A stretch of DNA of 64,000 nt from a virus, in IMG/VR virus record IMGVR_UViG_3300008216_000009, positions 1-64,000 of that record. One strand, given 5' to 3'. Below, piece after piece: positions 1-64,000 of this stretch; the first letter of the stretch is position 1, and every line of letters begins with the position of its first letter. The position numbers were made by a program, and so were the translations under genes. The notes beneath the pieces are model-generated. The model did not search any database. It worked only from the letters and a program-made list of their open reading frames with translations, and was not told where the DNA came from.

Positions 1-24
1 CCCTCTTATGTATACATAAGAGGG
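1..24. repeat. 24-bp perfect palindrome
   Basis: CCCTCTTATGTA is followed directly by its exact reverse complement. There is no T-run on either side, so an operator or replication/recombination site is as likely as a terminator. The core TGTATACA recurs in the palindrome at 18043-18054. Confidence 0.75.
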
Positions 25-31
25 GTGGAGT

Positions 32-93
32 TATAGTGCTAGTAAATCAGGGCTAAATTTGACAGTGAGCAGGATTGGTATAGTGCTAGTAAA
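32..93 (+). promoter_or_regulatory. Two copies of a promoter-like -10 box
   Basis: TATAGTGCTAGTAAA occurs at 32-46 and 79-93. Rightward promoters elsewhere carry similar text after the -10 (TATACTGCTAGTAG at 28992). A TTGACA lies at 59-64 but only 14 bp from the second box, so promoter activity is uncertain. Confidence 0.45.
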
Positions 94-150
94 GTCTTTA
101 TGAATGATATTCTGTGCAAATCTCTTGCTCCGTATATCATTCATAAAGAC
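94..150 (+). repeat. 17-bp perfect inverted repeat
   Basis: GTCTTTATGAATGATAT (94-110) and its exact reverse complement (134-150) are separated by 23 nt. It starts about 10 nt after the second -10-like box, so a plus-strand transcript would begin with this hairpin and could end at the terminator at 295-318. Function unknown. Confidence 0.7.
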
Positions 151-249
151 ACCCTGGGTTTCGGCCTGGGTTACCATATCGTTAGAGCCACTAGAATGGC
201 CCCCGGCTGGGGATGAAGGTCCTGGACCCATGAGCAGGACCCTGAACCC

Positions 250-264
250 GTAAGGGAAAGATGT
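250..264 (+). repeat. Intercassette motif, copy a
   Basis: GTAAGGGAAAGATGT with CCCG (247-250) and CGGG (271-274) arms. It lies beyond the terminator of the first leftward cassette. Confidence 0.8.
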
Positions 265-294
265 AGATCCCGGGCGGCCAGGTACGGGAATAGG

Positions 295-318
295 AAAAGC
301 CCCCTAAAGGGGGCTTTT
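295..318. terminator. Bidirectional intrinsic terminator
   Basis: GCCCCC-TAAA-GGGGGC hairpin with AAAA on the left and TTTT on the right. It ends the leftward Hsp20 group and could stop rightward transcription from about 90. Confidence 0.85.
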
Positions 319-337
319 CAAGTTTATGAATCAATTA

Positions 338-435
338 CGGAGCAGGGAACGGGATAATATTGTGAGTCCCTGGTGAGAGTTTCACAGTGCACACCGTCGC
401 ACCCTTTCGTATATACACCTCTACGCCCTGCTCCG
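338..435 (-). ncRNA. Candidate structured RNA after the Hsp20 gene
   Basis: A 10-bp closing stem, CGGAGCAGGG (338-347) with CCCTGCTCCG (426-435), encloses about 78 nt with further short hairpins. It lies between the Hsp20 stop codon and the terminator. The same strand also encodes a possible 27-aa peptide (GTG at 418, stop at 335), so RNA versus small gene is unresolved. Confidence 0.4.
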
Positions 436-438
436 GGA

Positions 439-459
439 TAAACCCCCGTAGGGGGTTTA
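439..459 (-). terminator. Small hairpin over the Hsp20 stop codon
   Basis: TAAACCCCC-GTA-GGGGGTTTA hairpin whose arm contains the stop codon of 457-912. The U-run is short, so it may attenuate or protect the 3' end rather than fully terminate. Confidence 0.5.
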
Positions 460-912
460 CTCTACTGTCACCTCTATGATCCGAGGCTTGGTAGCCACAT
501 CCTCTGGGAAGGTTATGGATAGGATTCCAAGTTCAAGTGTCGCCTTCGGGTCCTCGGAGACATCCGCCCCACCTGGGATAGATACGGCGTATTGCTGTTT
601 GACCACTTCCTTGTTCTCATCGACCTCGATACTGTATTCCTTGACCACTACTCCCAGGGTACGGCCCACGGGGTCAACCCTGACCTCTATGTCCTCTTTC
701 TTAGTCCCAGGGACTTCTAGAGACAGAGTGTATCCATCAGTGTCATGGAAGAAGCCGGGAGTGTCCAGCATGGAAGCCCACCTGGCATTGCCCAATCGGC
801 TTATGAATGACTGAGGAATATTCCTATAGTCATCAGAGAGGAAGGCATTGTAAATCTTTTGTCTCGATAGGTTCTTCACTTTGTTCACCTTAACTACTGC
901 GTTATATACCAA
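457..912 (-). CDS. hsp20: Small heat-shock protein, Hsp20/alpha-crystallin family
   Basis: ATP-independent holdase that binds unfolding proteins and prevents aggregation in the cytoplasm. The 151-aa product has a short N-terminal arm and an alpha-crystallin domain from about residue 52. LEVPG at 65-69 and ATLELGILSITFPE at 124-137 match the conserved strands of the family, and the length is typical. It is the last gene of a leftward group with 929-1069 and 1066-1500, and a hairpin overlaps its stop codon. Hsp20 genes are established in T4-like cyanophages, so a phage copy is not anomalous; here it probably protects host or virion proteins during infection (inference). Confidence 0.93.
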   Translation of the reverse strand: MVYNAVVKVNKVKNLSRQKIYNAFLSDDYRNIPQSFISRLGNARWASMLDTPGFFHDTDGYTLSLEVPGTKKEDIEVRVDPVGRTLGVVVKEYSIEVDENKEVVKQQYAVSIPGGADVSEDPKATLELGILSITFPEDVATKPRIIEVTVE

Positions 913-928
913 TCTATTTTCTCCTTAG

Positions 929-1069
929 TTAGACTTTATTAGGTTTTACATTTACCCATGTCGTTTGGTTGTCCTTCGAGTTCTGTTTCAGAATGACAAA
1001 CAGGGTCGTCCATACGCCTGTACAAATCCCAAAGGTTCCAATAATCAATAGAACCTCGGCTATGCTCAT
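929..1069 (-). CDS. Small single-span membrane protein
   Basis: 46-aa product starting MSIAEVLL with one strongly hydrophobic segment (about 3-27) and a short polar tail. The start at 1069 is chosen because GGAGGT and AGGAG sites precede it and its ATG overlaps the stop of 1066-1500 as ATGA; the longer frame to 1129 lacks such a site. Function unknown; small phage membrane proteins often act on the host envelope, but nothing here identifies a target. Confidence 0.75.
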   Translation of the reverse strand: MSIAEVLLIIGTFGICTGVWTTLFVILKQNSKDNQTTWVNVKPNKV

Positions 1070-1500
1070 ACTCCTGACCTCCCTTCTAAGCCCTCTGTCT
1101 GCTCCGTAGAGCCGTTTTTTTGTATCCAAGCACCCTTGGTATCCAAAACTACTATTGGAGCCGATTTAACGACCTTCTCTGTTTCGACCTCATAGAAGTG
1201 GTCGGCACGGTAAGGGTTGTACTTGACCTGTACGTCGCACGGAGTCTCGAATGTCGTGAGGCTTGGCAGTGGTGCTATAACGCCTCGGACGAATGCATGG
1301 ACATTTTTTCGCTTCTCCGTCAGGACTCGCTTCCTACCACCAGGCTGAACTACGAATGTGGCATCCTTCACCAGTACGTTGTCCGAGTGAGTTATCACTC
1401 GTCCAGTAGTCCTGCTCCGTATGCTCCATGTGTTCTTGTGGAGGTTCTTATATACGTCCACCCTCACAGCGGACATAGGCATGTCGGTAATATCATTCAT
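1066..1500 (-). CDS. Conserved small phage protein, function unknown
   Basis: 144 aa. YKNLHKNTWSI near 17-27 and GRKRVLTEKRKNVHAFVRG at 55-73 resemble a family of uncharacterised tailed-phage proteins known to me only as hypothetical. An AAGGAG site precedes the ATG by about 10 nt. The gene is translationally coupled to 929-1069 by an ATGA overlap. A nested hairpin (1539-1604) separates it from the upstream gene, so expression may depend on readthrough from the promoter at 1832-1860. Confidence 0.8.
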   Translation of the reverse strand: MNDITDMPMSAVRVDVYKNLHKNTWSIRSRTTGRVITHSDNVLVKDATFVVQPGGRKRVLTEKRKNVHAFVRGVIAPLPSLTTFETPCDVQVKYNPYRADHFYEVETEKVVKSAPIVVLDTKGAWIQKNGSTEQTEGLEGRSGV

Positions 1501-1538
1501 AAACCATTAACTCCTTTTTGAATCATAACCATAAGCAT

Positions 1539-1604
1539 AAAAATAGGACTTACACTAACCGCTGTACTCAAACCCTTGCAAAGGACGGTTAGATGCCTAT
1601 TTTT
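1539..1604 (-). promoter_or_regulatory. Nested hairpin, terminator or attenuator
   Basis: Three nested pairings: AAAAATAGG/CCTATTTTT (1539-1547/1596-1604), CTAACCG/CGGTTAG (1555-1561/1586-1592) and apical CCTT/AAGG (1574-1584). On the minus strand it ends in a T-run, so it can act as a terminator or attenuator between 1604-1792 and 1066-1500. Confidence 0.65.
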
Positions 1605-1792
1605 TACGATGCCTTGGCTAGGCGTTTGATATCCGCCTTGTCCACCTTGCTTGTCCACAAGGCGACCCCTTTATGATCAACGAGGGATACCTCATACCAA
1701 CTATGCTGTTTAACACCGACTGCGATGTTGTACTGCTCGTTATCCTCAAATATCAATGTTGAATTCTTCTCTGCTGGTATCGTAATCTTCAA
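1604..1792 (-). CDS. Small protein of unknown function
   Basis: 62 aa, starting at a TTG codon (1792) six bases after AAGGAG. The frame stays open to an ATG at 1864, but that extension runs through the promoter at 1832-1860 and cannot be translated from it. The product is soluble, beta-strand-rich in its middle part and lysine-rich at the C-terminus. No family recognised. It is the first gene of its transcript. Confidence 0.7.
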   Translation of the reverse strand: MKITIPAEKNSTLIFEDNEQYNIAVGVKQHSWYEVSLVDHKGVALWTSKVDKADIKRLAKAS

Positions 1793-1831
1793 GTCGTACT
1801 CCTTCTCTGTATCTCTATTTGAACTATCTAC

Positions 1832-1860
1832 AGTATATAGGAAGACGACACACTTGTCAA
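1832..1860 (-). promoter_or_regulatory. Sigma70-type promoter
   Basis: -35 TTGACA (1855-1860), 17-bp spacer, -10 TATACT (1832-1837). Drives 1604-1792 and possibly the Hsp20 group. Confidence 0.88.
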
Positions 1861-1991
1861 GCACGTCTACACCGATACATGTGATACGAGCTAACTCAAG
1901 TTTACTGCTATGGATATTTCAAGTCAAGGATTTGTCTGGGTCCTGTCACCTGGGTCGAGGTCCCGGGGCGGACGTGGACCTCGAAGCTCAC

Positions 1992-2006
1992 GTAAGGGAA
2001 AGATGT
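1992..2006 (+). repeat. Intercassette motif, copy b
   Basis: GTAAGGGAAAGATGT. Direct arms are only CAC/GTG, but a separate 7-bp hairpin (GAGGTCC/GGACCTC) lies just to its left. Confidence 0.8.
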
Positions 2007-2033
2007 TGTGGGACCTGGGAGGGATCCCGGGCA

Positions 2034-2067
2034 ATAAAAAACCCGGAACCATAAAGATTCCGGGTTT
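2034..2067 (-). terminator. Intrinsic terminator
   Basis: ACCCGGAA/TTCCGGGT hairpin followed on the minus strand by a T-run. Ends the cassette 2092-4193. Confidence 0.9.
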
Positions 2068-2091
2068 CATTGGACCTGGGCTAGGGGCTAG

Positions 2092-2289
2092 TTAATCGTC
2101 ATCTGCCGGGTCGTCATCACTTGAGATGTTGTCCAGGGTGATTCCATCATTTGAATGGACGCTAACCCTTCCGTCATCGCTAACTGGAGCAAGGTACTGT
2201 TGAATCAGTTCCTCTGCTACAGCATAGGACTCAGCCTCTATCTCAAGGTCTACTTGCATGGATACGTCTGCTCTGTACGTGTAAGCCAT
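2092..2289 (-). CDS. Small acidic phage protein, function unknown
   Basis: 65 aa with a very acidic tail (SSDDDPADDD). An AAGGAT site precedes the ATG, which overlaps the upstream stop as TAATG. It is the last gene of a seven- to eight-gene leftward operon read from the promoters at 3718-3746 and 4222-4250. No motif assigns a function. Confidence 0.75.
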   Translation of the reverse strand: MAYTYRADVSMQVDLEIEAESYAVAEELIQQYLAPVSDDGRVSVHSNDGITLDNISSDDDPADDD

Positions 2290-2750
2290 TACTTTATCCT
2301 TTCGTTGAGTATGTCGATCTTGTCGCCGTGTGATTTGAGTAGGTAAGACTTCACGGTGTCGTCGTACTTTCGCTTCATTACGTGGTACTCACCGTCCTCA
2401 TAGACTTCGTCTGGAATACGAAAGAGTGTCTGAGTCTTGCATTTTCGCTTTAGGTCACGCTGCTCTTGGACATCGTCCACTAGCTCACCTATGTACGAAT
2501 CCAAGTCATGGTTAAGTTGTTTGTTTTCATACGACCAAGTGTGTGTTGCTGCTTCAGTTTCCATTTTCTGAAGTAAGTCCCTGTTCCAGCGACCATCCTT
2601 GTCTCGAACATCTACATCATTAGCACCACCATGACCATTGTTCTTGGCCTCTCCGACCTTTTTGCCATCAATGTAGACTGAGGCATTGAAGGCAATAGTC
2701 TCTTCGGATAGACCTGCGTAAATCTTGACGTTCTTTAGAGTGATGTCCAT
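2289..2750 (-). CDS. Uncharacterised phage protein with YIDGKKVGEAKN motif
   Basis: 153 aa. The N-terminal part has VYIDGKKVGEAKNNGHGG at 26-43, a Gly-rich turn I recall from several uncharacterised phage and bacterial proteins. The C-terminal half is charged and helical. It overlaps both neighbours by a base or two, implying translational coupling. Role unknown. Confidence 0.78.
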   Translation of the reverse strand: MDITLKNVKIYAGLSEETIAFNASVYIDGKKVGEAKNNGHGGANDVDVRDKDGRWNRDLLQKMETEAATHTWSYENKQLNHDLDSYIGELVDDVQEQRDLKRKCKTQTLFRIPDEVYEDGEYHVMKRKYDDTVKSYLLKSHGDKIDILNERIK

Positions 2751-3169
2751 TATGCTGTCACCTTTTCCTTTTCTCGGCTCTTCTCGAACATCTCGGCAAT
2801 TTGGATATTGCGGTTGATGTTCTCTACAGTAAACTTGTAGCTTTTACCTGTTCGGGTGTTATCGGCACTGACAGGATACTTCCGCCTTCTCAGGTTAAAG
2901 CCAGTGACTTTGAACTCCTCTCCGTTGGAGTTGAATACATGGCCCACATTGAACTTTGCCCCTATGTACTCGGCATCCCTGTTAGCGACCTTCTCCGCCA
3001 TAGCAGGAACATCTACCTTGAACGAGAGGGTAGCGGTATGACCTGCGTACCTGCCAGTGGCATATGATGCCGTCAAGCCGTACTTGTTCAAGGTACGCTG
3101 GATCACTACTTCTAGTTCATCACTGAGTATCCTGCACTCTGCTTTACCTATACTTTTGATCTTAGCCAT
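2750..3169 (-). CDS. Uncharacterised phage protein
   Basis: 139 aa, basic, mixed alpha/beta. A central segment (GFNLRRRKYPV near 90-100) resembles hypothetical phage proteins. The ATG overlaps the stop of 3169-3372 (TAATG). No catalytic motif visible. Confidence 0.75.
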   Translation of the reverse strand: MAKIKSIGKAECRILSDELEVVIQRTLNKYGLTASYATGRYAGHTATLSFKVDVPAMAEKVANRDAEYIGAKFNVGHVFNSNGEEFKVTGFNLRRRKYPVSADNTRTGKSYKFTVENINRNIQIAEMFEKSREKEKVTA

Positions 3170-3372
3170 TAGTTCACCTCACGGTTGTATTCTAATATGT
3201 CGTTGCGTAACTCTTGCATTGTTGGCATACCCTCTCCACCACCTGACCACGTTTCATTTATTAGGTCAGTTAGTTTGGTCAAGGCATCGGGATATTTATT
3301 GCCGTCACTAGCATGGTCAACTAACCACTTCTCGACTGCGACCTCAGATACTTGAATTGCGATTGTACTCAT
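3169..3372 (-). CDS. Small helical phage protein
   Basis: 67 aa, probably all-helical, with a Gly-rich WSGGGEGMP turn at 42-50. It starts directly after the stop of 3373-3477 and shares the GAGGTGAACTAA-type ribosome-binding context repeated in this operon. Function unknown. Confidence 0.75.
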   Translation of the reverse strand: MSTIAIQVSEVAVEKWLVDHASDGNKYPDALTKLTDLINETWSGGGEGMPTMQELRNDILEYNREVN

Positions 3373-3477
3373 TTAGTTCACCTCTTCCTCGCATGAGGGA
3401 CACGGACTATCAGTGGTATCTAAAAAATACTCCCCATGATCTTCGCATTCTCCGATTCCTATTCCTTTATTAGCCAT
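3373..3477 (-). CDS. 34-aa zinc-ribbon-like microprotein
   Basis: 34 aa (MANKGIGIGECEDHG... ending CPSCEEEVN). Cys11 and His14 with Cys26 and Cys29 form a likely zinc knuckle. It fills the gap between two overlapping genes: its ATG overlaps the stop of 3477-3692 and its stop abuts the start of 3169-3372. A GAGGTGAAC site precedes the start. Confidence 0.75.
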   Translation of the reverse strand: MANKGIGIGECEDHGEYFLDTTDSPCPSCEEEVN

Positions 3478-3692
3478 TAGTTCACCTCTATCTTGGACGG
3501 CTCTAGAATCTCCACAGGGAAGTTAAAGAGTTCATCCTTTAGGTACTGCATATCTGCTATGTCGCCACTCTCTCTGTGGACACCTTCCACCTTGCTCAAC
3601 TCTTTGATGCCGTAGTGCAAGGCACGGGCCATCATCAGCTTCCCTCGTGTACTCGATAAGAACCTTACAGCGTCTTCGGTTTCAATTGCCAT
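3477..3692 (-). CDS. Small phage protein, function unknown
   Basis: 71 aa beginning MAIETEDAV. AAGGAG lies six bases before the ATG at 3692; the frame extends further upstream only through the promoter at 3718-3746. Predicted helical and acidic. It may be the first gene of a sub-transcript covering 2092-3692. Confidence 0.75.
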   Translation of the reverse strand: MAIETEDAVRFLSSTRGKLMMARALHYGIKELSKVEGVHRESGDIADMQYLKDELFNFPVEILEPSKIEVN

Positions 3693-3717
3693 AACCACTC
3701 CTTTTCTATTTGTTAGT

Positions 3718-3746
3718 ATTATACCACCAGTTAGATTATTTGACAA
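3718..3746 (-). promoter_or_regulatory. Internal sigma70-type promoter
   Basis: -35 TTGTCA (3741-3746), 17-bp spacer, -10 TATAAT (3718-3723). It overlaps the end of 3736-3945 and would boost the downstream genes. Confidence 0.75.
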
Positions 3747-3945
3747 GCACATTAGTTGGATAGGCTTCTACTTCATCTGCATCAAGGTCATATGGTCTTA
3801 CTTCACAAACCTCGCAAATGTTTGAGTCATAAGCATTAGCCCTGCGCCCATAATTTAGGTCATTAGCAATCAGGTAGGTGCAGACTACGCACTCCCTCAC
3901 TTCGTATTGTTCCCTTACCGCATCAGTTACCATTTGTATCCACAT
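3736..3945 (-). CDS. Zinc-ribbon microprotein
   Basis: 69 aa. CVVC (19-22) and CEVC (44-47) are paired knuckles of a zinc ribbon. GGGGAG precedes the ATG, which overlaps the stop of 3945-4193. Such ribbons usually mediate protein or nucleic-acid contacts; no partner is evident. Confidence 0.75.
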   Translation of the reverse strand: MWIQMVTDAVREQYEVRECVVCTYLIANDLNYGRRANAYDSNICEVCEVRPYDLDADEVEAYPTNVLVK

Positions 3946-4193
3946 TAGGCTCCCCTTGCTTTTTTCTGCTCTGGAGTCTCACGCTCTTTGCATGATTTCA
4001 AGTCCTCGCAGAACGCTATCAGCATCCCTATGTCAGTAGGCTCCAAGTCAAAAACTCGCTTGTAGGCTCTGTCCCCCAACATACCGCTTGCTCGTGCTGC
4101 CAGCATGGCGAATCGTACATCGGGATGTATTGGGATGGAAATCTTCTCTCCGGTGTCCAACCTCTCTTGTAGCGTCTTTGTGTCTGTACTCAT
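3945..4193 (-). CDS. Small phage protein, function unknown
   Basis: 82 aa from ATG 4193 (MSTDTKTLQERL), with AAGGAG before it; upstream extension would cross the promoter at 4222-4250. Contains an IPIHPDVRFAMLAARASGM stretch and a basic C-terminus. First gene of the cassette ending at the terminator 2034-2067. Confidence 0.75.
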   Translation of the reverse strand: MSTDTKTLQERLDTGEKISIPIHPDVRFAMLAARASGMLGDRAYKRVFDLEPTDIGMLIAFCEDLKSCKERETPEQKKARGA

Positions 4194-4221
4194 TGACTCT
4201 CCTTCTCTATTTGATATCTTA

Positions 4222-4250
4222 ATTATATATGATAACACGCAACGTGTCAA
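4222..4250 (-). promoter_or_regulatory. Sigma70-type promoter
   Basis: -35 TTGACA (4245-4250), 17-bp spacer, -10 TATAAT (4222-4227). Confidence 0.88.
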
Positions 4251-4317
4251 GCACCACCCTGGATTTTCCTGGATCCGGTCCGCACTCGCAGCAGTGGACC
4301 AGGTCCCCCGGGGAGAC

Positions 4318-4332
4318 GTAAGGGAAAGATGT
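4318..4332 (+). repeat. Intercassette motif, copy c
   Basis: GTAAGGGAAAGATGT in the loop of CCCGG (4307-4311) / CCGGG (4333-4337). Confidence 0.82.
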
Positions 4333-4358
4333 CCGGGCTACCCAGGTCCGCACGAGAC

Positions 4359-4392
4359 AAAAAAAATCCCCCGGAAACTCCCAGGGGATTTT
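4359..4392 (-). terminator. Intrinsic terminator
   Basis: AATCCCC/GGGGATT hairpin with a T-run of eight on the minus strand; ends 4417-5211. Confidence 0.9.
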
Positions 4393-4416
4393 ACTTGAAT
4401 AGAATTGATGTTTACA

Positions 4417-5211
4417 TCAATCTATCTTGCGTTCGATGGCAGCGTTGGCTTTTCGATGTGCTCCATGAGTAGACAAACCTATAACCATGTTACGTTCCTT
4501 GAGTAGATTCAAGTCGGCGCATTTCATGCACATCGCACACGTTACAGCTTTATTGAAGTTGTTAGGGCATGGCAGCACTTTGACAGAATCACGATCATGA
4601 ACCTTGCGAGACATATGCTTTTCATACGTCCACTCGCATGCATAGCCTAGTGCCCTAGCACGAGCTATTTGTTCGGCGGATTCGCAACTTGCCAGAACAT
4701 TAGCACCATTCCAAGCTGATTCTGGTACTGGAATAGGCTCGTTCCAAGCATGAGTATAAGTATAAGCTTGAGAACCATTAGGTGAACGAGATTCATAACG
4801 ATTCATAGCGTCGCCTATGATACCAGCAGCAATGCTATTACTAGCATCTCCAACTACATGTACTCGCAGTTTGCGATCAGCGGGCAATTCGTCAATTTTG
4901 CGAGCTTCGATCTCAGCGAATTGAATCTGGATGTGCATCCGAGTTTCGATGTCGTCCACATCTCCGAATATCTCAGGGTAGAACGGGCACGACGTAGGAC
5001 ACGTTAGTTGTGGTGCATAGGTGGCGTTCATCACGCCGACCTTGCCATTGGCAGAATCGATTACAGTCGTTACGGCAGTCTCATCGACTTCGACAAGTGC
5101 CCGCTGATTGATGCGATTCGTGGTGTGTTGAACCATGCCAAAATTGGTATAGCATCCGTTGTTAGTCAACACCTGACCAATCCAGTTGGTAGCCTTTTCT
5201 TTAGTAGTCAA
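4417..5211 (-). CDS. GP88-like protein with cysteine clusters
   Basis: 264 aa. It resembles the Gene 88 (GP88) family of uncharacterised actinophage proteins: TCPTSCPFYP near 70-79, then CPNNF and TCAMCMKCADLNLLKER in the C-terminal third, followed by a conserved GLSTHGAHRKA-type end. The seven or so clustered cysteines suggest zinc or iron-sulfur binding; a metal-dependent enzyme is possible but unproven. Translation starts at TTG 5211 behind GGGGG. It is the only gene of its cassette, with its own promoter (5246-5274) and terminator. Confidence 0.8.
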   Translation of the reverse strand: MTTKEKATNWIGQVLTNNGCYTNFGMVQHTTNRINQRALVEVDETAVTTVIDSANGKVGVMNATYAPQLTCPTSCPFYPEIFGDVDDIETRMHIQIQFAEIEARKIDELPADRKLRVHVVGDASNSIAAGIIGDAMNRYESRSPNGSQAYTYTHAWNEPIPVPESAWNGANVLASCESAEQIARARALGYACEWTYEKHMSRKVHDRDSVKVLPCPNNFNKAVTCAMCMKCADLNLLKERNMVIGLSTHGAHRKANAAIERKID

Positions 5212-5245
5212 TTGAAATCCCCCTACTGATTTAATCTACCCTGTA

Positions 5246-5274
5246 AGTATACACTAAAATACGCAACCTGTCAA
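5246..5274 (-). promoter_or_regulatory. Sigma70-type promoter
   Basis: -35 TTGACA (5269-5274), 17-bp spacer, -10 TATACT (5246-5251); drives the GP88-like gene. Confidence 0.88.
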
Positions 5275-5315
5275 GCACAAGTTTGGCCTGGATATTATTT
5301 TACTCTGGGGAGGGG

Positions 5316-5330
5316 GTAAGGGAAAGATAT
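5316..5330 (+). repeat. Intercassette motif, copy d
   Basis: GTAAGGGAAAGATAT between CTGGG (5305-5309) and CCCAG (5339-5343). Confidence 0.8.
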
Positions 5331-5354
5331 AGAAGCGGCCCAGGATCCACAAGA

Positions 5355-5388
5355 CAAAAAAATCCCCGGTCCATAAAGAACCGGGGAG
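5355..5388 (-). terminator. Intrinsic terminator
   Basis: TCCCCGGT/ACCGGGGA hairpin followed by a minus-strand T-run. Confidence 0.9.
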
Positions 5389-5391
5389 TTT

Positions 5392-5474
5392 GGCTTCATG
5401 ACTTACAACGTCTTATGGTGTACGTCACATAGAGTAGGTGATGTGTTGGCTACTCACGGCATTTGCATGAAGCC
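5392..5474 (-). ncRNA. Candidate multibranch RNA in the 3' region
   Basis: GGCTTCATG (5392-5400) pairs with CATGAAGCC (5466-5474). Inside are GAGTAG/CTACTC (5432-5437/5450-5455) and TATGGTG/CACATA (5414-5420/5426-5431). It fills the 100 nt between the last stop codon and the terminator and has no open frame. It does not match a tRNA cloverleaf. Confidence 0.5.
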
Positions 5475-5478
5475 TCGT

Positions 5479-5676
5479 TCATAGACCAATCCCAGGGTAG
5501 TTCATGTTACCCTTTTTGACCTCGGCCCGTTCTGTTTTAACAGCTTCGTAATAGTTCGGGTTTGTTCGTTCCTCATCATCACACTTTGGGCATATCAAGT
5601 CAGTGTTGAAGAAACTCATTGTGTGGACATAAGATGCTATTCCGCACTTGTGGCAGTTACCGTTCCAATCACGCAT
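5479..5676 (-). CDS. Zinc-ribbon phage protein
   Basis: 65 aa. CHKC (8-11) and CPKC (29-32) form a zinc ribbon, followed by an amphipathic helix and a GNMNYPGIGL tail. The pattern matches a widespread uncharacterised phage ribbon family. Last gene of a five-gene cassette; overlaps 5669-5929. Confidence 0.8.
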   Translation of the reverse strand: MRDWNGNCHKCGIASYVHTMSFFNTDLICPKCDDEERTNPNYYEAVKTERAEVKKGNMNYPGIGL

Positions 5677-5929
5677 TAGTTATGGACTCCCTTGCTTGTT
5701 CTAGATTTAGTGTACATAGCCACGCATCTCCCATAGCTTGACGTTGTTCATCATCACTTAGTTTGCTGAACACTTCGTGGAGATGGCGTTTGGCATGATT
5801 GATTTCATCATTGGCCCTTGAGCTATCTCCGAGGGAGATAAGCTCTTGTGCGTCCGATAGAGTCGTGAACGCTTGCCAGAGTTCCCCTGCCATTGTTTGG
5901 TCGATTGCGGTCATGCCTGGAATCTCCAT
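5669..5929 (-). CDS. Small helical phage protein
   Basis: 86 aa, acidic and predicted all-helical, with no recognised domain. GGAG precedes the ATG and the start overlaps the upstream stop (TAATG). Confidence 0.75.
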   Translation of the reverse strand: MEIPGMTAIDQTMAGELWQAFTTLSDAQELISLGDSSRANDEINHAKRHLHEVFSKLSDDEQRQAMGDAWLCTLNLEQARESITNA

Positions 5930-6168
5930 TAGTTGCTCTCCCTAGATATTGTTGGTGGTGTAACGCTATGATTTGTTGTTGACAAGAACATGGCTAGACA
6001 TGCACTACACTGTTGGCCCCTATCGGTATTTATTAGGTTGGTAACCTCGTCCTCGGTGTCAGCTATGACATAGCCTATGCCCATTTCATCACCACAAGTG
6101 GCACACTCCATAACGTCATCGTCTTGATCCGACCTGTACTGCCAGATGCTGTAAGAAAATATGTTCAT
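5929..6168 (-). CDS. Zinc-ribbon phage protein
   Basis: 79 aa from ATG 6168 (MNIFSYSIW). CATC and CSAC pairs about 30 residues apart form a zinc ribbon. GGGAG precedes the start, which overlaps the stop of 6168-6389 as TGATG; the longer frame to 6231 has no such support. Confidence 0.75.
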   Translation of the reverse strand: MNIFSYSIWQYRSDQDDDVMECATCGDEMGIGYVIADTEDEVTNLINTDRGQQCSACLAMFLSTTNHSVTPPTISRESN

Positions 6169-6389
6169 CAGTTGCTCCCGCATCCACAATCGCACTGGAT
6201 TCCAATAGAGGGTTCCTCTTTGGCAGTGCATAAGTGGTCATAAGCCATGTCGCCAGCAGTAACCATAAAGGCTACTTGTGCGTCCCAGCTATCGATTCCT
6301 TCATCGTAAGCAACTAGAGCACAATCGTCACAAATGTCGAGTTTCCTGTTCTTGTTGATCACGCAGTTGATTAGCCCTTGGGTGGTCAT
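6168..6389 (-). CDS. Cys-rich phage protein
   Basis: 73 aa from ATG 6389 (MTTQGLINC). CDDC at 20-23 and a CDCGC cluster at the C-terminus suggest metal binding. GGGGGAG precedes the start. The promoter at 6427-6455 lies immediately upstream. Confidence 0.75.
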   Translation of the reverse strand: MTTQGLINCVINKNRKLDICDDCALVAYDEGIDSWDAQVAFMVTAGDMAYDHLCTAKEEPSIGIQCDCGCGSN

Positions 6390-6426
6390 CGTCCTTGCTC
6401 CCCCTTTTAATTTCCTAACTATTAGT

Positions 6427-6455
6427 ATTATACCAAACTTAACGACAAGTGTCAA
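6427..6455 (-). promoter_or_regulatory. Sigma70-type promoter
   Basis: -35 TTGACA (6450-6455), 17-bp spacer, -10 TATAAT (6427-6432). No terminator separates it from 6461-6610, so that gene's transcript also reads through. Confidence 0.87.
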
Positions 6456-6460
6456 GCACC

Positions 6461-6610
6461 TCAAGCCGAAGTAGCTTGAGCACTTTTAATCACTCCAGCC
6501 TTTTCCAGTATGATACGTTGGAGTACCTTAGTTCCTACTCCACTCACTCGCATCCGCCTTCGGGCGTTCCGCTTGTTGTCTCGCCTGTCCCACTTATTGT
6601 TCTGGCCCAT
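6461..6610 (-). CDS. Small basic phage protein
   Basis: 49 aa from ATG 6610 (MGQNNKWDRR). The N-terminal half is Arg-rich, suggesting nucleic-acid binding. GGAGG precedes the ATG; the longer frame to 6670 crosses the promoter at 6638-6666. Confidence 0.7.
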   Translation of the reverse strand: MGQNNKWDRRDNKRNARRRMRVSGVGTKVLQRIILEKAGVIKSAQATSA

Positions 6611-6637
6611 GTCGTTCCTCCAATTCGATATACTATA

Positions 6638-6666
6638 AGTATACAGGAAAACATGACATCTGTCAA
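6638..6666 (-). promoter_or_regulatory. Sigma70-type promoter
   Basis: -35 TTGACA (6661-6666), 17-bp spacer, -10 TATACT (6638-6643). Confidence 0.88.
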
Positions 6667-6727
6667 GCACTTCGACCCGGCTCGACCCGGTTTATCTTAA
6701 ATGGATCCTGAAAGGACCACCTGGGAG

Positions 6728-6742
6728 GTAAGGGAAAGATGT
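6728..6742 (+). repeat. Intercassette motif, copy e
   Basis: GTAAGGGAAAGATGT looped out by GGAGG (6724-6728) / CCTCC (6743-6747). Confidence 0.82.
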
Positions 6743-6773
6743 CCTCCGGCGGAATGGACCTATTCCGGGCACA

Positions 6774-6809
6774 GAAAAGCCCCACCCAGGACGATGGCCC
6801 AGGTGGGGC
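6774..6809 (-). terminator. Intrinsic terminator
   Basis: GCCCCACC/GGTGGGGC hairpin followed by TTTT on the minus strand; ends 6914-7607. Confidence 0.88.
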
Positions 6810-6913
6810 GTTGGAGAGCCTTTTCAACTCTTGCTCAGGAGCCAGGAGGACTGACAGAGCAGTTTCATGTCACGGGAGTGACCAGCCCCCGACTCATGCT
6901 CAGGAGAGGGATA
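6810..6913 (-). other. Unassigned 3' region with a hairpin and a 10-bp direct repeat
   Basis: About 100 nt between the stop of 6914-7321 and the terminator. It holds a GTCAC/GTGAC hairpin and two copies of TGCTCAGGAG. No gene seen; a 3' RNA element like those in other cassettes is possible. Confidence 0.4.
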
Positions 6914-7321
6914 TTAGCTTATAGTCACCTTCACGTTGTTTTCCTTTACTGCCATCAGCTTGACGTACTCGGCAATGGACTTGTCCGCAAGAATGAGGCG
7001 GTGGTAGCGTTTCGGTACTGCCACCAGTACCTCTTTGAGTGTGACCAGCTTGCCGTTCGGGATGAAGTTCTCGGCCATGACTTTTGCCTTCATGCCGTTT
7101 CGTATGTATTCGCCACCGAGGTCTTTGACTTCGTCCAGCAGTGCCTCTTTAAGTACCTTCAAATCGGCATCTAGAGCCTTCTTAGCCTCTTGCATTGCGA
7201 CTACCTTGTCGAACACTTCATCGATGCTCTGAGGCTCTCTGGAGCGTACTGTAGTGGAATCCAGAGTTCCCGTGGTCACCTTGATTTGGGTCTTGCCGTT
7301 CTTGTTAGCCATTTCTGTCAT
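6914..7321 (-). CDS. Uncharacterised phage protein with coiled-coil segment
   Basis: 135 aa. A charged helical segment (about 35-70, VFDKVVAMQEAKKALDADLK) suggests a coiled coil, followed by a beta-rich C-terminus. AAAAGGAG lies close to ATG 7321; the in-frame ATG at 7312 (MANKNG) is an alternative start. The ribosome-binding region shares 13 nt of complementarity with the candidate small RNA near 20025. Function unknown. Confidence 0.75.
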   Translation of the reverse strand: MTEMANKNGKTQIKVTTGTLDSTTVRSREPQSIDEVFDKVVAMQEAKKALDADLKVLKEALLDEVKDLGGEYIRNGMKAKVMAENFIPNGKLVTLKEVLVAVPKRYHRLILADKSIAEYVKLMAVKENNVKVTIS

Positions 7322-7353
7322 TTCTCCTTTTCTTGTTTTTACCTTCTAGAGAT

Positions 7354-7382
7354 AGTATATCAGGTTACTGAACACCTGTCAA
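7354..7382 (-). promoter_or_regulatory. Sigma70-type promoter
   Basis: -35 TTGACA (7377-7382), 17-bp spacer, -10 TATACT (7354-7359); internal to the two-gene cassette 6914-7607. Confidence 0.87.
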
Positions 7383-7391
7383 GCACATCCT

Positions 7392-7607
7392 TTATCCTAC
7401 TGGAACTGCCCCAGAGGCGTTCGGAGCGGCCTCTTTGAGTGCCTTCACTGATAGGACGAATTTTGCCAGGGTGTCCAGTTCCTCGGAGGATGCGTTCAGA
7501 ATCTTGTTGTAGCCTACTTTGCCGACTACGTCCCCAGCACGGACTCCCGTTACGAACGCCATCAGGTCTGGTTTCTCTATCCTCAGTTCAATCGCTTGTA
7601 GGGTCAT
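7392..7607 (-). CDS. Small phage protein, function unknown
   Basis: 71 aa from ATG 7607 (MTLQAIELR), behind AAGGAGG; the longer frame crosses the promoter at 7637-7665. Mixed alpha/beta with an Ala-rich tail. No family recognised. Confidence 0.72.
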   Translation of the reverse strand: MTLQAIELRIEKPDLMAFVTGVRAGDVVGKVGYNKILNASSEELDTLAKFVLSVKALKEAAPNASGAVPVG

Positions 7608-7636
7608 GTCGTCCTCCTTCTTTGGTTTACTCTCTA

Positions 7637-7665
7637 AGTATACTCCTATTCTTAACACCTGTCAA
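7637..7665 (-). promoter_or_regulatory. Sigma70-type promoter
   Basis: -35 TTGACA (7660-7665), 17-bp spacer, -10 TATACT (7637-7642). Confidence 0.88.
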
Positions 7666-7717
7666 GCACATTCTGAGATGAATATCCTGGGTCTTGGACC
7701 CCGGTATTGCCCGGGAG

Positions 7718-7732
7718 GTAAGGAAAAGATGT
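7718..7732 (+). repeat. Intercassette motif, copy f
   Basis: GTAAGGAAAAGATGT in the loop of a perfect 7-bp stem, CCCGGGA (7710-7716) / TCCCGGG (7732-7738). First copy with A at position 7. Confidence 0.88.
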
Positions 7733-7767
7733 CCCGGGTAAGAGATCCGGCTCCTGGGAACTGGGAA

Positions 7768-7795
7768 TAAAAAAAGGGATGGGAAATCCCATCCC
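7768..7795 (-). terminator. Intrinsic terminator
   Basis: GGGATGGG/CCCATCCC hairpin with a minus-strand T-run of seven. Confidence 0.9.
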
Positions 7796-7830
7796 CCGTT
7801 CGGGGCACTTAAATTAAAATGGAGAGCGAG

Positions 7831-8271
7831 CTACTTCGTGTGTAGCAGAGAGAGGTAAATACGTGGAATATTCTCAATCAATAGATGTTCTACATCTGCC
7901 CGGAAATTCTCTAGGTTCTCTTTTTCTTCCTCATAATGTTCCAGGTTGTTCTTTTTCTTGATTTGTAGGGGTTTGCCATCCCTCATAGGGGTAATAAAAG
8001 TTTTATCAAACTGTTCATCCCATCTGTAAGAGGTGTAGCCATAGCGAGGAAGCTCTTCCGTTATCAGTTCTTGTACCAGGCTAATAGTGCTTTTCCACGC
8101 TTTCTCGTCTCTCCTGGTTTCGTAATGGAACTGACTAGGAACTAACTGCCAAAGTCTAGTTCCTAGAGATACTAATGTATTGTGGAATTCAATGATTACG
8201 GGTTTCAATATTGTCCTCCTGAACATATCGGTCAGTAATGCAGTAGGAGGGTACAGGGCTAGGTTGGTCAT
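7831..8271 (-). CDS. Uncharacterised phage protein
   Basis: 146 aa from ATG 8271 (MTNLALYPP), preceded by GGAG and overlapping the stop of 8268-8756 as ATGA. Helical and charged, with a Lys/Glu-rich segment near 110-125. No domain recognised. Second gene of a two-gene cassette. Confidence 0.75.
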   Translation of the reverse strand: MTNLALYPPTALLTDMFRRTILKPVIIEFHNTLVSLGTRLWQLVPSQFHYETRRDEKAWKSTISLVQELITEELPRYGYTSYRWDEQFDKTFITPMRDGKPLQIKKKNNLEHYEEEKENLENFRADVEHLLIENIPRIYLSLLHTK

Positions 8272-8756
8272 GCTGCTACTCCATTTAGGGGGCACGTTTC
8301 CATAATCGCTGACATAGCTTCTGAGATGTTAGTCAAATCTATAGTCCTCATTAGGTTCCATGATTGGCCTTCATGTTTATAAACTATGAGGGTATCATCG
8401 GATTCATTAAAGACATAGGCCCATTCAATAAAGACATTGTCTTTGTCCTCTACTGAGTCTACGGTCCATTCCTCCTCGTTCCTGTCGCCGTGGCAGTAGC
8501 ACTGTGGTTTGTCCTTGTTAGGGGAGTTAAAGTCTTCTACGAATCCAATTTCCTGCGTCCAATCACAGGACGCTATGTTAGACCAGCCCGCAGTATGGTC
8601 GTCCAATAATACTTTTTTACCCTCAGTTAGTCCGAAGTGATTCAAAGCTCTTAGAATACCTATACCGACCCCGGACGGGTATCCGTCCCAGTGACTGTAC
8701 CTTCCTACAAACGCATCGCCTTCAGTCTGTCTTGCAATCGTAGCCCTGGTGCTCAT
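8268..8756 (-). CDS. Conserved phage protein with YSHWDGYPSGVG motif
   Basis: 162 aa. The N-terminus (MSTRATIARQ, then GRYSHWDGYPSGVG at 18-31) matches a hypothetical family common in phages of Actinobacteria and other bacteria, known to me without an assigned function. GAGGAGGAG precedes the ATG. First gene of its cassette. Confidence 0.82.
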   Translation of the reverse strand: MSTRATIARQTEGDAFVGRYSHWDGYPSGVGIGILRALNHFGLTEGKKVLLDDHTAGWSNIASCDWTQEIGFVEDFNSPNKDKPQCYCHGDRNEEEWTVDSVEDKDNVFIEWAYVFNESDDTLIVYKHEGQSWNLMRTIDLTNISEAMSAIMETCPLNGVAA

Positions 8757-8783
8757 GTCTCCTCCTCTTATCAGTATACTAGT

Positions 8784-8812
8784 AGTATACCGTTAAGATA
8801 GGGGTATGTCAA
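8784..8812 (-). promoter_or_regulatory. Sigma70-type promoter
   Basis: -35 TTGACA (8807-8812), 17-bp spacer, -10 TATACT (8784-8789), followed by ACTAGTATACTG. Confidence 0.88.
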
Positions 8813-8872
8813 GCACATATAGGGCCGTAAATGCTGGAACTGGTCCAGCGGGTGTGTAGTTTACGGGGATTG

Positions 8873-8887
8873 GTAAGGAAAAGATAT
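8873..8887 (+). repeat. Intercassette motif, copy g
   Basis: GTAAGGAAAAGATAT. Only a weak GCGG/CCGC pairing flanks it. Confidence 0.75.
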
Positions 8888-8915
8888 AGCCGCCGGGGTC
8901 CTTTTCCGGGCAAAG

Positions 8916-8953
8916 AAAAACCCCGGAATCTTGATTTACCAGGATTCCGGGGC
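8916..8953 (-). terminator. Intrinsic terminator
   Basis: CCCCGGAATC/GATTCCGGGG hairpin followed by TTTTT on the minus strand. Confidence 0.9.
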
Positions 8954-8976
8954 TTTATTTGTACCTAAGTTGCTCT

Positions 8977-9630
8977 TTATGCTATGAGCCACTCCCTTCT
9001 GTCAGTTGCTATGGGTCTGACTGAGCGAACAAAGCTGTAAGCGGTGTCCAAACCCATACTCTTGTTCCTGACCAAGTACCATACGGTAGCCAAGACTGAG
9101 CGTTCCATGCCCATCGAGCAGTTGACCACTACCTTTTTCTCAGTAGCCATCGCCATCTCCATCGTATTCACAATGGACTCCAAGGTCTGCAAGACCTTGC
9201 TGGACTTCTTGATGCCCCATGTAGCATTGCTAGGTTCGATAGGCATCTTGACCGTAGTCTCGATGTCCAACTCACCTGCTACATTGATGGTGAAGTGCCC
9301 TTGCTTGATAGCCTCTTCGGCTCCCTCGGCTCCAGTAACGCCCAAGTTGGGCAGTACCCACGAAATCTCATGTGGGTCGAAATTGTCTGGAACTTCGTGC
9401 CCGACCATACTCTTCAGAACCTTGATTCTATCTCTGGAATCGTTGGAGTAGTCGTGCCGGGTTGGAGTTACGTACTTCTCATCCTTCCACCATTGGGTGG
9501 TAGATGCAGTAGCTGAGTTATCTATCACGTTGACATCAATCTCTTCCCACTCGCCATCTACGGCTTCATCTGCATAGATTAAGCCATTCTCAGTCAGAAC
9601 TTCGTTCGCATCCCATTTTCCGTTTTCCAC
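8977..9630 (-). CDS. Dual-specificity-phosphatase-like protein
   Basis: 217 aa. The C-terminal half contains the cysteine-phosphatase signature CSMGMERS (Cys171, Arg177; CX5R), which in this fold removes phosphate from proteins or small molecules through a phospho-cysteine. The usual His before the Cys is Asn170 here, so activity may be altered. About 100 residues of mixed N-terminal sequence precede it. GTG start at 9630 behind AAGGAGAAGG. A paralogue lies at 26731-27267 and shares the GHEVP..FDPHEISWV-type region before the catalytic domain. Substrate unknown. Confidence 0.8.
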   Translation of the reverse strand: MENGKWDANEVLTENGLIYADEAVDGEWEEIDVNVIDNSATASTTQWWKDEKYVTPTRHDYSNDSRDRIKVLKSMVGHEVPDNFDPHEISWVLPNLGVTGAEGAEEAIKQGHFTINVAGELDIETTVKMPIEPSNATWGIKKSSKVLQTLESIVNTMEMAMATEKKVVVNCSMGMERSVLATVWYLVRNKSMGLDTAYSFVRSVRPIATDRREWLIA

Positions 9631-9658
9631 AGTCCTTCTCCTTTTCAGTTATACTATA

Positions 9659-9687
9659 ATTATAGCATACAATCATACACTTGTCAA
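9659..9687 (-). promoter_or_regulatory. Sigma70-type promoter
   Basis: -35 TTGACA (9682-9687), 17-bp spacer, -10 TATAAT (9659-9664). Confidence 0.88.
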
Positions 9688-9701
9688 GCACCATCATAAC
9701 A

Positions 9702-10064
9702 TCAATTCAAGACATACAGGTTTTCCTGTAGCCACTTGGAGTGACCGAATTTTTCGCATTGCACTTCTCTGGTTTTGTGCGTCCAATCCTGGAATTCTTC
9801 CAGGGTCTTCATTGCACCATTCCGTACTTGCACACGAATACACACGCCACAAAATGCTGAGTGATTGAGGAACTCTACAGGGTTCTGAGCCTTCTTCATC
9901 TCGGTGGCGAAGTGGTCGCCTTCGTCAAATATGATGTTAACCTCGGCAAGTTGCTTTTTCAGACTTGGAGTCATATCCATATCCATCCCCTTTACCTCTT
10001 TAACTTTATTTAGTGTATCTATCAGATGCTGGTAGTCGGTCTTCGATGCTTTCAGTTGACGCAT
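9702..10064 (-). CDS. Uncharacterised phage protein
   Basis: 120 aa, helical, with CGVC at about 72-75 and further Cys/His downstream that could bind metal. TAGGAG precedes the ATG. First gene of the transcript that continues into the phosphatase-like gene; no terminator lies between them. Confidence 0.75.
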   Translation of the reverse strand: MRQLKASKTDYQHLIDTLNKVKEVKGMDMDMTPSLKKQLAEVNIIFDEGDHFATEMKKAQNPVEFLNHSAFCGVCIRVQVRNGAMKTLEEFQDWTHKTREVQCEKFGHSKWLQENLYVLN

Positions 10065-10094
10065 GACAGTCTCCTATCCAAATCCTTTACAGAT

Positions 10095-10123
10095 AGTATA
10101 CAGGAAAAACAGTATCGTGTCAA
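10095..10123 (-). promoter_or_regulatory. Sigma70-type promoter
   Basis: -35 TTGACA (10118-10123), 17-bp spacer, -10 TATACT (10095-10100). Confidence 0.88.
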
Positions 10124-10165
10124 GCACATATTCCCGGTAAAGGACCCCCTGGGGACCCGGGAGGG

Positions 10166-10180
10166 GTAAGGAAAAGATGT
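10166..10180 (+). repeat. Intercassette motif, copy h
   Basis: GTAAGGAAAAGATGT between CCCGG (10156-10160) and CCGGG (10182-10186), with GGG/CCC continuing beyond one mismatch. Confidence 0.83.
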
Positions 10181-10206
10181 GCCGGGACCCTGGAGGATCC
10201 CAGGCA

Positions 10207-10232
10207 AAGAAAAAGCCCGGTATTAACCGGGC
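10207..10232 (-). terminator. Intrinsic terminator
   Basis: GCCCGGTT/AACCGGGC hairpin followed by TTTTT on the minus strand; lies just past the tRNA. Confidence 0.9.
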
Positions 10233-10242
10233 CAGGTGTGTG

Positions 10243-10330
10243 TGGTGGGGAGTGCAGGATTCGCACCTGCGTATCTCAAACGAGAGCCAGTTTTACAGAC
10301 TGGTGCTTTTGTCTACTCAGCCAACTCCCC
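10243..10330 (-). tRNA. trnY: tRNA-Tyr (anticodon GUA)
   Basis: Full type II tRNA of 88 nt. Acceptor GGGGAGT pairs with ACTCCCC; the anticodon arm CCAGT-CTGTAAA-ACTGG places GTA at 10294-10296; there is a long variable arm (as in bacterial tRNA-Tyr), a GCAGG/CCTGC T-arm, and an encoded CCA end (10243-10245). It sits in the slot between the last gene and terminator, so it must be cut from a mRNA. It would supply host-independent decoding of UAC/UAU. Confidence 0.95.
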
Positions 10331-10341
10331 GTAAGTGGAAT

Positions 10342-10548
10342 TCATCTGGCCTGATAGCCATAGATGTATGCCCATACCCAATCGTACATCGCTCGTTTGG
10401 ATAACCGAGGGCTAACCTCCACTGAGCCGTTTTCCTTAACTAGCCTATAGCCACCGTAAGCCTTGTCATAGCTGTAGTCACGAGTGTTGTTAGTCGCTCG
10501 ATTTAGAGCCGACAGTGCATCGTCTAGGTTTGATTTAAGTATTCTCAT
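10342..10548 (-). CDS. Small phage protein, function unknown
   Basis: 68 aa, basic, predicted helix-strand mix ending in WVWAYIYGYQAR. Start overlaps the stop of 10548-10895 (TGATG) behind GGGAG. It lies 12 nt upstream of the tRNA in the same transcript. Confidence 0.75.
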   Translation of the reverse strand: MRILKSNLDDALSALNRATNNTRDYSYDKAYGGYRLVKENGSVEVSPRLSKRAMYDWVWAYIYGYQAR

Positions 10549-10895
10549 CAGTACGCTCCCTGTTCGGATTGTGCATACGCTTCAGCGTGACCATTAGCAT
10601 CCCAATCACCGTGACCGATGCCATCATAACCATAAGCGTGTGGATTTTCAGCTATCTGGCGAATGACCGCCGTATTTATTCCAACTTGGTCAGCCAGATT
10701 CAACCAGAATTCTCCATCTTTGGAGTTCAGCCACTCTATGTCCTCGCCCCCACGTAGTTCTGGGCGATTCATTCTGCCGTTAGCCAGCCTATAAGTGTTC
10801 TCAGGTTCAATGGCAGTGCCAATGACGGCTCCGATTAGCTGGGCCATTCCATCGTGTATCCCTTTTGCGTCTATGTCCGAGTTAGCCTGATTCAT
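10548..10895 (-). CDS. Uncharacterised phage protein
   Basis: 115 aa, acidic, with a Gly/His-rich C-terminal segment (YGYDGIGHGDWDANGHAEA). No domain recognised. First gene of the cassette that carries the tRNA. Confidence 0.75.
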   Translation of the reverse strand: MNQANSDIDAKGIHDGMAQLIGAVIGTAIEPENTYRLANGRMNRPELRGGEDIEWLNSKDGEFWLNLADQVGINTAVIRQIAENPHAYGYDGIGHGDWDANGHAEAYAQSEQGAY

Positions 10896-10928
10896 CTAGT
10901 CCCCTCTCTTAGTTAGTCTACACCTCTA

Positions 10929-10957
10929 AGTATAAAGCATTAGCCTACATCTGTCAA
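10929..10957 (-). promoter_or_regulatory. Sigma70-type promoter
   Basis: -35 TTGACA (10952-10957), 17-bp spacer, -10 TATACT (10929-10934). Confidence 0.88.
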
Positions 10958-10966
10958 GTAAATTCC

Positions 10967-10998
10967 GTAGCTAACGAAACCAATCTGAAAGCAATTTT
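10967..10998 (-). promoter_or_regulatory. Repeated upstream promoter element, copy 1
   Basis: Plus-strand TAGCTAACGAAACCAATCTG-AAAGCAATTTT directly upstream of the -35 box. Related copies occur at 12411-12441 and 16557-16588 in the same place relative to the promoter. Activator site or UP-like element is a guess. Confidence 0.5.
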
Positions 10999-11091
10999 AC
11001 GTCTATCTGGAATATAGTTACTGGGAATTGCGGAGGCTGTGGCAATATGCCTTCGAGGTGCTCTTGGTCTGCGAGCTAAGGACCCGGAGGG

Positions 11092-11106
11092 GTAAGGAAA
11101 AGATGT
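11092..11106 (+). repeat. Intercassette motif, copy i
   Basis: GTAAGGAAAAGATGT inside a composite stem: GGACC (11080-11084) with GGTCC (11113-11117), and GGGG with CCCC (11108-11111). Confidence 0.84.
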
Positions 11107-11132
11107 TCCCCAGGTCCAGAAGTCCCAGACAC

Positions 11133-11160
11133 AAAAAAAGCCCCAGCTTTTGCCGGGACT
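11133..11160 (-). terminator. Intrinsic terminator
   Basis: AGTCCCGGC/GCTGGGGCT (9 bp with wobbles) and a T-run of seven on the minus strand. Confidence 0.87.
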
Positions 11161-11167
11161 TGGGTTT

Positions 11168-11247
11168 AGAAGTAGAAGTCTGTGGTTTCTGTGGGCCACT
11201 CCCCTAGGTCATGCTAGGTAGGGGTCATTCCCCCGACTTTTACTTCT
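11168..11247 (-). ncRNA. Four-helix RNA element A, copy 1
   Basis: P1 AGAAGTAAAAGTC/GACTTCTACTTCT, P2 GGGG/CCCC, P3 CCTAG-CATGAC-CTAGG, P4 GTGG/CCAC. Shares the fold and core CCCCTACCT-CATGAC-AGGGGA with copies at 12298-12367 and 15262-15325, with compensatory changes in P3 and P4. This copy lies after 11265-11507 and before its terminator. Confidence 0.65.
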
Positions 11248-11264
11248 GTGGGGCTATCTGGGGC

Positions 11265-11507
11265 TTACATGGCCCCCAGCCCTTCGGGGCCGCAGCAGCC
11301 ACAGGCGGGAGCATCTTCGCACATCCCGTTGCCTTGGATGGCCCTGCCGTTGGCCCAACGGACTCCCCCGTCGAACTTGTCGTGGCAGTCCATCCCGTAG
11401 ACCCGCCCCCGTCCGTACCAGCGACCCTTAGAGCCGACAGGGAGCGATGCTCCACATTGGGTGTCGGCGCACTTGCCAGCGAACTTGAGAGTGATAGTTT
11501 TTGCCAT
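11265..11507 (-). CDS. Cys-rich zinc-ribbon phage protein
   Basis: 80 aa from ATG 11507 (MAKTITLKFAGKC) behind AGGGGA. Cys at 12 and 17, CH near 41, then a CGCC cluster near the C-terminus suggest one or two metal sites; KGRWYGRGRVYG at 26-37 resembles small ribbon proteins of other phages. The frame extends upstream only through the promoter. Confidence 0.78.
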   Translation of the reverse strand: MAKTITLKFAGKCADTQCGASLPVGSKGRWYGRGRVYGMDCHDKFDGGVRWANGRAIQGNGMCEDAPACGCCGPEGLGAM

Positions 11508-11540
11508 GAGGTGTCCCCTTTTCAATTTTGGTATACTCAC

Positions 11541-11569
11541 AGTATACACTATTATCAGACATCTGTCAA
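11541..11569 (-). promoter_or_regulatory. Sigma70-type promoter
   Basis: -35 TTGACA (11564-11569), 17-bp spacer, -10 TATACT (11541-11546). Confidence 0.88.
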
Positions 11570-11626
11570 GTGCCTATTTGAAACGAAGGACCAGTCCGAG
11601 GCGGAGGACCTGGTACCCCGGGAGAG

Positions 11627-11641
11627 GTAAGGAAAAGATGT
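11627..11641 (+). repeat. Intercassette motif, copy j
   Basis: GTAAGGAAAAGATGT looped out by GGAGAG (11621-11626) / CTCTCC (11647-11652), with outer CTGGT/ACCAG pairing. Confidence 0.87.
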
Positions 11642-11667
11642 GGGATCTCTCCAGGACCAGCGGGCAC

Positions 11668-11692
11668 AAAAAAAGCCCGGGATTTCCCGGGC
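11668..11692 (-). terminator. Intrinsic terminator
   Basis: GCCCGGGA/TCCCGGGC hairpin with a T-run of seven on the minus strand. Confidence 0.92.
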
Positions 11693-11718
11693 ATAAGTTT
11701 CTGACGGACCGGTCCAGA

Positions 11719-12063
11719 TCAGAATGGTTTAGGTGATACGTCTATCCTTCGATATGAATCTATTAGCTTCTGGACTTGTGTGATATCGGCTTCAGTCCAC
11801 TCACTTTCAGTCTCCATAAACTCTCGGAATTTAGGAGCATCTGGAAACTTCTGATCAACATATTGGATTCTATCTGCCAGATAGGCATCCCACTTGTCAT
11901 CGTCAAAGTCCTCGGCACTACGTTCTGTCATGGCTTCTATTGTATCGTTGCATGGCCCACACATATAACAGTCCATGTAGTCACGACCACACGGAATTCG
12001 ATTCACCCATCCATCGTATTGGGTATCGGCTCCGCATTCAAAACAAAGTGTTGTGTCAATCAT
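11719..12063 (-). CDS. Zinc-binding phage protein
   Basis: 114 aa from ATG 12063 (MIDTTLCFEC). CFEC at 7-10 and CYMCGPC near 31-37 form a zinc site; the rest is acidic and helical. AAAGGA precedes the start, which follows the stop of 12065-12259 by one base. Confidence 0.78.
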   Translation of the reverse strand: MIDTTLCFECGADTQYDGWVNRIPCGRDYMDCYMCGPCNDTIEAMTERSAEDFDDDKWDAYLADRIQYVDQKFPDAPKFREFMETESEWTEADITQVQKLIDSYRRIDVSPKPF

Positions 12064-12064
12064 T

Positions 12065-12259
12065 TTAGTTAGTCCTTTCAGTTCTGATCTGATCCAGCCG
12101 TTCAGCCATATCCCGAACCAGTTTCCGACCCTCCTCCTTGCCTTGTTCGCCCTCACCGTTCTCGATGAGCATGATGGCGACCTTTGCCTGAAATGCCCAG
12201 TCTGGGGCGATATTGACGGTGGTGACTATGTTGCCACTCCCAGTGTAGATGTCGGTCAT
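12065..12259 (-). CDS. Small phage protein, function unknown
   Basis: 64 aa; AAAAGGAG precedes the ATG. The C-terminal half is a charged helix (GEGEQGKEEGRKLVRDMAER). Its mRNA has a long leader holding RNA element A copy 2, so expression may be controlled there. Confidence 0.75.
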   Translation of the reverse strand: MTDIYTGSGNIVTTVNIAPDWAFQAKVAIMLIENGEGEQGKEEGRKLVRDMAERLDQIRTERTN

Positions 12260-12297
12260 CTTGTCTCCTTTTGCTTATGGGTTGATGGTTGATTTGC

Positions 12298-12367
12298 GTG
12301 GAGTCCGTGGTGTCCGTTTGTCCACTCCCCTCGGTCATGCGAGGTAGGGGTTCTTCCCTAACTCCAC
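12298..12367 (-). ncRNA. Four-helix RNA element A, copy 2 (5' leader)
   Basis: P1 GTGGAGT/ACTCCAC, P2 TAGGG-AAGAA-CCCCTA, P3 CCTCG-CATGAC-CGAGG, P4 GTGG/CCAC. It begins right after the transcription start and lies in the leader of 12065-12259, a riboswitch-like position. Confidence 0.68.
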
Positions 12368-12373
12368 CTTCTA

Positions 12374-12402
12374 AGGATACACTAAAACGTAACATCTGTC
12401 AA
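12374..12402 (-). promoter_or_regulatory. Sigma70-type promoter
   Basis: -35 TTGACA (12397-12402), 17-bp spacer, -10 TATCCT (12374-12379). Confidence 0.83.
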
Positions 12403-12410
12403 GTATTTCT

Positions 12411-12441
12411 ATAGCTGAGAAAAGCAATATCAAAGCAATTT
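12411..12441 (-). promoter_or_regulatory. Repeated upstream promoter element, copy 2
   Basis: Plus-strand ATAGCTGAGAAAAGCAATAT-CAAAGCAATTT just upstream of the -35 box; see 10967-10998. Confidence 0.5.
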
Positions 12442-12494
12442 GGACGGTCCGGTCCAGGACCCCGTTCCCTGGACCCCCACGGCAGGAGGTATAG

Positions 12495-12509
12495 GTAAGG
12501 AAAAGATGT
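12495..12509 (+). repeat. Intercassette motif, copy k
   Basis: GTAAGGAAAAGATGT inside a perfect 8-bp stem, GGACCCCC (12471-12478) / GGGGGTCC (12513-12520). Confidence 0.87.
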
Positions 12510-12535
12510 ACCGGGGGTCCCGGCTTCGCCAGGGC

Positions 12536-12562
12536 AAAAAAATTCCCCTCTTAAAAGAGGGG
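12536..12562 (-). terminator. Intrinsic terminator
   Basis: CCCCTCTT/AAGAGGGG hairpin followed by a short minus-strand T-run. Confidence 0.87.
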
Positions 12563-12573
12563 ATGTATTCTAC

Positions 12574-12622
12574 ATGCCTCATATGTTTTTTAGGCTCCCA
12601 GAGGCATTCTGGGGCGGTCATG
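12574..12622 (-). ncRNA. 3' RNA element B, copy 1 (pseudoknot-like)
   Basis: Minus strand: stem CCCAGA-ATGCC-TCTGGG, then AGCCTAAAAAACATAT, then GAGGCAT, which can pair with the loop ATGCC. About 90% identical to 13210-13258. Lies between the stop of 12633-12962 and its terminator. Confidence 0.6.
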
Positions 12623-12632
12623 GCGATGGGTA

Positions 12633-12962
12633 TCAGCCGTGCTGCTCTGCGAGGCGACCCCAGAGTTTGTCAGCCCGCCGAACAGATTTCTCAGCTTCGC
12701 TAACTAGCTCACGGTACTTACCTAGCTCTGCCTGCCACCGCCGTAGCTGCTGCTTCTCGAATCGGTACACATCGTAAGCAGCATCGACGACTGCGTCGGC
12801 GTGAGGGAAGTTCGCAGCGCAACCTTCGCACTCGTCCCCGTACCAACCGCCGTCAGTTGGGCAATTAGCCTCGCCGTATTCGTTGACAACGAGCTTCTCA
12901 CCGCAGCCGTAGGGGCAATCGAGAGTAGCTATGTTTACTTTCTCGTTAGTAGTTGTGACCAT
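12633..12962 (-). CDS. Zinc-binding phage protein with helical tail
   Basis: 109 aa. CPYGC (16-20), Cys34 and CEGC (45-48) form an N-terminal zinc region; residues 55-109 are a long charged helix. AAGGA lies 11 bases before the ATG. Leader and 3' element are nearly the same as those of the unrelated gene 13274-13495. Confidence 0.78.
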   Translation of the reverse strand: MVTTTNEKVNIATLDCPYGCGEKLVVNEYGEANCPTDGGWYGDECEGCAANFPHADAVVDAAYDVYRFEKQQLRRWQAELGKYRELVSEAEKSVRRADKLWGRLAEQHG

Positions 12963-13022
12963 TTGGTTTTTTTCCTTCCCCAGAAGCCCGACGACTGAGT
13001 GACCCCTGTAAATTACGACTAC
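12963..13022 (-). promoter_or_regulatory. Shared leader C, copy 1
   Basis: Leader begins ATAGGTAGTCG and ends TCTGGGGAAGGAAAAAAACC before the ATG. It can form CAGGGG/CTTCTG. The leader at 13496-13553 shares both ends and the pairing (CAGAGG/CCTCTG). Confidence 0.6.
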
Positions 13023-13026
13023 CTAT

Positions 13027-13055
13027 AGGATACACTAAAATAGGTGCTATGTCAA
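13027..13055 (-). promoter_or_regulatory. Sigma70-type promoter
   Basis: -35 TTGACA (13050-13055), 17-bp spacer, -10 TATCCT (13027-13032). Confidence 0.83.
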
Positions 13056-13127
13056 GTAGGTCGGAAAACTGAGACTCCAGATATTCCTGGCTTTGTATAG
13101 CCTGGGTAGTTCCCGGTGAGCCAGGTC

Positions 13128-13142
13128 GTAAGGAAAAGATGT
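13128..13142 (+). repeat. Intercassette motif, copy l
   Basis: GTAAGGAAAAGATGT with inner CCAG (13121-13124) / CTGG (13144-13147) and outer CCCGG/CCGGG pairing. Confidence 0.82.
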
Positions 13143-13169
13143 ACTGGGGTCCGGCTCCGCCGGGGCAAA

Positions 13170-13192
13170 GAAAAACCCCTCTTTTGAGGGGT
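13170..13192 (-). terminator. Intrinsic terminator
   Basis: ACCCCTC/GAGGGGT hairpin followed by TTTT on the minus strand. Confidence 0.87.
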
Positions 13193-13209
13193 AGTGGTAG
13201 TTTTATAGT

Positions 13210-13258
13210 ATGCCTCATATGTTTTTTAGGCTCTCAGAGGCGTTCTGAGGCGGTTATG
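13210..13258 (-). ncRNA. 3' RNA element B, copy 2 (pseudoknot-like)
   Basis: Stem CTCAGA-ACGCC-TCTGAG (compensatory change against copy 1), the same A-rich linker and GAGGCAT. Lies after 13274-13495. Confidence 0.6.
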
Positions 13259-13273
13259 CCACCCTACCCTACC

Positions 13274-13495
13274 TTAGGCTGGAGTGACGACGTGCCACAC
13301 CTTACCAGCGTAGGGACCGACATCCGCAACCTCTAATCCAGCGGCTGACCCGTCGGCTACTCCCATGGTGGACTCGCAAGCTGTGCAGATAGTCCATGAC
13401 GGGCTAACTACGATGGTTGCAGGGTTCTTGCACCCTTGTGCAGTCCACGCTTTGGAGTCATCTATGTGACTCATGTGCTCGCATTGGCAGTTCAT
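13274..13495 (-). CDS. Cys-rich phage protein
   Basis: 73 aa. CQCEH near the N-terminus, Cys22, and CTAC (37-40) suggest a zinc site. AAAGGA precedes the ATG. The protein is unrelated to that of 12633-12962 although promoter, leader C and 3' element B are shared. Confidence 0.75.
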   Translation of the reverse strand: MNCQCEHMSHIDDSKAWTAQGCKNPATIVVSPSWTICTACESTMGVADGSAAGLEVADVGPYAGKVWHVVTPA

Positions 13496-13553
13496 TTGGT
13501 TTTTGTCCTTTCCCAGAGGGCGAGAGAGTGCCTCTGTAATATCCGACTACCTA
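13496..13553 (-). promoter_or_regulatory. Shared leader C, copy 2
   Basis: ATAGGTAGTCG start, CAGAGG/CCTCTG hairpin and CTGGGAAAGGACAAAAACC end; close relative of 12963-13022. Confidence 0.6.
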
Positions 13554-13554
13554 T

Positions 13555-13583
13555 AGTATAAAGGAAAACACGCAATATGTCAA
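13555..13583 (-). promoter_or_regulatory. Sigma70-type promoter
   Basis: -35 TTGACA (13578-13583), 17-bp spacer, -10 TATACT (13555-13560). Confidence 0.88.
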
Positions 13584-13631
13584 GTGTCTGCCTCGAATAC
13601 TCCTGGGAGGATCCTAGTCCTCCCGGGAAGG

Positions 13632-13646
13632 GTAAGGAAAAGATAT
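13632..13646 (+). repeat. Intercassette motif, copy m
   Basis: GTAAGGAAAAGATAT; CTCC (13620-13623) and GGAG (13660-13663) can pair around it. Confidence 0.78.
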
Positions 13647-13679
13647 GCCAGGTCCCCCAGGAGCCTCGAAGCTCCCAGC

Positions 13680-13709
13680 AAAAAAAATCCCGGTAAAATA
13701 CCGGGATTT
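13680..13709 (-). terminator. Intrinsic terminator
   Basis: ATCCCGGTA/TACCGGGAT hairpin with a T-run of seven on the minus strand. Confidence 0.92.
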
Positions 13710-13732
13710 CTTCAACAGTTAGGGCTGTCTAT

Positions 13733-13819
13733 TTATTTAATTGTTTTGTTCCATGCCTTAGTTAGCTCACGTTTCAGTTCAGATACCTTGCATTTAATTA
13801 CGAATTGTCGCTTATGCAT
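13733..13819 (-). CDS. 28-aa basic microprotein
   Basis: MHKRQFVIKC then KVSELKRELTKAWNKTIK: a basic amphipathic helix. Its ATG overlaps the end of 13812-14072 by 8 nt and AGAGG lies about 7 nt before it. Small size leaves doubt. Confidence 0.5.
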   Translation of the reverse strand: MHKRQFVIKCKVSELKRELTKAWNKTIK

Positions 13820-14072
13820 ATGCTGCCTCTGGATTGAATATACTTTCCCATTTACCCATCATGTCACTCCAACGCCCTCGGACTGCATTCTCAGTGTCAT
13901 GGACTTCGTAGTCTACGAACCCTTGGTCATCCTCTAGGATGATGCCATAGAGGCCGTCAGTGATGATTAGGGCTGACCAGAATCCCTCTACCTGACAGGA
14001 GCCATACTCTTCCTCTGCAAAGCCGTTCATTGCTACGTCGTTTAGCTTTTCCGAAATTGCGTCGTACTTCAT
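13812..14072 (-). CDS. Small acidic phage protein
   Basis: 86 aa from ATG 14072 (MKYDAISEKL), AAAGGG before it, ATGA overlap with 14069-14287. Acidic, with a GIILEDDQGFVDYEVHDTENA stretch compatible with a small beta sheet. Function unknown. Confidence 0.75.
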   Translation of the reverse strand: MKYDAISEKLNDVAMNGFAEEEYGSCQVEGFWSALIITDGLYGIILEDDQGFVDYEVHDTENAVRGRWSDMMGKWESIFNPEAAYA

Positions 14073-14287
14073 TCTAGTTCCCTTTCGTTGCTGAGTTCTC
14101 CACACACACATTCTGTGATTCTAGGGATGAATTTCAAGCTACATTCGCATATGTTCAACTTGGTGTCTTCTACGAAAGACTTACACTCAGGACACTGGAA
14201 TAGCCTACGGTCTTCGCATTCCGTGTAGTGCTTCTCGTCCACCCAAGGTGGGTCTACTGGTAGGTCAACTACGATGTCTTGGTTCAT
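14069..14287 (-). CDS. Zinc-ribbon phage protein
   Basis: 72 aa from ATG 14287 (MNQDIVVDLP). CPEC at about 32-35 with paired CEC and CVC further on suggest one or two zinc sites. AGGAG precedes the ATG; the frame extends to 14374 only inside the upstream gene. Confidence 0.75.
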   Translation of the reverse strand: MNQDIVVDLPVDPPWVDEKHYTECEDRRLFQCPECKSFVEDTKLNICECSLKFIPRITECVCGELSNERELE

Positions 14288-14289
14288 TT

Positions 14290-14463
14290 TTATGCTCCTA
14301 TGTAATCGCTGGCTGAGCAATCCCAGCATATGGTCAGAGTCTCGTCTAGGTTCGTCCCCGTACATTCTGGGCATTCTCGATTGGCCCGCATTAGTTGTTT
14401 CTTGAGTTTAGCTACTAACTTCATTGTGTCGTTTACTAGGCTATTTCTTTGTATGTTATTCAT
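14290..14463 (-). CDS. 57-aa zinc-ribbon microprotein
   Basis: N-terminal basic helix (MNNIQRNS...KLVAKLKKQL) followed by CPEC and CWDC knuckles about 12 residues apart. AAGG precedes the ATG, which overlaps the upstream stop (TGATG). Below usual ORF cut-offs but well supported by packing and the zinc motif. Confidence 0.78.
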   Translation of the reverse strand: MNNIQRNSLVNDTMKLVAKLKKQLMRANRECPECTGTNLDETLTICWDCSASDYIGA

Positions 14464-14612
14464 CAGTTTCTCACCTTACTTGTTTTGATCTTGATGTCCT
14501 TGATAGCATCTTGATCACGGATGACATCGTTGATGTCGATGTCGCTCTCACTGACCTTGCCATCGTACTCCATCTCGTAGATTACCGTGACCTTGACCTT
14601 TGTGTTTTCCAT
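14463..14612 (-). CDS. 49-aa phage protein, paralogue of 16302-16487
   Basis: TKVKVTVIYEMEYDGKV near the N-terminus and NDVIRDQ in the middle align with TKVKVVVEYELVYDEKI and NDIVRDP of 16302-16487. GGGAGGG precedes the ATG. First gene of a five-gene cassette. Role unknown. Confidence 0.78.
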   Translation of the reverse strand: MENTKVKVTVIYEMEYDGKVSESDIDINDVIRDQDAIKDIKIKTSKVRN

Positions 14613-14647
14613 GGATTCGCCCTCCCTTGTGTTTGGTCTACCCTCTG

Positions 14648-14676
14648 ATTATACTCTCATTCTTTACATGTGTCAA
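14648..14676 (-). promoter_or_regulatory. Sigma70-type promoter
   Basis: -35 TTGACA (14671-14676), 17-bp spacer, -10 TATAAT (14648-14653). Confidence 0.88.
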
Positions 14677-14740
14677 GTGTTTATTTGACCAATTTTACTT
14701 GGATTTGGACCCCGTCCCGGTTCCTGGTAGAGCTTAGAGG

Positions 14741-14755
14741 GTAAGGAAAAGATAT
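14741..14755 (+). repeat. Intercassette motif, copy n
   Basis: GTAAGGAAAAGATAT between TCCTG (14722-14726) and CAGGA (14764-14768). Last copy of the A7 class. Confidence 0.8.
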
Positions 14756-14780
14756 GTCCCGGGCAGGAGGATTCCAGGGC

Positions 14781-14808
14781 AAAAAAAATCCCGGCTCGAA
14801 GCCGGGAT
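14781..14808 (-). terminator. Intrinsic terminator
   Basis: ATCCCGGC/GCCGGGAT hairpin with a T-run of eight on the minus strand. Confidence 0.92.
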
Positions 14809-14826
14809 AGGGGGGGATTACGAGGA

Positions 14827-15201
14827 TTACTCGTAGTGGGGCCGATAGGCGGGGTATTCTTCGCCAGGATGGTCTTCTACCCTGATTTCATAGCTACCAG
14901 ATGTTACCAACTCGCCTGGGAATTCTGTTGGGACATCCATCGTATCCAGATAGTTTACGCCGTTAGCGTCGTGTGTGTAGCTGTAGGCATATTCTGATTT
15001 GTTGGAATATTTGGCACTCAGAATAGATTCCCAGTGTCCCGCAGGACATAGGTCGCCGTGGACATACTCGGACTCAGACTCGACACAGGTGGTCGCCTTG
15101 CTCACAACTGGAGTACCACATGTGTAGTACCAGCCACCCTCCTCTGCACCGCCGTAGCGACGTTCGGTAGAATATACATTTACGAAAACTGTGTTGCTCA
15201 T
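14827..15201 (-). CDS. Uncharacterised phage protein with RRYGGAEEGGWYY motif
   Basis: 124 aa, Tyr-rich. ERRYGGAEEGGWYYTCGTPV at 13-32 resembles a hypothetical phage family. Two or three Cys may bind metal. It has a 140-nt leader holding RNA element A copy 3, and its own promoter and terminator. Confidence 0.78.
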   Translation of the reverse strand: MSNTVFVNVYSTERRYGGAEEGGWYYTCGTPVVSKATTCVESESEYVHGDLCPAGHWESILSAKYSNKSEYAYSYTHDANGVNYLDTMDVPTEFPGELVTSGSYEIRVEDHPGEEYPAYRPHYE

Positions 15202-15261
15202 TTTATCTCCCTGTGTTTTGGTTCTGGGCAGTAGCTCGGATGTGACATTGGACTGGGTTGA

Positions 15262-15325
15262 GAGCCTCTAGGGTCTGATGGCTAGTCCCCTGAGTTATGT
15301 CAGGTAGGGGGCACTCCCCCGACTC
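15262..15325 (-). ncRNA. Four-helix RNA element A, copy 3 (5' leader)
   Basis: P1 GAGTC/GGCTC (plus CTGGG/CCCAG outside), P2 GGGGG-AGTG-CCCCC, P3 CCTGA-CATAAC-TCAGG, P4 CTAG/CTAG. Helices differ from the other copies by paired changes while the loop and the CCCCTACC / AGGGGA core persist. Confidence 0.68.
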
Positions 15326-15351
15326 CCCAGCCCCATCCTCACTACATTAGT

Positions 15352-15380
15352 AGTATACCACGATTCCTTACATGTGTCAA
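15352..15380 (-). promoter_or_regulatory. Sigma70-type promoter
   Basis: -35 TTGACA (15375-15380), 17-bp spacer, -10 TATACT (15352-15357). Confidence 0.88.
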
Positions 15381-15449
15381 GTCTTTTGGTCCCGGGTTTT
15401 TAACTTGAGTCCTGGGCCAGGAGGAACTTGCAGTAAATGCAATATGGGT

Positions 15450-15464
15450 GTAAGGGAAAGCTGT
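15450..15464 (+). repeat. Intercassette motif, copy o
   Basis: GTAAGGGAAAGCTGT between CAGTA (15431-15435) and TACTG (15464-15468). First copy of the C12 class. Confidence 0.8.
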
Positions 15465-15472
15465 ACTGGATC

Positions 15473-15512
15473 CTTTGAGTTTTTACCCGGGTAAAAAGCC
15501 TTACCAGGGTTC
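15473..15512 (-). terminator. Weak terminator-like hairpin
   Basis: CCCTGGTAA/TTACCCGGG (one mismatch) just past the stop of 15517-15783; no proper T-run follows on the minus strand. Confidence 0.5.
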
Positions 15513-15516
15513 CTCT

Positions 15517-15783
15517 CTATTTTAGATACTCCCTCACAATGGCTTTTAGGTCTACCATTCCTCGCTTTGGCTCCCCTAAGATGAAGTCTAGGCACTTTTG
15601 GATATTCTGGAGGGACATGCTGCCGTGAGTGCAGAAACGCTTTATTCGTTCAATTCCTTCGACTACTGTTACGAATTGACCGATTGCCACGATTTCGTAA
15701 TTCCCTACTTGTAGACTATGATTCCAGTCTCCATCTCGGATTTCGTTCAGGCTTAGAGGATTTCCGTTCTTTGTGATTGCCAT
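15517..15783 (-). CDS. Small phage protein, function unknown
   Basis: 88 aa; GAGGAG precedes the ATG. Beta-rich N-terminus (WNHSLQVGNYEIVAIGQFVTVV) and helical C-terminus. Unlike its neighbours it has no TTGACA box upstream; only a weak GATAAT is seen, so its expression may differ. Confidence 0.72.
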   Translation of the reverse strand: MAITKNGNPLSLNEIRDGDWNHSLQVGNYEIVAIGQFVTVVEGIERIKRFCTHGSMSLQNIQKCLDFILGEPKRGMVDLKAIVREYLK

Positions 15784-15934
15784 AGTTTTTCTCCTCTTAG
15801 TTACTTTTCTTATCTACTCTCATTATCTATGACGACGCCCAGAAGTCGGCCAGTACCTACCCAGTATCCATCCAGATGTGAGGCAGGTTTGGCCCAGAGA
15901 TGGCCCAGTTCCTGGAGGTATAGTGCACGATGGG

Positions 15935-15949
15935 GTAAGGGAAAGCTGT
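15935..15949 (+). repeat. Intercassette motif, copy p
   Basis: GTAAGGGAAAGCTGT inside CCTGGAGG (15911-15918) / CCTCCCAGG (15954-15962), 8 bp with one bulge. Confidence 0.84.
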
Positions 15950-15979
15950 GTTCCCTCCCAGGGACCGAAATCCGGGCAC

Positions 15980-16036
15980 AAAAAAGCCCTGACCTCATAG
16001 CTTCGCCTTTTGTAGGCTCCACGGTTCGTCAGGGCT
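15980..16036 (-). terminator. Intrinsic terminator with long apical loop
   Basis: AGCCCTGAC/GTCAGGGCT with about 34 nt in the loop and TTTTTT on the minus strand. A separate ACTCCGT/ACGGAGT hairpin follows at 16038-16055. Confidence 0.82.
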
Positions 16037-16055
16037 GACTCCGTTAGTACGGAGT

Positions 16056-16141
16056 TTCGGTAACTGCCCCTGCAGTGTATGTATATTTAATGGTAGTCAG
16101 ACTTTAACTTCGCATTTCAATACTCCTCAGTGCTGCTGTCG
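16056..16141 (-). other. Possible broken small gene
   Basis: A frame overlapping the stop of 16142-16300 as ATGA reads MTTAALRSIEMRS, TAA, then SLTTIKYTYTAGAVTETPY and a stop at about 16046. It may be a remnant interrupted by one stop codon, or noise. Confidence 0.25.
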
Positions 16142-16300
16142 TCATTCTGATTTGTCCTTCCGTTTTCCCCATCCTGCCAGTTCCCGTTGTTTAGCTACTT
16201 CGGGATCTGAGGTAGCAAACCTGCGTATTCGTTCTGTTACTTCACGCTGCCTGATTTCCTCTTTGGCCTGTTCGATGGACATGTATGTAATTGTTGGCAC
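16142..16300 (-). CDS. 52-aa basic helical phage protein
   Basis: Starts at GTG 16300, five bases after AAGGAG and one base after the stop of 16302-16487. Highly charged helix (EQAKEEIRQREVTERIRRF). An internal ATG (MSIEQ) six codons in is less well placed. Function unknown. Confidence 0.72.
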   Translation of the reverse strand: MPTITYMSIEQAKEEIRQREVTERIRRFATSDPEVAKQRELAGWGKRKDKSE

Positions 16301-16301
16301 A

Positions 16302-16487
16302 TTAGCTCCTTACAGTCTTAAATTCTACGTCATGTATAGAGACGATATTGCGGGGGTCTCGAACAATATCATTGAAGTCCACGATGTCGCTGACGTTGTC
16401 CTTATCTATTTTCTCATCATAGACCAATTCGTACTCCACGACCACTTTGACTTTGGTTCCTGTCTGCTTCTTGAGTAGCCCTAGCAT
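16302..16487 (-). CDS. Small phage protein, paralogue of 14463-14612
   Basis: 61 aa. TKVKVVVEYELVYDEKI and NDIVRDP align with the 49-aa product of 14463-14612. AAGGAG precedes the ATG. First gene of its cassette. Function unknown. Confidence 0.78.
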   Translation of the reverse strand: MLGLLKKQTGTKVKVVVEYELVYDEKIDKDNVSDIVDFNDIVRDPRNIVSIHDVEFKTVRS

Positions 16488-16519
16488 TGCGTCACTCCTT
16501 CTTAATTGGTTCTACAGTC

Positions 16520-16548
16520 ATTGTACACCTATTTCCTACATGTGTCAA
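16520..16548 (-). promoter_or_regulatory. Sigma70-type promoter
   Basis: -35 TTGACA (16543-16548), 17-bp spacer, -10 TACAAT (16520-16525). Confidence 0.85.
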
Positions 16549-16556
16549 GCATTGCC

Positions 16557-16588
16557 TATAGCTAAGAAAACCAATCTCAAAGCAATTT
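16557..16588 (-). promoter_or_regulatory. Repeated upstream promoter element, copy 3
   Basis: Plus-strand TATAGCTAAGAAAACCAATC-TCAAAGCAATTT upstream of the -35 box; see 10967-10998. Confidence 0.5.
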
Positions 16589-16646
16589 CCTACTCCCCCT
16601 ACCCGACCTGGGAGAACCCGTGAATCGGTCCCTCCGCCCGGGAGGG

Positions 16647-16661
16647 GTAAGGGAAAGCTGT
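16647..16661 (+). repeat. Intercassette motif, copy q
   Basis: GTAAGGGAAAGCTGT; CCTGGG (16607-16612) and CCCAGG (16667-16672) can enclose it. Confidence 0.8.
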
Positions 16662-16713
16662 GGTGGCCCAGGTGTTCGTGCCAGGGGCTGTTTTGGGGTT
16701 TGTCCGGGGCTAT

Positions 16714-16760
16714 GCCACAAAAGTGGCACAAAAAAACCCCAGGCAGAAATGCCTGGGGCT
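16714..16760 (-). terminator. Intrinsic terminator with a second hairpin
   Basis: CCCCAGGC/GCCTGGGG (16737-16758) followed by a T-run of seven on the minus strand, then a GCCAC/GTGGC hairpin (16714-16727). Confidence 0.92.
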
Positions 16761-16790
16761 TGTGCGGTGTTTGCTGTATTTTAAGTGTAC

Positions 16791-16967
16791 TTAGGCACTC
16801 CGTTTCCTCTTGTACTCTCGATACTCTGAATTGCTGAGTCCGTTGATGTACTCTCGATGTACCTTGAGTAGCAACTTAAAGTCGTGGAGTAGTTCCTCTC
16901 TTGGGTTCAATTCTCCATCGTTGAAATATCCCATTGCGTCGCCTAGTGTTAGTTCGTCTTCACGCAT
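16791..16967 (-). CDS. Small phage protein, function unknown
   Basis: 58 aa from ATG 16967 (MREDELTLGD), overlapping the end of 16960-17193 by 8 nt, with GGAG eight bases upstream. Acidic N-terminus, basic C-terminus (YREYKRKRSA). Last gene of a four-gene cassette. Confidence 0.74.
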   Translation of the reverse strand: MREDELTLGDAMGYFNDGELNPREELLHDFKLLLKVHREYINGLSNSEYREYKRKRSA

Positions 16968-17193
16968 TTCCGTTTCTCCGTTTCTGCCAGTAGGTGTCAA
17001 AGATTTCTCCCTGCTCTACCCGTCTGCCCAATGTTGTCTCAAGTTTAATCCATTCCCTGAGAATCTCATTCTCCCGCTTACGGGATTCTGATGGAGATGC
17101 TTCGCCGTCCATGTGTAGATTCTCTGGCTCCAATCGGATTACCAGATTGAAAAACTTACTGAATAGCTCGTTAGGTATGGTCGTCTTTATCAT
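16960..17193 (-). CDS. Small phage protein, function unknown
   Basis: 77 aa, helical and charged, with no motif recognised. GGTGAG precedes the ATG; it ends inside the next gene's start. Confidence 0.74.
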   Translation of the reverse strand: MIKTTIPNELFSKFFNLVIRLEPENLHMDGEASPSESRKRENEILREWIKLETTLGRRVEQGEIFDTYWQKRRNGNA

Positions 17194-17194
17194 T

Positions 17195-17380
17195 TTAGTT
17201 TCTCACCATCCGTTCAATTCCTTTAATCATCCGACTATGTTTTCTCATCCTAGCCGGAGAAACATGGTTCCAGTTGCAATCCCCACAGCATAATCCTTCT
17301 GCAACTGGAGATGCATCGTAGCCCCATGAACCCTTAACTGAGTGATTTGCTATGGGATTCTTGCAGATAACGCATTGCAT
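17195..17380 (-). CDS. Zinc-binding phage protein
   Basis: 61 aa. CVIC (3-6) and CCGDC (31-35) plus His39 form a treble-clef-like zinc site reminiscent of HNH-type folds, but too short for a nuclease. GGGTGAG precedes the ATG. Confidence 0.76.
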   Translation of the reverse strand: MQCVICKNPIANHSVKGSWGYDASPVAEGLCCGDCNWNHVSPARMRKHSRMIKGIERMVRN

Positions 17381-17381
17381 G

Positions 17382-17666
17382 TCAGTCTCTCACCCTTCTC
17401 TCCCGCTGGCTCCACAGGCCCGTGTATACCTCTTTAATCATCTTTGCAGCCTCGTCCTGATTCGACCCGTAGACCACTACTCGCCCCAACTCATCGACAC
17501 TGAGCCTCTCAACGCCGTCTGCGGGGCATTCTAGGATGGTTACCCACTTGCCAGAGAGTGTGGCGGGATAGTTGTCGGCAGCGTCCAGTTCCGACTCTCC
17601 CATTGACCAGTAGCCCTCGTCAGACCTTATCACGAACAATTTCTCCGCTGTAGCCGATGTCTTCAA
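17382..17666 (-). CDS. Small phage protein, function unknown
   Basis: 94 aa starting at TTG 17666 behind AAGGAG. Mixed alpha/beta; contains GYWSMGESELDAADNYPATL. No family recognised. First gene of the cassette. Confidence 0.74.
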   Translation of the reverse strand: MKTSATAEKLFVIRSDEGYWSMGESELDAADNYPATLSGKWVTILECPADGVERLSVDELGRVVVYGSNQDEAAKMIKEVYTGLWSQRERRVRD

Positions 17667-17705
17667 AGCAGTCTCCTTCGCCGTCAGGGTTGTGTTACAT
17701 CTCTA

Positions 17706-17734
17706 ATTGTACACTATAACAAGACACGTGTCAA
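17706..17734 (-). promoter_or_regulatory. Sigma70-type promoter
   Basis: -35 TTGACA (17729-17734), 17-bp spacer, -10 TACAAT (17706-17711). Confidence 0.85.
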
Positions 17735-17825
17735 GCACAATTCAAGGGCAATTTTACCTGTATTTGGAAATTGGTCAGTCTCCCCTGCCCGGATACCCCC
17801 GTGGACCCTGGGTGGCCCGGGGGCG

Positions 17826-17840
17826 GTAAGGGAAAGCTGT
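17826..17840 (+). repeat. Intercassette motif, copy r
   Basis: GTAAGGGAAAGCTGT in the loop of an 11-bp stem, GGCCCGGGGGC (17814-17824) / GCCCCTGGGCC (17845-17855). Strongest hairpin and last copy of the array. Confidence 0.9.
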
Positions 17841-17972
17841 AGTGGCCCCTGGGCCTTCCCCGCTCCACCCTCGCTCCATCGTTTGTGGCAATGCCACACC
17901 TTTTTCGTAGCTGTTGCCCTGGGTACGCCCCACCTATGCCTCATCTGTGTCGGAGCTATATAAAGTTTTATA

Positions 17973-18005
17973 TAAAAAAATCCCGGCCCCTTTTGGACTG
18001 GGATT
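17973..18005 (-). terminator. Intrinsic terminator
   Basis: AATCCCAGTCC/GGGGCCGGGATT stem with one mismatch and a T-run of seven on the minus strand. Ends the 18164-19598 cassette. Confidence 0.88.
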
Positions 18006-18019
18006 CTCCCCTTTTATCC

Positions 18020-18162
18020 AATTGTCGGAATTGCTCTGCGTACCTGTATACAGGGTTGGATAACTCACATAGAGCAATTCGGACAATTCTTAGAGCAATT
18101 CTCAACCAATATTCTTATACTCCCTGCTTGATCTTATAGCGATCCCAGTATAGCGATCCCAG
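18020..18162. repeat. Inverted, palindromic and tandem repeats
   Basis: Near-perfect 18-bp inverted repeat (AATTGTCGGAATTGCTCT, 18020-18037, with 18071-18088), the palindrome CCTGTATACAGG (18043-18054) inside it, a third AGAGCAATTC at 18092, and an exact 14-bp tandem duplication TATAGCGATCCCAG (18135-18162). Located between gene 18164-18436 and the terminator. Confidence 0.75.
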
Positions 18163-18163
18163 T

Positions 18164-18436
18164 TTAGGCATTGATAACCTTCTGGTATTCTCCGTATTTA
18201 TTGAAGTGTCCGATGTGCCAGTACCGATGCCTCTGACAGAAGTAGGCATTCATACTGGCAAACAATATTCTGTGGTTGTATTCTGCTGCAGCTTGGACAG
18301 CCTCTTCTTCAGACTCATAGAGGCCAGTCTTCTTGCAGGATCGTTTCCCTGTGTAGAACCTTTCTGTCTTCTCTGCCCTTCTGGTCTTTTTTTCTCTAGT
18401 CGCACTTCTTTTAGACCACTTGGCAGTCCTCTTCAT
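18164..18436 (-). CDS. Basic phage protein of the WHIGH-type
   Basis: 90 aa. Very basic N-terminus (KRTAKWSKRSATREKKTRR), then YESEEEAVQAAAEYNHR and CQRHRYWHIGHFNK. The last segment resembles SCKIHDGWHVGHPK in 26161-26382 and a general small phage family. Possible nucleic-acid binding. ATGA overlap with 18433-18897. Confidence 0.78.
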   Translation of the reverse strand: MKRTAKWSKRSATREKKTRRAEKTERFYTGKRSCKKTGLYESEEEAVQAAAEYNHRILFASMNAYFCQRHRYWHIGHFNKYGEYQKVINA

Positions 18437-18897
18437 GACCCCATTTCAGAGGCCATTCTCCTCATCTCCTCTTTCAAAGTCTGTTGCCTAGCTTTAGCAC
18501 TACTGCCGTAGTCTTGGAATTCCATATCCAGATCCTTCTTCGTATTGTTAAGCTCCCTCTTCATCTCCTCTAACGTCTTATTCAGAGTCTTAAATATTTC
18601 TTGATTGGTAGCAAACAGTTTCTCGTATTCACTGATAGATGCTGCTTGCAGATCCTCTTTAGCCTTAGTACGTGCCTGGAGCCTCTGGCTCTCATATTTC
18701 TGAGTGTCGTATTCTGCCCTACTGGCTGTATCCTTCAGAACCCCATAGGCTTCGTATACTTCTTTAATCCTGATGACAGCATCTGGCGAATCATTTCGGT
18801 CTGGATGATACTTCAGAGCCATCTTACGAAATGCCCGTCTTATCTCTTCTGGAGATGCAGTAGGCTCCACCTCTAAAGTTTTATAGTGATCATTCAT
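18433..18897 (-). CDS. J-domain (DnaJ-like) co-chaperone
   Basis: 154 aa. N-terminal J-domain (4-65) with the invariant HPD at 31-33 that stimulates host Hsp70 (DnaK) ATPase; residues 75-154 form a charged coiled coil instead of the G/F and zinc domains of full DnaJ. Such proteins recruit DnaK to specific clients; here the coiled coil may select a phage or host complex (inference). Coupled by overlaps to neighbours on both sides. Confidence 0.92.
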   Translation of the reverse strand: MNDHYKTLEVEPTASPEEIRRAFRKMALKYHPDRNDSPDAVIRIKEVYEAYGVLKDTASRAEYDTQKYESQRLQARTKAKEDLQAASISEYEKLFATNQEIFKTLNKTLEEMKRELNNTKKDLDMEFQDYGSSAKARQQTLKEEMRRMASEMGS

Positions 18898-19372
18898 TTG
18901 ATTTCTCTGTTCTTGACTTGAGTTCGTCTTGTAGCAAGAATAAACTTATTGCCAGATTGGCCTGTTTCATCCTTACAATAATCCTGTCTTCAGGTTCGGG
19001 GGTATTATCAACTTCGAAAGGAACTGGAAATTCCTCTGTCATTTTATTCAGGTCTTCTATCTGTGCTGCTATGGTGTCCGCAAGGCTATCCGTTGTAAAA
19101 GTAGCTATCTCTCGGCTAATGCTCATCACTTTATTCATATCCCATCCACTCTTGAGTAGCAGATTGGTTAGTAGTTGTCTCCGTTTTTTGCCATATAATT
19201 CAGACACTTCAAGGTCAAAATTATCCAGACACTCCTCACACAGTATGGATGGTAGTGTTGATTCTAAATTCCGAGGAACCTTAAAATCTAAACACGGTTT
19301 GAAGTCAAGACACACTTCACAGATCGTAATGACTTCGTCGTGTCCGGGTTGGGGCAGGATGTCACTACACAT
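18890..19372 (-). CDS. Zinc-ribbon phage protein, function unknown
   Basis: 160 aa. CEVC (18-21) and CEEC (45-48) form a zinc ribbon; the remainder is helical with an acidic linker (about 115-130). It sits between the J-domain gene and 19365-19598 with 8-nt overlaps, so it may act with the J-protein. Confidence 0.78.
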   Translation of the reverse strand: MCSDILPQPGHDEVITICEVCLDFKPCLDFKVPRNLESTLPSILCEECLDNFDLEVSELYGKKRRQLLTNLLLKSGWDMNKVMSISREIATFTTDSLADTIAAQIEDLNKMTEEFPVPFEVDNTPEPEDRIIVRMKQANLAISLFLLQDELKSRTEKSNE

Positions 19373-19598
19373 CTAAAAATATACTCTCCGTGCGAAGAAT
19401 ACCCCGCTTTAAAAATATCCTCTCCGTTCTTCCATCCTGTATCTCCTCCACATAAAGCGACCTCTCCACAGAATTGCTACTGATTTCTTGTAAGGCATTG
19501 AACCTCTCTTGTCCCGCTTCAGTAGCCTCCTCATAACTGTCTGCTTCGACCACGTCGCTCCAGTCCGCCACAATCCTAACTTCGTACCGTTTTACCAT
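19365..19598 (-). CDS. Small phage protein, function unknown
   Basis: 77 aa. The beginning (VKRYEVRIVADWSDVVEADSYEEA) is the beta-alpha start seen in many tiny phage proteins. GAGGAGGAG precedes the ATG. First gene of the J-domain cassette. Confidence 0.76.
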   Translation of the reverse strand: MVKRYEVRIVADWSDVVEADSYEEATEAGQERFNALQEISSNSVERSLYVEEIQDGRTERIFLKRGILRTESIFLDV

Positions 19599-19630
19599 AT
19601 CGTCTCCTCCTCGCTTGATTCCCTGTAGTC

Positions 19631-19659
19631 ATACTACATTAATCTACTACACTTGTCAA
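19631..19659 (-). promoter_or_regulatory. Sigma70-type promoter
   Basis: -35 TTGACA (19654-19659), 17-bp spacer, -10 TAGTAT (19631-19636). Confidence 0.8.
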
Positions 19660-19678
19660 GCACTCCCATACTTCATTT

Positions 19679-19906
19679 CTATTCTATGAATTCCTCAAGT
19701 TTTGTATAGCATTCCTCGCATTGGTATACATGACTGCTGTCTGTGGGCACCTCGTCGTGTTTGACTAGTAGCTCTGTGTTCTTCCAGTCAGTGTTGGTGT
19801 AGCAGGAGCGTGTCTCGTTGGGGAGTCCGTCTTCGTTACCTTTGAGTACCCATTCCAATAGTCTGTCCATCTGTGCTGTCGTCCAACCCCCTCTTGACCA
19901 GTTCAT
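19679..19906 (-). CDS. Small phage protein with CEEC motif
   Basis: 75 aa; TTAQMDRLLEWVLKG near the N-terminus is a helix, and CEEC near residues 63-66 with Cys35 may bind zinc. GAGGAG precedes the ATG. No canonical -35 is seen upstream (only TATATA/TATAGT near 19935). Confidence 0.74.
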   Translation of the reverse strand: MNWSRGGWTTAQMDRLLEWVLKGNEDGLPNETRSCYTNTDWKNTELLVKHDEVPTDSSHVYQCEECYTKLEEFIE

Positions 19907-19982
19907 TGTTTATCTCCTCGTTTTAGATGCTTACTATATATACGTACTGACCAGGAGATTCGTTACAGGATAAAAACACAAT

Positions 19983-20020
19983 AAAAAAACACAACGCCCG
20001 TCACGGGGACGGACGCTGTG
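19983..20020 (-). terminator. Intrinsic terminator
   Basis: 13-bp stem CACAGCGTCCGTC/GACGGGCGTTGTG with a T-run of seven on the minus strand. Confidence 0.92.
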
Positions 20021-20065
20021 CAAGAAAAGGAGACATCCACTGTCAGGCTAATAACAGTAGAGTCT
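19983..20065 (-). ncRNA. Candidate small RNA with pyrimidine tract
   Basis: A promoter (20072-20100) and terminator bracket about 83 nt without an open frame. The RNA would have a 5' hairpin (ACTGT/ACAGT), a single-stranded GTCTCCTTTTCTTG tract and the terminator hairpin. The tract is complementary to AAGAAAAGGAGA-type ribosome-binding sites of this phage. Confidence 0.65.
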
Positions 20066-20071
20066 ACTCGT

Positions 20072-20100
20072 AGTATACCGTTCCTACTTCAATTAGTCAA
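20072..20100 (-). promoter_or_regulatory. Sigma70-type promoter of the small RNA
   Basis: -35 TTGACT (20095-20100), 17-bp spacer, -10 TATACT (20072-20077). The -35 overlaps the stop codon of 20097-20315. Confidence 0.83.
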
Positions 20101-20315
20101 TCCCCTTCATCATCCTTTTTGGCACTCTTGGCTAGCCATCCAGCAATGGCTCCCAGTACCCCGGCTATAGCCAATTTGACTAGGTTTATCACACTGTAGG
20201 ACATTGGTCGGTTATTCACCTGTGACTGTATGATGTCCTGTGCTACCACGATAGCTAACAGCCCCAACAGGGCTATCACCATAAGGATGAAAAATGAATG
20301 GATCCCTTTAAACAT
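20097..20315 (-). CDS. Small two-span membrane protein
   Basis: 72 aa with hydrophobic segments at about 6-26 and 43-61 and a charged KSAKKDDEGD tail. Size and layout fit a small holin or another phage membrane protein, but no lysin gene is adjacent. Overlaps 20308-20655. Confidence 0.75.
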   Translation of the reverse strand: MFKGIHSFFILMVIALLGLLAIVVAQDIIQSQVNNRPMSYSVINLVKLAIAGVLGAIAGWLAKSAKKDDEGD

Positions 20316-20655
20316 ACACCGCCCCAGAGGTGCCTACATTTTTTATGCCTTCCCAACAGACCCGGCAGTACACCTCACTGCCCTCTCTGGGGGTGAATGG
20401 TACTACAGTCGCCCTATAACAGTGATGGCACTCCACCTGACTGGTGGGAGATGGGCTACTGTGGGACTGCCTAGACCCCTCCTGGGTGGACTGTGCTTTA
20501 CGCTCTGCCCTGCAGGGTGGGCACCTCTTGGGCAGATCCAGCCCTCGTTGTGCAAAGAAGTCCTGCTCCCCTTCTCGAAGACTAAATACATCACCACACA
20601 TCATGCATGTAATGCTGCTACTATCCCTCATGCTGCTATGCTCGTCTATCATCAT
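20308..20655 (-). CDS. Double zinc-ribbon protein
   Basis: 115 aa. First ribbon: CMMCGDVF then LREGEQDFFAQRGL and CPPCRAERK, matching the probable zinc-ribbon (zf-trcl) pattern. Second ribbon: CHHC and CRVC. A Ser/Thr/Gln-rich linker separates them. Such modules are typical of regulators or nucleic-acid adaptors; target unknown. Confidence 0.82.
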   Translation of the reverse strand: MMIDEHSSMRDSSSITCMMCGDVFSLREGEQDFFAQRGLDLPKRCPPCRAERKAQSTQEGSRQSHSSPSPTSQVECHHCYRATVVPFTPREGSEVYCRVCWEGIKNVGTSGAVYV

Positions 20656-20664
20656 TGTGTTCTA

Positions 20665-21093
20665 CTACCTCCAGTAGTAATCCCCGTCTGCGTCACACAC
20701 CATAGAGTAGGTGTGGTTGGACGGACACTCGACAAACATTTCCCGCTCACTGAGCGAACGATTGATCTCCCGTTTTGGTTGTGCCCAGGTACGTGACTTA
20801 GTCACTCCCCCACACCATGGGCACTTCATGATCAAGGCTGGCATGGGGCTGCTACGATCAGCAAAGGCCAGCATGTAGCGCACCGTTAGGTGTCGCAGCC
20901 CATTGACCTCATCGTGTCTGCCCCTAGCCCTGTACCTGGCTGTGTGCGTGGTACGGGTCTTGCTGCCCTGTGTGGTGTGGGTAGGCGGTACATCCACATG
21001 CTCCCCGCACACGGGGCAATACATCCCCTCGTCATCGTAGCTTGGTGCGACCATGAGTGACCCACACCTGGGACACCTATCGGCTATGCCCAT
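20665..21093 (-). CDS. Multi-zinc-ribbon protein
   Basis: 142 aa. CPRC (7-10) and CPVC (26-29) form an N-terminal ribbon; CPWC (91-94) and later Cys residues form a second. The middle is Arg/Thr/His-rich. The gene has GC-rich composition unlike the AT-rich genes beyond 22 kb. Confidence 0.8.
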   Translation of the reverse strand: MGIADRCPRCGSLMVAPSYDDEGMYCPVCGEHVDVPPTHTTQGSKTRTTHTARYRARGRHDEVNGLRHLTVRYMLAFADRSSPMPALIMKCPWCGGVTKSRTWAQPKREINRSLSEREMFVECPSNHTYSMVCDADGDYYWR

Positions 21094-21559
21094 GGCTTGT
21101 TACCGTGACATGGGGTGTAGGGTGGGCTACCCCCGGGGCGTGTGGGGCTGGCCTACCGCCCCCTATAGGCACCCTAGGGGTGATGGCCCCTGGGCTATGT
21201 GATGGTGTGGTTGATGCTATGGATCCATTGATACACCCCCCTACCCCCCTGGTGTGTGGGGTAGCGATTGATAGTGCATGGATGCCCCCTATGGGGGCAC
21301 GGTCTATACTCATTCTGTATTGCACCCCCCTACCCCCCCCAAGGGGCACCCCACTAGTGTTAGTGGGTGATGTGTATGTGATGATGTGATCATTGGACCA
21401 CACCCCTTGGATGTATTGTGTAATGATTGATGGTGTATTGATGCGATGTAGCCCCACTGTGGGTGTAGGGGCATTTAACCCTACTGTCCCCTCCCCTACC
21501 CACCATGTGAGGCTAGGCACCCCTCTATGGGGCTTAGTGGGGTCAATGTGACCATCCAT
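21077..21559 (-). CDS. Doubtful open frame of biased composition
   Basis: 160 codons, rich in Gly, Pro, Thr, His and Ile with very few Lys, Glu or Asp. No ribosome-binding site, and it overlaps 20665-21093 by 17 nt. A rightward frame (21057-21389) is also open. The biased sequence itself lacks stop codons, so this is probably not a gene. Confidence 0.15.
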   Translation of the reverse strand: MDGHIDPTKPHRGVPSLTWWVGEGTVGLNAPTPTVGLHRINTPSIITQYIQGVWSNDHIITYTSPTNTSGVPLGGGRGVQYRMSIDRAPIGGIHALSIATPHTRGVGGCINGSIASTTPSHSPGAITPRVPIGGGRPAPHAPGVAHPTPHVTVTSHGHSR

Positions 21560-22063
21560 GCCGTACCATCCATTGGATCCTCACCCATTTCTCAAGATAC
21601 TCAATATCGAAATTCTGATTAGAGCCTATGGCCCCTGGGGGGCCAAAAACACCCCCACCACCATCATTGAGAAATGAGAGAGAATCACCCCACTCTCACT
21701 CATTTCGCATGGCCTACCCTGCCAGAGCCAACCCTGCAGCATCAGCACCCCTATAAGAACTGGGGGTATTATTTTTTTTAAAGGAAAAGTTTAATTTAGG
21801 CATGGGACTCCTACGGGTATCCCATACGGGGGTATTTGAAAAAAAATTTGGAATATATATCTACACCAACATTATTTTATGACGAGTCAGATAATTTATA
21901 TTTCAGTATGAGCATTGAAAAAAATCTGGGATACTTAAAGCCTCACATTTATTTTATAACAAGTTAGATAAGACTATATGCCTTTTGTGACAGAGACATG
22001 TACAGGAAGGGTTGCTGCAGTCTTTATGGTTGTTATAGGTGCAGATTAAAGTTATAGCCATTT
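21094..22063. other. Long region without a convincing gene
   Basis: About 970 nt. The left part (to about 21560) has many CCCC/GGGG runs, TGATG words and almost no A-runs; a G-rich tract with five G-runs lies at 21112-21147. From about 21760 it becomes AT-rich, with an ATGGGA/TCCCAT hairpin and the diverged tandem repeat below. Candidate origin, packaging or control region. Confidence 0.6.
21836..21978. repeat. Diverged tandem repeat of about 78-79 bp
   Basis: Two units starting at 21836 and 21915, each TTGAAAAAAA followed about 35 bp later by a TTATTTTATGACGAGTCAGATAA-like block (second copy TTATTTTATAACAAGTTAGATAA, differing at three positions). AT-rich; no gene. Confidence 0.6.
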
Positions 22064-22285
22064 TTACAGGTCGAATTTAGACTGTATATCCTTATATTTA
22101 AAATTTGTTTCTTCTATGGCCTTTTCTTTGATTGGAATCTCACTAATTTGAGCGATAGCCTCTTTGAGGGTTATGTGTTCGGATTTAAAATCTTCTAAAA
22201 TTCTATGTAAGGAATAAGGGGGTTTGAAGAAGTGGCCTTGAAATCCAAAATTGCTCTCACTTTGGAATTTCCTGGTCTTCTCCAT
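22064..22285 (-). CDS. Small phage protein, function unknown
   Basis: 73 aa, Phe-rich at the N-terminus, then charged helix. It abuts 22286-22543. Last gene of the AT-rich leftward block (22.06-28.9 kb). No family recognised. Confidence 0.68.
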   Translation of the reverse strand: MEKTRKFQSESNFGFQGHFFKPPYSLHRILEDFKSEHITLKEAIAQISEIPIKEKAIEETNFKYKDIQSKFDL

Positions 22286-22543
22286 TTATAGCCCCTCCCT
22301 ACTGTGTGGTTTTCTGTACCTTATCATCTCTTCGGGAAGACCGTCCAACTTCTTCACAGTGGGTTTTTCATCGTCCTTTAAGATACAGACAAGATGATCA
22401 ACCATATGAGCAAGAGTTAACTGGGAAGCAACTAGATGTGTGGTCTCGACATGAGATTTTAACGTCTTGTCCTGCTCAAGCAATGCTCTATACTGCTTGA
22501 ACATCTGAAAGACCTTATCGTTACTTTGGATGAAACTAGTCAT
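22286..22543 (-). CDS. Small helical phage protein
   Basis: 85 aa, predicted helical with LTLAHMVDHLVCILKDD near 42-58. No domain recognised. About 120 nt of non-coding DNA with a GGCTCTA/TAGAGCC hairpin (22591-22613) lies upstream. Confidence 0.68.
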   Translation of the reverse strand: MTSFIQSNDKVFQMFKQYRALLEQDKTLKSHVETTHLVASQLTLAHMVDHLVCILKDDEKPTVKKLDGLPEEMIRYRKPHSREGL

Positions 22544-22664
22544 AGTTTTACCATTTAGCTACAAAATATCGAGTTTTTACCCCCATTTTAAGCTTAATAG
22601 GCTCTAGGATCCCCTTAGAGCCGTTTTACTGGGGTAAGTGATACCTAAGTATACCTCAACCATT

Positions 22665-23249
22665 TTAAAGGACATGTTTTTCTGACTCAGTGAAGGGTGG
22701 AAACCCGTGAATGTCGATTCCGGCCCTTCGTCGCATAAATTCGATCTCTTTTTCCAGAAATCTCTGTGCTTCCGATAATTCAATGGTCGAGTCCGGGTCT
22801 CCCCAATGCTCTCTCCACTCTTCAGCCCTCTTTTTGCGGGTTTCGGTTATCTCTTCACTGACCCAGATTTCTGGGGGACCTTTGTCTGAGGATGTGAGGC
22901 TCTGTCTGGAACGTCTGATACTTTCTGGAGAAGTTGCCCTGGACATGAACCAGATTACCCATGCGCCCGGATCTCCCGTACTCAAAACTTTTTCCAGCCC
23001 GTCTTCTTTCCACATCAAAAATATGAGCAAGAGATCGTCTTCCACAACCATATGATTTAGTTTTTCTAAATTGCGTATCCTGTTACGGACATCAAATCTT
23101 TTTCTCCGGGTTGTAGGCTTGGCAGTTTTTGATTTTTTTGGTTCTGGTTCTGGTTGATCGGGATTATCGAATAATCCGAGTTGGCCTACAGCCAGTTTAA
23201 ATCCCTGTTTTCTTTGAGTGTTAAATGTTTTTTTCTGTTGAGTTGACAT
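22665..23249 (-). CDS. Uncharacterised basic phage protein
   Basis: 194 aa. Low-complexity basic N-terminus (QPEPEPKKSKTAKPTTRRKR near 32-51) followed by a helical, charged body. Its start overlaps the SET-domain gene by 29 nt, so the two are co-expressed; it could be a partner or substrate (inference). Confidence 0.75.
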   Translation of the reverse strand: MSTQQKKTFNTQRKQGFKLAVGQLGLFDNPDQPEPEPKKSKTAKPTTRRKRFDVRNRIRNLEKLNHMVVEDDLLLIFLMWKEDGLEKVLSTGDPGAWVIWFMSRATSPESIRRSRQSLTSSDKGPPEIWVSEEITETRKKRAEEWREHWGDPDSTIELSEAQRFLEKEIEFMRRRAGIDIHGFPPFTESEKHVL

Positions 23250-23580
23250 TTTTTAAGGGACTCCTGTGGAACTCTGGAGGATAAAGTGTGTACCTACAGG
23301 TCAATTCAGTACCTTTAGGAATTTTTTTGATGGTTCTTAGTACCTTGGTTGCTATGAAATTCGATCCCGTAAAACTATCTGTAATAAAGCAGTTCGGATC
23401 TTCGCTGTGATTATAAAACCCCCCTAGCGGAGTTCGAATCCAGGATTGTGGGAATCCTTCATTGAACACATGAGAGATACCCAGATATGTATCCATTGGT
23501 ATGTCTTGAGTGGCAAATAATCCATTTCCGTGAATGGGTGAGGATTGTATAGTCAGGTATTCTGGTAATGGCCTGTACAT
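23221..23580 (-). CDS. SET-domain protein (lysine methyltransferase-like)
   Basis: 119 aa, essentially one SET domain. HGNGLFA (17-23) is the SAM-side start, NHSEDPNC (57-64) the conserved NHS-x-x-PNC core, and KGTELTCRYTLY (89-100) the catalytic-Tyr end. SET proteins methylate lysines with SAM. Short stand-alone SET proteins are known from algal viruses (vSET) and some bacteria and phages. Target unknown; a host nucleoid protein or the overlapping basic gene product are possibilities (inference). Confidence 0.85.
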   Translation of the reverse strand: MYRPLPEYLTIQSSPIHGNGLFATQDIPMDTYLGISHVFNEGFPQSWIRTPLGGFYNHSEDPNCFITDSFTGSNFIATKVLRTIKKIPKGTELTCRYTLYPPEFHRSPLKNVNSTEKNI

Positions 23581-23586
23581 GGCGAG

Positions 23587-23877
23587 TTAGGCGGGGATAG
23601 AACACTTCTGGCAGTATGTTCTCCCCTCGTTTGAAATGCGTAACATGCGATCAGAAACAGGTTCTTCGCATTCGTAGCACCTAACCCCAAACGGACTTAA
23701 CAGATTTGTTTTAAAAGCAGCTATAATCTCAGTACATTCCCCACAACTATGTGTAGAAAGATGGGCTATTGCCTCTTCCATGAGTTTTCCTAGATTTCTT
23801 GGTTTTGGCTGATAGTTAATTTTTCTTCCCTTTCCACGAGTGCCTCGTTTTTGAATATATGTATAGTATTTATTCAC
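23587..23877 (-). CDS. Zinc-finger phage protein
   Basis: 96 aa. Basic N-terminus, then CGEC (45-48), CYEC (67-70) and CQKC (89-92), compatible with two zinc sites; the last part resembles the DksA/TraR-type CxxC...CxxC finger. Could bind host RNA polymerase, but only by analogy. Confidence 0.75.
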   Translation of the reverse strand: MNKYYTYIQKRGTRGKGRKINYQPKPRNLGKLMEEAIAHLSTHSCGECTEIIAAFKTNLLSPFGVRCYECEEPVSDRMLRISNEGRTYCQKCSIPA

Positions 23878-23909
23878 TTTATGGGGAACTTCTATTATTC
23901 TTAGGCTCC

Positions 23910-24356
23910 CTAAGTAGACAAGATTTCAATTTTAATTTTTGCAAGTGCGAACAGGGGCAAAGTATTTTGGGAGTATTGAGAAATTGAGACTACTCTTTTC
24001 ACATTTGAATTGCATATGAGTCGTGTGCATGCAATGCAAGGAGTAGTTGTCGTGTACATCGTGAGCGAATGATCGTCGCTGCGACATTGGAGAAAAGCGT
24101 TGCTTTCTGCATGGATCGCATTGCATTTGTCTAGCCCCTCCCCCGATGGATAGTTGGCCCCCTCGCAAGGTTGGTCGATACAGTGTACAAAACCTTTTGC
24201 TACGCCATTGAATCCAGTAGCGACTATGTGGTCATTCGAATCGACTAGGACACAACCTACTTGTCTTCGTGCACAGGTTCCACGTTCTGATACAACCGTT
24301 GCAATTTTTAGAAAATATTCATCTTTGCTGAGTCTCACATTTATAGCCCTAACCAT
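23910..24356 (-). CDS. dCMP deaminase
   Basis: 148 aa. Converts dCMP to dUMP for dTTP synthesis. The zinc site HAE (82-84) with PCIAC (Cys107, Cys110) and the upstream GFNG and CEGANYPSGEG segments fit the phage dCMP/CMP deaminase family. Length is normal. With MazG at 26384-26749 it suggests nucleotide-pool remodelling during replication. Confidence 0.93.
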   Translation of the reverse strand: MVRAINVRLSKDEYFLKIATVVSERGTCARRQVGCVLVDSNDHIVATGFNGVAKGFVHCIDQPCEGANYPSGEGLDKCNAIHAESNAFLQCRSDDHSLTMYTTTTPCIACTRLICNSNVKRVVSISQYSQNTLPLFALAKIKIEILST

Positions 24357-24574
24357 TCCGTGTTTCGCTGAGCTATAAAAACTGTGGCTTCTACATCAGG
24401 ATTTAAACTTTCATCCTTGTGTAGAGACCAAAGTACCTGGGTAACGATATAATTTTCTTCCATATCAGGAAAATTGGTTATACGTACAACATCTCCTATT
24501 CGTGGTACATCGGAATGACGTACCACTGTTTGATCCTCTCCAGAGGAGTCTTTGTACATATATATAACTTTCAT
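24341..24574 (-). CDS. Small phage protein, function unknown
   Basis: 77 aa, beta-rich (GDVVRITNFPDMEENYIVTQV), possibly an SH3-like barrel. Overlaps the dCMP deaminase gene by 16 nt. Confidence 0.72.
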   Translation of the reverse strand: MKVIYMYKDSSGEDQTVVRHSDVPRIGDVVRITNFPDMEENYIVTQVLWSLHKDESLNPDVEATVFIAQRNTEWLGL

Positions 24575-24585
24575 CTTCTATGTAT

Positions 24586-24819
24586 TTAATTTCCCAAGTT
24601 TGATCGTTGTCTTTTCATAGACTCTATTTGATCTTCAGTTCGTTTGACACGTAATTCTATTTTTTTGATCGCATCATCGTGTCGAGATTTGTTGCGCTCC
24701 AAAGTTTGTTTCATGCCGTCTATCTGTACACGTCCACGTTGAACTTGATATTCTGCTCTTCGTATTCGTGAATTCAAACCCTGAAGTCGTCGTTGTTGTA
24801 AATACTCTTCTCTTCTCAT
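24586..24819 (-). CDS. Coiled-coil protein
   Basis: 77 aa, almost wholly charged heptad-like helix (RRAEYQVQRGRVQIDGMKQT and on). Its ATG overlaps the stop of 24816-25235. Probably forms a dimer; function unknown. Confidence 0.74.
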   Translation of the reverse strand: MRREEYLQQRRLQGLNSRIRRAEYQVQRGRVQIDGMKQTLERNKSRHDDAIKKIELRVKRTEDQIESMKRQRSNLGN

Positions 24820-25235
24820 AAAGTCTCTCCTCCCACTGCGGTAAATTTTTTAATCCAACTTCGTAGAGTAGTTTCTGGAAGCTTGTAGTGCTTACGCACA
24901 ACGGCACGTCCTTCGGATAGTGCCTGTTTAACAACCCTGATCTTGAATTCTGTTGTGTACGTATGTGGAAATTTATGTTCTTTTATTTTTTCGGGTGGAG
25001 CCTTGTGTTTCTTTATTATTTTCATGGGAGTGTGATTAAGAAGAAATTGTTTGACTTTGAGGCGTGTGCCGTCAATCGGTAGGAAACGAGTGCTGGCAGA
25101 GTTGTCTCTATCAAAAGCAATAGTGACCATTACATCAGTAAGTGTGGGTTTGCATTTGGTAACAAGCCCTTCGCCAAAGGTAGTATGGCGAATTCTATCT
25201 CCGATATTGATATTCTTTACTCTTAGCTCATTCAT
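24816..25235 (-). CDS. UvrD-tail-like domain plus transposase-type HTH
   Basis: 139 aa from ATG 25235 (MNELRVKNINIGDRIRH), overlapping the upstream stop as ATGA. Residues 9-55 (GDRIRHTTFGEGLVTKC...VTIAFD) look like the small barrel at the end of UvrD/PcrA helicases, a module that binds RNA polymerase or nucleic acid. Residues 93-135 (YTTEFKIRVVKQALSEGRAV, then YKLPETTLRSWIKKF) form a helix-turn-helix of the IS3 OrfA/Psq type. The same HTH ends 25232-25624. Likely DNA-binding regulator. Confidence 0.78.
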   Translation of the reverse strand: MNELRVKNINIGDRIRHTTFGEGLVTKCKPTLTDVMVTIAFDRDNSASTRFLPIDGTRLKVKQFLLNHTPMKIIKKHKAPPEKIKEHKFPHTYTTEFKIRVVKQALSEGRAVVRKHYKLPETTLRSWIKKFTAVGGETL

Positions 25236-25624
25236 GAATAGAGTTTTACCCAACTGCGTAGTGTGGTTTCAGGAATTTTGTATTTCTTCCTAACTTCGGT
25301 GCGTCCGTAAATACTAACTTCTTGAACTACCTTCATTTTAAATTCTGTTTTGTATTTTGATCCATTTGATGGAGATAATTCTGGTTCCCTTTGTGAAAGA
25401 AATTCTTCTTTTGTTACGATTTCGTTTTTTTTGTCTCTACCCTTTTTAGGTGGACCAGTCCATGAAGTTTCAGGCATTGAATTTTTAAATGCATCTATTT
25501 CTTTACATTTATTACAAGTGCCTAGGCTCCATGGGCCATTCGGGGGTTCAATGATCCAGTGGTGCGAACACGGTTTATTTGTAGTTGTCACTATCCTGTT
25601 GTGACCCTCCTTTGTCCTCAACAT
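25232..25624 (-). CDS. Zinc ribbon plus transposase-type HTH protein
   Basis: 130 aa. N-terminal CSHHWIIEPPNGPWSLGTC-x2-C zinc ribbon (about 19-41), a Lys/Glu linker, and a C-terminal HTH (YKTEFKMKVVQEVSIYGRTE, then YKIPETTLRSWVKLY) nearly the same as in 24816-25235. A GTG at 25591 is an alternative start that would shorten the overlap with 25575-25955. Probable DNA-binding regulator. Confidence 0.78.
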   Translation of the reverse strand: MLRTKEGHNRIVTTTNKPCSHHWIIEPPNGPWSLGTCNKCKEIDAFKNSMPETSWTGPPKKGRDKKNEIVTKEEFLSQREPELSPSNGSKYKTEFKMKVVQEVSIYGRTEVRKKYKIPETTLRSWVKLYS

Positions 25625-25955
25625 CTCTAAATTTCTTAGGAAGTATTTGCTGCACCACAGTTAATTTTTCTTCAGTTCCTGCGGCACTAATGGCAATTCC
25701 CTTACTTACGCTGAGTAATTCTTCGTTTACTGCTAATAGCCGCATAGATACCTCTAGAATTCTGTCGTTTATGCTCAGTAAATTTAAAGTAATCCTCAAT
25801 ATTCTCCAATTTAACCAGGAAAGGAAAACCATGAGTATTAATTGGACAATAAGAACTGCTCCAATAATACTTGTATTTAGACTATCGATGGTCTTGTCAG
25901 TCCCTTCTTTTCTATTTGATCCCTGCAATAAATTGCTAGATCCTTTAACGACCAC
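25575..25955 (-). CDS. Single-span membrane protein with coiled coil
   Basis: 126 aa. One hydrophobic segment (about 30-52, IIGAVLIVQLILMVFLSWL) followed by a leucine-rich heptad region (55-90). The first start is a GTG and overlaps 25877-26161 by about 79 nt; an in-frame TTG ten codons later is possible. Function unknown. Confidence 0.68.
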   Translation of the reverse strand: MVVKGSSNLLQGSNRKEGTDKTIDSLNTSIIGAVLIVQLILMVFLSWLNWRILRITLNLLSINDRILEVSMRLLAVNEELLSVSKGIAISAAGTEEKLTVVQQILPKKFRDVEDKGGSQQDSDNYK

Positions 25956-26161
25956 AGGGGTTCTTTCCCAACATTAGCAATAACATCGTCATTGGCTTGC
26001 TCAAGATGTTGTGCTAGTACCCACATCGCTTTTGCCAGTTGTCGTTCACAGATAAGTTTTTGTTCCTCTTCTATCGTTTCTATGTCTTCATGCATTATGG
26101 ATGCATGGATTTCTTGTGGTGTCATTAAAAGATCAGCGAGGTTAACATTAAAATAATCCAT
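25877..26161 (-). CDS. Small helical phage protein
   Basis: 94 aa, acidic and helical (EDIETIEEEQKLICERQLAK). Its start abuts the stop of 26161-26382. No domain recognised. Confidence 0.72.
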   Translation of the reverse strand: MDYFNVNLADLLMTPQEIHASIMHEDIETIEEEQKLICERQLAKAMWVLAQHLEQANDDVIANVGKEPLWSLKDLAIYCRDQIEKKGLTRPSIV

Positions 26162-26382
26162 TATTTATTCGTCCTAATTTGATCTAGAAGCGCATTTAAC
26201 CGCTCTGCGGGATTTAAATCTTCTGGTTGTTTGGGATGGCCCACATGCCATCCATCGTGGATCTTGCAAGAATAAGGTGAAATAAAGTCTTTCTCTTTTA
26301 ATAAAGGATTCTTGTTATAAGAGTCAGCGTAATCCTTCGCTATTTTTTCTGTTGAATGTCTCTTTTTTGAGGAGCAATCCAC
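26161..26382 (-). CDS. Small phage protein of the WHVGHP-type
   Basis: 73 aa. YSCKIHDGWHVGHPKQ near 37-52 resembles the end of 18164-18436 and a common small phage family with a Cys/His knuckle. Start directly follows the MazG gene. Confidence 0.74.
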   Translation of the reverse strand: MDCSSKKRHSTEKIAKDYADSYNKNPLLKEKDFISPYSCKIHDGWHVGHPKQPEDLNPAERLNALLDQIRTNK

Positions 26383-26383
26383 A

Positions 26384-26749
26384 TCACACCACTTTATTAC
26401 CGTGTCTGTATGGACGAGTTTCGTTATAAGACATTTTTTCAGTTATGGCTTTTTCCAGGTCTAGTTTAAACTCCCCACACAGATCTGCTATACGTATAAC
26501 GACATCAGCAAGTTCTATAACAAATCCTTCGGGTTTCCCTTCCTGTGCCTCATACCACACATTATCTAGATGTTCCATTCCTGTCTCCCTGTATGCCTCC
26601 AGGGCTTCACTCACTTCACTGTGTATTAGAGCTAAAAGTTCGGGAATGTTTCTAGAGGAACTGGGCAACTCCGTTGAATCCCACCACCCCTTCTCTATGG
26701 CATTTTTATGGGATTTCTTTATGAGAGTTTTTATATCCATGTAAGCCAC
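26384..26749 (-). CDS. mazG: MazG-like nucleotide pyrophosphohydrolase
   Basis: 121 aa. Hydrolyses NTPs or dNTPs (possibly ppGpp) to monophosphates. The metal-binding EXXE (E45-E48 in HSEVSEALEAYR) and EXXD (E79-D82 in ELADVVIRIADL) motifs are intact, and the C-terminal KMSYNETRPYRHGNK is typical. MazG is frequent in phages, where it is thought to tune host nucleotide or alarmone pools. Confidence 0.9.
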   Translation of the reverse strand: MAYMDIKTLIKKSHKNAIEKGWWDSTELPSSSRNIPELLALIHSEVSEALEAYRETGMEHLDNVWYEAQEGKPEGFVIELADVVIRIADLCGEFKLDLEKAITEKMSYNETRPYRHGNKVV

Positions 26750-27267
26750 TGTTCTCTATTGCAAACTATTGGTCGGGCTTGCATAGTATCTTTATAGGCA
26801 TCTTTTATTGACAGACCTTCATTCTTATGAAGATACCAGACCACTGCTAGGGGTGCTCTTTCCATACCCATTGCACAATGGAGAACAACGCTTTGATCCG
26901 TATCATCAAGAATCTCACCGATCTTGTTGGAGATCTTACTTAACGTGTCTTTAAAATTAGATTCGTAGGGCTGCAATCCCATAATTATATCAGAGCCTAT
27001 GCCAATTTCCGGGGCTACAGTAATAACATAGTGATCCAGAGCTATTGCTTCACAGGCACCTTCCCAGTCCGTTATACCTATCCTAGGACGTACCCAGGAT
27101 ATCTCATCTGGATTAAAATCTTTGGGTATAGATCTACCGACCATCCTGCTGAGGCCCGGTTGACCGTTGCTTCCATGCAGCCTCAGTTTAGAGGGTTGGC
27201 TGTTTTTAAGTTGGGGCAGTGTTAATGGCATTTTTTCTTTCCGTGCTTCCTTTACCATATCCGCCAT
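26731..27267 (-). CDS. Dual-specificity-phosphatase-like protein, paralogue of 8977-9630
   Basis: 178 aa. HCAMGMERAP (His130, Cys131, Arg137) is a complete HCX5R phosphatase loop. The segment FNPDEISWVRPRIGITDWEG (51-70) matches FDPHEISWVLPNLGVTGAEG in the 8977-9630 product. Both probably hydrolyse phosphoester substrates in the host cytoplasm; the target is unknown. Overlaps the MazG gene by 19 nt. Confidence 0.82.
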   Translation of the reverse strand: MADMVKEARKEKMPLTLPQLKNSQPSKLRLHGSNGQPGLSRMVGRSIPKDFNPDEISWVRPRIGITDWEGACEAIALDHYVITVAPEIGIGSDIIMGLQPYESNFKDTLSKISNKIGEILDDTDQSVVLHCAMGMERAPLAVVWYLHKNEGLSIKDAYKDTMQARPIVCNREQWLTWI

Positions 27268-27270
27268 ATA

Positions 27271-27840
27271 TTAAATTCTTACATCTACATCGTGAGCTAC
27301 GTATCCGTTGGGAGTCCATTTGGTCCAGGTGCCATCACAGTACCTTTTAGTCCAGCCACCCTCAGGGTTTCTTACGCTCTTAATCTTTTTGCCACCACAG
27401 TTGTATGAGCATCCTTCTTCGACAGCCCATTCACCCATCTCGCCTTTAGAACCGCCCATATACCATCGGGCATGCCCCTCGTCTATGAGAGCCTTGTTCA
27501 CATTCAAGCCTTCACCCGTGTTGGAGTTGATCCAGATCTCACCCAGGATTCGTCCAAATTTCCCCTTGCCATGTTTTGAAGTCTTGAGGATTACGTCCTT
27601 CTTGCCTCGCTTCTTGGGGAGCACATTAGCCGAAGCTATGAGTTCTTTGATCCTGTATTTCGCAGCCAGCCCCAGAACCTTTTCCTTCTTATTAGAGGTA
27701 AAGCTCTCAGGGGTATCTAACCCAAGAAGGCGAATGCGCTCTTCGTATATTATCTTGAAGCCCATGTCGATTCGAGCATCGACGGTATCACCATCAACTA
27801 TCCTCGTAATCACCACTGGAAACTGGAAACTGGGTCCCAT
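27271..27840 (-). CDS. Thermonuclease-like (SNase-family) nuclease
   Basis: 189 aa from ATG 27840 (MGPSFQF), behind GAGGAG. IVDGDTVDARID (14-25), RLLGLDTPE (37-45) and KFGRILGEIW carry the calcium and catalytic residues of staphylococcal nuclease (Asp18, Arg37, Asp42, Thr43, Glu45 and the later Arg). The C-terminal 45 residues (CSYNCGGKKIKS to the end) add a Cys-containing basic extension. No signal peptide, so it acts inside the cell, perhaps on host DNA or RNA. Confidence 0.87.
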   Translation of the reverse strand: MGPSFQFPVVITRIVDGDTVDARIDMGFKIIYEERIRLLGLDTPESFTSNKKEKVLGLAAKYRIKELIASANVLPKKRGKKDVILKTSKHGKGKFGRILGEIWINSNTGEGLNVNKALIDEGHARWYMGGSKGEMGEWAVEEGCSYNCGGKKIKSVRNPEGGWTKRYCDGTWTKWTPNGYVAHDVDVRI

Positions 27841-27863
27841 GGATGCGTCTCCTCTCAAAAGAA

Positions 27864-27892
27864 ATTATATGCGTTACTTCTATACATGTCAA
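27864..27892 (-). promoter_or_regulatory. Sigma70-type promoter
   Basis: -35 TTGACA (27887-27892), 17-bp spacer, -10 TATAAT (27864-27869); drives the nuclease and probably the genes beyond. Confidence 0.88.
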
Positions 27893-27913
27893 GTACCTGC
27901 CATATTGCTACAG

Positions 27914-28882
27914 TTATCTGCTATTTAAAAATGTGGTAGTTAATTTGACATATTTCTTGTCTAGTCCTGATATGTTTTTGTAGTCATCCAACGATGTAAT
28001 CAACGTTTGTTTGTCTAGGGTGGTTACACTATAGTATTTCTGAATGGCTGCGATCCATTTACCAGAAATATTATTGGAATTCTGATTAGAGTTTATATAT
28101 TTTCTGTACTGGTCTTCAAGCTGATCTGGAACGTAAACAACAGTATTCGTGCCGTCTCTTGAAGCACATAATCTACATAACCATCTAATATTAAGTGGCT
28201 GAGTGTAGTCAGTATGGATAGCTTGAGTTTTGGGAGCGGCACATACTTCGCAGGGTTGTCTTATTAACACACCATCTTTGATGGCTTTAAAGACTTTGTA
28301 GTATGCCCTGCGTCGTTCCGGGTGCTTATTTATGAGAGCCTTGACTATTTTCTTATGTTTTTCTCTCCCGTGTTGAGTCTTGTTGTAATCTCTCTGCCAG
28401 TCGGACCTGCAGACAAGACATCTATGTTCATATCCCGAAGGAGATCGTTTACTTCGTGTGAACTCAGATAGGTTTTTAAATTTGTTGCAGGTTTTGCAAC
28501 GGTATTTATACCCTTCAACCCTATTGTCCTTTTTGTGTGAGTGTTTCCGGCATGCACTCGCATTTTTGGTTATCTCTACCTCACAAATTGGGCAACTTTT
28601 AACTACGTGGCCCGTTCTTTTATGGCGTATTTCACCTATCTCATCGAGTATTTGAGAGACTCTCTGCCTGGTGACACCAACTAATTTGCTGAGTTCTGAG
28701 GTGTTGATCTTTTTTAAATTGGTATTGAGTTCGAGATACTGTTGTATGGTTTCTTTAGGAGTCCCGCCTAGGGAATATTTATAGTGCTCAGTGGTAGGCG
28801 GAATAGATAAATCTGATTTTTGATTCTGGACTTGCTGGAGACCCAGTGGGTTTGTATTAGGTTGTTTTGAGGTATTAATCAT
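27914..28882 (-). CDS. HTH and multi-zinc-finger protein, degenerate HNH-like
   Basis: 322 aa. An HTH (TSELSKLVGVTRQRVSQILDE, first 20 residues) near 60-81 is followed by CPIC...C-x-KH, YRCKTCNKFKNLSEF and HRCLVCRSDWQRDY knuckles, then PCEVCAAPKTQAIHTDYTQP with WLCRLC. That last part has the layout of phage HNH endonucleases, but key His residues are missing. Likely a DNA-binding regulator derived from a homing-type nuclease. It is the first leftward gene at the direction switch. Confidence 0.75.
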   Translation of the reverse strand: MINTSKQPNTNPLGLQQVQNQKSDLSIPPTTEHYKYSLGGTPKETIQQYLELNTNLKKINTSELSKLVGVTRQRVSQILDEIGEIRHKRTGHVVKSCPICEVEITKNASACRKHSHKKDNRVEGYKYRCKTCNKFKNLSEFTRSKRSPSGYEHRCLVCRSDWQRDYNKTQHGREKHKKIVKALINKHPERRRAYYKVFKAIKDGVLIRQPCEVCAAPKTQAIHTDYTQPLNIRWLCRLCASRDGTNTVVYVPDQLEDQYRKYINSNQNSNNISGKWIAAIQKYYSVTTLDKQTLITSLDDYKNISGLDKKYVKLTTTFLNSR

Positions 28883-28926
28883 GTGTCGTATCCAGGTTTA
28901 CTAGGCTACTAGGCAATTTTTACAGC

Positions 28927-28955
28927 ATTATACCTGACATCAAGACAAATGTAAA
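28927..28955 (-). promoter_or_regulatory. Leftward promoter at the switch region
   Basis: -35 TTTACA (28950-28955), 17-bp spacer, -10 TATAAT (28927-28932). Confidence 0.85.
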
Positions 28956-28968
28956 CTAAAATCCGTGA

Positions 28969-28997
28969 TTTACTCTTTTTGTTGATTATGGTATACT
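28969..28997 (+). promoter_or_regulatory. Rightward promoter at the switch region
   Basis: -35 TTTACT (28969-28974), 17-bp spacer, -10 TATACT (28992-28997), back to back with the leftward promoter. Two GGAATTC boxes (29020-29026, 29034-29040) lie just downstream and could be operator half-sites. Confidence 0.83.
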
Positions 28998-29169
28998 GCT
29001 AGTAGAAATCTTTAATTCTGGAATTCAAAAATCGGAATTCGTACCTAAACAATAATCCAACATTTCGGTAAATACACTGTATATATATTTAAAATAAGAG
29101 GAAATACTTATAGATACAATAGACATGTATAATGGTTGATAGAATTAGGTATGTGTCAAGGAGTGGCGT

Positions 29170-29382
29170 GTGACTATAATAATTGCCGAACAGATCGAGG
29201 ATGGGGAGAAACAGGAATGTTGCCCTATATGTGGATCTCTTGGGGTAGTTCATTTCGAGGATACCTCTACCATCCCAGATATGCAGCATAGATGCCTCAG
29301 GTGCAATGGAGGGTGGGATGGATGTGTGGTTAGTAACAGCAACACTCTTGCAGAGAGGCTATCAAACTCAGAACAGAAGTAA
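29170..29382 (+). CDS. Zinc-ribbon phage protein
   Basis: 70 aa starting at GTG 29170 behind AAGGAG. CCPIC (17-21) and CLRC (42-45) form a zinc ribbon. First rightward gene after the switch, with a leader of about 165 nt. Function unknown; position suggests an early regulator. Confidence 0.76.
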   Translation: MTIIIAEQIEDGEKQECCPICGSLGVVHFEDTSTIPDMQHRCLRCNGGWDGCVVSNSNTLAERLSNSEQK

Positions 29383-29390
29383 TTTTTTCA

Positions 29391-29645
29391 ATGAAAGATG
29401 ATCAGAGGGGACGTAAATTCAGGAGAATGCCCGAAATATCCTATGGCAAATGTATTCGTAAGGAGTGTAGATCGGTATCGGATCTGGCGGACGGTCTATG
29501 CATGGTCTGTTGGGATCGTACATCTTACAAGTGTGATCTGTACGAGGAGGGTGAGGATTTTATAGGGGAGGTTGAGGACTCTGAAAATGAACCTGGAGAA
29601 CAGAGAACTGGAAATAAGAGCCATATGAGTAATTTTCGATATTGA
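29391..29645 (+). CDS. Cys-rich phage protein
   Basis: 84 aa. Basic N-terminus, CIRKEC and CMVCW about 15 residues apart, then a strongly acidic tail. Probable zinc site. Function unknown. Confidence 0.74.
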   Translation: MKDDQRGRKFRRMPEISYGKCIRKECRSVSDLADGLCMVCWDRTSYKCDLYEEGEDFIGEVEDSENEPGEQRTGNKSHMSNFRY

Positions 29646-29665
29646 ACTATTTTCCATATATGTGC

Positions 29666-29694
29666 TTTACATCCCTTCTGTCTTATGGTATACT
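29666..29694 (+). promoter_or_regulatory. Sigma70-type promoter
   Basis: -35 TTTACA (29666-29671), 17-bp spacer, -10 TATACT (29689-29694); drives the AAA+ operon. Confidence 0.87.
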
Positions 29695-29731
29695 ACTAGC
29701 AGATTAAGAAAAGGAAGAAGGAGTAAGGCTA

Positions 29732-31303
29732 ATGTTTGCAGAAGATCTGAAATCGTACATAAAGGCGGGTCAGCCTTTAATCTATGTGACTGCTCTAGAA
29801 TTGCCCCGTGCGGCTTACAGCATTGAGACAATATGCAAGTCGTTGAATGGGGAAGGGTATCCTTTCCATGAGTGGAAGGTAACCACTGGTTGGGACGGCA
29901 CGGGGTCTGGTGACGATCCCGCTGAAGTTTTCGACTGGATAGACAAGTTTGACGACAACAGTGTGTGCTTGCTGTACAACTTTCATGGGTTTATCGGTGA
30001 GAATCCCGATATGCCTACAGTACAGAATTTCATTGATGGCTATGCACGATGGAAGGGGATTCGTCCTCGCACCGTGATAGTTCTGTCTCCCATATACAAA
30101 GTTGCCCCGGAGTTTGAGCGGCTTTTCCTGTCTGTTCCTTACGAACTTCCCACTCCTGTTCAGATTGAAGAGATAGTGGATGTGGTAACTAATGAATGGG
30201 TAGAACAGGGATTGTTCTCAGGGTGGGAGTCCGATGATGATAAGAGGCGTGTCATAGCCAATGCTGGAGGTATGACTGAGAATGAGGTTGAGAACGCACT
30301 AGCCTTATCGATGATAAAGACAAAGACATCTGTTGATCCTAAAATCATTATGTCCGAGAAGGCTAAGATTTTAGAGAGTTCTGGTGTATTGGAGTACACT
30401 CCCTTTGATGGAGATATGTCTTCTGTGGGTGGTCTGCAACTCCTCAAAGAGTGGCTGATTAGGCGTAAGAATGTAATATTTGACCCACGGTCAAAAGATT
30501 TTGGAATAGCTAACCCCAAGGGAGTTTTTCTTCTTGGCCCTCCAGGAACAGGCAAGAGCCTTACGGCAAAATGTATTGCCCAGGAATTCGGTTTACCTTT
30601 GATCAAGTTCGATATGAGCAAGGTCTTCAGTAAGTTTGTAGGCTCAAGCGAAGAGCGCATGAGGATGGTATTTAATCAGATAGAGAGTCTTGCCCCTGCA
30701 GTGTTGTGGGTGGATGAGATTGAAAAGGCAATGGCAGGTGCAAGTGGTGGCGGAGAACAGGACTCTGGCGTAAGCAAGCGTGTTTACGGACAGATGATTA
30801 CCTGGATGGAAGAACGCTCCAAGGACAAGCTGATTTATATAGTGGCTACTGCTAACAGCATACAGGGGCTTCCTGCTCCACTTCTCAGGCGGTTCGATGA
30901 AGTCTTCTGGGCCGACCTCCCTACACAGGCCAACAGAGAAGAAATCTTAGAGATTCATCTGACAAAGCGTGGCAAGGAAATGCCCTCTAAGTCCAGTGTG
31001 GGTAAAGTAGTTAGTCTTATGCAGGGTTTTTCCGGGGCCGAGATTGAGAAGGTCGTGGATGCTGCTCTAGTTGATGCATTTGCAGACGATCCAGATAGCC
31101 CTATTTTAAAAGGCAATCATTTAGAGGTAGCTGCATCAGCCATAGTGCCTCAGGCTAGGTTAAACCGTGAGGAAATAGAATCTTCTCGGACATGGGCATT
31201 CGGCAGGTGCAAAGAGGCTCAAGAAGGAGAGCCAGTACGTTTGGACAACATCAATATAGATAAAATGAATCTTATGGCAAGCCGTAGGGTGAGTTTGAAC
31301 TAG
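29732..31303 (+). CDS. ycf46: Ycf46-like AAA+ ATPase
   Basis: 523 aa. An N-terminal domain (1-200) typical of Ycf46 proteins precedes one AAA+ module: Walker A GPPGTGKS (269-276), Walker B VLWVDEIEK (324-332), and a second region of homology ending LLRRFDEVFWADLP. Ycf46 is a conserved cyanobacterial/plastid ATPase of poorly known function, structurally close to FtsH/p97-type unfoldases. Start behind GGAGTAAGG. It heads the 29.7-33.1 kb operon with DUF3150-like, SWIM, DUF1257-like and DUF2997-like genes, suggesting one energy-dependent complex (inference). Confidence 0.9.
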   Translation: MFAEDLKSYIKAGQPLIYVTALELPRAAYSIETICKSLNGEGYPFHEWKVTTGWDGTGSGDDPAEVFDWIDKFDDNSVCLLYNFHGFIGENPDMPTVQNFIDGYARWKGIRPRTVIVLSPIYKVAPEFERLFLSVPYELPTPVQIEEIVDVVTNEWVEQGLFSGWESDDDKRRVIANAGGMTENEVENALALSMIKTKTSVDPKIIMSEKAKILESSGVLEYTPFDGDMSSVGGLQLLKEWLIRRKNVIFDPRSKDFGIANPKGVFLLGPPGTGKSLTAKCIAQEFGLPLIKFDMSKVFSKFVGSSEERMRMVFNQIESLAPAVLWVDEIEKAMAGASGGGEQDSGVSKRVYGQMITWMEERSKDKLIYIVATANSIQGLPAPLLRRFDEVFWADLPTQANREEILEIHLTKRGKEMPSKSSVGKVVSLMQGFSGAEIEKVVDAALVDAFADDPDSPILKGNHLEVAASAIVPQARLNREEIESSRTWAFGRCKEAQEGEPVRLDNINIDKMNLMASRRVSLN

Positions 31304-31313
31304 GATGATGTGC

Positions 31314-31342
31314 TTGACGTATTATCTAAATTAAGGTAAAAT
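31314..31342 (+). promoter_or_regulatory. Sigma70-type promoter
   Basis: -35 TTGACG (31314-31319), 17-bp spacer, -10 TAAAAT (31337-31342). Confidence 0.82.
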
Positions 31343-31373
31343 ATAGGAAATAAAGAAAAGGAAGGGATTAGGA

Positions 31374-32225
31374 ATGGTTTTAACATCGGTTTCGGTTAAC
31401 GGTACGGGCGAATCAAGGGAGCTTGGGGGTATATGGAATAAGGGAATTCTTTGCCGCATACAGGGCGGCATTTGGTCCATGGAAGCCCGCCTTGATCCTG
31501 GAGACTTAAATATGCGGGGAGAAGAGCTTCCAGATTTTGTGAGGCTTGGATCAAAGCGACTACTTCCCAGCAAGGTCAAGCACGACTTTCTGAATACGAT
31601 TGGCAGGGCACGTAATGCTGCTGATCGCTATGGGTTTCCATTTTTCATAGGTGGCACCTCTTTCATACCATTCGAGAATTTTGATCTGCTGAAAGAGGCC
31701 ATAGAGAAAGAACGAACGACTTTTTTTGAGCATGTTGATAAGTTCATAAGTAGGTATGAAGATCATCGAAACGAGTATCTGGAAGCGTATCCTCAACATG
31801 CAGGTTCTCTGGCTATGCACTATCCAGATGTTGATTTTGTTCGGAGTAAGTTCAAGTTTGAGACAATCTACTATGCTGCGAACATTGGGAGTGTTATGGG
31901 GGCCGATGGCACGGCAGAGGATATGTATCTGTCTTGGGCCGTAAATTCAATGAACACTCTTAGGGCTGAAGCACGTCAGATAGCCGATAGAATAATAGAG
32001 GCGGATGCGAACGGCGGTAAGATAGATGGTCGTAATATGCGTCCCGTCCAGGGTCTGAGAGATAGAGTATCTGCAATGGATCTGTTGGAAGATCCTGATC
32101 TTAAGAGAGCAATCTTAGCATTGTCAGTGTCTCCTCCTGAGGGCATGAAGGAATATGCCAAAGAGTTGAAGGATGCTGCTGTGGATGTAAATCCTCTGTT
32201 TGTTAGAAGGATTTTAATAGATTAA
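31374..32225 (+). CDS. DUF3150-like protein
   Basis: 283 aa. Opening WNKGILCRIQGGIWSMEARL, LGSKRLLPS and ADRYGFPFFIGGTSFIP segments follow the DUF3150 pattern of phage and plasmid proteins often found beside AAA+ ATPases; that assignment is from memory of the pattern. Mostly helical. Ends FVRRILID, almost the same as the end of the next gene (FIRRILID). Confidence 0.68.
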   Translation: MVLTSVSVNGTGESRELGGIWNKGILCRIQGGIWSMEARLDPGDLNMRGEELPDFVRLGSKRLLPSKVKHDFLNTIGRARNAADRYGFPFFIGGTSFIPFENFDLLKEAIEKERTTFFEHVDKFISRYEDHRNEYLEAYPQHAGSLAMHYPDVDFVRSKFKFETIYYAANIGSVMGADGTAEDMYLSWAVNSMNTLRAEARQIADRIIEADANGGKIDGRNMRPVQGLRDRVSAMDLLEDPDLKRAILALSVSPPEGMKEYAKELKDAAVDVNPLFVRRILID

Positions 32226-32235
32226 AAAGGGAGAC

Positions 32236-32493
32236 ATGATGGGAAAGGCTATACAAGAAATTCAAAGTCAGAACGGCAACGGTACATATAACATAGTTCT
32301 TGGTAAGGATTATCGAATCTATTGCACATGCAAGGCTTGGCAGTTCAGTAGGCCACCGATCAAAGAGTGCAAGCACCTACGAGAGCTATTCGATGTAGCT
32401 ATTGAGGGACAGAGCGTTATGGTGGCCCTCCAGAAGCCGAAAGAGCCAAAGAGAAACGAGGGAATGTTCATCCGTAGGATTCTCATAGATTAA
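32236..32493 (+). CDS. SWIM zinc-finger protein
   Basis: 85 aa. Cys30-x-Cys32 and Cys45-x-His47 (CTCKAWQ ... ECKHL) form a SWIM zinc finger, a module for DNA or protein contacts. Gly/Asn-rich start and a FIRRILID end matching the preceding protein. GGGAG precedes two adjacent ATGs; the first is used here. Confidence 0.83.
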   Translation: MMGKAIQEIQSQNGNGTYNIVLGKDYRIYCTCKAWQFSRPPIKECKHLRELFDVAIEGQSVMVALQKPKEPKRNEGMFIRRILID

Positions 32494-32510
32494 TAAAAAA
32501 ATTGAAGTGC

Positions 32511-32539
32511 TTGACTTGTATAGATATTTCCTATATAAT
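32511..32539 (+). promoter_or_regulatory. Sigma70-type promoter
   Basis: -35 TTGACT (32511-32516), 17-bp spacer, -10 TATAAT (32534-32539). Confidence 0.87.
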
Positions 32540-32566
32540 GGGAACAAAGAAAAGGAAGTTTAGAAA

Positions 32567-32875
32567 ATGCCGTGCTACATAACATATCGAACTTACACAA
32601 CTATTAAGGATTCTGATTACGTTTCATTTTTGGATGCTGTCAGGTCTCTTGGTTACCAAGTGTCCACACTAGGATCGGTTATTGAGATAGATGGTGGTCG
32701 TGTAACTCTTAATCAATCGGGTGGCGGGTATGAGCTTGTTGGAGATAGAACTTTATGCGGTAAGTTTTTGCAGGAGCATAAACTCCGTAAGGCCGAAAAG
32801 GACGCAAGAAAGAAGGGTCAACGCACTAAGAGGTTGGTCAAGGCTAATGGTGATATAGCATTGGAGATTGCATAA
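32567..32875 (+). CDS. DUF1257/Ycf35-like protein
   Basis: 102 aa. Opening (ITYRTYTTIKDSDYVSFLDA then VRSLGYQV) and the following beta segments fit the DUF1257 (Ycf35) family, small proteins of unknown function in cyanobacteria, plastids and phages. A basic C-terminal tail is present. Overlaps the next gene by one base. Confidence 0.7.
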   Translation: MPCYITYRTYTTIKDSDYVSFLDAVRSLGYQVSTLGSVIEIDGGRVTLNQSGGGYELVGDRTLCGKFLQEHKLRKAEKDARKKGQRTKRLVKANGDIALEIA

Positions 32876-33069
32876 TGGCAAATAAGAAATTGATTTTGAC
32901 ATTCTCAGCTTCTGGTACTGAAATAACGGCGGAGCTTGAGGGGTTCCCTCCTGGGGCTACTGCTGAGAAAGAGGCGGATAAGTACCTAAAGGGTATAGCT
33001 GTTAAGGATAAGGTCGGACATCGCCCGCACAAACATACAAAGGAAGGTCAGGTAGTCTACACAGGCTAG
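32875..33069 (+). CDS. DUF2997-like protein
   Basis: 64 aa. KLILTFSASGTEITAELEGF is the beta-hairpin start of DUF2997 proteins, which commonly neighbour DUF1257 genes; pairing with the preceding gene supports the call. Lys/His-rich C-terminus. Confidence 0.68.
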   Translation: MANKKLILTFSASGTEITAELEGFPPGATAEKEADKYLKGIAVKDKVGHRPHKHTKEGQVVYTG

Positions 33070-33071
33070 TT

Positions 33072-33689
33072 ATGAATACTTTTAATGACAAAAACATAGA
33101 GCATTCACGTTCGAAGACTCAGAAGCTGCATCCCAAGGAAACGTCTGCTTCAGCGGTTGATACGTGGTCTGGGATATCTTTTGTCAGTACGCCCACCTCT
33201 GAGACTATTCCAGCCAAATGGGTATTCGTCTTTTTTGATTTACCTAGTGAGGAGTTTACTAGACGAGTAGCCTTACATAGGCAGTTCCGTAAGGTCGGTT
33301 TGGCAATGCATTCTCAGAGTGTTTACTTTATGCCGTATAGCCGACTGGCCTATAAAGCTGTTAGTGGCATAGATGAGAGCCTCATGGTGATAAGGGCAAA
33401 TATTGAAGACAATAAATCAGTCCTTCTCGTTGGTTTGTATCAAAGGCTTATAGAGTCTCTGTTTCTAGAGGTTGAGAATAAGGTAGAGGAGCTTGCAGAG
33501 GCTAAGGCCGATTCTGATAATACTCGTGGATATACAAAGAGGTATAAGAAAATGTTGGAGCGTCTTGACGATCTAAAATCTGTTGTCAAGTCTGTCCCAT
33601 CTGATTCATATACACAACGCATCAAATTATTGGAGTTAATGGTAGAAGAGATTGATGAAAGAGCACCCGGGGTGGGAGTTAGTTATTAA
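33072..33689 (+). CDS. Possible ChrB/PaaX/Cas2-like ferredoxin-fold protein
   Basis: 205 aa. After a 45-residue polar N-terminus, KWVFVFFDLPSEEFTRRVAL, FRKVGLAMHSQSVYFMP follow the beta-alpha-beta layout of ChrB N-terminal, PaaX C-terminal and Cas2 domains (a hydrophobic strand, DLP turn, helix, S-x-Y-x-x-P strand). The C-terminal 90 residues are helical. There is no CRISPR array nearby. Assignment is by pattern only. Confidence 0.5.
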   Translation: MNTFNDKNIEHSRSKTQKLHPKETSASAVDTWSGISFVSTPTSETIPAKWVFVFFDLPSEEFTRRVALHRQFRKVGLAMHSQSVYFMPYSRLAYKAVSGIDESLMVIRANIEDNKSVLLVGLYQRLIESLFLEVENKVEELAEAKADSDNTRGYTKRYKKMLERLDDLKSVVKSVPSDSYTQRIKLLELMVEEIDERAPGVGVSY

Positions 33690-33699
33690 GGAGAATTGA

Positions 33700-33828
33700 A
33701 TGTCAGTAACTAGACAGCCTATAGAAGACAAGCAAGCATATACGATATTACTAGAGTGTAAATATGCTCCAATCTTAGATTGGTTTAATTATTGTCCAAT
33801 GTGTGAGCATCCTGTTAAGAAAGGATAG
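33700..33828 (+). CDS. 42-aa zinc-knuckle microprotein
   Basis: Starts MSVTRQPIEDK behind AAGGAG and ends CPMCEHPVKKG. Cys20, Cys32-x2-Cys35 and His37 could bind zinc. Its stop lies one base before the GTG start of the next gene. Confidence 0.72.
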   Translation: MSVTRQPIEDKQAYTILLECKYAPILDWFNYCPMCEHPVKKG

Positions 33829-33829
33829 G

Positions 33830-34465
33830 GTGGAGTCCATAGAAAAAATCGCCACATTTCCCGATGCTCCAGCTATAGAGTATCAGGATTTACGTGTTCC
33901 ATTTTTAGAGATAAATACTCGTGAACAGTGGCAATATTTTGTCAGAAATATAGACAATGGAACATACATCCTGGTTCACGATGTGGATGTTTGGCATAGA
34001 ACACGAGGAGTGATTCGTCCAGAACAAAGATGTTTTTTATATGATAAAATTTTACGGAAATTGGGATCCTGGGATGGATCCCATATTATTTCTAGGCATG
34101 ATTCTCGTAAACGTTTGTGGGTTACTGTTTCCCTTCCTGATTATTTTTGTGATGTTTGTGGTAAGCGCATTAAGCCCTATAGAAAAGTATGTCAGTCATG
34201 CCGTATAAAGCAATATCATAGGGACAGGCCGTTTTTTCCCAGAAGAGAGCCTGTTGAGATTAGCATTGGAGACTATGATCTTGAATCGGCCTACCGCCAA
34301 TTTAAGATGATTTCGAGGCATCAACGTTTAGTTGTTACTCATTTGGACTGCAATGGAGTGGATAGGTGCCTTCATGTACGGTATTATTTCCATAGATACC
34401 GCCAAACATTGCCTAAGCGTACTTCCAAAGTGTCTGGTAATATAACTGAGGTAGTTCAACTTTAA
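33830..34465 (+). CDS. Zinc-finger phage protein
   Basis: 211 aa from GTG 33830, just behind AAAGGATAGG; an upstream GTG at 33803 lies inside the preceding gene and lacks a site. A CDVC...CQSCR zinc finger lies in the middle (about 107-125), flanked by beta-rich N-terminal and basic C-terminal parts. Function unknown; nucleic-acid binding likely. Confidence 0.7.
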   Translation: MESIEKIATFPDAPAIEYQDLRVPFLEINTREQWQYFVRNIDNGTYILVHDVDVWHRTRGVIRPEQRCFLYDKILRKLGSWDGSHIISRHDSRKRLWVTVSLPDYFCDVCGKRIKPYRKVCQSCRIKQYHRDRPFFPRREPVEISIGDYDLESAYRQFKMISRHQRLVVTHLDCNGVDRCLHVRYYFHRYRQTLPKRTSKVSGNITEVVQL

Positions 34466-34614
34466 TGTGTGTGATATGTGGGGAGTCTGTTGATCGTCAG
34501 GAATGTGATTTTTGTGGCGAATCAGTGTGTGATGATTGCATTATAGAGTCAGAAGGCATTTCAAACGACAGCTTTTGTTCTGAGGATTGTGCTAGGGATT
34601 TTGGTGAAGGTTAG
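34465..34614 (+). CDS. 49-aa RING/ribbon-like microprotein
   Basis: Four Cys pairs (CVIC, CDFC, CDDC, CSEDC) in 49 residues suggest two interleaved zinc sites. ATG overlaps the preceding stop (TAATG). Adaptor role is possible but unproven. Confidence 0.75.
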   Translation: MCVICGESVDRQECDFCGESVCDDCIIESEGISNDSFCSEDCARDFGEG

Positions 34615-34625
34615 AGGTGTTTCAA

Positions 34626-34660
34626 AAAGCTCACTTTTTTCGGTGAGAAATTGTTTTACA
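34626..34660 (+). terminator. Weak terminator-like hairpin
   Basis: CTCAC-TTTTTTCG-GTGAG followed by AAATTGTTTT. It closes the 29.2-34.6 kb group before the virion promoter. Confidence 0.5.
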
Positions 34661-34683
34661 TTTAACATTTAAATAGGTATACT
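34655..34683 (+). promoter_or_regulatory. Sigma70-type promoter
   Basis: -35 TTTACA (34655-34660), 17-bp spacer, -10 TATACT (34678-34683). The leader contains three tandem GGTAA units (34702-34716) as ribosome-binding site. Confidence 0.86.
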
Positions 34684-34720
34684 CAGAATAATCGCTGTGG
34701 CGGTAAGGTAAGGTAAGGCT

Positions 34721-34960
34721 ATGGAATGGGAAGATCGGTTTGATACATCTGTAAAGGCGTTAGTTAGGGAAATACTGACTATTTTGGAGAGTGTTATAGT
34801 TGTGGATAGCCAAAGGAAGGCTCTCCGTACAATAATGCGGAAAACAATTTATACTATTACAGATAACTTAAAAGAGGATATTATTTCTGAGGTCGGACCC
34901 ATAAAACCTGCTTCTGTCGCAGATAAGCAGGAATTCACGTTCCCCAGAGGAGAACAGTAA
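34721..34960 (+). CDS. Small helical protein of the virion module
   Basis: 79 aa, predicted helical (VKALVREILTILESVIVV near 10-27). First gene after the promoter at 34655-34683 and overlapped with the next by one base. It carries the short amphipathic helix type that recurs in the following head-associated proteins. Function unknown. Confidence 0.72.
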   Translation: MEWEDRFDTSVKALVREILTILESVIVVDSQRKALRTIMRKTIYTITDNLKEDIISEVGPIKPASVADKQEFTFPRGEQ

Positions 34961-35535
34961 TGCCTGATCACCAGGGAAGACAGGATTTTCCAGAGGTAGC
35001 CGACGAAAAAATTAATATAGGTACTTTTAACGAGTGGGCACCTTTGGGGGTTTCAGATATATATTCTCCCAAGGAGGAGCCAAAGTTGCGGGATCAGGTG
35101 ATGCTTGATCAAGCTGCCATGCTCAAAGAAATTGTAAGCATGATCGAAAGTTTTAGTGGCAAGAAGTCCACCGCTAAGAAAGTTGAAGATCCCTATAAAG
35201 GGTCTTCAATCAAGAAGGCCACCGGGTGGACTATGGATAAGCAAAATCCTGAAGTTCAAAGTGAGGGCTTCGGAAATGATGCTTATTATAGACCTCCCAG
35301 TAAGAAAGAACTTTCCACAGGTCATGCTTCTATGAGGGGCGAAAAGTCTGAATGGGATACTCATGGTAAGCCAAAAACATCTGGGGTTAATAAACAGGAG
35401 TTTGAAAAGTCTGGATTTGAGATGTGTGCAAAGTGTGGAGACAAGTTGGAGAAGGGCGGTGGTTGCCCTCCCTGCGACGAAAAAGAAACTTTAGAGAAGT
35501 CAATTGTTAAGTCTATAAATACTTATCTGAGGTAA
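34960..35535 (+). CDS. Head-associated protein with C-terminal zinc ribbon
   Basis: 191 aa, polar and probably partly disordered, with CAKCGDKLEKGGGCPPC near 156-172 (zinc ribbon) and a final SIVKSINTYLR helix. Sits in the run of acidic proteins before the capsid gene, so a structural or assembly role is inferred. Confidence 0.65.
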   Translation: MPDHQGRQDFPEVADEKINIGTFNEWAPLGVSDIYSPKEEPKLRDQVMLDQAAMLKEIVSMIESFSGKKSTAKKVEDPYKGSSIKKATGWTMDKQNPEVQSEGFGNDAYYRPPSKKELSTGHASMRGEKSEWDTHGKPKTSGVNKQEFEKSGFEMCAKCGDKLEKGGGCPPCDEKETLEKSIVKSINTYLR

Positions 35536-35540
35536 ATATA

Positions 35541-36173
35541 GTGCCAGCCGAATCTGAGTCCCAGAGAAGGGCTGCTGGTGCGGCTTTAGGAGCAAAACGG
35601 GGTGGTTCTGTTAAAAGCCTTCGTGGGTCTTCTAAAGGTATGTATGAAAGTATGACTGAGGACGAACTGGAAGATTTCGCCAGCAAATCCCTTCAGTCGT
35701 CTCCTTCCAGGGAGGGAGAACCAAGCCACGTCCCTTCGTTGCCTAAAGCTACTGAATCTTTGAGTACCTTAGATAAATCTGCCAGTTTAAATATTCTCGT
35801 TAAGACTATAGATTTTTACTTGAAAGAGGGTTCTCAATCCTCTATTGCCGGGTTTACCTCTAAGAATTTTGATATTTGTCCTAATGCTGTAAATGTTTTC
35901 AGGAAGTTAGAGGGTAGTGTCAATTCGAAGACGAAAGACTCCATTGTATTTGCGGCTAAGGCGACTGATGATTTTTTGGGCGTAGAGAAAAAGGCAGTAT
36001 CAAGCAAGTCTGCTTCTCTGGATGATATAGAAAATATGGTAAACCTCATGCAAGCCGCCCATTTTCATTCTGGAGAGGTAAGTAGTCTCATAGGAGAAGA
36101 TCTATCTACCGATTTTTCCTTTTCTACTGGGCATCTTATTACGGTAATGGGGCATTATGAGTCGGAACAGTAG
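35541..36173 (+). CDS. DUF3008-like N-terminus, helical body
   Basis: 210 aa from GTG 35541. PAESESQRRAAGAALGAKR and MTEDELEDFASK near 33-44 follow the DUF3008 pattern (small lysine-rich phage/bacterial proteins). Residues 84-97 form the recurring amphipathic helix (NILVKTIDFYLKEG), and the C-terminal half is helical. Likely minor head or assembly protein (inference from location). Confidence 0.65.
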   Translation: MPAESESQRRAAGAALGAKRGGSVKSLRGSSKGMYESMTEDELEDFASKSLQSSPSREGEPSHVPSLPKATESLSTLDKSASLNILVKTIDFYLKEGSQSSIAGFTSKNFDICPNAVNVFRKLEGSVNSKTKDSIVFAAKATDDFLGVEKKAVSSKSASLDDIENMVNLMQAAHFHSGEVSSLIGEDLSTDFSFSTGHLITVMGHYESEQ

Positions 36174-37749
36174 GAGACCCCGTACCACTGTTTCAGAATT
36201 AGAAGTCTCTATCATAGGGGCTATAGATGGGTATTTTTTAAAATATGGGTGGGGCGATGAGGATTTTGTAGATGGTGACATGGGTGATGCGGGCAGATGG
36301 GTTACTACCACTCCCGATGTTAAGGAAACTAAACAAGTAGCCTCCCCTAGTGACACTCCAGTGGAGTCCCCAGAGCTTCCAGCCGACGTTGAAATGCCAG
36401 AAGCCGTAGGTAAGGACTGGAGCAGCGGGAAAACTCCTGCCCCAGTCAGCCAGAGCTATAGCATGGACTTCTACGGCGGTGGAAATGAGGAGGATTTTGC
36501 AGCCGCCCCAGAGTGGATAACCCAGGAGCGGGAGGGTGGGTACTCCGCAGGAGCCGTTTCAACCCCGAAGGTAACATCACAACCTGTTCAAACGACGGAG
36601 GAGTATTATGATGCTGATATTGCGGAGGAGACACTTACGCCTTATGTAGCCCCAGTATCCACTGTGGACACTTCTAGTTATGAGGATGCAGATGCTTATG
36701 CATCCGAATATGAGTCAAATATACCCATTCCCCCTACCGTAGAACCTTCTCCGACTAGTGACCTGGATTCGGATGTGGCGGCTTATGAACCTTATGATAG
36801 TCAAGAAGAATGGTTGGGGGGGTATGTAGCCCCTGCCGCAGGGTCATCATCGGTTGACCCAGTCGATACCTATTCGTCTGGACAATGGGATGATGACCCT
36901 GAGGCAGATATTCACGGAGATTTCCCTAATTATGGTGGGGGATCACCCATTACTTCCCAGCCTTCACCTATCCCTGTAGACACTTCTAGTTATGAGGATG
37001 CTGATACCGAATGGACATATGATTTTCCTAGTCAGACAACTGACCCCCTCCCTCCTGTTAGCAATGCAGATCCTACACCCGATTATGGGGATGCTGATCA
37101 GAGCTATGACCCGAATTTAGAGCCACTTATACCAATAACAGACAACACTGTGGGGAGTGTAGATCCTATAGATACAGTAGCTATAGGAGTTACCGATCCC
37201 GATAATGTTGCCATAGATCATAGAGGTCCCGGTTCGTCTGGTTCTAGTGGTAATATGGGTGGTTCCTCAGGAACCATTGATAATGATCAAACCGACTCCG
37301 TTGTCCCTGGAGAACATGAAGACGACGGCGGCAACTGGTTCACGAATTTCCCAGGTAATGTTGTCGATGTTGGTGGTGATGTGGTTAGTGGTGGAAAAGA
37401 TCTTGTTTCGGGTGCCTATAATACTGTCACCGATGCGGCGGGTAAGGTTTATGACCTAGCGTCTGCTGGGGTGGGCAGTGGGATTGATATCGCAGGTAAT
37501 TTCGTAGATACTGCTGCATCAGCAGCAGGTTTACTGCCGTGGACTGAGTCCAACCTGAATATACATGATTCAGGCACCACATCATCCGCCAACACTGCTG
37601 TTGCTCACCTGGGCACAGGTGGGTCTGGCCCAGGTACTCCTGCTTACATACCCGACAGGGACGGCTACGATAAGAGTAAGAGTCGTACATGGGGCCATGA
37701 AGATGATAGTATAAAGGAAATAACCAGCTATTTAGAGCGGTACGGATAG
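36157..37749 (+). CDS. Large acidic low-complexity head-region protein
   Basis: 530 aa, rich in Asp, Ser, Pro, Tyr and Gly, with repeated DTSSYEDAD units (about 172-180 and 272-280). Short amphipathic helices cap both ends (SIIGAIDGYFLKYG at 13-26 and SIKEITSYLERYG at the C-terminus). The middle-to-end region has glycine-rich GDVVSGGKDLVSGAYNTVTD repeats like membrane-active or scaffold helices. No known family; long, flexible linker protein of the virion or prohead is the best guess. Confidence 0.62.
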   Translation: MSRNSRRPRTTVSELEVSIIGAIDGYFLKYGWGDEDFVDGDMGDAGRWVTTTPDVKETKQVASPSDTPVESPELPADVEMPEAVGKDWSSGKTPAPVSQSYSMDFYGGGNEEDFAAAPEWITQEREGGYSAGAVSTPKVTSQPVQTTEEYYDADIAEETLTPYVAPVSTVDTSSYEDADAYASEYESNIPIPPTVEPSPTSDLDSDVAAYEPYDSQEEWLGGYVAPAAGSSSVDPVDTYSSGQWDDDPEADIHGDFPNYGGGSPITSQPSPIPVDTSSYEDADTEWTYDFPSQTTDPLPPVSNADPTPDYGDADQSYDPNLEPLIPITDNTVGSVDPIDTVAIGVTDPDNVAIDHRGPGSSGSSGNMGGSSGTIDNDQTDSVVPGEHEDDGGNWFTNFPGNVVDVGGDVVSGGKDLVSGAYNTVTDAAGKVYDLASAGVGSGIDIAGNFVDTAASAAGLLPWTESNLNIHDSGTTSSANTAVAHLGTGGSGPGTPAYIPDRDGYDKSKSRTWGHEDDSIKEITSYLERYG

Positions 37750-37776
37750 GGTGTTCAATCTAAAGGTAAGGGGATT

Positions 37777-38103
37777 GTGGGAATTATGACTTTAGTCAAC
37801 AAGGTTAAGAGATCAAAGGGAATACAGGAAGTAGAGAAAAAACGAAAACTTAACATAGCCTGGATCCTTGAAAATAAGGGAGATCTGTTAGAGAATTATC
37901 CTAATCGTTGGGTAGTAGTGGACGATGAGTCAATACAGTTGGTAGAGATTGATTTCTCTAATATGTATCGAAATATGAGAAATCGTGGATTGAATGACAC
38001 ATTGGTTTATTATTACGTTATTGAGTTGGATCCGCCCCCAATATTTGTGACCCCAGTGGAGATAGAATATGACTGGTCAGAAAAAGCCGGATGGTACAAT
38101 TGA
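37777..38103 (+). CDS. DUF5678-like protein
   Basis: 108 aa. WILENKGDLLENYPNRWVVV (29-48) and the later RNRGLNDTLVYYYVI fit DUF5678, a small alpha/beta family of unknown function. GTG 37777 follows AAGGGG; an ATG three codons later is an alternative. Confidence 0.65.
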   Translation: MGIMTLVNKVKRSKGIQEVEKKRKLNIAWILENKGDLLENYPNRWVVVDDESIQLVEIDFSNMYRNMRNRGLNDTLVYYYVIELDPPPIFVTPVEIEYDWSEKAGWYN

Positions 38104-39046
38104 TAGGACATTTCTTCAGGGATTAGACCTAATGCTTGGGTCTTTGATACAGAAGAATGATGTTCTGGGGGAAGAACCTATCCCAGATTCAAATGGGGAT
38201 GTTGATGTTGGCTCTGTACTTGAAGATGCTGATAATGGGGCAATGGACAAGCAAAAAGATGATGAATCTTCAGAATCTGCTACATCTGAAACAGATTCAC
38301 TTGAAGTCGCTACTGATCTAGGAGACAAGACCAATCTTCCTCCAGAGATGGGGCGTAAAGAGGACAAGGGCGAGGAGGGACTTGTTGACGATGGGTCAAT
38401 AGCTGAGCCTATGTTACGTCGTAGGGAAATTCGAAAAGCTGTATTGGGGGGTATGGATCGTGGTGTAGATCTTTTTCAATTATGGGCTGATGTAGACAAG
38501 GTAATAGAGAAATCTTCAGATTATTCTCCTCATACATCGGATGTAGATATTTTGAAATCATTCGATTTATGTGAGTGCACTAAAACTGAGGACATAGTTG
38601 AGGGAACCCTCGTTTATAAGATGCTTACAGATAGAGGTAGCCGACCTTCCAGTGAGTGGTGGAATGAATGTGTTACGTTTGCAAAGAGTATAGAGGGCAT
38701 GGAAGAACCTGCATTTTTTGCAGCTTTTATGTATTACGAGCCTGATAATTTCAATCCTGAGAATTTTATGAAGGGATTGAATGACACTGGGGGCACGCCG
38801 AGGGCATCTGGACGTGGGGTATCTCACGATACCGAAATAGATGAGAATATAGGGGCGGCTGGTGGTCAGGCTATTGACGGTCTGGGTATGTCTAATGACG
38901 GAGAAGGGTTCGACAAGGAGTTTATGGAGGGCGGGGGCAACACTTCGGGCGGCTCTGCGTCTGTTAAGCATTGCAGTCATGACGGCAAGAATTTTGAAGA
39001 TGAATGTGACTGCCCAAACCATGAAGATCCTGTACACAAGACTTGA
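38069..39046 (+). CDS. Acidic head-region protein with Cys/His tail
   Basis: 325 aa. Acidic low-complexity N-terminal third, a folded middle (about 110-235, with PSSEWWNECVTFAKSIEGME), a Gly-rich linker, and a final CSHDGKNFEDECDCPNHED segment that may bind zinc. GGAG precedes the ATG. Unrecognised; location suggests prohead assembly. Confidence 0.62.
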   Translation: MTGQKKPDGTIDRTFLQGLDLMLGSLIQKNDVLGEEPIPDSNGDVDVGSVLEDADNGAMDKQKDDESSESATSETDSLEVATDLGDKTNLPPEMGRKEDKGEEGLVDDGSIAEPMLRRREIRKAVLGGMDRGVDLFQLWADVDKVIEKSSDYSPHTSDVDILKSFDLCECTKTEDIVEGTLVYKMLTDRGSRPSSEWWNECVTFAKSIEGMEEPAFFAAFMYYEPDNFNPENFMKGLNDTGGTPRASGRGVSHDTEIDENIGAAGGQAIDGLGMSNDGEGFDKEFMEGGGNTSGGSASVKHCSHDGKNFEDECDCPNHEDPVHKT

Positions 39047-39055
39047 GCGTAGTTT

Positions 39056-39076
39056 CGCTTCGACGTGATCGAAGTG
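39056..39076 (+). promoter_or_regulatory. Hairpin before the protease-fusion gene
   Basis: CGCTTCGA-CGTGA-TCGAAGTG, 8 bp with one wobble, ends four bases before the GAGGAG ribosome-binding site of 39085-42735. It could limit translation of the protease. Confidence 0.5.
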
Positions 39077-39084
39077 AGGAGCAT

Positions 39085-42000
39085 ATGACACAAGAGCTAC
39101 TTAAACATGTTGATGAGATGATTGAATCTGTGATTGTCTCAGAGCTTGGGTTCTTTCAGGACAATAATTACACCATCGATCTTTCTGTGAAGACTGAAGA
39201 TGGTGAGGATTCTTTTTTTGTGCGCCGGAACGGTGCTGTTCTCTATGCTGGACCTGACGGAGCGAAGGCCGCTTCCCAGTTTTATTCTCAGATAGCTCAG
39301 GTTCATGAGGATGACCAGAACGGTGCTGATCCAGATTTTGCTACTCTGAGAGAAATTTTAGAGGCTCGAAACCAGCATGTGAAAGAGGCTCTTTCTCAAC
39401 TGGGCCACACGGATTTGGCCCGGTCTTTGAGTAAACTTACTTTCAAATCTATTGATAATGAATGGCACGATATATTCTTTTCTCCCGATGCTACAGAGGA
39501 GATAATCAAGGGAGAGCGTGTAGAGAAGCTTATACCTGCCGTTATCGGAGCGGCTTTAGGGGCAGTGGGCCAGGTTGCGGGTACAGTAGTGGATGCTGCT
39601 ACGAATGTGGAAGCTTCGGATCCAGATGAGACCAAGCCAAAAAGTAAGGCTCCTAAAGTGGGGGGTGTAGATAAATCTGTTTCTGACAATCTTATTTACA
39701 CTGAGGATGATCGTTCTGAGGAAGCAAAAGATTTAGAGAGTCCAGCCAATTTTGATGAGGCTGCCAGCAAACCCAATCTTATTATGCGTCAGGAGCTTGA
39801 GAACACTTCTGAATACCAGGGAGTGTTCTTCTTCATTAAAAATTCTTTTGAAGAGCTTCTCTTTGTGAAGCGCACTGGTGCTCCTTATTGGGAACTTCCC
39901 GGCGGATTAAAGAAGGAGGACGAATCTCTTAGAGATGCATTGAAGCGTCAGATTGCCCTATTAAACTTAAAAGCACGACAGGCAAAACAACTTGGCTCTG
40001 TCAGTATGGGTGAGGGCCATGTAAGTGGGATGATATTTGCGGTATCGGTGTCTGGTCAGATAGTTCTTCCTGATAAATATGATTCACTCACATGGGTCTC
40101 CGTAGGAAGTTTGGCGAATGTGCCATTGGCCCCTGATTACAATATCGATGAATTAAAGGACATGATCACTACCTCTATGGATGATCCTGAGGATAGGCTT
40201 TATCTGTCCACCAATGTTAGCAATGATATTTACAAACAACGAGATATAACTGATTTAGGTGATCCATTTCAGTCGGTGGGCGATAATTATGTTCCTCCTG
40301 GGGTTCGTGGCTCAGTTGTTCAAGATGGGGTTCGTGGAGGTGTCCAAGCTAGAGAGATAGGGGACAATCTGAAACATCTTCGTAACCAAGTCGGACTTAA
40401 ACACCATGAGGAGTCTGAGGGTGTTTTTAAGTACCCAGACAATAATCCAATACCTGAGGGTGAGGATGAAGATCTGGATCCCGGAAGGGAGCATGTTGAG
40501 GAGGAGAATAACCCCTATCTACATAAGAGTCGGGACGGTTCTCGACAGTCATATATGGGTCTTAGACAGTCATATATGGGCCTTAGACAGCCAGTAAATA
40601 AGGAATCTCCTGTGTGGGAGACGGAGACCGATAGTGAGTATGTCGAGAAATTCGATACCCAAGGTTGGGATCCCGGTCACCCAGAAACAATAAATGATAG
40701 TCGCATGCAACCTAGAGGTATTCCTCAGGAGCGGCTAAGTGAGCGTATTGAGAAGGGTGAAGATGAGGGAATAGGGGCTAAAAGAACACTTGTAAAGGTT
40801 AATGAGTACTCTAAAAGACTTATAGATATTTTAGGTGACAATGAAGAAATAGATTTTTGGGTTCTCGATAAGATTTCTCGTACAGGCTCCTATATGAGCG
40901 ATATATATCATCATTTGACTGATTCTAGGAAACTTGATGTTCAGCAGAAAGCATATCCTTTCACGGTAGACAGGCCGGAAGATATGCAGGATCCGATTTC
41001 TGCTCAACGCAAAAAAGACAAATTATCTCCTGCCAGTGAGGAAGCTCTTTCCAGTGCAGAGGCTGGGACCGGTACTCAAGCTTTTAGTTCTGGAGCAGTA
41101 GTAGATTTACCTGAATCTATGGATGCTGAGATAGGTGTTCAACCGCATGCCGTACAGGGTTCTGGATCTGAGGGTGTTGAGGGGGGTGGAGATGGGAGCA
41201 TAGATATGATTCCAACTCCAGATGCCTCTATGAATATTGATGAGGCCGAGAAGGCTTCGGAGTTCGATTCAAGATTGAGATCCCTTAGAAAGAAAGATCC
41301 ACTTGTTAGAAAAGATACTGTTGGATCATATGATGATCACCATCATGATAGATTATCCAAAGTAAATACTTTTGAATCTAGGTTGGTTGAGTTAAAAGAA
41401 GGTGGAGGTGATGGTGGGGGAGGTGGCAGTTTTGGTGGGGATGGCGGTAGTGGAACTGCTATGACCTCTGGTGGAACTCACACTGCTACATATGGTGGTG
41501 GGGGGACTTCTACTGCTTATGACAGTTCTTTGAAGCCCAAATCAGCCGAAGTAACTAAATCTGATTCTGACAAAGAAGAAGAAAAAGAGTCTGAAGTAGA
41601 AACTATATTTGAGAATGTAGCTGAAACTGTAGATAGCAGTTTGGAGAAAAATGCTGATGTTTACGGCACTACGGAGGGGCTATCTCAGCTACCAGCCCCA
41701 GACGTGCCTGAGCTTGGACAGACCAAAGATCCTAAAAAATCTAATTCAATAGATAGGCATAGGCCGGGGGATTCAGAGTCTAGAAGAAGGATGGACGGTA
41801 GGGGTGTTCGTAATGAACCGTTTCCTCCTGGGCAGGAGCCTATAGGGGATGATGTCAGTAATTTAGTTATTGCTGAGAATGAGGATACTTACAAGCCCGC
41901 AGAGCTTGAAGAGAGGGCCGAGAACGAAATTGTCCGAAGAAAATTCATAGACGAAGATTCTCATAGGATTCGTACTAATGATATGGCTGCGGAGCAATAT

Positions 42001-42735
42001 ACGAATTTATCCTATGATACTCGTCTTACACCTGAGAACCAGCTAGGCGACGCTGTTTCGGGTGTTGTAGCGACTTTGCTTTCTCCCATGCTGGCAAAGA
42101 GTGGAGACGATCCTAGTAATATAGATGTGGGTCTTATGAAAGTCCTGGTTCCCGATGGTATCGAGAAACAGACTGATTTCATGGACACCAAGAATACTCT
42201 GGTTGTTGCTGGGTGGGGGAATTATTACGTCATAGATCAAGAGGGCCACAGAATTGGTATAGAGGGAATGAGGCGAGCTTTAGAGGAATTTTTAAAGCGT
42301 CCAGAATATGCCAATGTGAATATTTTCCATTCTGGGATACAGGTAGGTCAGATTCTTCCAGAATTCACTGATGAGCACGGTAAATTATGGAAAACTGAAG
42401 TAAGACCTGAGGGAATGTTTGTTGTGGCTGCCATTAGAAATGATCTTGAAGTTGCTCGTAAGGCTATGAGAGAGATAATGAAAGGCACTTTACGGGGATT
42501 CAGTATTGCGGGTAATGCTAAAGATAAAGAGTTGAAGTGTGACCATGGTAAATGCTGGACCGAGGTTACAGATATGGAAATGTATGAAGTCACCCTTTGT
42601 GTTCAGCCTATGAATCAAAATTCTTACATAACAGACATTCTTCAAATGCCGGACGCACAAGTATGCCCAGATTGCTATGAGGGTGTTCAAGTTGAGTACG
42701 ATTCGAACCTTAATATTCAGGGTGTTAGTATCTAA
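39085..42735 (+). CDS. Giant fusion: Nudix-like domain and capsid maturation protease
   Basis: 1216 aa from ATG 39085 behind GAGGAG (the frame is open to a TTG at 39043). Residues about 240-365 resemble a Nudix fold, but the Nudix box (GGLKKEDESLRDALKRQIAL) lacks the REUXEE core, so it is probably inactive. Long acidic and Gly-rich linkers follow. Residues about 1015-1185 resemble the XkdF/prohead serine-protease family: FHSGIQVG (His near 1082) and RGFSIAG (Ser near 1140). Placed just before scaffold and capsid genes, it probably cleaves the prohead from within and may itself serve as core scaffold. Confidence 0.75.
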   Translation: MTQELLKHVDEMIESVIVSELGFFQDNNYTIDLSVKTEDGEDSFFVRRNGAVLYAGPDGAKAASQFYSQIAQVHEDDQNGADPDFATLREILEARNQHVKEALSQLGHTDLARSLSKLTFKSIDNEWHDIFFSPDATEEIIKGERVEKLIPAVIGAALGAVGQVAGTVVDAATNVEASDPDETKPKSKAPKVGGVDKSVSDNLIYTEDDRSEEAKDLESPANFDEAASKPNLIMRQELENTSEYQGVFFFIKNSFEELLFVKRTGAPYWELPGGLKKEDESLRDALKRQIALLNLKARQAKQLGSVSMGEGHVSGMIFAVSVSGQIVLPDKYDSLTWVSVGSLANVPLAPDYNIDELKDMITTSMDDPEDRLYLSTNVSNDIYKQRDITDLGDPFQSVGDNYVPPGVRGSVVQDGVRGGVQAREIGDNLKHLRNQVGLKHHEESEGVFKYPDNNPIPEGEDEDLDPGREHVEEENNPYLHKSRDGSRQSYMGLRQSYMGLRQPVNKESPVWETETDSEYVEKFDTQGWDPGHPETINDSRMQPRGIPQERLSERIEKGEDEGIGAKRTLVKVNEYSKRLIDILGDNEEIDFWVLDKISRTGSYMSDIYHHLTDSRKLDVQQKAYPFTVDRPEDMQDPISAQRKKDKLSPASEEALSSAEAGTGTQAFSSGAVVDLPESMDAEIGVQPHAVQGSGSEGVEGGGDGSIDMIPTPDASMNIDEAEKASEFDSRLRSLRKKDPLVRKDTVGSYDDHHHDRLSKVNTFESRLVELKEGGGDGGGGGSFGGDGGSGTAMTSGGTHTATYGGGGTSTAYDSSLKPKSAEVTKSDSDKEEEKESEVETIFENVAETVDSSLEKNADVYGTTEGLSQLPAPDVPELGQTKDPKKSNSIDRHRPGDSESRRRMDGRGVRNEPFPPGQEPIGDDVSNLVIAENEDTYKPAELEERAENEIVRRKFIDEDSHRIRTNDMAAEQYTNLSYDTRLTPENQLGDAVSGVVATLLSPMLAKSGDDPSNIDVGLMKVLVPDGIEKQTDFMDTKNTLVVAGWGNYYVIDQEGHRIGIEGMRRALEEFLKRPEYANVNIFHSGIQVGQILPEFTDEHGKLWKTEVRPEGMFVVAAIRNDLEVARKAMREIMKGTLRGFSIAGNAKDKELKCDHGKCWTEVTDMEMYEVTLCVQPMNQNSYITDILQMPDAQVCPDCYEGVQVEYDSNLNIQGVSI

Positions 42736-42766
42736 ATTTTCAATTTATAGACTTTTTGCAAAAAAC

Positions 42767-42796
42767 TTTACATCTGTAACACTTAGTCGTTATAGT
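42767..42796 (+). promoter_or_regulatory. Promoter of the scaffold-capsid pair
   Basis: -35 TTTACA (42767-42772), 18-bp spacer to TATAGT (42791-42796), or 17 bp to TTATAG. Gives the capsid genes their own transcription. Confidence 0.72.
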
Positions 42797-42826
42797 ATTT
42801 AGTAACCTTTGAAGGAGGTATGAGGA

Positions 42827-43885
42827 ATGGCAAATCGCCAAGAAGAACTGTTGCCTATTCTCAAGGCTCTTCGGGAGTATATATCCAAGGAGTATGCGGT
42901 AAATTATCCCCCGCATGTCCGTGGTGAAGATGCTTCCAACAAGGAACTTCCTGCTAACTGGCAGGATAAGCTCGACCCCATCACGGGTGGAGACACTGTG
43001 GGTAGGGACAAATTCGGATCTCAGGGCCAGAATACGACAAAAGCTGGCTCACAGTCCGAAGATGCCTATATCCATAAGTCTGAATTGGAGCAGATCCTTA
43101 AGGATTTTGTTTCCAAGCACTACGTGGATGGTATGGACGTTCAGCAACGTGGCGCACGTGGCGACAATGCTGGATTTGCCTACCCGGGTGAAGAGCGAAG
43201 AGTTCCTGAGGGCTTAGAGAAGCACCATGGGGAAGAGATGGAGAAGAACGAGGAAGAGTTGAACGGGAACGGATTCCCGCCGCCAGCAGAAGAGGAAGAG
43301 AATGGTCTTCCTACTATGGAAGAGGCTGGCGAAGAGGAAGAAGATGACGTGCTGGGCGAGGAAGAGGAAGACGAGGAGATAGAGGGCGTTGCTGCGGGCA
43401 ATATGGCCTATAGCAAGGACCGAGCAGTTTCAAATCTTCTCAAAGATATTAAGGGTCTTCTAGTTCAGAAGCAGACCGAGAGGTCTGAGTTTGGCAGTCT
43501 TAAGAAAGAGTTGGACATCATAAAGAAGTCCATGCCCAATCAGATCAAGCAGGGTGTCACTGCTGGGATGAAGAAGTTCAATTTGAATCCTAGTGTTAGT
43601 GATCAGGCTACAAGGGTTCCAGTTGGGGCGGCTTCCCCTCCTGCAGCCTCGCCTATGCCTGACAAGAGAATCGGCGTTGAGGGAGAGTCTTTTGCTAAGA
43701 CGGATCCCGAAGCCAATTGGGCAGCCCAGGAACAGTTTACTAACGCCGTTGAGACGATTTTGAGCGGTAACGACGCTGACGACATTCGAGGCACCTTCAA
43801 GAAGGTTAACTCGATGAGGAATCAGTCTGGTGAGCTTACGCCGCAAACCCTGTACTACTATCCTAGGAACGGGGGCGCACAGTAA
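42827..43885 (+). CDS. Acidic scaffold-like protein
   Basis: 352 aa. N-terminal LPILKALREYISKEY and ELEQILKDFVSKHY helices match the recurring amphipathic motif; residues 140-190 are a glutamate-rich tract (EEEEDDVLGEEEEDEEIEG); the C-terminal part has PNQIKQGVTAGMKKFNLNP. Strong acidity, position directly upstream of the capsid gene and the one-base overlap fit a prohead scaffold. GGAGG precedes the ATG. Confidence 0.68.
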   Translation: MANRQEELLPILKALREYISKEYAVNYPPHVRGEDASNKELPANWQDKLDPITGGDTVGRDKFGSQGQNTTKAGSQSEDAYIHKSELEQILKDFVSKHYVDGMDVQQRGARGDNAGFAYPGEERRVPEGLEKHHGEEMEKNEEELNGNGFPPPAEEEENGLPTMEEAGEEEEDDVLGEEEEDEEIEGVAAGNMAYSKDRAVSNLLKDIKGLLVQKQTERSEFGSLKKELDIIKKSMPNQIKQGVTAGMKKFNLNPSVSDQATRVPVGAASPPAASPMPDKRIGVEGESFAKTDPEANWAAQEQFTNAVETILSGNDADDIRGTFKKVNSMRNQSGELTPQTLYYYPRNGGAQ

Positions 43886-45201
43886 TGACAACGCAGAATG
43901 ATCTCTCCATAGCTGAATATATCGGTGCTGCCGAGCGAAACCTTCGCTCAAGTCTGATGCCGCCTGGGTACTTTGCTAAGCAGACGTACCTGCAGGTATC
44001 GGACGTGTTCACGGCGACTTATGGCCGCAAGGTCTGGGACGCATTGAACAACCAGACCCGGTTCTGGAACATACTTCGAAAGGTACAGTGGGGTCCCACA
44101 ACTGGTTGGCGTGTTCGCTCCGACAGGGGTTCGAACCGCTCTCGACCAGTGACTGAGACTGGAGCACTTCCTACTGTCGATGTCTCTGCCTATCAGGCAG
44201 TCGATTCGGCACCAAGGATTATGGCTACAGACTTTGGTGTCTCACTCAAGTCCCAGATTATGTCTGGGTTGGAAGGTGGCATGGGCGACAACCTTGCGGT
44301 TGAGCAAGAAGCTGCTGCAAGGGACCACATCAAGGAGCTTAACTCTGAGCTTCTTCTTCGCTCCAACGGAATTGTCACCACAGGTGGTGCCTCTGCTACA
44401 GGGGCAGTGTTAGGTGCTGGTAATACGTTCCGAATTGGTGACACCATTAGTGACACGGGTCTCAGTGATGCTTCAAAGGTAATTTCGGGCATCTCTGGTA
44501 ACGTTCTTACTTATACTGGTGGTGGAAACCTTACAGACGGTGCTATCGCTTATGCGAAAGCCCGTGCTGGTCTGACCTCGATTGATGACATCGTTGAGCA
44601 GGACGCTCGTACTATTGCGGGTGTTACCCTAGGCTCTGGCATCGGGGCAGATGTTTACAACCAGTCCACTAGGACGGCGGGTGCGTGGAATGCTGCTGCA
44701 ACTGTTCTTGCGAATAGTGGCACAGGCAGGAACCTTACCCTGTCTCTCCTAGACCAGGCCATTAGGGAAGTTCGTATCAATGGTGCGGATCCCGACGTAA
44801 TCCTTATGGGTTACGACCAGTTCGACAGGCTTTCTTCACTCCTACAGGCGCAGCAGCGTTACATGGACTGGGGCGAGTTCGTTGTAAAGGTTGGCGACGA
44901 GAGTACCCTTCCCGGTTCGCATGCTGGGTTCCAGGTTTCGACCTATAGGGGTATTCCAGTCATCGTGGATCCCGACATCCAGACTTCCTACACGGCTGCG
45001 GATGCCGAACTTGGCTCTAACGTGTACGTGCTTGACACGAGGTATCTGGAACTCGCTATTGCTGCTCCTACGCAGTACATCGATAACAGGGACTTCTTCC
45101 AGGCGAACGCCTTTGTCCTTCGTGGACTCTTCTACACCATTGGTGAGTTGAGGGCACTTCGTATGGATACACACTCCAAGATCACGGATTTGAATGCTTA
45201 G
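43885..45201 (+). CDS. Major capsid protein, HK97-like
   Basis: 438 aa. An N-terminal helical stretch leads into FWNILRKVQWGPTTGWRVRS, a spine-helix region with MSGLEGG and EQEAAARDHIKELNSELLLR, a glycine/serine-rich middle that could be an inserted domain (about 160-240), and MGYDQFDRLSSLLQAQQRYM to AFVLRGLFYTIGEL at the end. This layout follows HK97-fold capsid proteins of related phages. It follows the scaffold gene and is followed by a strong terminator, so it is highly expressed. Confidence 0.85.
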   Translation: MTTQNDLSIAEYIGAAERNLRSSLMPPGYFAKQTYLQVSDVFTATYGRKVWDALNNQTRFWNILRKVQWGPTTGWRVRSDRGSNRSRPVTETGALPTVDVSAYQAVDSAPRIMATDFGVSLKSQIMSGLEGGMGDNLAVEQEAAARDHIKELNSELLLRSNGIVTTGGASATGAVLGAGNTFRIGDTISDTGLSDASKVISGISGNVLTYTGGGNLTDGAIAYAKARAGLTSIDDIVEQDARTIAGVTLGSGIGADVYNQSTRTAGAWNAAATVLANSGTGRNLTLSLLDQAIREVRINGADPDVILMGYDQFDRLSSLLQAQQRYMDWGEFVVKVGDESTLPGSHAGFQVSTYRGIPVIVDPDIQTSYTAADAELGSNVYVLDTRYLELAIAAPTQYIDNRDFFQANAFVLRGLFYTIGELRALRMDTHSKITDLNA

Positions 45202-45220
45202 TTAGGGGTTTATTAGTGGG

Positions 45221-45264
45221 TAGGTAGGGGATCTCAAAGTCCCCTACCTACTCTAGAGTTTTAA
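45221..45264 (+). terminator. Intrinsic terminator after the capsid gene
   Basis: 11-bp stem TAGGTAGGGGA/TCCCCTACCTA followed by CTCTAGAGTTTT. Confidence 0.85.
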
Positions 45265-45359
45265 CAACAAAATTTAGTCAGTTTTTCTTGTCATGAGTAT
45301 CCGAGGGAAACCTTGGAGAGGTTGGTATAGGTGGAAGTGGCAGGAAAAGGAGTTTTTAG

Positions 45360-45746
45360 ATGGCTGTTACATGGACAACGACAATAATTCACCGAAGTGT
45401 TTTTGGTAACAAGAGAATTGTTACCGCAGACATAGAAGCTACTGGCACGAGCACCGTCACAGCGACGGGAGATGCCTATGCTCCATCTGAGCTAGGTCTT
45501 ACAGGCTTTGACATAGTCATGATGAGTGGATTCACCCTCAGTAATACGGGAGGGGCTACTCAAACAGCGGCACAGTCTGTGACTGCTGCTGATACAGGAT
45601 ATTTCCCTGTATATAACTATACCCAAGAGTCAATATCTACCCATCATCTGGGGCCAGCAGATCTGTCTTCGGTGGGTCCTAGCATTGTTGCTACTGGCAT
45701 CAATATAACTGGTGCCAAGATAAGGCTCATGGCAGTAGGTTACTAG
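45360..45746 (+). CDS. Beta-rich virion protein, possible decoration protein
   Basis: 128 aa, Thr/Ala/Gly-rich beta strands throughout and a short basic patch near residue 15 (FGNKRIVTADIEAT). Located between two terminators directly after the capsid gene, the usual place of head decoration or stabilisation proteins. No family recognised. Confidence 0.65.
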   Translation: MAVTWTTTIIHRSVFGNKRIVTADIEATGTSTVTATGDAYAPSELGLTGFDIVMMSGFTLSNTGGATQTAAQSVTAADTGYFPVYNYTQESISTHHLGPADLSSVGPSIVATGINITGAKIRLMAVGY

Positions 45747-45819
45747 TTTTTACAACTGAATATTGGGTTTTGGGGTGGTACGAGTCAGCTCGACTACTGA
45801 ATTTTTGACTAGAATTAGA

Positions 45820-45855
45820 AAAATGGGGTAGTCGTTTTGGCTACCCCATTTTGTA
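45820..45855 (+). terminator. Intrinsic terminator
   Basis: AAAATGGGGTAG/CTACCCCATTTT, 12-bp stem with a T-run. Confidence 0.9.
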
Positions 45856-45865
45856 TTGGAGAGAT

Positions 45866-45970
45866 ATGGCAAGACGTAACTGGACACAGTGTAAGTGCGG
45901 AGCAAAGTTGCACGTGAAGAAGGGCGAAAAGATGTGTTATCCGTGTAGGGTTAAGGAGAGGAAAGAATAG
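45866..45970 (+). CDS. 34-aa zinc-ribbon microprotein
   Basis: MARRNWTQCKCGAKLHVKKG... with CKC and CYPC pairs. TTGGAG precedes the ATG. Basic, possibly nucleic-acid-binding. Confidence 0.75.
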   Translation: MARRNWTQCKCGAKLHVKKGEKMCYPCRVKERKE

Positions 45971-45979
45971 GGTAGGGTT

Positions 45980-46174
45980 ATGAAAAATTTAAGTTTATTT
46001 ATGGGCAAAATAAGACCTCAAATTTTCTTAGCACTATGTATTTTAGGAATAGTGGCGATATTAGGAATTTGGCACGGTCTTAATGAGGTCACGGTTGGCT
46101 GTATAGCGGGTATAATTGCGTTAGCAAAAGATGTTTTACAGGTAGATTCTGGTAATGGGGCTGAGGAAGAGTAG
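45980..46174 (+). CDS. Small membrane protein, holin candidate
   Basis: 64 aa; hydrophobic segments at about 14-30 and 36-49 and an acidic tail. Size and layout fit a class II holin, but no endolysin was found next to it. Confidence 0.68.
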   Translation: MKNLSLFMGKIRPQIFLALCILGIVAILGIWHGLNEVTVGCIAGIIALAKDVLQVDSGNGAEEE

Positions 46175-46185
46175 GGGGTTAAGGT

Positions 46186-46539
46186 ATGGTGGAGGAGCAA
46201 GAATCTACAAAGGAAGAAGTTGGTTTAACAAGGAGAGAGTTAGAGACTGAGCTTGTAGGTGCGAAAGCTAAAATTGTAGAGCTTGAAGCAAAGACTAAAA
46301 CTACACTTACAGGCTCTCAATTTCTGACAATCGTACTCGTAGGCCCGTTATTTTTGGCTTTCGTAACACTTGGAGTGTTGATTGTGTGGAAAACGACATC
46401 AAAACCTGCAGAAATTGCGCCACACCTGGATATAATTCTTGTAGCGTTCGCAATTTTCGCCAATCCTGTGACGGCAGCGGCTGGTGTGATTGTGGGTATG
46501 ATGCAGGATGACGTGAGAAAGAAGAATGAGGAAAAGTAA
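46186..46539 (+). CDS. Membrane protein with N-terminal coiled coil
   Basis: 117 aa. Residues 1-42 are a charged coiled coil, followed by two hydrophobic segments (about 46-69 and 81-104) and a charged end. Adjacent to the small membrane gene; may form a lysis or membrane complex with it (inference). Confidence 0.7.
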   Translation: MVEEQESTKEEVGLTRRELETELVGAKAKIVELEAKTKTTLTGSQFLTIVLVGPLFLAFVTLGVLIVWKTTSKPAEIAPHLDIILVAFAIFANPVTAAAGVIVGMMQDDVRKKNEEK

Positions 46540-46575
46540 GTGACTGAGTAGACCGATTGTCTCTAAGGAGTAATC

Positions 46576-47481
46576 ATGAGTGACGATAAACAAAAGAAAT
46601 TTAGAAATAAAAAGTTTTCTTTGCGTCTTCCTTCTTTTACAAGTATTAAGCTGGGGGGATTTGGGTCTTTTAAGCTCCCTGTTTTTGGGAAAATACGTAA
46701 TCCTTTCCCGACAGGGCTTTATCTTGGTGGCGGGAAACTAATTGTAATTTCTCTTGCTACCGTGTCTCTTGGATTCGTAGCGTCTATGTTCCTTTTGCTA
46801 AGTAAAGGAGAGCAGGAGATTACTTGGCCCATGACTGGGGCGGTTTACGAAGCTCCTAGTATGATTGGGGCCAGAGTTGTAGACGAAGAAACTCCTATGG
46901 AAGCCTCACAGACGTTGCAGATTAACCTTCCAGGCGGAATACGCCTGGATGAGATTAATCTGGTAAACATTTCTCTGGGTAAGGCTGCTCTAGCTACTGC
47001 TTTTCAGATTGCTGGAACTAGTACGGCTTACATTGTTGTTGATGATTTAATAATTAAAAATTCAGAGTTCCCAAGTATGGACTTTGCGAATTCTGAGTTC
47101 TACGCCATTAATGCAACCACCTCTGTAGTAGCTGCAGGTCATACTTTTAACATGACGGCTACAACTACTCTCTCAGACATCACTATTGGTAGTGGTAGGG
47201 GTGTTGCTTCTTACGATGCTAAGGACATGGTAGTTGACAGAATTATAATTGAATGCACAGGCAGTTCAGATTGCGTCATTGATACGATAACTATTGATGG
47301 TGTCAAAACATGGATAGGCACCTTTGACTTGGATTATGTTAAAGCCGGAACACTTACCCTAGAAACCCTTAGAGTTGGTGATGATGGAGACATTAATTCG
47401 GCTGATCTTGTGATTAACAGTACAGTTTATTTCACCTCTGTAACGGATGGCGTGGTAGAGGAGCCTGTAAATATAAAATAG
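46576..47481 (+). CDS. Membrane-anchored beta-rich protein
   Basis: 301 aa. Basic cytoplasm-like N-terminus (1-52), one hydrophobic span (about 53-75, LIVISLATVSLGFVASMFLL), then a beta-rich ectodomain with repeated Thr/Ile strands. Could be a host-surface or virion membrane-contact protein. Unrecognised. Confidence 0.65.
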   Translation: MSDDKQKKFRNKKFSLRLPSFTSIKLGGFGSFKLPVFGKIRNPFPTGLYLGGGKLIVISLATVSLGFVASMFLLLSKGEQEITWPMTGAVYEAPSMIGARVVDEETPMEASQTLQINLPGGIRLDEINLVNISLGKAALATAFQIAGTSTAYIVVDDLIIKNSEFPSMDFANSEFYAINATTSVVAAGHTFNMTATTTLSDITIGSGRGVASYDAKDMVVDRIIIECTGSSDCVIDTITIDGVKTWIGTFDLDYVKAGTLTLETLRVGDDGDINSADLVINSTVYFTSVTDGVVEEPVNIK

Positions 47482-47523
47482 GCTGAGGGTATTATTAATA
47501 GGTTAAGGTAAAGGGAGAGAGAG

Positions 47524-47700
47524 ATGGTTATTTTAGGAGCGATACGTTTGGGATTGGCAATAGCAAGTAGGTTGAAAGATATGGAGGATCGTATCTCATT
47601 ATTAGGTACGCTGACTTTAGCTGTGGGTGATGATGGAAAAGTTACGCCTATTGAGTGGGCTACTATAGGTAAACGCCTAGGTGTGTTTGATGTTAAGTAA
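47524..47700 (+). CDS. 58-aa small phage protein
   Basis: Starts MVILGAIRLGLAIASRLKDM behind GGGAGAG; an amphipathic helix is followed by a polar C-terminal half. The end overlaps the start of 47690-47878. Function unknown. Confidence 0.72.
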   Translation: MVILGAIRLGLAIASRLKDMEDRISLLGTLTLAVGDDGKVTPIEWATIGKRLGVFDVK

Positions 47701-47878
47701 ATTGATGTCCTGGTTTGTTGGAAGAAGCGGTAAATTGAAGGGCCATGAATTTGGTGTAGTCAGGTTTGGCCCCCAAGAATTGCCTATGGTTCCTTTCAAG
47801 CATCCTCATATAGGAAAGGTTAAACTTTTTTATGTGGACGCTAAGGTCAGGGACAGACTGTCAAAGGTAAATAAATAA
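47690..47878 (+). CDS. Small phage protein, function unknown
   Basis: 62 aa from ATG 47690 (MLSKLMSWFVG), overlapping the previous gene by 11 nt; the longer GTG frame has no better site. Basic, beta-rich. Abuts 47878-48207. Confidence 0.7.
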   Translation: MLSKLMSWFVGRSGKLKGHEFGVVRFGPQELPMVPFKHPHIGKVKLFYVDAKVRDRLSKVNK

Positions 47879-48207
47879 TGCCAGCACCTACTTTACGTAC
47901 AAATATTGAATTGATGCAGCCCCTACCTAATTACAGGGGGTTTACCACTACTACTTCTAGTGCGTCTGCTACTACTGTTATTGATGTTTCCTCTGTTATG
48001 GAGGAAGCCAACAGAATCACATTCGTAGTGGAGTTAGGGGATCTGTACATCAATTTTAATGGTGCGGCTACCAGTGACGGTACTTCTATGATAGTTCCAG
48101 CCGGGACCGGTTATACAGAGGAGATGATGCGGATAACTGGGTTGATTTCAATTATGCGGGTTGGGACTACAAATGGTCGTATTCGTGGTTGTGTGTGGGG
48201 GAGGTAG
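47878..48207 (+). CDS. Beta-rich virion protein, tandem paralogue 1
   Basis: 109 aa. IELMQPLPNYRGFTTTT, then DLYINFNGAATSDGTSM and PAGTGYTEEMMRITGLISI align well with the next gene. Likely small trimeric tail or head-surface protein. Confidence 0.72.
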   Translation: MPAPTLRTNIELMQPLPNYRGFTTTTSSASATTVIDVSSVMEEANRITFVVELGDLYINFNGAATSDGTSMIVPAGTGYTEEMMRITGLISIMRVGTTNGRIRGCVWGR

Positions 48208-48567
48208 GTGACTTATCCACACGCAGGAAAATCTGATGAAGTAATAAAGCTTCGCCTAGATATAGAGTTGATGCAGCCGTATGAGGCTTTTAAACCTTTT
48301 ACGTTGACCACTAGTGGAGATACCGCAGAAACGATTTTTACAGTTTCAGAATTTATGACAGAAGCGAATCACATTACGTTGGTTGTTGATCGGGCAGATA
48401 TGTATATAAATTTTAACGGAGATGCCACAACATCTGGTACTTCTATGTTGCTCCCCGCTGGTACTGGGTACACAGAGGAGTTCATTAGGCTGACTGGGAA
48501 GATTTCAGTGGTACGTGCGGGTTTATTAAATGCGAGGATAATTGGTGCTGTTTGGGGCACAAACTAA
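48208..48567 (+). CDS. Beta-rich virion protein, tandem paralogue 2
   Basis: 119 aa from GTG 48208 behind GGGGGAGG. IELMQPYEAFKPFTLTT, DMYINFNGDATTSGTSM and PAGTGYTEEFIRLTGKISV mirror the preceding gene, so the pair arose by tandem duplication. Confidence 0.72.
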   Translation: MTYPHAGKSDEVIKLRLDIELMQPYEAFKPFTLTTSGDTAETIFTVSEFMTEANHITLVVDRADMYINFNGDATTSGTSMLLPAGTGYTEEFIRLTGKISVVRAGLLNARIIGAVWGTN

Positions 48568-48588
48568 TAGAGTTATGGGGGGCTTAGA

Positions 48589-49551
48589 ATGCCATTAGAC
48601 AAAGGTTTTGAGTTTCGTTTTGGGGAGCACGAATTTCGGACAGTACGGGAATCGATTGCTGCTCCAGTTAAGTTTGTTCCTTTTAGTAAGACTTTAGCAA
48701 CTACTAATACTGCTGAGGATTTGTTGACCACTGATCCTGATGTACCTGCGTATAATTTGGTTACTAATCCCCATATGGTTGGCAGCGGGACTCCTCCTGC
48801 AGGATGGACTGCTGTCAGTGCTACGGTGACTAGGGTAACCACTACTCCTAGGGTAGGCAGTCATTCCATGTCAGTTGAGACAGGCAATGCGGTGGCTGCT
48901 GAGGGTGCTTACTTTGAAGCAGCAGATATTCCACCCGGGAATTACGCCTTATCTGTCTATTTGAGGCGTGATGGTGGGGGGACTGCATATGTTAGGGCTT
49001 CCAGTGATGGTGGTACTACATTTACTAATGGCAATGTAGTCACTATGGCAAATAACTGGAACGGTAGAAGTACAGTATTTCATAAGGTTAAGACTACCGA
49101 GACGAGTATTAGGCTTTATGTAGTTACCAATACCCAACAAAATATCACGTACTTAGTAGATTCTGCTCAAATAGAGCCATCGTGGCACGTAGTTATGGGG
49201 AGTGGAACTTCAACTAGGGATCCCAATCCTCCCGTAGCGGCAGTTACTGCAGTTGTAGATCCTCTCAGTGACAGATTCTCACGGTGGCTTGGTACTACTG
49301 ATGCGTCTAATTCAGTTCGTGAGCCAGGATTGAATGAGATTCATTACGTATATATGTGGGCAAGCCATGATACCTACGTAGATTTTGATAGGACGGTAGC
49401 TATTCGCACGGCTACTCCGTTGGGATATTATTTGACCGCTGGGATAGCCTATGCCCTAGATATACATAAAATAGTTAAGAATAATATTTCCTTTGTTAAT
49501 GCGTCAGGAAGTGAAACACCTAAGGTCATCGGTTATGCGATGGGCTTTTAG
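48589..49551 (+). CDS. Tail/adhesin protein with carbohydrate-binding-like domain
   Basis: 320 aa. Residues about 58-205 (NLVTNPHMVGSGTPPAGWTA, RVGSHSMSVET, PPGNYALSVYLRRDGGG) follow the beta-sandwich layout of CBM4/9-type carbohydrate-binding modules. The C-terminal 100 residues are separate. Probably a receptor-binding or fibre-associated protein. Confidence 0.72.
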   Translation: MPLDKGFEFRFGEHEFRTVRESIAAPVKFVPFSKTLATTNTAEDLLTTDPDVPAYNLVTNPHMVGSGTPPAGWTAVSATVTRVTTTPRVGSHSMSVETGNAVAAEGAYFEAADIPPGNYALSVYLRRDGGGTAYVRASSDGGTTFTNGNVVTMANNWNGRSTVFHKVKTTETSIRLYVVTNTQQNITYLVDSAQIEPSWHVVMGSGTSTRDPNPPVAAVTAVVDPLSDRFSRWLGTTDASNSVREPGLNEIHYVYMWASHDTYVDFDRTVAIRTATPLGYYLTAGIAYALDIHKIVKNNISFVNASGSETPKVIGYAMGF

Positions 49552-49563
49552 GGAGGATCCTAG

Positions 49564-50250
49564 ATGGGACTTTTCAATGTATATACAGTTTCGAACGCCT
49601 ACAGGAGTGATTATTTTCAGTATCTGAGCGAACAGTGGGCAAACGACACCGATGAATTCACTGGGGCTTGGAATCGTAGCAGCACTTCTTTAATTACTCG
49701 TGTCAAAACTGATACGGATATGCCGAAGGCGCAGATTGCATTAACGTCTAACACGGCTGCACGTCTTCGAACTATTTTTACTTTTAGGGCCACTCCCGGT
49801 AAGTTTACTGGAGCGGGTTCTACTACCATGGTTCGGGGTACTTTCATTGAGTGGGAAGCTAAATTATCTAATGTAGCTAACGTAGATAACTCCATTTTCT
49901 TTATGGGAGTGAATGCTTCTGCATCAGCTACGAGAGCAACCACTAATTTAATTGCATTTGGGTTATCCAGTGATAGTTTAATGGCTGTTTCTGATAATGC
50001 GGGTACTGAGACTACCACCGCTATTTCAGGTATAACTTTGGCTGATCGTAATATGTATCGTCTGTCTATAACGGGTGGACAGATAGAATATTCTGTTAAT
50101 GGAAATATTCTGGCTACTCACACTACTAATATTCCCGATGTAATTGGGTATCTTCAATTTAACCACGATACAGAGGCAGGGGCTTCTAATTTAGATATAG
50201 GTTTTGTTCATGTGTTTTATCGTGGTGTTGAGGATACTAGATCCTTTTAG
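49564..50250 (+). CDS. Lectin-like virion protein
   Basis: 228 aa, beta-rich with FIEWEAKLSNVANVDNSIFF, NMYRLSITGGQIEYSVNGN and a closing IGFVHVFYRG strand, typical of concanavalin A-like/LamG jelly-roll domains. Placed between the CBM-like protein and the giant fibres; likely host-surface binding. Confidence 0.7.
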   Translation: MGLFNVYTVSNAYRSDYFQYLSEQWANDTDEFTGAWNRSSTSLITRVKTDTDMPKAQIALTSNTAARLRTIFTFRATPGKFTGAGSTTMVRGTFIEWEAKLSNVANVDNSIFFMGVNASASATRATTNLIAFGLSSDSLMAVSDNAGTETTTAISGITLADRNMYRLSITGGQIEYSVNGNILATHTTNIPDVIGYLQFNHDTEAGASNLDIGFVHVFYRGVEDTRSF

Positions 50251-50262
50251 GGGGGGCTATAG

Positions 50263-53200
50263 ATGCCTGTTGATCTGAGACAAATATCATTTTATCCGCT
50301 AAAGCGGCAATATATCGTTAGTGATTCTGAGCCTGGAATAGAGGTCGTTCAGAGCGGAAGCGGTGCCTATTTAAAATGCACTGATGAGAATGATGCGGTT
50401 GTTTTCCAAGTAGCGAATGATGGATTAATCTCATCTGCTGCTGGAGCGGCTGAGTATTCGACACTCCAGTCCTCCTCTGGAACTCCAATCACACTGGTTG
50501 CTCAGGGATCCAATCAGGATGTGCGGTTTATGCACACCGCCAACAGCACTGCCAATGTGATGATGTTCCTTGACGGGGCCACCAAGCATATGAGTATAGG
50601 TGGTGCCCATGACTCTACTCCTGACAGTAGGCTCCATGTTTTTGGTGCTACCGCAGGAAGTGTTACAGCAGTAACAGATACAATCATAACTGCTGAGAAT
50701 GATGATAATGCTTTTATCAGCCTCTTAGCTCCAACCTCTAGCGGAATTCTATTCGGAGATGTGGCTGATGCGGATATAGGCCGTATCACCTACACCCATT
50801 CTGATAATGCTTTAAATCTTTATGTATCTGCTTCTCAACAGTTTGCTTATACCGACGCTACTTTGCAGTTCAAAAAGGCTACGAGTCTTACAACCAGTGC
50901 TGGTGCATTAACTATTGCCCCAGTATCGGGTGCTCATTTAGATCTTACTCTGGGTGGTGCGGGTGATCTTAGGGTAAACACAAGTCAACTCTATGTGGAC
51001 ACGAGTGCTGCCAGGGTTGGTGTGAATACGGCTACTCCTTCTGCTGGGTTAGAGGTAGTGGTTTCTGAATCTGCTACTGTCCCTGCTCTTATGGTTCAGA
51101 ATTCTTTTAATGCTGCTTCTAATCAGGTAGCAGTTTTTAGGGGGTCTAATAGAGGCACGGCTGCAGATAACGATAGTTCTTACATCACTTATGAGATGGA
51201 AGATTCGGCTGGAAATATGGTGGAAGTTGGTCGCCAGATATGGCAGATCAATGATGTAACCAGCAATACGAAAGATTCTAAGTTCACCTGGCAGGTTATG
51301 GTGAACAATACTTTAACTGACATGTTGGAGATTAGTTCTTCAGCCGCTGCTGTACCAACTGCCACGTTTGCCAGCGGTGATGCCATATTCAATGACAATG
51401 TTTCTATTAGATTAGGGACTGCTGGTGTAGAGGCCGATCTTTCTTCCAATGGGACCGATGTTAAGTGGGAATTTGCTGCTACTGCTGATCTTCTCATTGG
51501 TAGAGCTAGTTCACCTGCTCCTGATGGGCTTGTACACATATGGGCAGCGACTGCTGGTTCGGTGCAAGCTCCTACGGATTCATTGCTCACTCTTGAGAAA
51601 GATGACAATGCATACATTACTTTTTTGGCTCCTACTGTCAGCGGTATTAATTTTGGCGATGCTGCCGATAATAATGTTGGTAGTATTACTTATACTCATT
51701 CAAGCAATACTTTAAATACCACCATCAATGCCGCTTCCCAGTTAAATCATACTGATGGGGCATTTGCCTTTGCCAAAGCCACAACGGTCAGTACTTCTTC
51801 TGGAACTCTGACTATAAATGCATTCACCGCTGGCGGTGCCATAAATTTTGCTAGTCAGGCAATGACTAGTGTAGATATAAACTCTGGGACTATTGGCGGG
51901 GTTACGATTGATGGTACTTCTACGGCTACGGCTGATGTTACTTTCAATGACAATGTAAAAGTGACATTAGGCACTGGTGGAGATGTAGATGTCTACTATG
52001 ACGCTACTGATATGGTCATCAATACCCGGGTTGCTGGCACTGGAGATTTAGTAACACACAGTCAGATTGTCTGGGGTACTGGAGTAGCTGTAACAGCCGC
52101 TGACTATTCCATAGGCAGGGATGCTGATGGTACGAATCAGATGCATCTTAATGTGCCCTCCAGTTCTGGATGGGAATTTTCGATAAATGACACTGCCAAG
52201 CTCACTTATGCTACTGGTGCATTTAACTTTACTGAAGCTACTTCGATTACCACTTCTGCAGGTCAATTGACTATTGATGGTGCTGGTGGGGTTGTTATTA
52301 ATGAGGACGGAGATGATGAGGATTTTCGCATTGAGACTAATAGCAATGCCAATACCTTAGTTATAGATGCCAACACATTTGGTGGTACGGGTTCGATTGG
52401 ACTAGGAAATGCAGTAGTAAATACTGCTTACCTACGAATAGCTCCCATAGCGATTACATCGACTGCTGACCAGCCGTATGCTGCGGTACGAATCGCTCCT
52501 GTTGGTGTAACGGTTCCTAGTGGAACATCCTCAGTAGTCTCTAGCCTTACTGTAGTAGAGCCAGTTATATCTGCCACAGGCACGGTGACGGTTGCTGCTA
52601 CAGTTTATATTCAGAATGCACCTACTGAGGGTACTAATGATTATGCTCTCTTTGTAGATGCTGGGGCTACTCGACTTGATGGAACCTTAACCGCTAGTGG
52701 CGGCGGAGCACTAACTGGAACATGGTCTGATCTTGGAACTGTAAGCACCATAGATATAAATGGTGGGTCTATAGATGGGATTACATTAGGGACTAATGCT
52801 GCTGTTACTCAAGCTGTAATTGATGATATTGACCTAAACGGCAAGGTCATCACCATGACAGGCAGTAGCAGCGACACGGCAGTATTCACTGCTGGCACTA
52901 ACGGCACGTTAAGTATAGTAACCACTGACGCTGCCGCTGCCGCCGCAAATATTCAGATCACTGCTGATGGCACAGTGGACATAGATTCGGCTGGGGTACT
53001 CACATTAGATTCTGGAGCAGCTATTAATTTAGAACCTGCAGCAGGGTCAGCTATTCTTCTTGACGGGACAATCAGCATTGATGGCGGTGCAGTGACAGGG
53101 GTGGTAAGTATTTTCCAAACCGATGTAAAAATTGGTGAGGATGATGAGACCAAGATAGATTTTGAGACTGTTAACACTATTAATTTCTATGTAAACAATG

Positions 53201-56200
53201 CTAAAGATTTAGTTTTATCTGAAAATGCCTTAACTCCCGGCACAAGTGATGGCACTGCTTTGGGAACTACGTCTCTGATGTGGTCTGACTTATTCCTAGC
53301 AAGTGGGAGTGTAGTCAACTTCAATAATGGAGATGTAACGCTCACTCATTCAGCTAATACTCTTACCTTAGCGGGGGGGACACTAGCTGCTGCCGCCATA
53401 ACAGGCACCACGATTGATGCTTCGACTGACTTTACGATTGGAAGTACGGTTATTACAGACGATGTAATAACTTTCACCCCAAGCTCCAGCGATACCGTAA
53501 CACTGACCTCTTCTACAAATGGAGCCTTTTCACTTGTAACAGTTGATGACGCTGCGGCAGCAGCTAACATTCAGATTACCGCCGATGGGACAGTAGATAT
53601 AGATTCTGCAGGAGTGCTGACCTTAGATTCTGGTGCCGCTATTAATTTAGAGCCAGCGGGGGGATCTGCCATTCTGCTTGATGGGACAATCAGCGTTGAC
53701 GCTGGGGTAGTAACAGGCGCAACAAGCATTACATCCACAGCATTTCTAGGGACTCTTGATGGAGTTGTGGGAGGGAATACTCCCGCTGCAATTACAGGCA
53801 CAGCCATTATAGGCACAACAATAGATGCCACTACCGATTTTACTATCGGTTCTCTTGTTATTACTGATGATTCAATAGTAATGACTCCAACTGCCAGTGA
53901 TACAGTAACTATTGCTGGTGCCGCTAATGGAGCCTTCTCTATTGTTACTGTAGATGCTGGTGCTGCAGCGGCTAATATTCAGATTACTGCCGATGGAACG
54001 GTAGATATAGATTCTGCGGGTGTTCTCACTCTGGATTCAGGAGCGGCGATCAATCTAGAACCTGCGGCAGGGTCTGCGATCCTTTTGGATGGAACTATAA
54101 GTGTCGATGCGGGGGTGGTCACTAATGCGACTAGTATTACTTCAACAGATTTTGTTGGAAATATAACTGGAACCGTTCTTACTGCGACTCAAAACAGTAT
54201 TACCACCATGACGGGTTTGGTTACCACTGGAGCTTTGAATGCTGGTTCTATCACCTCTGGATTCACTTCTATAGATGTAGGATCAGGAGCCATAACCACA
54301 ACTGGCACCGTTACGACTGGTGCGCTTGCCATAAATGGCAACATTACTACAGCCGCTGCTCGTACCTGGACTCTGTTGGATAACGATGCCACTGCTCTTA
54401 GTTTTGATGCTTCTGGTAAAACAGGTATGCTCGTTTTTGATACTAGAAATGGTTCTGAACGAGTAACTCTGAGTGGCAATGTGTTGGTATCTGGAGACTT
54501 TGAGGTAGCTGGTTCTAGTACAACAGTCAGTACGACTGTCATAGTTGCCGATCCATTAGTAGCTCTGGCAACGACTAACACTGGCAATGCAGTTGATATT
54601 GGATTTTTTGGTAGGTATCGCACAAATGGTACAAACCTCTACACAGGGTTTGTTTGGGATGCAAACGTTTCCAAGTACATTCTTTTCCATGGAAATCAGG
54701 CTGCACCTGACACAACTGTAAACACAGGTGGAACAGGGTACACCGCTTCTACACTAGTTCTTGGAACTCTTGAGTCATCGAATATTGCTGCCCATACCTT
54801 AACGGGTAAGCTGACTGCTGGTTCTGTAGAGATAGAAGGATCAGGTTTCGATATAAATGGCGGAGATATGACTGGTGTCACTATCTCTGGAGCTTTGACA
54901 TGGTCTGCTGCCCAGGATTTAAACAATCAGGCGTTAACTAATATCAATGTGGATTCGGGTGCTATAGATGGAGTAACTCTAGGCACTAACTCTGCAATAA
55001 CTAATGCAGTTATTGATGATGTGGCTATCAATGGCAAGGTAATCACTATGACAGGTAGTGCCAGTGATACTGCGACCATGACCGCAGCCACTAACGGTGC
55101 TTTTTCTCTCGTTACGGTTGATGCTGCTGCCGCTGCTGCAAATATCCAAATCACGGCAGACGGAACAGTGGATATAGATTCCGCTGGAGCATTAACACTG
55201 GATTCTGGGGCTGCGATTAATCTGGAACCTGCCTCTGGGTCTGTAATCTTGTTGGACGGCACAATAAGTGTTGATGCTGGTGTAGTAACGGGAGTTACGG
55301 CGTTTACCTCCGCTACGATTGATGCTACTACTGATTTTACGATTGGTTCCCTTATTATTACTGACGATCAGATACAAATGACTCCAACTGCCAGCGATAC
55401 AATAACTATTGCTGGCGCAGCTAATGGAGCCTTTTCTATTGTTACCGTCGATGACGCAGCGGCTGCTGCCAACATTCAGATCACTGCTGATGGTACGGTA
55501 GACATTGATTCAGCGGGAGTCCTGACATTAGACTCAGGTGCTGCTATCAATATAGAACCTGCGGGTGGGTCCGCTATTTTACTTGATGGCACTATTAGTA
55601 TAGATGCGGGAGTGGTGACCGGGGCGACCAGCATCACTTCTACGGCATTTCTAGGTACTCTTGATGGCGTTATAGGAGGAAACACCCCTGCGGCGATTAC
55701 AGGTACAACCATTGATGCAACTACTGACTTTACTATAGGTAGTACGGTTATTACTGACGATGTAATCACATTTACTCCAAGTTCTAGTGACACTGTAACT
55801 ATGACCTCCAGTACGAATGGAGCCTTTTCCTTAGTTACAGTTGACAATGCCGCTGCTGCTGCAAATATCCAAATTACAGCGGATGGAACTGTAGATATAG
55901 ACTCAGCGGGTGTTCTCACTCTGGATTCAGGAGCGGCTATTAACATAGAACCTGCTGGTGGTTCTGCCATTCTGCTCGACGGAACTATCAGTATTGATGC
56001 AGGTGTGGTTATTGGAGCAACCAGCATCACTTCCACTAATTTTGTAGGAACTGTCACTACAGCTACTCAAAATAGTATTACCACTATGACGGGCTTGGTT
56101 ACTACAGGAGCCTTGAACTCAGGTTCAATAGCCAGTGGGTTTGGGGCAATAGATATTGGTTCGGATAACCTAACTGCCACAGGCACGATATCGCTGGGAG

Positions 56201-57459
56201 CGACCAGTTTTAACGATCAGAACCTGACAAATGTAGGGGGCATAGCATTAGATACGATTACTTCTGATGCTGGTGCTGGAATCACTATTACGCCTACTAC
56301 GGATACTTTCTTTTCTAATGGTACTGGTGTGGTAATAGGACATACGGCTCAGTTGACTGTTTCCGCTGCAGACGGTGCTACTCCCCGTCAACCAGAGTTT
56401 CAGATAGCTGGAACTGTAGGCACTATAGATGGGGCAGCATTGATTACCACCTTCAATACGAATGGGGCGGGTATTGGGAACGCATCGACATTGAATTTCG
56501 CTAAGAGTAGAGGCAGTTTTGGTACTGTTGGCACGGCAGTGGGGGTTACTGATTCTCTTGGTACGATAGTTGCATATGGTGATGATGGTACTGATATGTA
56601 TTCACCTGCCGCAGCCATTCATTTTGAGGTTGATGGCACAGTTGGAACGGGTGTAATGCCAGGGAAAATAGCGTTCTACACGACTCCAGCTAGTTCAGAA
56701 GCTTTAGCAGAGAGAGTGCGTATTGATGCTCTTGGTCGTGTCTTTATAGGGGACACTACTATTGGCACTTCGGTAGATATGGATACAGCGGGATTGGTCA
56801 TAAATCAAGCAGGTGGGGATAAGCATATATTGGCTCTTAAATCATCCGATGTGGGTCATGGTATGACCACCGTTGCCGAGACTGATACTTATGGTTTTAT
56901 TGAGAAGAGCGATACTATGGGTGGTTTACGTATAGAAGGTCTTAAAGCTTCTGGTGGCACTCATTCTGGATTATCCATGAGGGGTGTCATAGATGGTACG
57001 CAAAACAGCACTAAAGGGACTGCTGGGACTGGCACTATAACTTTAGATACTGCCATTAGGAATGGAACTGGGGTAACAGCAGTAGGAGCTAACGGTAATA
57101 TATTTTCTATTCGAAATAATGGAGCGACTAGGTTCATATTTGATGCTGAAGGCGATTTTTATTCAGATGCCAGTATCAATGCTGATTTCTACGATGACTA
57201 CAATGACCCTGTGCTAGTAAGAGATTTGGATTTAGCCATTACGCAGCGGTTTGATCAGTGGACTCAGTACAACAGGGCAGATGTGGAGAGAGCCAAGTTA
57301 GTTCACTTCGATGAGAAGGATCAGCCCTTCGTTAACTGGACTAGGGTATGGAAGCTCCACAATGGTGCAATCTGGCAATTATATGAGAAAATGGAGAGGT
57401 TAGAAGAAGAGAATAAGTCCTTGAAAGAAAATCTCTCAAAGATGTTGACGGAGGGTTAA
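50263..57459 (+). CDS. Giant tail-fibre protein 1
   Basis: 2398 aa of repetitive beta structure. A unit of about 60 residues centred on NIQITADGTVDIDSAG and LTLDSGAAINLEPA, SAILLDGTIS occurs six times between about 52930 and 56010; other short repeats (DDNAFISLLAPTSSGI type) occur in the first third. The C-terminus (NKRF-like LAITQRFDQW, then KMERLEEENKSLKENLSKML) ends in a coiled coil for trimerisation. Fibre role is inferred from size, repeats and location. Confidence 0.85.
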   Translation: MPVDLRQISFYPLKRQYIVSDSEPGIEVVQSGSGAYLKCTDENDAVVFQVANDGLISSAAGAAEYSTLQSSSGTPITLVAQGSNQDVRFMHTANSTANVMMFLDGATKHMSIGGAHDSTPDSRLHVFGATAGSVTAVTDTIITAENDDNAFISLLAPTSSGILFGDVADADIGRITYTHSDNALNLYVSASQQFAYTDATLQFKKATSLTTSAGALTIAPVSGAHLDLTLGGAGDLRVNTSQLYVDTSAARVGVNTATPSAGLEVVVSESATVPALMVQNSFNAASNQVAVFRGSNRGTAADNDSSYITYEMEDSAGNMVEVGRQIWQINDVTSNTKDSKFTWQVMVNNTLTDMLEISSSAAAVPTATFASGDAIFNDNVSIRLGTAGVEADLSSNGTDVKWEFAATADLLIGRASSPAPDGLVHIWAATAGSVQAPTDSLLTLEKDDNAYITFLAPTVSGINFGDAADNNVGSITYTHSSNTLNTTINAASQLNHTDGAFAFAKATTVSTSSGTLTINAFTAGGAINFASQAMTSVDINSGTIGGVTIDGTSTATADVTFNDNVKVTLGTGGDVDVYYDATDMVINTRVAGTGDLVTHSQIVWGTGVAVTAADYSIGRDADGTNQMHLNVPSSSGWEFSINDTAKLTYATGAFNFTEATSITTSAGQLTIDGAGGVVINEDGDDEDFRIETNSNANTLVIDANTFGGTGSIGLGNAVVNTAYLRIAPIAITSTADQPYAAVRIAPVGVTVPSGTSSVVSSLTVVEPVISATGTVTVAATVYIQNAPTEGTNDYALFVDAGATRLDGTLTASGGGALTGTWSDLGTVSTIDINGGSIDGITLGTNAAVTQAVIDDIDLNGKVITMTGSSSDTAVFTAGTNGTLSIVTTDAAAAAANIQITADGTVDIDSAGVLTLDSGAAINLEPAAGSAILLDGTISIDGGAVTGVVSIFQTDVKIGEDDETKIDFETVNTINFYVNNAKDLVLSENALTPGTSDGTALGTTSLMWSDLFLASGSVVNFNNGDVTLTHSANTLTLAGGTLAAAAITGTTIDASTDFTIGSTVITDDVITFTPSSSDTVTLTSSTNGAFSLVTVDDAAAAANIQITADGTVDIDSAGVLTLDSGAAINLEPAGGSAILLDGTISVDAGVVTGATSITSTAFLGTLDGVVGGNTPAAITGTAIIGTTIDATTDFTIGSLVITDDSIVMTPTASDTVTIAGAANGAFSIVTVDAGAAAANIQITADGTVDIDSAGVLTLDSGAAINLEPAAGSAILLDGTISVDAGVVTNATSITSTDFVGNITGTVLTATQNSITTMTGLVTTGALNAGSITSGFTSIDVGSGAITTTGTVTTGALAINGNITTAAARTWTLLDNDATALSFDASGKTGMLVFDTRNGSERVTLSGNVLVSGDFEVAGSSTTVSTTVIVADPLVALATTNTGNAVDIGFFGRYRTNGTNLYTGFVWDANVSKYILFHGNQAAPDTTVNTGGTGYTASTLVLGTLESSNIAAHTLTGKLTAGSVEIEGSGFDINGGDMTGVTISGALTWSAAQDLNNQALTNINVDSGAIDGVTLGTNSAITNAVIDDVAINGKVITMTGSASDTATMTAATNGAFSLVTVDAAAAAANIQITADGTVDIDSAGALTLDSGAAINLEPASGSVILLDGTISVDAGVVTGVTAFTSATIDATTDFTIGSLIITDDQIQMTPTASDTITIAGAANGAFSIVTVDDAAAAANIQITADGTVDIDSAGVLTLDSGAAINIEPAGGSAILLDGTISIDAGVVTGATSITSTAFLGTLDGVIGGNTPAAITGTTIDATTDFTIGSTVITDDVITFTPSSSDTVTMTSSTNGAFSLVTVDNAAAAANIQITADGTVDIDSAGVLTLDSGAAINIEPAGGSAILLDGTISIDAGVVIGATSITSTNFVGTVTTATQNSITTMTGLVTTGALNSGSIASGFGAIDIGSDNLTATGTISLGATSFNDQNLTNVGGIALDTITSDAGAGITITPTTDTFFSNGTGVVIGHTAQLTVSAADGATPRQPEFQIAGTVGTIDGAALITTFNTNGAGIGNASTLNFAKSRGSFGTVGTAVGVTDSLGTIVAYGDDGTDMYSPAAAIHFEVDGTVGTGVMPGKIAFYTTPASSEALAERVRIDALGRVFIGDTTIGTSVDMDTAGLVINQAGGDKHILALKSSDVGHGMTTVAETDTYGFIEKSDTMGGLRIEGLKASGGTHSGLSMRGVIDGTQNSTKGTAGTGTITLDTAIRNGTGVTAVGANGNIFSIRNNGATRFIFDAEGDFYSDASINADFYDDYNDPVLVRDLDLAITQRFDQWTQYNRADVERAKLVHFDEKDQPFVNWTRVWKLHNGAIWQLYEKMERLEEENKSLKENLSKMLTEG

Positions 57460-60400
57460 ATGGGAATCTCTCTATCAGGTTTAACTGAATCATCTACTGG
57501 AAATCTGACCATCTCTGCTGGATCAGGTAATGATGTCCTGATTGGGAATGGTTCAACTCAGATTTTTATAGATGGCGGCACTGATACTTTAGGTATTGGT
57601 GGCACTGCGGTATCAGGATCACGCCTTAACATCGAGACTGGGGCGGTTGCCCTAGATTTTATTACTTCTACTGGCACGGCGGTCAATGTGATCGCTGACA
57701 CTGTCAATGATACTAGCGGTGCAGCTACGCTTGCTATTGTTCCTACTGTCCAGATAGGGGTAATGACATATACCTCTACCAACTCTATGACTTATACCGA
57801 CACAGCTTCTTTATATATTGCTGGGATTCCCGCTGCTTCCACTAATGTAACGTTCACGAATGCTGCATATGCGCTCTGGGTTGATGCTGGAGCAGTTAGA
57901 TTTGATGATCGCACATTCTGGATCGGTGGCATCGCTTACGAATTTCCCGCAGACAATGGCAATGCAAATGAGATGTTGTTAACTGATGGGAGCGGGAACC
58001 TTTCCTGGTCGTCAGTAGCCAGTGCTTCCGTGGCTACTACGGTAACGGTTACAGACAATGAGGACACAAATGAGAACAATCTGATTCCATTTGTAGCCAA
58101 CGCAGCTACTTCTACTGGCAATCATGGACTGGAGATGGATGGAGATTTCACCTACAGTCCCAATACAGGAAGGCTTACTGCTACCCAGCTATCTGGAACC
58201 CTGCAAACTGCGGCTCAAGGTAATGTTACTAGTCTTGGAACTTTGACTGGGTTGGGTTTATCGGGCGACATTTCACTTGCTGCTGCTGCTATCGTTTGGA
58301 CGAGTGGCGCAACTACCGTTGGTAGTGAATATAGTATTCAGCAAGACTCTGCTGGGACTGACCATCTTCAGTTTAATGTGCCAAGTGGTAAGGGATTCAA
58401 GTTCTCCATAAATGCTGTTGAAGAGGTTATTTGGTCTACAGGGGCACTTGCTTTTCAGCAAGCAACGACTCTCAGTACAACGGCAGGTAACTTAACTCTT
58501 TCTGCTGCTACTGGAGCGGATGTACTGATTGGTGATAACGCTACGATTTTATATGTGGATGGTGGTACAGGTACTGTAGGTATTGGAGCAGCAGCCACTG
58601 CGATCAATCAGGTAAAGATTGCAAGTGCACTTGAAACTGCAGACAGCAATATGCTCTACGCCTATAGGAGTTACACGGACGCTACCAATAACACCATTCA
58701 GGGCATTAGGGTAGAGCAACAGAGAGGTAGAACCAGTGCAGCCTTTACAGGCAGTTCTCTTGGTATAAAAGTCACCAATCAGTTAGCGGATGGCAACAGG
58801 CAAGCATGGACTAGAGCGGTTGGTGGTTTAGTTGGCGTTGATGTGTTGTTGGGTTCTGGTGGCGCAAACGCTACAGGTACTGTGACGGCAGCGGTAGGAT
58901 TTAACTCCTATATTACGATGGCTGGCTATGGTGCTAATGCGACTACCACCAATTATATAGGCTTTAGGGACGCTGGCTTGGGTAATGGGACAACTACCAA
59001 TAGGTATGGTTTTTATGTAGCCGAAACTTCTGGAACAGTTACCAACAATTACGGACTTTATGTAGAAGAATTAACTCAAGGTAGCTCCCTAGACTATTCT
59101 ATCTATACCGCTGGTGCTACGCCAAGCTATTTTGGTGGCAATGTAACTCTAGCTGGCAGTAGTAATAACAACACTGTCTTAGATATACAGGTTCCCGGTA
59201 CTGGTGATCCGACAATAACCTTTACTGGTGCTGGTACTTCAGTTGATTGGCATATAGGTGTTGATAACAGTCATGCTAGCGAGGGTTTATATCTTGGTAA
59301 GGGAACTGCGGTTGGAACTGATGCTTATATAAGACTTGATGGAAGATACTCTGCTGGGAGTTTCCTAATAGGGTTGGCCCATGACCCTGCCGCTATCACT
59401 TTAGCTGAAGCATCTAATTCTCGTCTATATATGACATACATTGCGGGAAATACCGTAAGGTTCACTGGCGGCACACAGATGACTTCAGTAGACGGGTCTA
59501 CTCTTTATGTAGATGCACCCAGTCTTGTAAGTGGAAATAATGCTGCCATAACAATAGATGCATATAACACTATCTATACAAAAACTCCTCGTGAAAATGA
59601 TGGTTACGTTGCCCTCACTACTGCCGCAGCAATAAGAATTTCTGATGGCGGCAATGCTAGTCATCCCGCTGCAAATAACATTGGTTTATATGTAGAAAGT
59701 TTAACTACTGGTACTAATGATTATAGTGTTTATACTGCTGGTACTACACCAAGTAATTTTGGTGGGGCCATCCACGCTGACGGTGCTATAACTGGTGCTA
59801 GTTCATTGGATATTGCTGGTAGGGCTGCTATCGGTTCTGGCGCAAGCGTTGGAGCAACTACTGGGCTGCATGTCAACGAGCAACAGACAGACCCTGCTGG
59901 CCTTGTAGGAACCATCTCGTACATTATTCCCACACTGTCTTCTGGAGCGAGTGCGAATATCTTTCAAGGCTTCCGTGTAGTCAACGATCTACGTGGTAAC
60001 CAGAACTATACAGAGACAGAGAATGGGGCGCAGACAGGGAATGCTGGCATCAGCATAGATATGATTAATCGGGCTACTGCCACTGTCACTGAAATGTTCG
60101 GAGTGACTGCCCATATCAGGAAATTTTCAACTGGAGCGGTGACAACCGCAGCAGCTTACAAGGTCGGAACTTGGGGAAACTTCAACTCAACTAATGCCAT
60201 TACTACTTTAAGCGGATTGCATGTTACCAACCCGACTGCGACAGGAGGGATAACTACCCTCTATGGTATCAAGATAGATGACCTGACGACTGCTGGTACG
60301 GAGTGGTCAGTCTACACTGGTTCAGCCCCAAGTTATTTTGGTGGGTCGGTTACTGCAACTAGCACGATTTCCCATACCGGGGCATCCCACAACCACGAAC

Positions 60401-62031
60401 TCGATGGTAGCGGCGGCTCTGTCTCGCATCTAATCTCAAACACCGGGACGGCTGCGAATGATGTGGCGTATCTGGAGTTAAAGACCGCAGGGGTTACTCA
60501 CGGGACATATACGGCTCCACATGTTCGCTTTACCACTGGCGCAGGGGCATCACCACATAATTGGTACACAGGCACTGACCTGACGCAGTACGAAGCTGAC
60601 ACGTTCCATATCGGGACTGGCACTACCGTTGGGAGCAATGCGAGGGTTTCCATCAGTAGCCAGAATGGTCGTAATGTACCGGGGTTCCGAATAGACCCAA
60701 CAGACTGGACTTCTAGCGGGACGACCAGCGATGTGGGTGGGTACACGTTCAGAACTCTGGCGCATAACATCACTTGGAGCAGCGACCCAGGTGATAACAA
60801 TGGGGCGAAGTGGCAGATTAACTCGATGGCGGGCGGGACGATGGTGAACAGTTCCTCCGCTCAGACGTTTGGTTCGGCGATGGGAGCGACTACACTTCAC
60901 GTCACCCCGCCTTCGGCTGGTTCTAACATCACGTTCACCCACGCTTCGGGTATCAATATCGCCAACGTCGCATCGGCAGGGACGACCACGAATCTGTACG
61001 GCATATATATTGATGACCTGAGTGGCGGTGCCACTAACTATGCTATTTATACCGCTGGGAGTGATGCCGTTAGTCTTGGTGGTGTCGTAACTATTCGTGG
61101 TAGTCAATCGTACCTTGAAGTTTTGGAGGCTCCTCAAAATAATGGTGTAACCATAAAAGGGAACGCTAATCCAGCCTTGCTTATTCAAGAAGACAGTCAA
61201 GAACAGTGGATACTCTATGGTGCTGGTAGTGGGTTATATTTGAAGCGGGATGGGACTATACAGTGGGCTTTCTTTGCAGATGGTGACATGCACCCCTACG
61301 GTCATATAAGGATGAAAAATAGTAAAGCTATTTATGATGTAGGAGCTAGTGGTAACAACTGGACGGCAAATGCTCTGACTATTACAGGTACATATAACGG
61401 TGAACAGAGTCTCCAGGTTTGGAATACGGATAATGATGTGTCACACACAACCTCTCATTCACTGCTGTATCTGGTGACTTTTGGGTCAGGCGACTCTAAA
61501 ATTAAATACGCCACTGGGGTCAATTTTTCACATGGAATTGACCATAGCGAAAGCCGTTGGGTGCTGTCTCGTGGTCATGCTCTTGGCAGCACTGATGTCA
61601 TGCGTGTTACTACTGCCGGGGCAACTACATTCGACTCCGTAGGTTCAGAGTTTACCCCTGACTATGTTTGTGATAGTTGTGGCAGGGCCGAGATAGAATC
61701 CTTTGAGTGCTGTGGCACAGTAGCATGGCATGATGATGTTCTGGCCCTCAGAGAGATGAAACTTAGCCAATCAGGTATTGACCATATGGCTAAACTTGGT
61801 GTCCTTGAGATTGATGGCCCCGATGATGCAGACCCCGGCTGGACGGGCATCAACTATCAGAAGGCGCAGTACTTCACTTGGGCTGGCATGTACCAGAACC
61901 GCCAGCGGATGGATGCTCAGTACGATGAACACGAAAGTCGTTTTGGTGAAAAAATACGGAAATTAGAAACCCTTCTCAAAAAGATGCTGGGTGAAAAAGA
62001 ATATACCTTACTCATGGATCAGATTGAGTAG
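57460..62031 (+). CDS. Giant tail-fibre protein 2
   Basis: 1523 aa starting directly after fibre 1; GGAGGG lies in the end of that gene. Related beta repeats (GNDVLIGNGSTQIFIDGGTD, TNNYGLYVEELTQGSSLDYS-type) fill most of the length. Near the C-terminus CDSCGRAEIESFECCG looks like a zinc knuckle, followed by a long helix and coiled coil (ESRFGEKIRKLETLLKKML). Composition rises in GC in 60.0-61.0 kb. Distal receptor-binding fibre likely. Confidence 0.84.
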   Translation: MGISLSGLTESSTGNLTISAGSGNDVLIGNGSTQIFIDGGTDTLGIGGTAVSGSRLNIETGAVALDFITSTGTAVNVIADTVNDTSGAATLAIVPTVQIGVMTYTSTNSMTYTDTASLYIAGIPAASTNVTFTNAAYALWVDAGAVRFDDRTFWIGGIAYEFPADNGNANEMLLTDGSGNLSWSSVASASVATTVTVTDNEDTNENNLIPFVANAATSTGNHGLEMDGDFTYSPNTGRLTATQLSGTLQTAAQGNVTSLGTLTGLGLSGDISLAAAAIVWTSGATTVGSEYSIQQDSAGTDHLQFNVPSGKGFKFSINAVEEVIWSTGALAFQQATTLSTTAGNLTLSAATGADVLIGDNATILYVDGGTGTVGIGAAATAINQVKIASALETADSNMLYAYRSYTDATNNTIQGIRVEQQRGRTSAAFTGSSLGIKVTNQLADGNRQAWTRAVGGLVGVDVLLGSGGANATGTVTAAVGFNSYITMAGYGANATTTNYIGFRDAGLGNGTTTNRYGFYVAETSGTVTNNYGLYVEELTQGSSLDYSIYTAGATPSYFGGNVTLAGSSNNNTVLDIQVPGTGDPTITFTGAGTSVDWHIGVDNSHASEGLYLGKGTAVGTDAYIRLDGRYSAGSFLIGLAHDPAAITLAEASNSRLYMTYIAGNTVRFTGGTQMTSVDGSTLYVDAPSLVSGNNAAITIDAYNTIYTKTPRENDGYVALTTAAAIRISDGGNASHPAANNIGLYVESLTTGTNDYSVYTAGTTPSNFGGAIHADGAITGASSLDIAGRAAIGSGASVGATTGLHVNEQQTDPAGLVGTISYIIPTLSSGASANIFQGFRVVNDLRGNQNYTETENGAQTGNAGISIDMINRATATVTEMFGVTAHIRKFSTGAVTTAAAYKVGTWGNFNSTNAITTLSGLHVTNPTATGGITTLYGIKIDDLTTAGTEWSVYTGSAPSYFGGSVTATSTISHTGASHNHELDGSGGSVSHLISNTGTAANDVAYLELKTAGVTHGTYTAPHVRFTTGAGASPHNWYTGTDLTQYEADTFHIGTGTTVGSNARVSISSQNGRNVPGFRIDPTDWTSSGTTSDVGGYTFRTLAHNITWSSDPGDNNGAKWQINSMAGGTMVNSSSAQTFGSAMGATTLHVTPPSAGSNITFTHASGINIANVASAGTTTNLYGIYIDDLSGGATNYAIYTAGSDAVSLGGVVTIRGSQSYLEVLEAPQNNGVTIKGNANPALLIQEDSQEQWILYGAGSGLYLKRDGTIQWAFFADGDMHPYGHIRMKNSKAIYDVGASGNNWTANALTITGTYNGEQSLQVWNTDNDVSHTTSHSLLYLVTFGSGDSKIKYATGVNFSHGIDHSESRWVLSRGHALGSTDVMRVTTAGATTFDSVGSEFTPDYVCDSCGRAEIESFECCGTVAWHDDVLALREMKLSQSGIDHMAKLGVLEIDGPDDADPGWTGINYQKAQYFTWAGMYQNRQRMDAQYDEHESRFGEKIRKLETLLKKMLGEKEYTLLMDQIE

Positions 62032-62058
62032 AGAATAATTTATTTAAAGGAGGTTAAG

Positions 62059-62256
62059 ATGACAAACGATGAAGCATTAGAGATATTAAGGATTAAAGTA
62101 AATGCGGTAAATGACGCAATTAATGATATTAATAAATATAGAGCAGAATCAGTTAGCTGGCTTAATGATTATAAGACTACTGTTAAGGATTTAGTTAAAG
62201 CAAATGCAGTTACTGTAGGGGCTAACCTTTCTGCGTGGGAAGGGTTGGATAGCTAA
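62059..62256 (+). CDS. Small helical protein after the fibres
   Basis: 65 aa, helical (EALEILRIKVNAVNDAINDI), behind a perfect AAAGGAGG site. Could be a fibre chaperone or connector; no family recognised. Confidence 0.72.
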   Translation: MTNDEALEILRIKVNAVNDAINDINKYRAESVSWLNDYKTTVKDLVKANAVTVGANLSAWEGLDS

Positions 62257-62296
62257 AAGGTAGTAAAATAATATGATAGGGGAGATGTAACTTTTT

Positions 62297-62794
62297 ATGT
62301 CTGATGTACATAATGAGGATATGATTCTTAGTTTGAACACCGCTCTTTCTAGTGTGAGAGAGGCATTGGATACAACTGTTAAAATTGAGCAAGATCCTAG
62401 TATGTCTACGAGTGATCGTAATTCCAATGTAGTTATAGTGAAAGCTGCCGTCGCCAATGCGATAAGTACTTTACAGAACTGTGGCAGTGAGAACTTTTTA
62501 GGTACTGCATCTCCCGATCCTCAGGTCACAACGCTCAATGTGATTGGGGCGGGTACTTTTGTGGCAGGTTCCGGTGATGTTAATTTACTTGCTGCGGCTG
62601 ACTTTATGGATCATAATGGGGTTGTTACCGCCACTTCCGAAGAGGTGACCGTGGTTTGGGCTAGTTCGGATAGCAGTATAGGTCCTGTAAATTCATCTAG
62701 TGGTATTTTTACTCCGTTAGCTCCAGGAAATATCACAATCTCTGCTAGATATGTTAATGGAGCAGTCGCTAGTGTTCCGATGATTGTTACATAA
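62297..62794 (+). CDS. Virion protein with bacterial Ig-like domain
   Basis: 165 aa. Helical N-terminal 70 residues, then a beta domain ending EEVTVVWASSDSSIG, GIFTPLAPGNITISARY, the signature of Big_2-type Ig-like domains found on phage surface proteins. Weak binding to host surface is the usual role. Confidence 0.75.
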   Translation: MSDVHNEDMILSLNTALSSVREALDTTVKIEQDPSMSTSDRNSNVVIVKAAVANAISTLQNCGSENFLGTASPDPQVTTLNVIGAGTFVAGSGDVNLLAAADFMDHNGVVTATSEEVTVVWASSDSSIGPVNSSSGIFTPLAPGNITISARYVNGAVASVPMIVT

Positions 62795-62856
62795 GATGAA
62801 GTATAATGTTGTTAGGTTAGGGACGGAATTATTTTATAAAGGTTGGAGGTAAGGAC

Positions 62857-63435
62857 ATGGTTACGGGAAAAGCAGATATAAATGTAGTGTCGGATGATGA
62901 GGATAGGGGGCCATTGGTAGAGGATGAGGATTTTGCTGCAGCGAAAGCTTCTATAGAAGAGAAGGCAGAGAGTCTTGGTGACAGTCCTGAAGATGTACTG
63001 GCCTTTTTAGAGGCCGATGAGGATGAGGAATCAGAGGAGTCGTATTACGATTCACGTGTCCCTATTGCTAGGGATATACGTCCTGTGATTGCGGCATGGC
63101 ATGAGTATAAGAATGCTATGGCGCAGGTCAAGACAACTTATAAGTTGTGGAAAATAGAAGCTAATGATCTTGGTGGAGAAAGTGATCAGCGTCGAGATGC
63201 AATAGTACAGAATGCCGCTAGGATTAAAAGGGCTTTGGATGTTATTGAAAAAGAACTTAAGGAAGTATTCCCTAAGCTAAAAGGAGCCGCTTTTTTGACC
63301 CGTTCTGAAATCATAGTTTTGCCTAGGTGGATGCATAAATTGTTAGGAATAACTATTGAAGCCAGTGCCGATGAACGTGAATCGGCCCAGGCAGACCTAC
63401 AAAAACAATTGGATGGAGCAAACGAAGCAGAATGA
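62857..63435 (+). CDS. Acidic helical protein, function unknown
   Basis: 192 aa. Acidic N-terminal third (DDEDRGPLVEDEDF, then EADEDEESEES) and a helical, more basic body (HEYKNAMAQVKTTYKLWKIE). GGAGG precedes the ATG. Possibly a tail assembly or scaffold-type protein. Confidence 0.7.
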   Translation: MVTGKADINVVSDDEDRGPLVEDEDFAAAKASIEEKAESLGDSPEDVLAFLEADEDEESEESYYDSRVPIARDIRPVIAAWHEYKNAMAQVKTTYKLWKIEANDLGGESDQRRDAIVQNAARIKRALDVIEKELKEVFPKLKGAAFLTRSEIIVLPRWMHKLLGITIEASADERESAQADLQKQLDGANEAE

Positions 63436-64000
63436 TACCCTGGGATTCAATATATCTGTGGGATAGCAGCGCAAATGCGTATGTTGATTTAGAGTTTTCA
63501 GCGTCGGATATTCCCGGCACTGCTACTGAAATCATGGGGCAGACTACGGATAAAATTTATCTGGGTCTGGACAGAAAGTTTCCCGCAGCTTTCTTTGAGC
63601 TAGATACTCTGGGTTCGTATAACGATACTCCTGATTATGAGTATTACAATGGATCTGCCTGGGCCAATCTTCCTTTACTTAAGACCTATGCGTTTGATGC
63701 GGATGGCGTAGTGCAGTGGAGAATGCCCAGTAATTGGTCAACTGTTCTTTTAGCTGGAATAGAGAATACAAATACTAACCTAAAATCAGGTTCTACTGGG
63801 GATACGACAAGTGGTACTGCTCGTTATTGGATTCGAGTAAGTGTTTCAACTGTAACAACTGCAGCTACTTTGTCTAGATCGTATCCTTTTCCCTCGTATG
63901 CTTATACTACTCCCACACTAATTTCTCAGTTTCTGCAATTACGGACTGATTTCTCAGCTACTACTTCGCCATCTAAAGCAGAAGTGGAGTCCTTGATACA
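63432..64000 (+). CDS. Virion protein, truncated by the window end
   Basis: Open from ATG 63432 (overlapping the previous stop as ATGA) to the last base; at least 189 aa, starting MIPWDSIYLWDSSANAYVDL. Beta-rich and Tyr/Thr-rich, like a tail or baseplate surface protein. No family recognised. Confidence 0.72.
   Translation, partial: MIPWDSIYLWDSSANAYVDLEFSASDIPGTATEIMGQTTDKIYLGLDRKFPAAFFELDTLGSYNDTPDYEYYNGSAWANLPLLKTYAFDADGVVQWRMPSNWSTVLLAGIENTNTNLKSGSTGDTTSGTARYWIRVSVSTVTTAATLSRSYPFPSYAYTTPTLISQFLQLRTDFSATTSPSKAEVESLI

Follow-up and report, generated by a model that had tools for sequence, protein, structure and literature searches.

A conserved, oriented 15-nt motif behind intrinsic terminators in the early gene array of an uncultured marine phage

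Introduction

Stoperators, the L5 repressor sites of cluster A mycobacteriophages, are short (13–15 bp) and asymmetric. They lie in one orientation in short intergenic gaps, and about twenty or more copies are present. The immunity repressor of the phage binds them, and elongation is halted there. When L5 sites are reversed, their effect on elongation is abolished (PMC9283540). A different arrangement is found in eukaryotic rDNA, where Pol I terminators (Reb1/Nsi1/TTF-I) contain a hairpin, a T tract and an oriented site, in this order. Pol I comes to a halt with the Reb1/Nsi1 site still 15 bp ahead of it, and 20 nt separate the RNA 3' end from the hairpin upstream (PMC12366685). In the part of the PeSL (promoter-early stem-loop) literature considered here, these elements of T4-type phages combine a terminator stem-loop with an early promoter, at junctions of the hypervariable early region. 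In integron arrays, numerous small cassettes are flanked by short repeats in a single orientation, the attC sites. These are imperfect inverted repeats which fold into a recombinogenic hairpin, used by an IntI-type tyrosine recombinase.

The motif described here shares with stoperators its size, asymmetry, single orientation, location in short intergenic gaps and copy number. In contrast to stoperators, which are found genome-wide and include operator copies at promoters, it occurs only in an early array, where an intrinsic terminator always precedes it and a promoter follows in most cases. The sequences are unrelated, and in this phage we have recognized no immunity repressor, nor any sign of a temperate phage. 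The order of elements is that of Pol I terminators, with a similar spacing of ~35 nt in this phage, but this is a bacterial sigma-70 system in a phage: The geometry is compared, not the homology. As in PeSLs, a terminator stem-loop and, mostly, an early promoter are found at the junctions of a hypervariable early region. Unlike PeSLs, as described in the part of that literature considered here, what is conserved is a linear 15-mer, neither a stem-loop nor a promoter, and the phage does not appear to be T4-type. With integrons the array shares its many small cassettes between short repeats of one orientation. Unlike integron arrays, there is no foldable site, no integrase has been recognized among the early-region proteins scanned, and most cassettes carry their own promoter and terminator.

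Sequences and methods

The window, that is, the whole stretch of DNA analyzed, comprises 64,000 nt (positions 1–64,000) of IMG/VR record IMGVR_UViG_3300008216_000009, from an uncultured marine phage (G000). The full record (95.6 kb) overlaps a second one, G001; together they close the phage genome (138 kb) and cover a circular map of ~138.3 kb. This phage has an SU10-like capsid and a family A DNA polymerase. A relative, G004, is a complete genome of 141 kb, whose core proteins are mostly 30–65% identical to those of G000, 83% in the case of the capsid. No DNA match to the window's phage was found in isolated phages, and the best capsid matches among these are archaeal tailed viruses, with 22–28% identity. 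A capsid search of GTDB genomes for hosts or prophages found none.

Promoters were accepted when at least 10 of the 12 sigma-70 consensus bases were present, up to 200 nt downstream of the motif. The terminator coordinates given below are approximate.

Results

The motif in the window

The array genes are found on the minus strand, as are all copies of the motif, which in the gene direction is ACATCTTTYCCTTAC (pattern A[CT]A[TG]CTTT[CT]CCTTAC on the gene strand). Its non-template strand is pyrimidine-rich. The window contains 18 exact copies, numbered here from the 3' end of the array. The 3'-most, copy 1, is found at 250–264. Copies 2 to 14 are found at 1992–2006, 4318–4332, 5316–5330, 6728–6742, 7718–7732, 8873–8887, 10166–10180, 11092–11106, 11627–11641, 12495–12509, 13128–13142, 13632–13646 and 14741–14755. 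Copies 15 to 18 (15450–15464, 15935–15949, 16647–16661 and the 5'-most, 17826–17840) present an AGC variant. In G000 and G004 alike, the variants follow an order along the array, and the polarity of this order is the same.

Allowing up to three mismatches, 28 matches are found in the window: the 18 exact copies and 10 others with two or three mismatches. Since 10.7 matches are expected by chance, all those beyond the 18 exact copies are background. The rest of the 95.6-kb record contains no further copies, and the overlapping record has the same 18 and none extra. The positions and shared orientation given in a preliminary description of this DNA correspond to exact matches on a single strand, and its statement that the motif is absent past 17.9 kb extends to the whole circular map. 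All 18 copies are intergenic, as that description also implied. It gave the motif as read on the strand opposite to the genes. It also counted 18 cassettes, which should be corrected: 18 sites delimit 17 cassettes.

Terminators and promoters

An intrinsic terminator precedes the motif in 18 of 18 cases. On the minus strand, these terminators are found upstream of copies 2 to 7 at 2034–2069, 4359–4394, 5355–5390, 6771–6806, 7768–7803 and 8913–8948; of copy 8 at 10207–10242, directly after a tRNA-Tyr gene; of copies 9 to 14 at 11132–11167, 11667–11702, 12535–12570, 13168–13203, 13680–13715 and 14781–14816; and of copies 16 and 17 at 15978–16013 and 16729–16764. The 5'-most copy also has a terminator (17973–18008), which is 142 nt away. 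The converse is also found: Every strong terminator on the array strand between 2.0 and 16.8 kb (15 of 15) has the motif after it. The strong terminators at ~20 kb have no motif, which indicates that it belongs to the array and not to termination in general.

The distance from the start of the U-tract to the core motif is 34–38 nt in 14 of the 18 cases, 43 and 45 nt in two, and 77 and 142 nt in the other two. The spacer itself is close to random (31% identity, vs. 28.5% when shuffled), and identity in the hairpin region is also close to that of shuffled sequence. Conservation is limited to the 15-mer. Many repeated blocks in the arrays start exactly at the motif edge which faces the promoter, and extend from there back through the spacer and the terminator.

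A near-consensus sigma-70 promoter is found downstream of 16 of the 18 copies, the exceptions being those at 250 and 15935. These promoters, also on the minus strand, correspond to copy 2 (1832–1860, TTGACA-N17-TATACT), copies 3 to 9 (4222–4250, 5246–5274, 6638–6666, 7637–7665, 8784–8812, 10095–10123 and 10929–10957), copies 10 to 15 (11541–11569, 12374–12402, 13027–13055, 13555–13583, 14648–14676 and 15352–15380), and copies 17 and 18 (16520–16548 and 17706–17734, both TTGACA-N17-TACAAT). The motif had been described as always located between a terminator and a promoter; the terminator is indeed always present, the promoter is not. The distance to the -35 box is variable, about 10–135 nt; from motif to promoter it is 42–135 nt in G000. 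No copy overlaps a sigma-70 promoter core. At the 5'-most copy the promoter (92 nt) is nearer than the terminator. Downstream of the motif there is a GC-rich flank in G000, and no other conserved column at a fixed distance. Promoters internal to the array, without a preceding terminator, have no motif. The 3'-most copy, in both G000 and G004, has a terminator before it and no promoter in the following 200 nt.

Conservation in a distant relative

The early region of G004 is syntenic with that of G000 and contains 23 copies of the same core, all on one strand and in the same kind of place. Only two of them overlap ORFs, both unlikely antisense ORFs. Nearly all strong terminators in the G004 array are followed by the motif, with spacings of 19–22 nt in 11 of the 23 cases and 29–37 nt in six; three sites are found at 54–64 nt. 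Almost all array genes differ between the two phages, while the core genes are syntenic. The other transcription units of both genomes lack the motif. The preliminary description had named relatives which keep the same genes with decayed motifs as a refutation of a cassette-site role; in G004 the motif is retained and the genes are different, which does not refute it. Since the motif is conserved in a distant relative in spite of these different genes, our sequence comparisons indicate that it is a real boundary element, selected for itself.

A scan of IMG/VR for a terminator plus the motif gave clusters only in the window's phage and in G004, among the matches listed; the other listed matches are singletons, at about the level expected by chance. 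Relatives found through their dCMP deaminase, methyltransferase or L5-gp82-like proteins have no motif in any case. Most capsid relatives are fragments which do not reach the early region, so its absence there is uninformative.

Secondary structure and other candidates

The flanks of the motif look palindromic, as if it were placed in the loop of a hairpin, yet arms in cis pair no better than arms in trans (p ~0.1). Folding z-scores average -0.6 in G000 and +0.3 in G004, with no excess pairing across the motif, and no covariation was found around it. The lack of a hairpin or covariation counts against readings based on attC-like sites or stem-loops; no stem-loop of the attC or PeSL type is present. 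Without secondary structure, the motif is likely recognized as linear duplex DNA.

On the opposite strand, the motif resembles a Shine-Dalgarno sequence with a start codon (TAAGGNAAAGATG); we have rejected this reading, as the ATG is missing in 8 of 18 copies and in about half of those in G004. Several conserved or HTH-bearing proteins were considered as candidates for binding (27914–28882, 33072–33689, 24816–25253 and 25232–25624); none could be tied to the motif.

Discussion

We suggest, with a probability of about 0.42, that the motif is a one-way site in linear DNA for a predicted roadblock protein, which would complete the early transcription units. Each unit would contain, in this order, one or more genes, an intrinsic terminator, a spacer, the 15-bp site and the promoter of the next unit. 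A putative protein, encoded by the phage or its host, would bind the site as a polar roadblock, acting as at a stoperator or a Pol I Reb1/TTF-I site, although the motif belongs to neither kind; RNA polymerase at or past the terminator hairpin would be halted at the U-tract or just beyond it, and then released. In this way about 20 units, which lie close together and have strong sigma-70 promoters, would be kept from reading into each other. The bound protein could also serve to shut down the early array. The binding, the stopping of polymerase and this purpose are inferred. In G000, the distance between terminator and motif is nearly fixed, through a spacer which is not conserved, while the distance to the promoter is not. 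Also in favor of this reading are the motif behind every strong array terminator between 2.0 and 16.8 kb, its absence from internal promoters without a terminator, the promoterless 3'-most copies and the repeated blocks which start at the motif edge. If it matters from which side the polymerase arrives, all copies should share one orientation, as they do (18 of 18 and 23 of 23). By analogy with Pol I, the distance from hairpin to site should be ~35 nt, which is the spacing in G000; with the ~20-nt spacing of G004 the polymerase would stop inside the U-tract. Of the roles proposed in the preliminary description, control of readthrough and protein binding appear to fit the sequence best.

Several points speak against a roadblock. 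Intrinsic terminators of such strength may well suffice on their own, and those at ~20 kb lack the motif. The geometric match to Pol I was noticed after the fact. The spacing differs between G000 and G004, where three sites are distant, and the 5'-most copy in G000 is 142 nt from its terminator, yet it has a promoter. Any DNA-binding role which merely avoids transcribed sequence would also agree with the motif.

An exchange of early units by short recombination at the motif, either homologous or site-specific, which would swap or duplicate them, seems unlikely to us. An exchange of this kind has been proposed for the PeSLs of T4-type phages, and integron arrays offer another model. It would account for a change of nearly all array genes between G000 and G004, whose core genes are syntenic, and for the sites which flank every cassette on both sides, even at the promoterless 3' end. 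The adjacent cassettes 12495–13128 and 13128–13632 share 133 nt which start exactly at the motif edge, and another ~98 nt close to the 5' end of each, a pattern which a tandem duplication between sites would leave; one repeat in G004 also ends at a motif edge. Nevertheless, for the one gene shared with another phage, a DUF7227 gene with 76% DNA identity, the match is confined to the ORF and does not span the unit between two motifs. The conservation of the motif, while its flanks are not conserved, requires selection on the motif itself, and its variants are ordered along the array, not scrambled. There is no hairpin, and the integrase search among the early-region proteins scanned recognized none; it gave a weak SAM-like match in one protein of a mixed set. 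A regulatory site for the downstream unit is about as improbable as exchange. It could be an operator, an activator site or a second promoter, the latter used by a phage-modified or phage-encoded polymerase in a second wave of early-gene transcription. Most copies lie upstream of a promoter and are co-oriented with it, and the 5'-most copy in G000 has its promoter nearer than its terminator. But a site of this kind would have to act over a -35 distance which varies from about 10 to 135 nt, with no overlap with the promoter core and no conserved column other than the GC-rich flank. It would also be absent from every other transcription unit of both genomes and from the internal promoters, and present in 3'-most copies which have no adjacent promoter.

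Two other roles appear less probable still. An element similar to nut/boxA or ops, read in the RNA or in the elongating complex, would make a read-through polymerase resistant to terminators, so that the array would be transcribed in relay. The motif is oriented with transcription, its non-template strand is rich in pyrimidines, and only a read-through polymerase would transcribe it. Antitermination sites normally have a promoter upstream and the terminators downstream of them, and most include a hairpin. In this array, a transcript reaches a motif only once it has passed its own terminator, no hairpin partner is found, and a processive system would not require a copy at every boundary. The least probable role, by a little, is in DNA architecture: replication, partition, fork arrest or binding of a nucleoid protein in transcriptionally quiet gaps. 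The clustered, intergenic and single-orientation copies agree with it, as do the non-coding repeats or unusual regions which adjoin the upstream end of the array in G004 and G000. It would leave unexplained the nearly fixed terminator distance in G000 and the one-to-one link with unit ends.

A wider form of the roadblock reading is rather doubtful: In phages of this group, a dedicated polar DNA-bound roadblock might be the third part of early terminators. These would then contain a hairpin, a U-tract and an oriented protein site at a set distance, insulating a swappable early array. Such terminators might be considered, by analogy, what the Pol I/Reb1 terminator would look like in a bacterial virus.

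Other uncultured phages contain boundary elements with dyad symmetry: L347 (TTTACCTAGGC..CCTGG..TAGGTAAAA), L338 and L342. Like the motif, they are repeated and found shortly after terminators at unit junctions; unlike it, they have dyad symmetry, and their sequences are unrelated.

If the roadblock reading is true, it would show how about 20 strong early promoters can follow each other head to tail in a phage with no interference between their transcripts, and would provide a natural hairpin-plus-roadblock terminator in bacteria. The sites persist while genes change, so the ordering of an exchangeable early-gene region would become testable. Since unrelated repeated elements occupy the same position in other uncultured phages, elements at unit boundaries may be common in phage accessory regions in general, and may have been overlooked.

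The phage and its genome

The DNA studied belongs to an IMG/VR record of 95.6 kb (G000), whose bases 1–64,000 form the window. G000 shares two stretches at 99.99% identity with another record (G001, 105,383 bp), and these overlaps point to a map that closes into a circle of about 138,290 bp. The genome codes for a family A DNA polymerase, a DnaB-like helicase, RecA, a ribonucleotide reductase and two C5-cytosine DNA methyltransferases, and its promoters and terminators are of the bacterial kind. It also encodes an SU10-like capsid protein, which has no close match among isolated phages. The top isolated-virus matches of its gene (43885–45201, plus strand) are archaeal tailed viruses (22–28% identity), despite the bacterial-looking promoters and terminators.

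Distribution and position of the motif

The preliminary description listed 18 copies of a 15 nt motif in a single orientation, and a rescan bears out all of them as exact copies, with their coordinates. On the gene (minus) strand they read A[CT]A[TG]CTTT[CT]CCTTAC. All 18 are intergenic, and near-matches away from these sites are at chance level. No additional copies are present in the remainder of the record or in the overlapping G001, so the motif is indeed confined to 250–17840 of the 138 kb map.

The order on the gene strand is: gene end, GC hairpin, U-tract, spacer, motif, 42–135 nt, promoter (resembling TTGACA-N17-TATAMT) and gene or genes. All 15 strong array-strand terminators between 2.0 and 16.8 kb are followed by the motif. 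The distance from the start of the U-tract to the motif core is 34–38 nt at 14 of the 18 junctions, while spacer identity among copies is nearly random (31%, versus 28.5% when shuffled): The length of the spacer is therefore kept, not its sequence. The distance to the promoter is not kept. A location between a terminator and the next promoter had been proposed for every copy. The terminator side holds even for the end copies, 250 (most downstream) and 17826 (most upstream, terminator at 142 nt); the promoter side does not hold at 250, where no promoter-like sequence above background was found within the next 200 nt. Array promoters within units, which lack a preceding terminator (6455, 7382, 9687), have no motif. 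One cassette contains a tRNA-Tyr (GTA) gene (10243–10330, minus strand) immediately before its terminator.

The junction flanks (about 70 nt on each side of the copies, window 1–18000) are rich in CCNGG (110, 14 expected; 43.7/kb) and GGWCC (39, 6.5 expected; 15.5/kb), in clusters almost absent elsewhere in the genome. They give the flanks a stem-like look, but a hairpin across the motif was rejected: Arms of the same junction pair no better than arms of different junctions. In neither G000 nor its distant relative G004 did folding, or pairing across the motif, exceed expectation.

Conservation in a distant relative

The G004 genome (141,341 bp) is probably complete, since its ends overlap by 29 bp. 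The core genes which flank the array are largely syntenic in both phages, with roughly 30–65% protein identity (capsid, 83%). G004 contains 23 copies of the motif core AKCTTTTCCTTA, on one strand only and all inside 55.8–72.0 kb, with terminators before and promoters after, as in G000. At the downstream end two copies (55891, 55832) follow a terminator without a nearby promoter. CCSGG-rich flanks are absent, so they are not essential. Comparing the gene content between motifs, as had been suggested, we find that G004 keeps the motif while the array genes mostly differ; what the two arrays share is limited to a DSPc phosphatase family, a further small family and some marginal matches. The motif has thus outlived both the genes it separates and the surrounding sequence, and is itself under selection. 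Two phage species carry it in the sequences covered, including the matches listed in one pattern scan; most relatives are short fragments.

Motif variants are not scattered. They form three blocks in G000 (permutation p about 5e-6), and the T/G variant is likewise clustered in G004 (p about 1.6e-4). AGC copies occupy the upstream end of both arrays, and ATC copies the downstream end. Such an order may stem from descent by position or from an affinity graded along the array.

In G004 the array's upstream end adjoins a seemingly non-coding stretch of about 2.3 kb (74.2–76.6 kb; L074:14200–16600), with alternating units of about 18 bp, AATGAATCA-N8-10-AGTAYCA-N8-10, a full period of 36 bp and unique short spacers. 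These repeats are origin-, iteron- or centromere-like. Repeats of this kind are also noted in L261 (about 2–7 kb). The equivalent place in G000 (20300–22000) has no confident genes, many C/G runs and CACAT words.

Possible function

In the early array the motif is tied more closely to the ends of transcription units than to their starts: The U-tract distance is near-fixed, both arrays have copies at their 3' end, where no promoter follows, internal promoters lack it, and repeated array blocks begin at its promoter-side edge and extend back across the terminator. As it is linear and directional, the simplest reading is a protein which would face the oncoming polymerase from one side and stop it. 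We tentatively suggest (probability about 0.42) that the motif acts as a roadblock or fail-safe terminator, bound by a putative protein. Stoperator- or Reb1-like action is our best reading. Stoperators of phage L5 are active in one orientation only (PMC9283540; see also PMC6550527), and our motif is likewise directional. In Pol I terminators the roadblock halts the polymerase 15 bp before the site, and at that point the hairpin lies 20 nt behind the end of the RNA (PMC12366685). The resulting 35 nt equals the G000 spacing, an argument rather than a test, as the match was noticed after measuring. With the same geometry, the spacing of about 20 nt common in G004 would halt polymerase within the U-tract. 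The motif was said to match neither PeSLs nor integron arrays, and this stands: It is not a member of the stoperators, PeSLs or attC arrays, as it lacks at least one tested feature of each.

A site for cassette exchange is less likely; the ordered variant blocks do not look like freely shuffled cassettes. Two adjacent cassettes (12495–13632) have about 133 nt in common at their 3' ends, beginning exactly at the motif, and about 98 nt near their 5' ends; they resemble a diverged tandem duplication with different central genes. Regulation of the next unit, or a part in its initiation, is about as likely as cassette exchange. Roles in antitermination or in DNA architecture are less probable still.

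We also note a 145 amino acid protein (24816–25253, minus strand) with a transposase-type HTH and a weak match to the tudor-like part of PcrA/UvrD helicases, which is their RNA polymerase-binding part. Paralogues of the HTH part are found at 25232–25624 and elsewhere in the genome.

Junction elements in other phages

The array includes a gene of the L5 gp82 family (Pfam PF25735; 1066–1500, minus strand). Its homologues are widespread among uncultured phages; in G004 the gene is located outside the array. The loci surrounding these relatives were scanned for junction repeats. Several uncultured phages (L347, L338, L342) have repeats at unit junctions which are unrelated to the motif, mostly with dyad symmetry. 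L347 (IMGVR_UViG_3300020042_010648) has 8–9 copies of the dyad element TTTACCTAGGCNNNGCNNCCTGGNNTAGGTAAA at unit junctions, mostly in one orientation, also matched in three further contigs (L353, L355, L356). The set L338, L342, L205 and L284 presents repeated junction elements, GGCTGTGGAACAGCC plus about 60 more conserved nt and CCGGGCCAGGCCCGG, together with conserved promoter-like blocks. In the more distant relative G005 (L092; MCP 49%), an early-type region (record 64.6–72.0 kb) contains 13 copies of AAAATTTAGAAAAA in one orientation, in terminator-promoter gaps and also beside start codons. Given these unrelated junction repeats, phages may widely carry boundary elements behind their early terminators, with a different sequence in each group.

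Follow-up and report, generated by a model that had tools for sequence, protein, structure and literature searches.

How do two neighboring genes with nothing recognizable in common come to stand within nearly the same control sequences? The question is raised by two adjacent cassettes, A and B, which share a promoter, a leader and a 3' element and encode proteins of 109 and 73 aa, respectively. The initial annotation took the pair as direct evidence that genes are swapped within conserved flanks, or that one cassette was duplicated and its gene replaced. We find it probable that A and B are a tandem duplicate of a whole cassette, one ORF of which was later swapped for an unrelated one.

Records and Relatives

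The window, i.e., the whole stretch of DNA that was analyzed (64,000 nucleotides), comprises positions 1-64000 of a 95,606-base IMG/VR phage record (G000). The phage carrying the two cassettes is an unclassified bacterial virus from an uncultured lineage. A second record, G001 (IMGVR_UViG_3300025267_000006; 105,383 bases), is 99.9-100% identical to G000 wherever the two were compared, in the left arm; it is thus the same phage again and does not count as independent evidence. The sister phage, G002 (IMGVR_UViG_3300009108_000002), was reached via the major head protein, which is 83% identical over 434 residues. The DNA of 11500-14800 has no match among the phage records of the isolate collection. 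With regard to a relationship to T4, the structural proteins match few or no PHROGs, none of which marks a T4 relative, and there is no DNA match among the phage records. A block of four genes that includes an AAA ATPase (29732-32875 in the window) is found in the opposite orientation and at another place in G002 (47,430-50,544).

Matching Flanks, Different Genes

A and B are both minus-strand cassettes, B being the upstream one along the direction of transcription. The coordinates initially assigned to them are correct, as is the shared promoter, whose first base is at 13055 in A and at 13583 in B (Table 1). The near-matching leaders were recovered as well, with the reported start and end motifs present at both sites. 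Exact copies of the leader motif CTATAGGTAGTCG are found only at 13016-13028 and 13544-13556, and the leader end TCTGGGRAAGGAMAAAAACCAAATG, with up to three mismatches allowed, occurs in the window only at the two A/B sites (0.00 expected). The 49-nt 3' elements, described before as about 90% identical, are 92% identical without gaps. Even with three mismatches the 20-nt core of this element has only two copies in the window (0.01 expected), and it is absent from the sister record G002. The initial annotation was right in that a 3' element is shared, yet the shared block is longer than the 49 nt proposed: the two sequences start to match 10 nt (A) or 15 nt (B) past the stop codon and stay alike over the 49-nt element, the terminator and, finally, a conserved 15-mer (BLAST: 79.7% over 133 nt, E 3e-27). 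On the 5' side the match starts at the -35 box and reaches the start codon (BLAST: 75% over 96 nt, E 5e-12).

Table 1. Features of the two cassettes and of the surrounding array in the window.
Feature	Position	Strand	Remarks
Array of small transcription units	250..17840	-	18 copies of the 15-mer in a single orientation
Cassette B, whole	13583 to 13128	-	promoter to 15-mer
Cassette B promoter	13555..13583	-	TTGACA-17-TATACT
Cassette B leader (ATAGGTAGTCG...CTCTGGGAAAGGACAAAAACCAA)	13496..13554	-	matches cassette A leader up to the start codon
Cassette B ORF	13274..13495	-	73 aa; five Cys; no family found
Cassette B 49-nt 3' element	13210..13258	-	possible hairpin CTCAGA/TCTGAG
Cassette B terminator	13167..13191	-	
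Conserved 15-mer past terminator B (ACATCTTTTCCTTAC on the minus strand)	13128..13142	-	closes the homologous block
Cassette A, whole	13055 to 12495	-	promoter to 15-mer
Cassette A promoter	13027..13055	-	TTGACA-17-TATCCT
Cassette A leader	12963..13026	-	matches cassette B leader
Cassette A ORF	12633..12962	-	109 aa; five Cys and a predicted long C-terminal helix; no family found
Cassette A 49-nt 3' element	12574..12622	-	possible hairpin CCCAGA/TCTGGG
Cassette A terminator	12536..12562	-	
Conserved 15-mer past terminator A	12495..12509	-	

Compared with 1000 dinucleotide shuffles, promoter plus leader score 73 and the 3' part 132, the largest shuffled score being 26 for each, whereas the ORF DNA scores 16, a value equaled or exceeded in 849 of the 1000 shuffles and thus at chance. 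With the promoter hexamers masked, the A/B leaders still score 60.0, the highest value among 231 window cassette pairs; the runner-up reaches 32.8, and the 693 shuffled scores peak at 25.0. The full pattern, in which both flanks are shared, is found in only one pair in the G000 phage. Because the leader end and the 3' core are private to A and B, both ends were probably copied together; a dispersed repeat that landed twice is unlikely, and the copying of a whole unit is simpler.

The codon usage of both ORFs fits that of six other array genes in frame, unlike that of the other five frames, and both are therefore probably real genes. The claim that the two proteins are unrelated holds at the sequence level, for DNA as well as for protein. 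Homology between them, which would turn the case into simple duplication and divergence, was sought by protein alignment and not found: the BLOSUM62 score of 22 is reached by 1619 of 2000 shuffles. Among 18 frame combinations a single one reached 3 of 300 shuffles, which we take as chance, and the identity of 0.82 in a global alignment of the ORFs is worthless, since lenient gaps give 0.81 for shuffled sequence. Nevertheless, both ORFs could descend from one small cysteine-rich (zinc-ribbon-like) gene, the flanks having been constrained by function. Five cysteines are present in either protein, with one CxxC each, around which the best local alignment falls, so that remote homology, with a distant common origin of the zinc-ribbon-like part, is possible, and the flanks carry functional parts (promoter, ribosome-binding site and hairpins) that selection could preserve. 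The chance-level scores for protein and DNA argue against such divergence, which we consider unlikely, as do ORF lengths that differ by a third and the predicted structure of the 109-aa protein. That model (mean pLDDT 74.6, moderate) has two strands followed by helices, the last of which, at 55-108, is 54 residues long, and a 73-aa protein would hardly have room for it; the model of the 73-aa protein itself (mean pLDDT 39.7) is unusable for fold comparison.

Neither protein has a relative in IMG/VR, in 50,697 phage records or in the genome collection at the sensitivity used, the viral and genome contig scans being based on six exact 8-residue patterns that reach close relatives only. The annotation had proposed looking in relatives for either gene in other flank contexts. 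No such case was found, both proteins being seen in the G000 phage alone, with none among 23 further records, and no relative was seen to have these flanks around another gene. The records searched also yielded no empty site, intermediate or donor.

Between A and B the possible hairpin in the 3' element differs by one compensatory pair, which is too little for proof. A candidate pseudoknot, read by eye, may form between the loop GCCTC and a downstream GAGGC, with one pair lost in B. The Rfam scan of 1-30000 returned nothing above threshold except a tRNA, and a 26.6-bit anti-hemB hit over the 3' element, against a threshold of 49.5, was taken as chance. Full-length folds had suggested base pairing between leader and 3' element, and shuffling the leader mononucleotides gave weakly supportive results (5 and 22 of 500). 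As the reason why both parts were kept, such pairing was rejected on the basis of dinucleotide shuffles (15 and 29 of 200), a test in which five G002 cassettes and two other window cassettes outscore A and B.

An Array of Small Transcription Units

The A/B pair belongs to an array of about 22 promoter-led units. The curated promoters, about 22 in 1-20.1 kb, almost all belong to the minus strand (which has 29 hits versus one on the plus strand, some promoters being hit twice), and many of them are preceded by sites with a hairpin and a T-run. The array genes are probably expressed early.

The 15-mer that follows the terminators of A and B (plus strand: GTAAGGRAAAGMTRT) occurs in the record only in the array, where no copies are expected by chance; its copies are mostly placed within about 45 nt beyond a terminator, i.e., between the terminator and the next promoter. 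One guess is that the 15-mer is a regulator site or an elongation-blocking site. It might also be a recombination site, as attC is in integrons, used in a dedicated site-specific exchange of cassettes; that all 18 copies point the same way, that none would be expected, and that the homologous block stops at the 15-mer would agree with this. However, the breakpoints between A and B lie at the start and stop codons, away from the 15-mers, and the three records, which may be fragments, contain neither a tyrosine recombinase (PF00589, detected in 14 of 14 control genomes) nor a serine recombinase (PF00239). The tyrosine-family integrase of an integron-like array was thus not found in these possibly fragmentary records, and in place of promoterless cassettes, A and B each have their own promoter-like sequence. 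We therefore regard site-specific exchange as highly improbable. Given that recombinases of both families are missing from three possibly incomplete records, we assume ordinary homologous or annealing recombination by default.

Along the array, like variants of the 15-mer stand next to each other (the 18 copies form 3 runs; 18 of 48,620 arrangements), a pattern expected from local conversion or local duplication, and some elements are common piecemeal to cassettes with different genes. Both observations would fit a history in which gene conversion gave two old, unrelated neighbors similar leaders and 3' blocks. This homogenization would require two separate conversions, one per side, each ending at the edge of the ORF, and the spacers between the 15-mer and the next promoter are outside the reported matches; we doubt that it explains the pair. 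The converse of the A/B pattern is also present in the array: the first ORFs of units W16548 and W14676 have 41.7% identity over 48 aa, and the leader of W14676 most closely resembles that of W7665, which has an unrelated ORF. Because upstream element, promoter with leader, ORF and 3' block are found in varying combinations, recombination between control repeats may keep swapping genes.

A search of further phages for the 15-mer before a terminator gave 31 stretches, and among these the only ones with more than one copy are from the G000 phage and the sister record. Four further relatives have no copies and few promoters, their contigs possibly not reaching that arm.

Several other features recur in this region. 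An element of about 40 nt lies directly upstream of three promoters with unlike leaders and genes (12404-12445, 10959-11000 and 16550-16591, minus strand). A small two-hairpin RNA element is found three times on the minus strand (12300-12362, 15264-15328 and 11183-11242), in two leaders and one 3' region; both sides of its stem CCTNN/NNAGG change among the three copies, the pairs having been read by eye. The sequence TTGACANNTGT, which could form one half of an operator dyad across the -35 box, is present at 14 of the 22 window promoters (1860-19659), and TTGAC[AT]NNTGT at just two of the 25 promoters in the sister phage; the distribution of TTGACANNTGT suggests a common regulator in the G000 phage. 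Among the few gene families common to both arrays are genes of the dual-specificity-phosphatase kind, with two related ones per phage (window 8977-9630 and 26731-27267; L106, 5177-5779; L107, 10203-10697). The small-gene arm also encodes HSP20-like and DnaJ-domain proteins (window 457-912 and 18433-18897).

Comparison with the Sister Phage

The array of G002, for which 25 promoters were used, is of the same kind. The 15-mer core GTAAGGAAAAGMT has nine copies in G002 (57,094-72,038), placed as in the window. With 70 of 141 kb compared, G002 has matches for five of the 52 array ORFs, a set that probably includes some non-genes, versus 19 of the 21 ORFs at 29.5-50.3 kb. As far as the sequences compared reveal, the frame persists between the two phages, while the array genes change.

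Two pairs of cassettes within G002 can be set beside A and B. In the pair G15197/G12249, a match over 213 nt at 71.8% identity spans leader and ORF, and the proteins are 52.9% identical over 51 aa; the flank identity is similar to that of A/B, although these flank values were obtained with lenient gaps and are good for side-by-side comparison only. That ORFs remain recognizable at such a flank identity makes divergence alone a poor explanation for A and B. In the pair G13408/G12775, the first 62 nt of the leaders match (55 of 62 identical), the match ending at the ATG; the ORFs have no match and the 3' sides differ, leaving the leader as the sole shared part. Between the phages, six orthologous gene pairs gave 12 flank comparisons, ten of them at chance. 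The two weak matches are both upstream (3 and 7 of 300 shuffles), and the stronger of the two includes a promoter present in both phages.

Discussion

That A and B share both flanks and differ in their genes is confirmed, and their origin by duplication and replacement is probably right in outline. In a first step, one complete cassette, with promoter, leader, gene, 3' element, terminator and 15-mer, would have been duplicated in tandem; in a second, one copy would have exchanged its coding sequence for an unrelated one, the joints falling at the start codon and shortly after the stop codon. Genes could be swapped in this way, each staying expressed, if the repeated control sequences, or near-homologous ends, recombine with one another. 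We infer that duplication came first and replacement second, that homologous or annealing-type recombination was the cause, and that expression is early. A stronger version would hold that the phage maintains standing expression frames, each made up of promoter, leader with ribosome-binding site, 3' RNA element, terminator and 15-mer, and that a frame-recognizing process inserts complete coding sequences into them, using the start codon and a point just beyond the stop codon as joints and the 15-mer or the 3' element as guide; we think this quite improbable. Duplication followed by replacement of one ORF, one of the two options in the initial annotation, is the best-supported reading of the pair. 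Its wording of direct evidence was too strong, however, because no relative was found in which either gene has other flanks or these flanks surround another gene, and because gene conversion of the flanks gives the same picture.

Promoter early stem-loops (PeSLs) of T4-type phages were reportedly described in Arbiol 2010 and Comeau 2014. In two papers (PMC4503421, PMC3950731), PeSLs are described as repeated units of a terminator and an early promoter between small genes in a high-turnover region, and gene shuffling between related phages is proposed. The window array resembles the PeSLs as they are described there: it too has small genes and high turnover, a terminator stem-loop is followed by an early-type promoter in its intergenic regions, and gene content around the conserved units differs between related phages. 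Among the records searched there is no pair of phages in which a copy is both shared and exchanged. In contrast to PeSLs, the parts common to A and B extend to the complete leader as far as the ATG, to a 3' element of their own and to the 15-mer, and no search marked the phage as T4-like. In the haloarchaeal virus HGTV-1, a conserved promoter-like motif and an inverted repeat precede most left-arm ORFs, and regulation and shuffling were suggested (PMC3950731); the promoter described there is archaeal and TATA-like, whereas the window has a sigma-70 type promoter and a terminator.

Other phages have short repeats of a comparable kind. The SAS/ESAS of Cluster K mycobacteriophages precede many small genes, often of different families (PMC3203893), and they sit at the translation start, whereas the 15-mer of the window lies between a terminator and the next promoter. 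The stoperators of Cluster A mycobacteriophages are short asymmetric intergenic sites with one orientation relative to transcription (PMC3029335). The 15-mer is likewise intergenic and points one way, but it has no assigned repressor, and its sequence differs and does not contain TGTCAAG. In the same paper, short conserved boundary sequences and the Island3/Brujita case are associated with exchange near gene boundaries that leaves genes functional, through short homology or illegitimate recombination (PMC3029335); the junction described there is at one gene, whereas A and B keep the complete control frame to either side of the gene.

By analogy with the T4-type PeSLs, the A/B pair fits a known general kind of modular shuffling and appears ordinary in kind, with unusual parts. 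What sets it apart is that the leader in its full length and a 3' element private to the pair belong to the kept frame, and that each unit is closed by a 15-mer. This 15-mer is conserved between two phages whose array genes mostly differ. Turnover in the small-gene regions of phages is very fast, and the arrival of a new gene already under working control is rarely visible. The A/B pair, found in a phage to which no isolated phage is closely related, offers a snapshot of two units whose control sequences are preserved at both ends and which differ in the coding part alone. If duplication and replacement is the true history of the pair, then the joints at the start codon and past the stop codon become testable.
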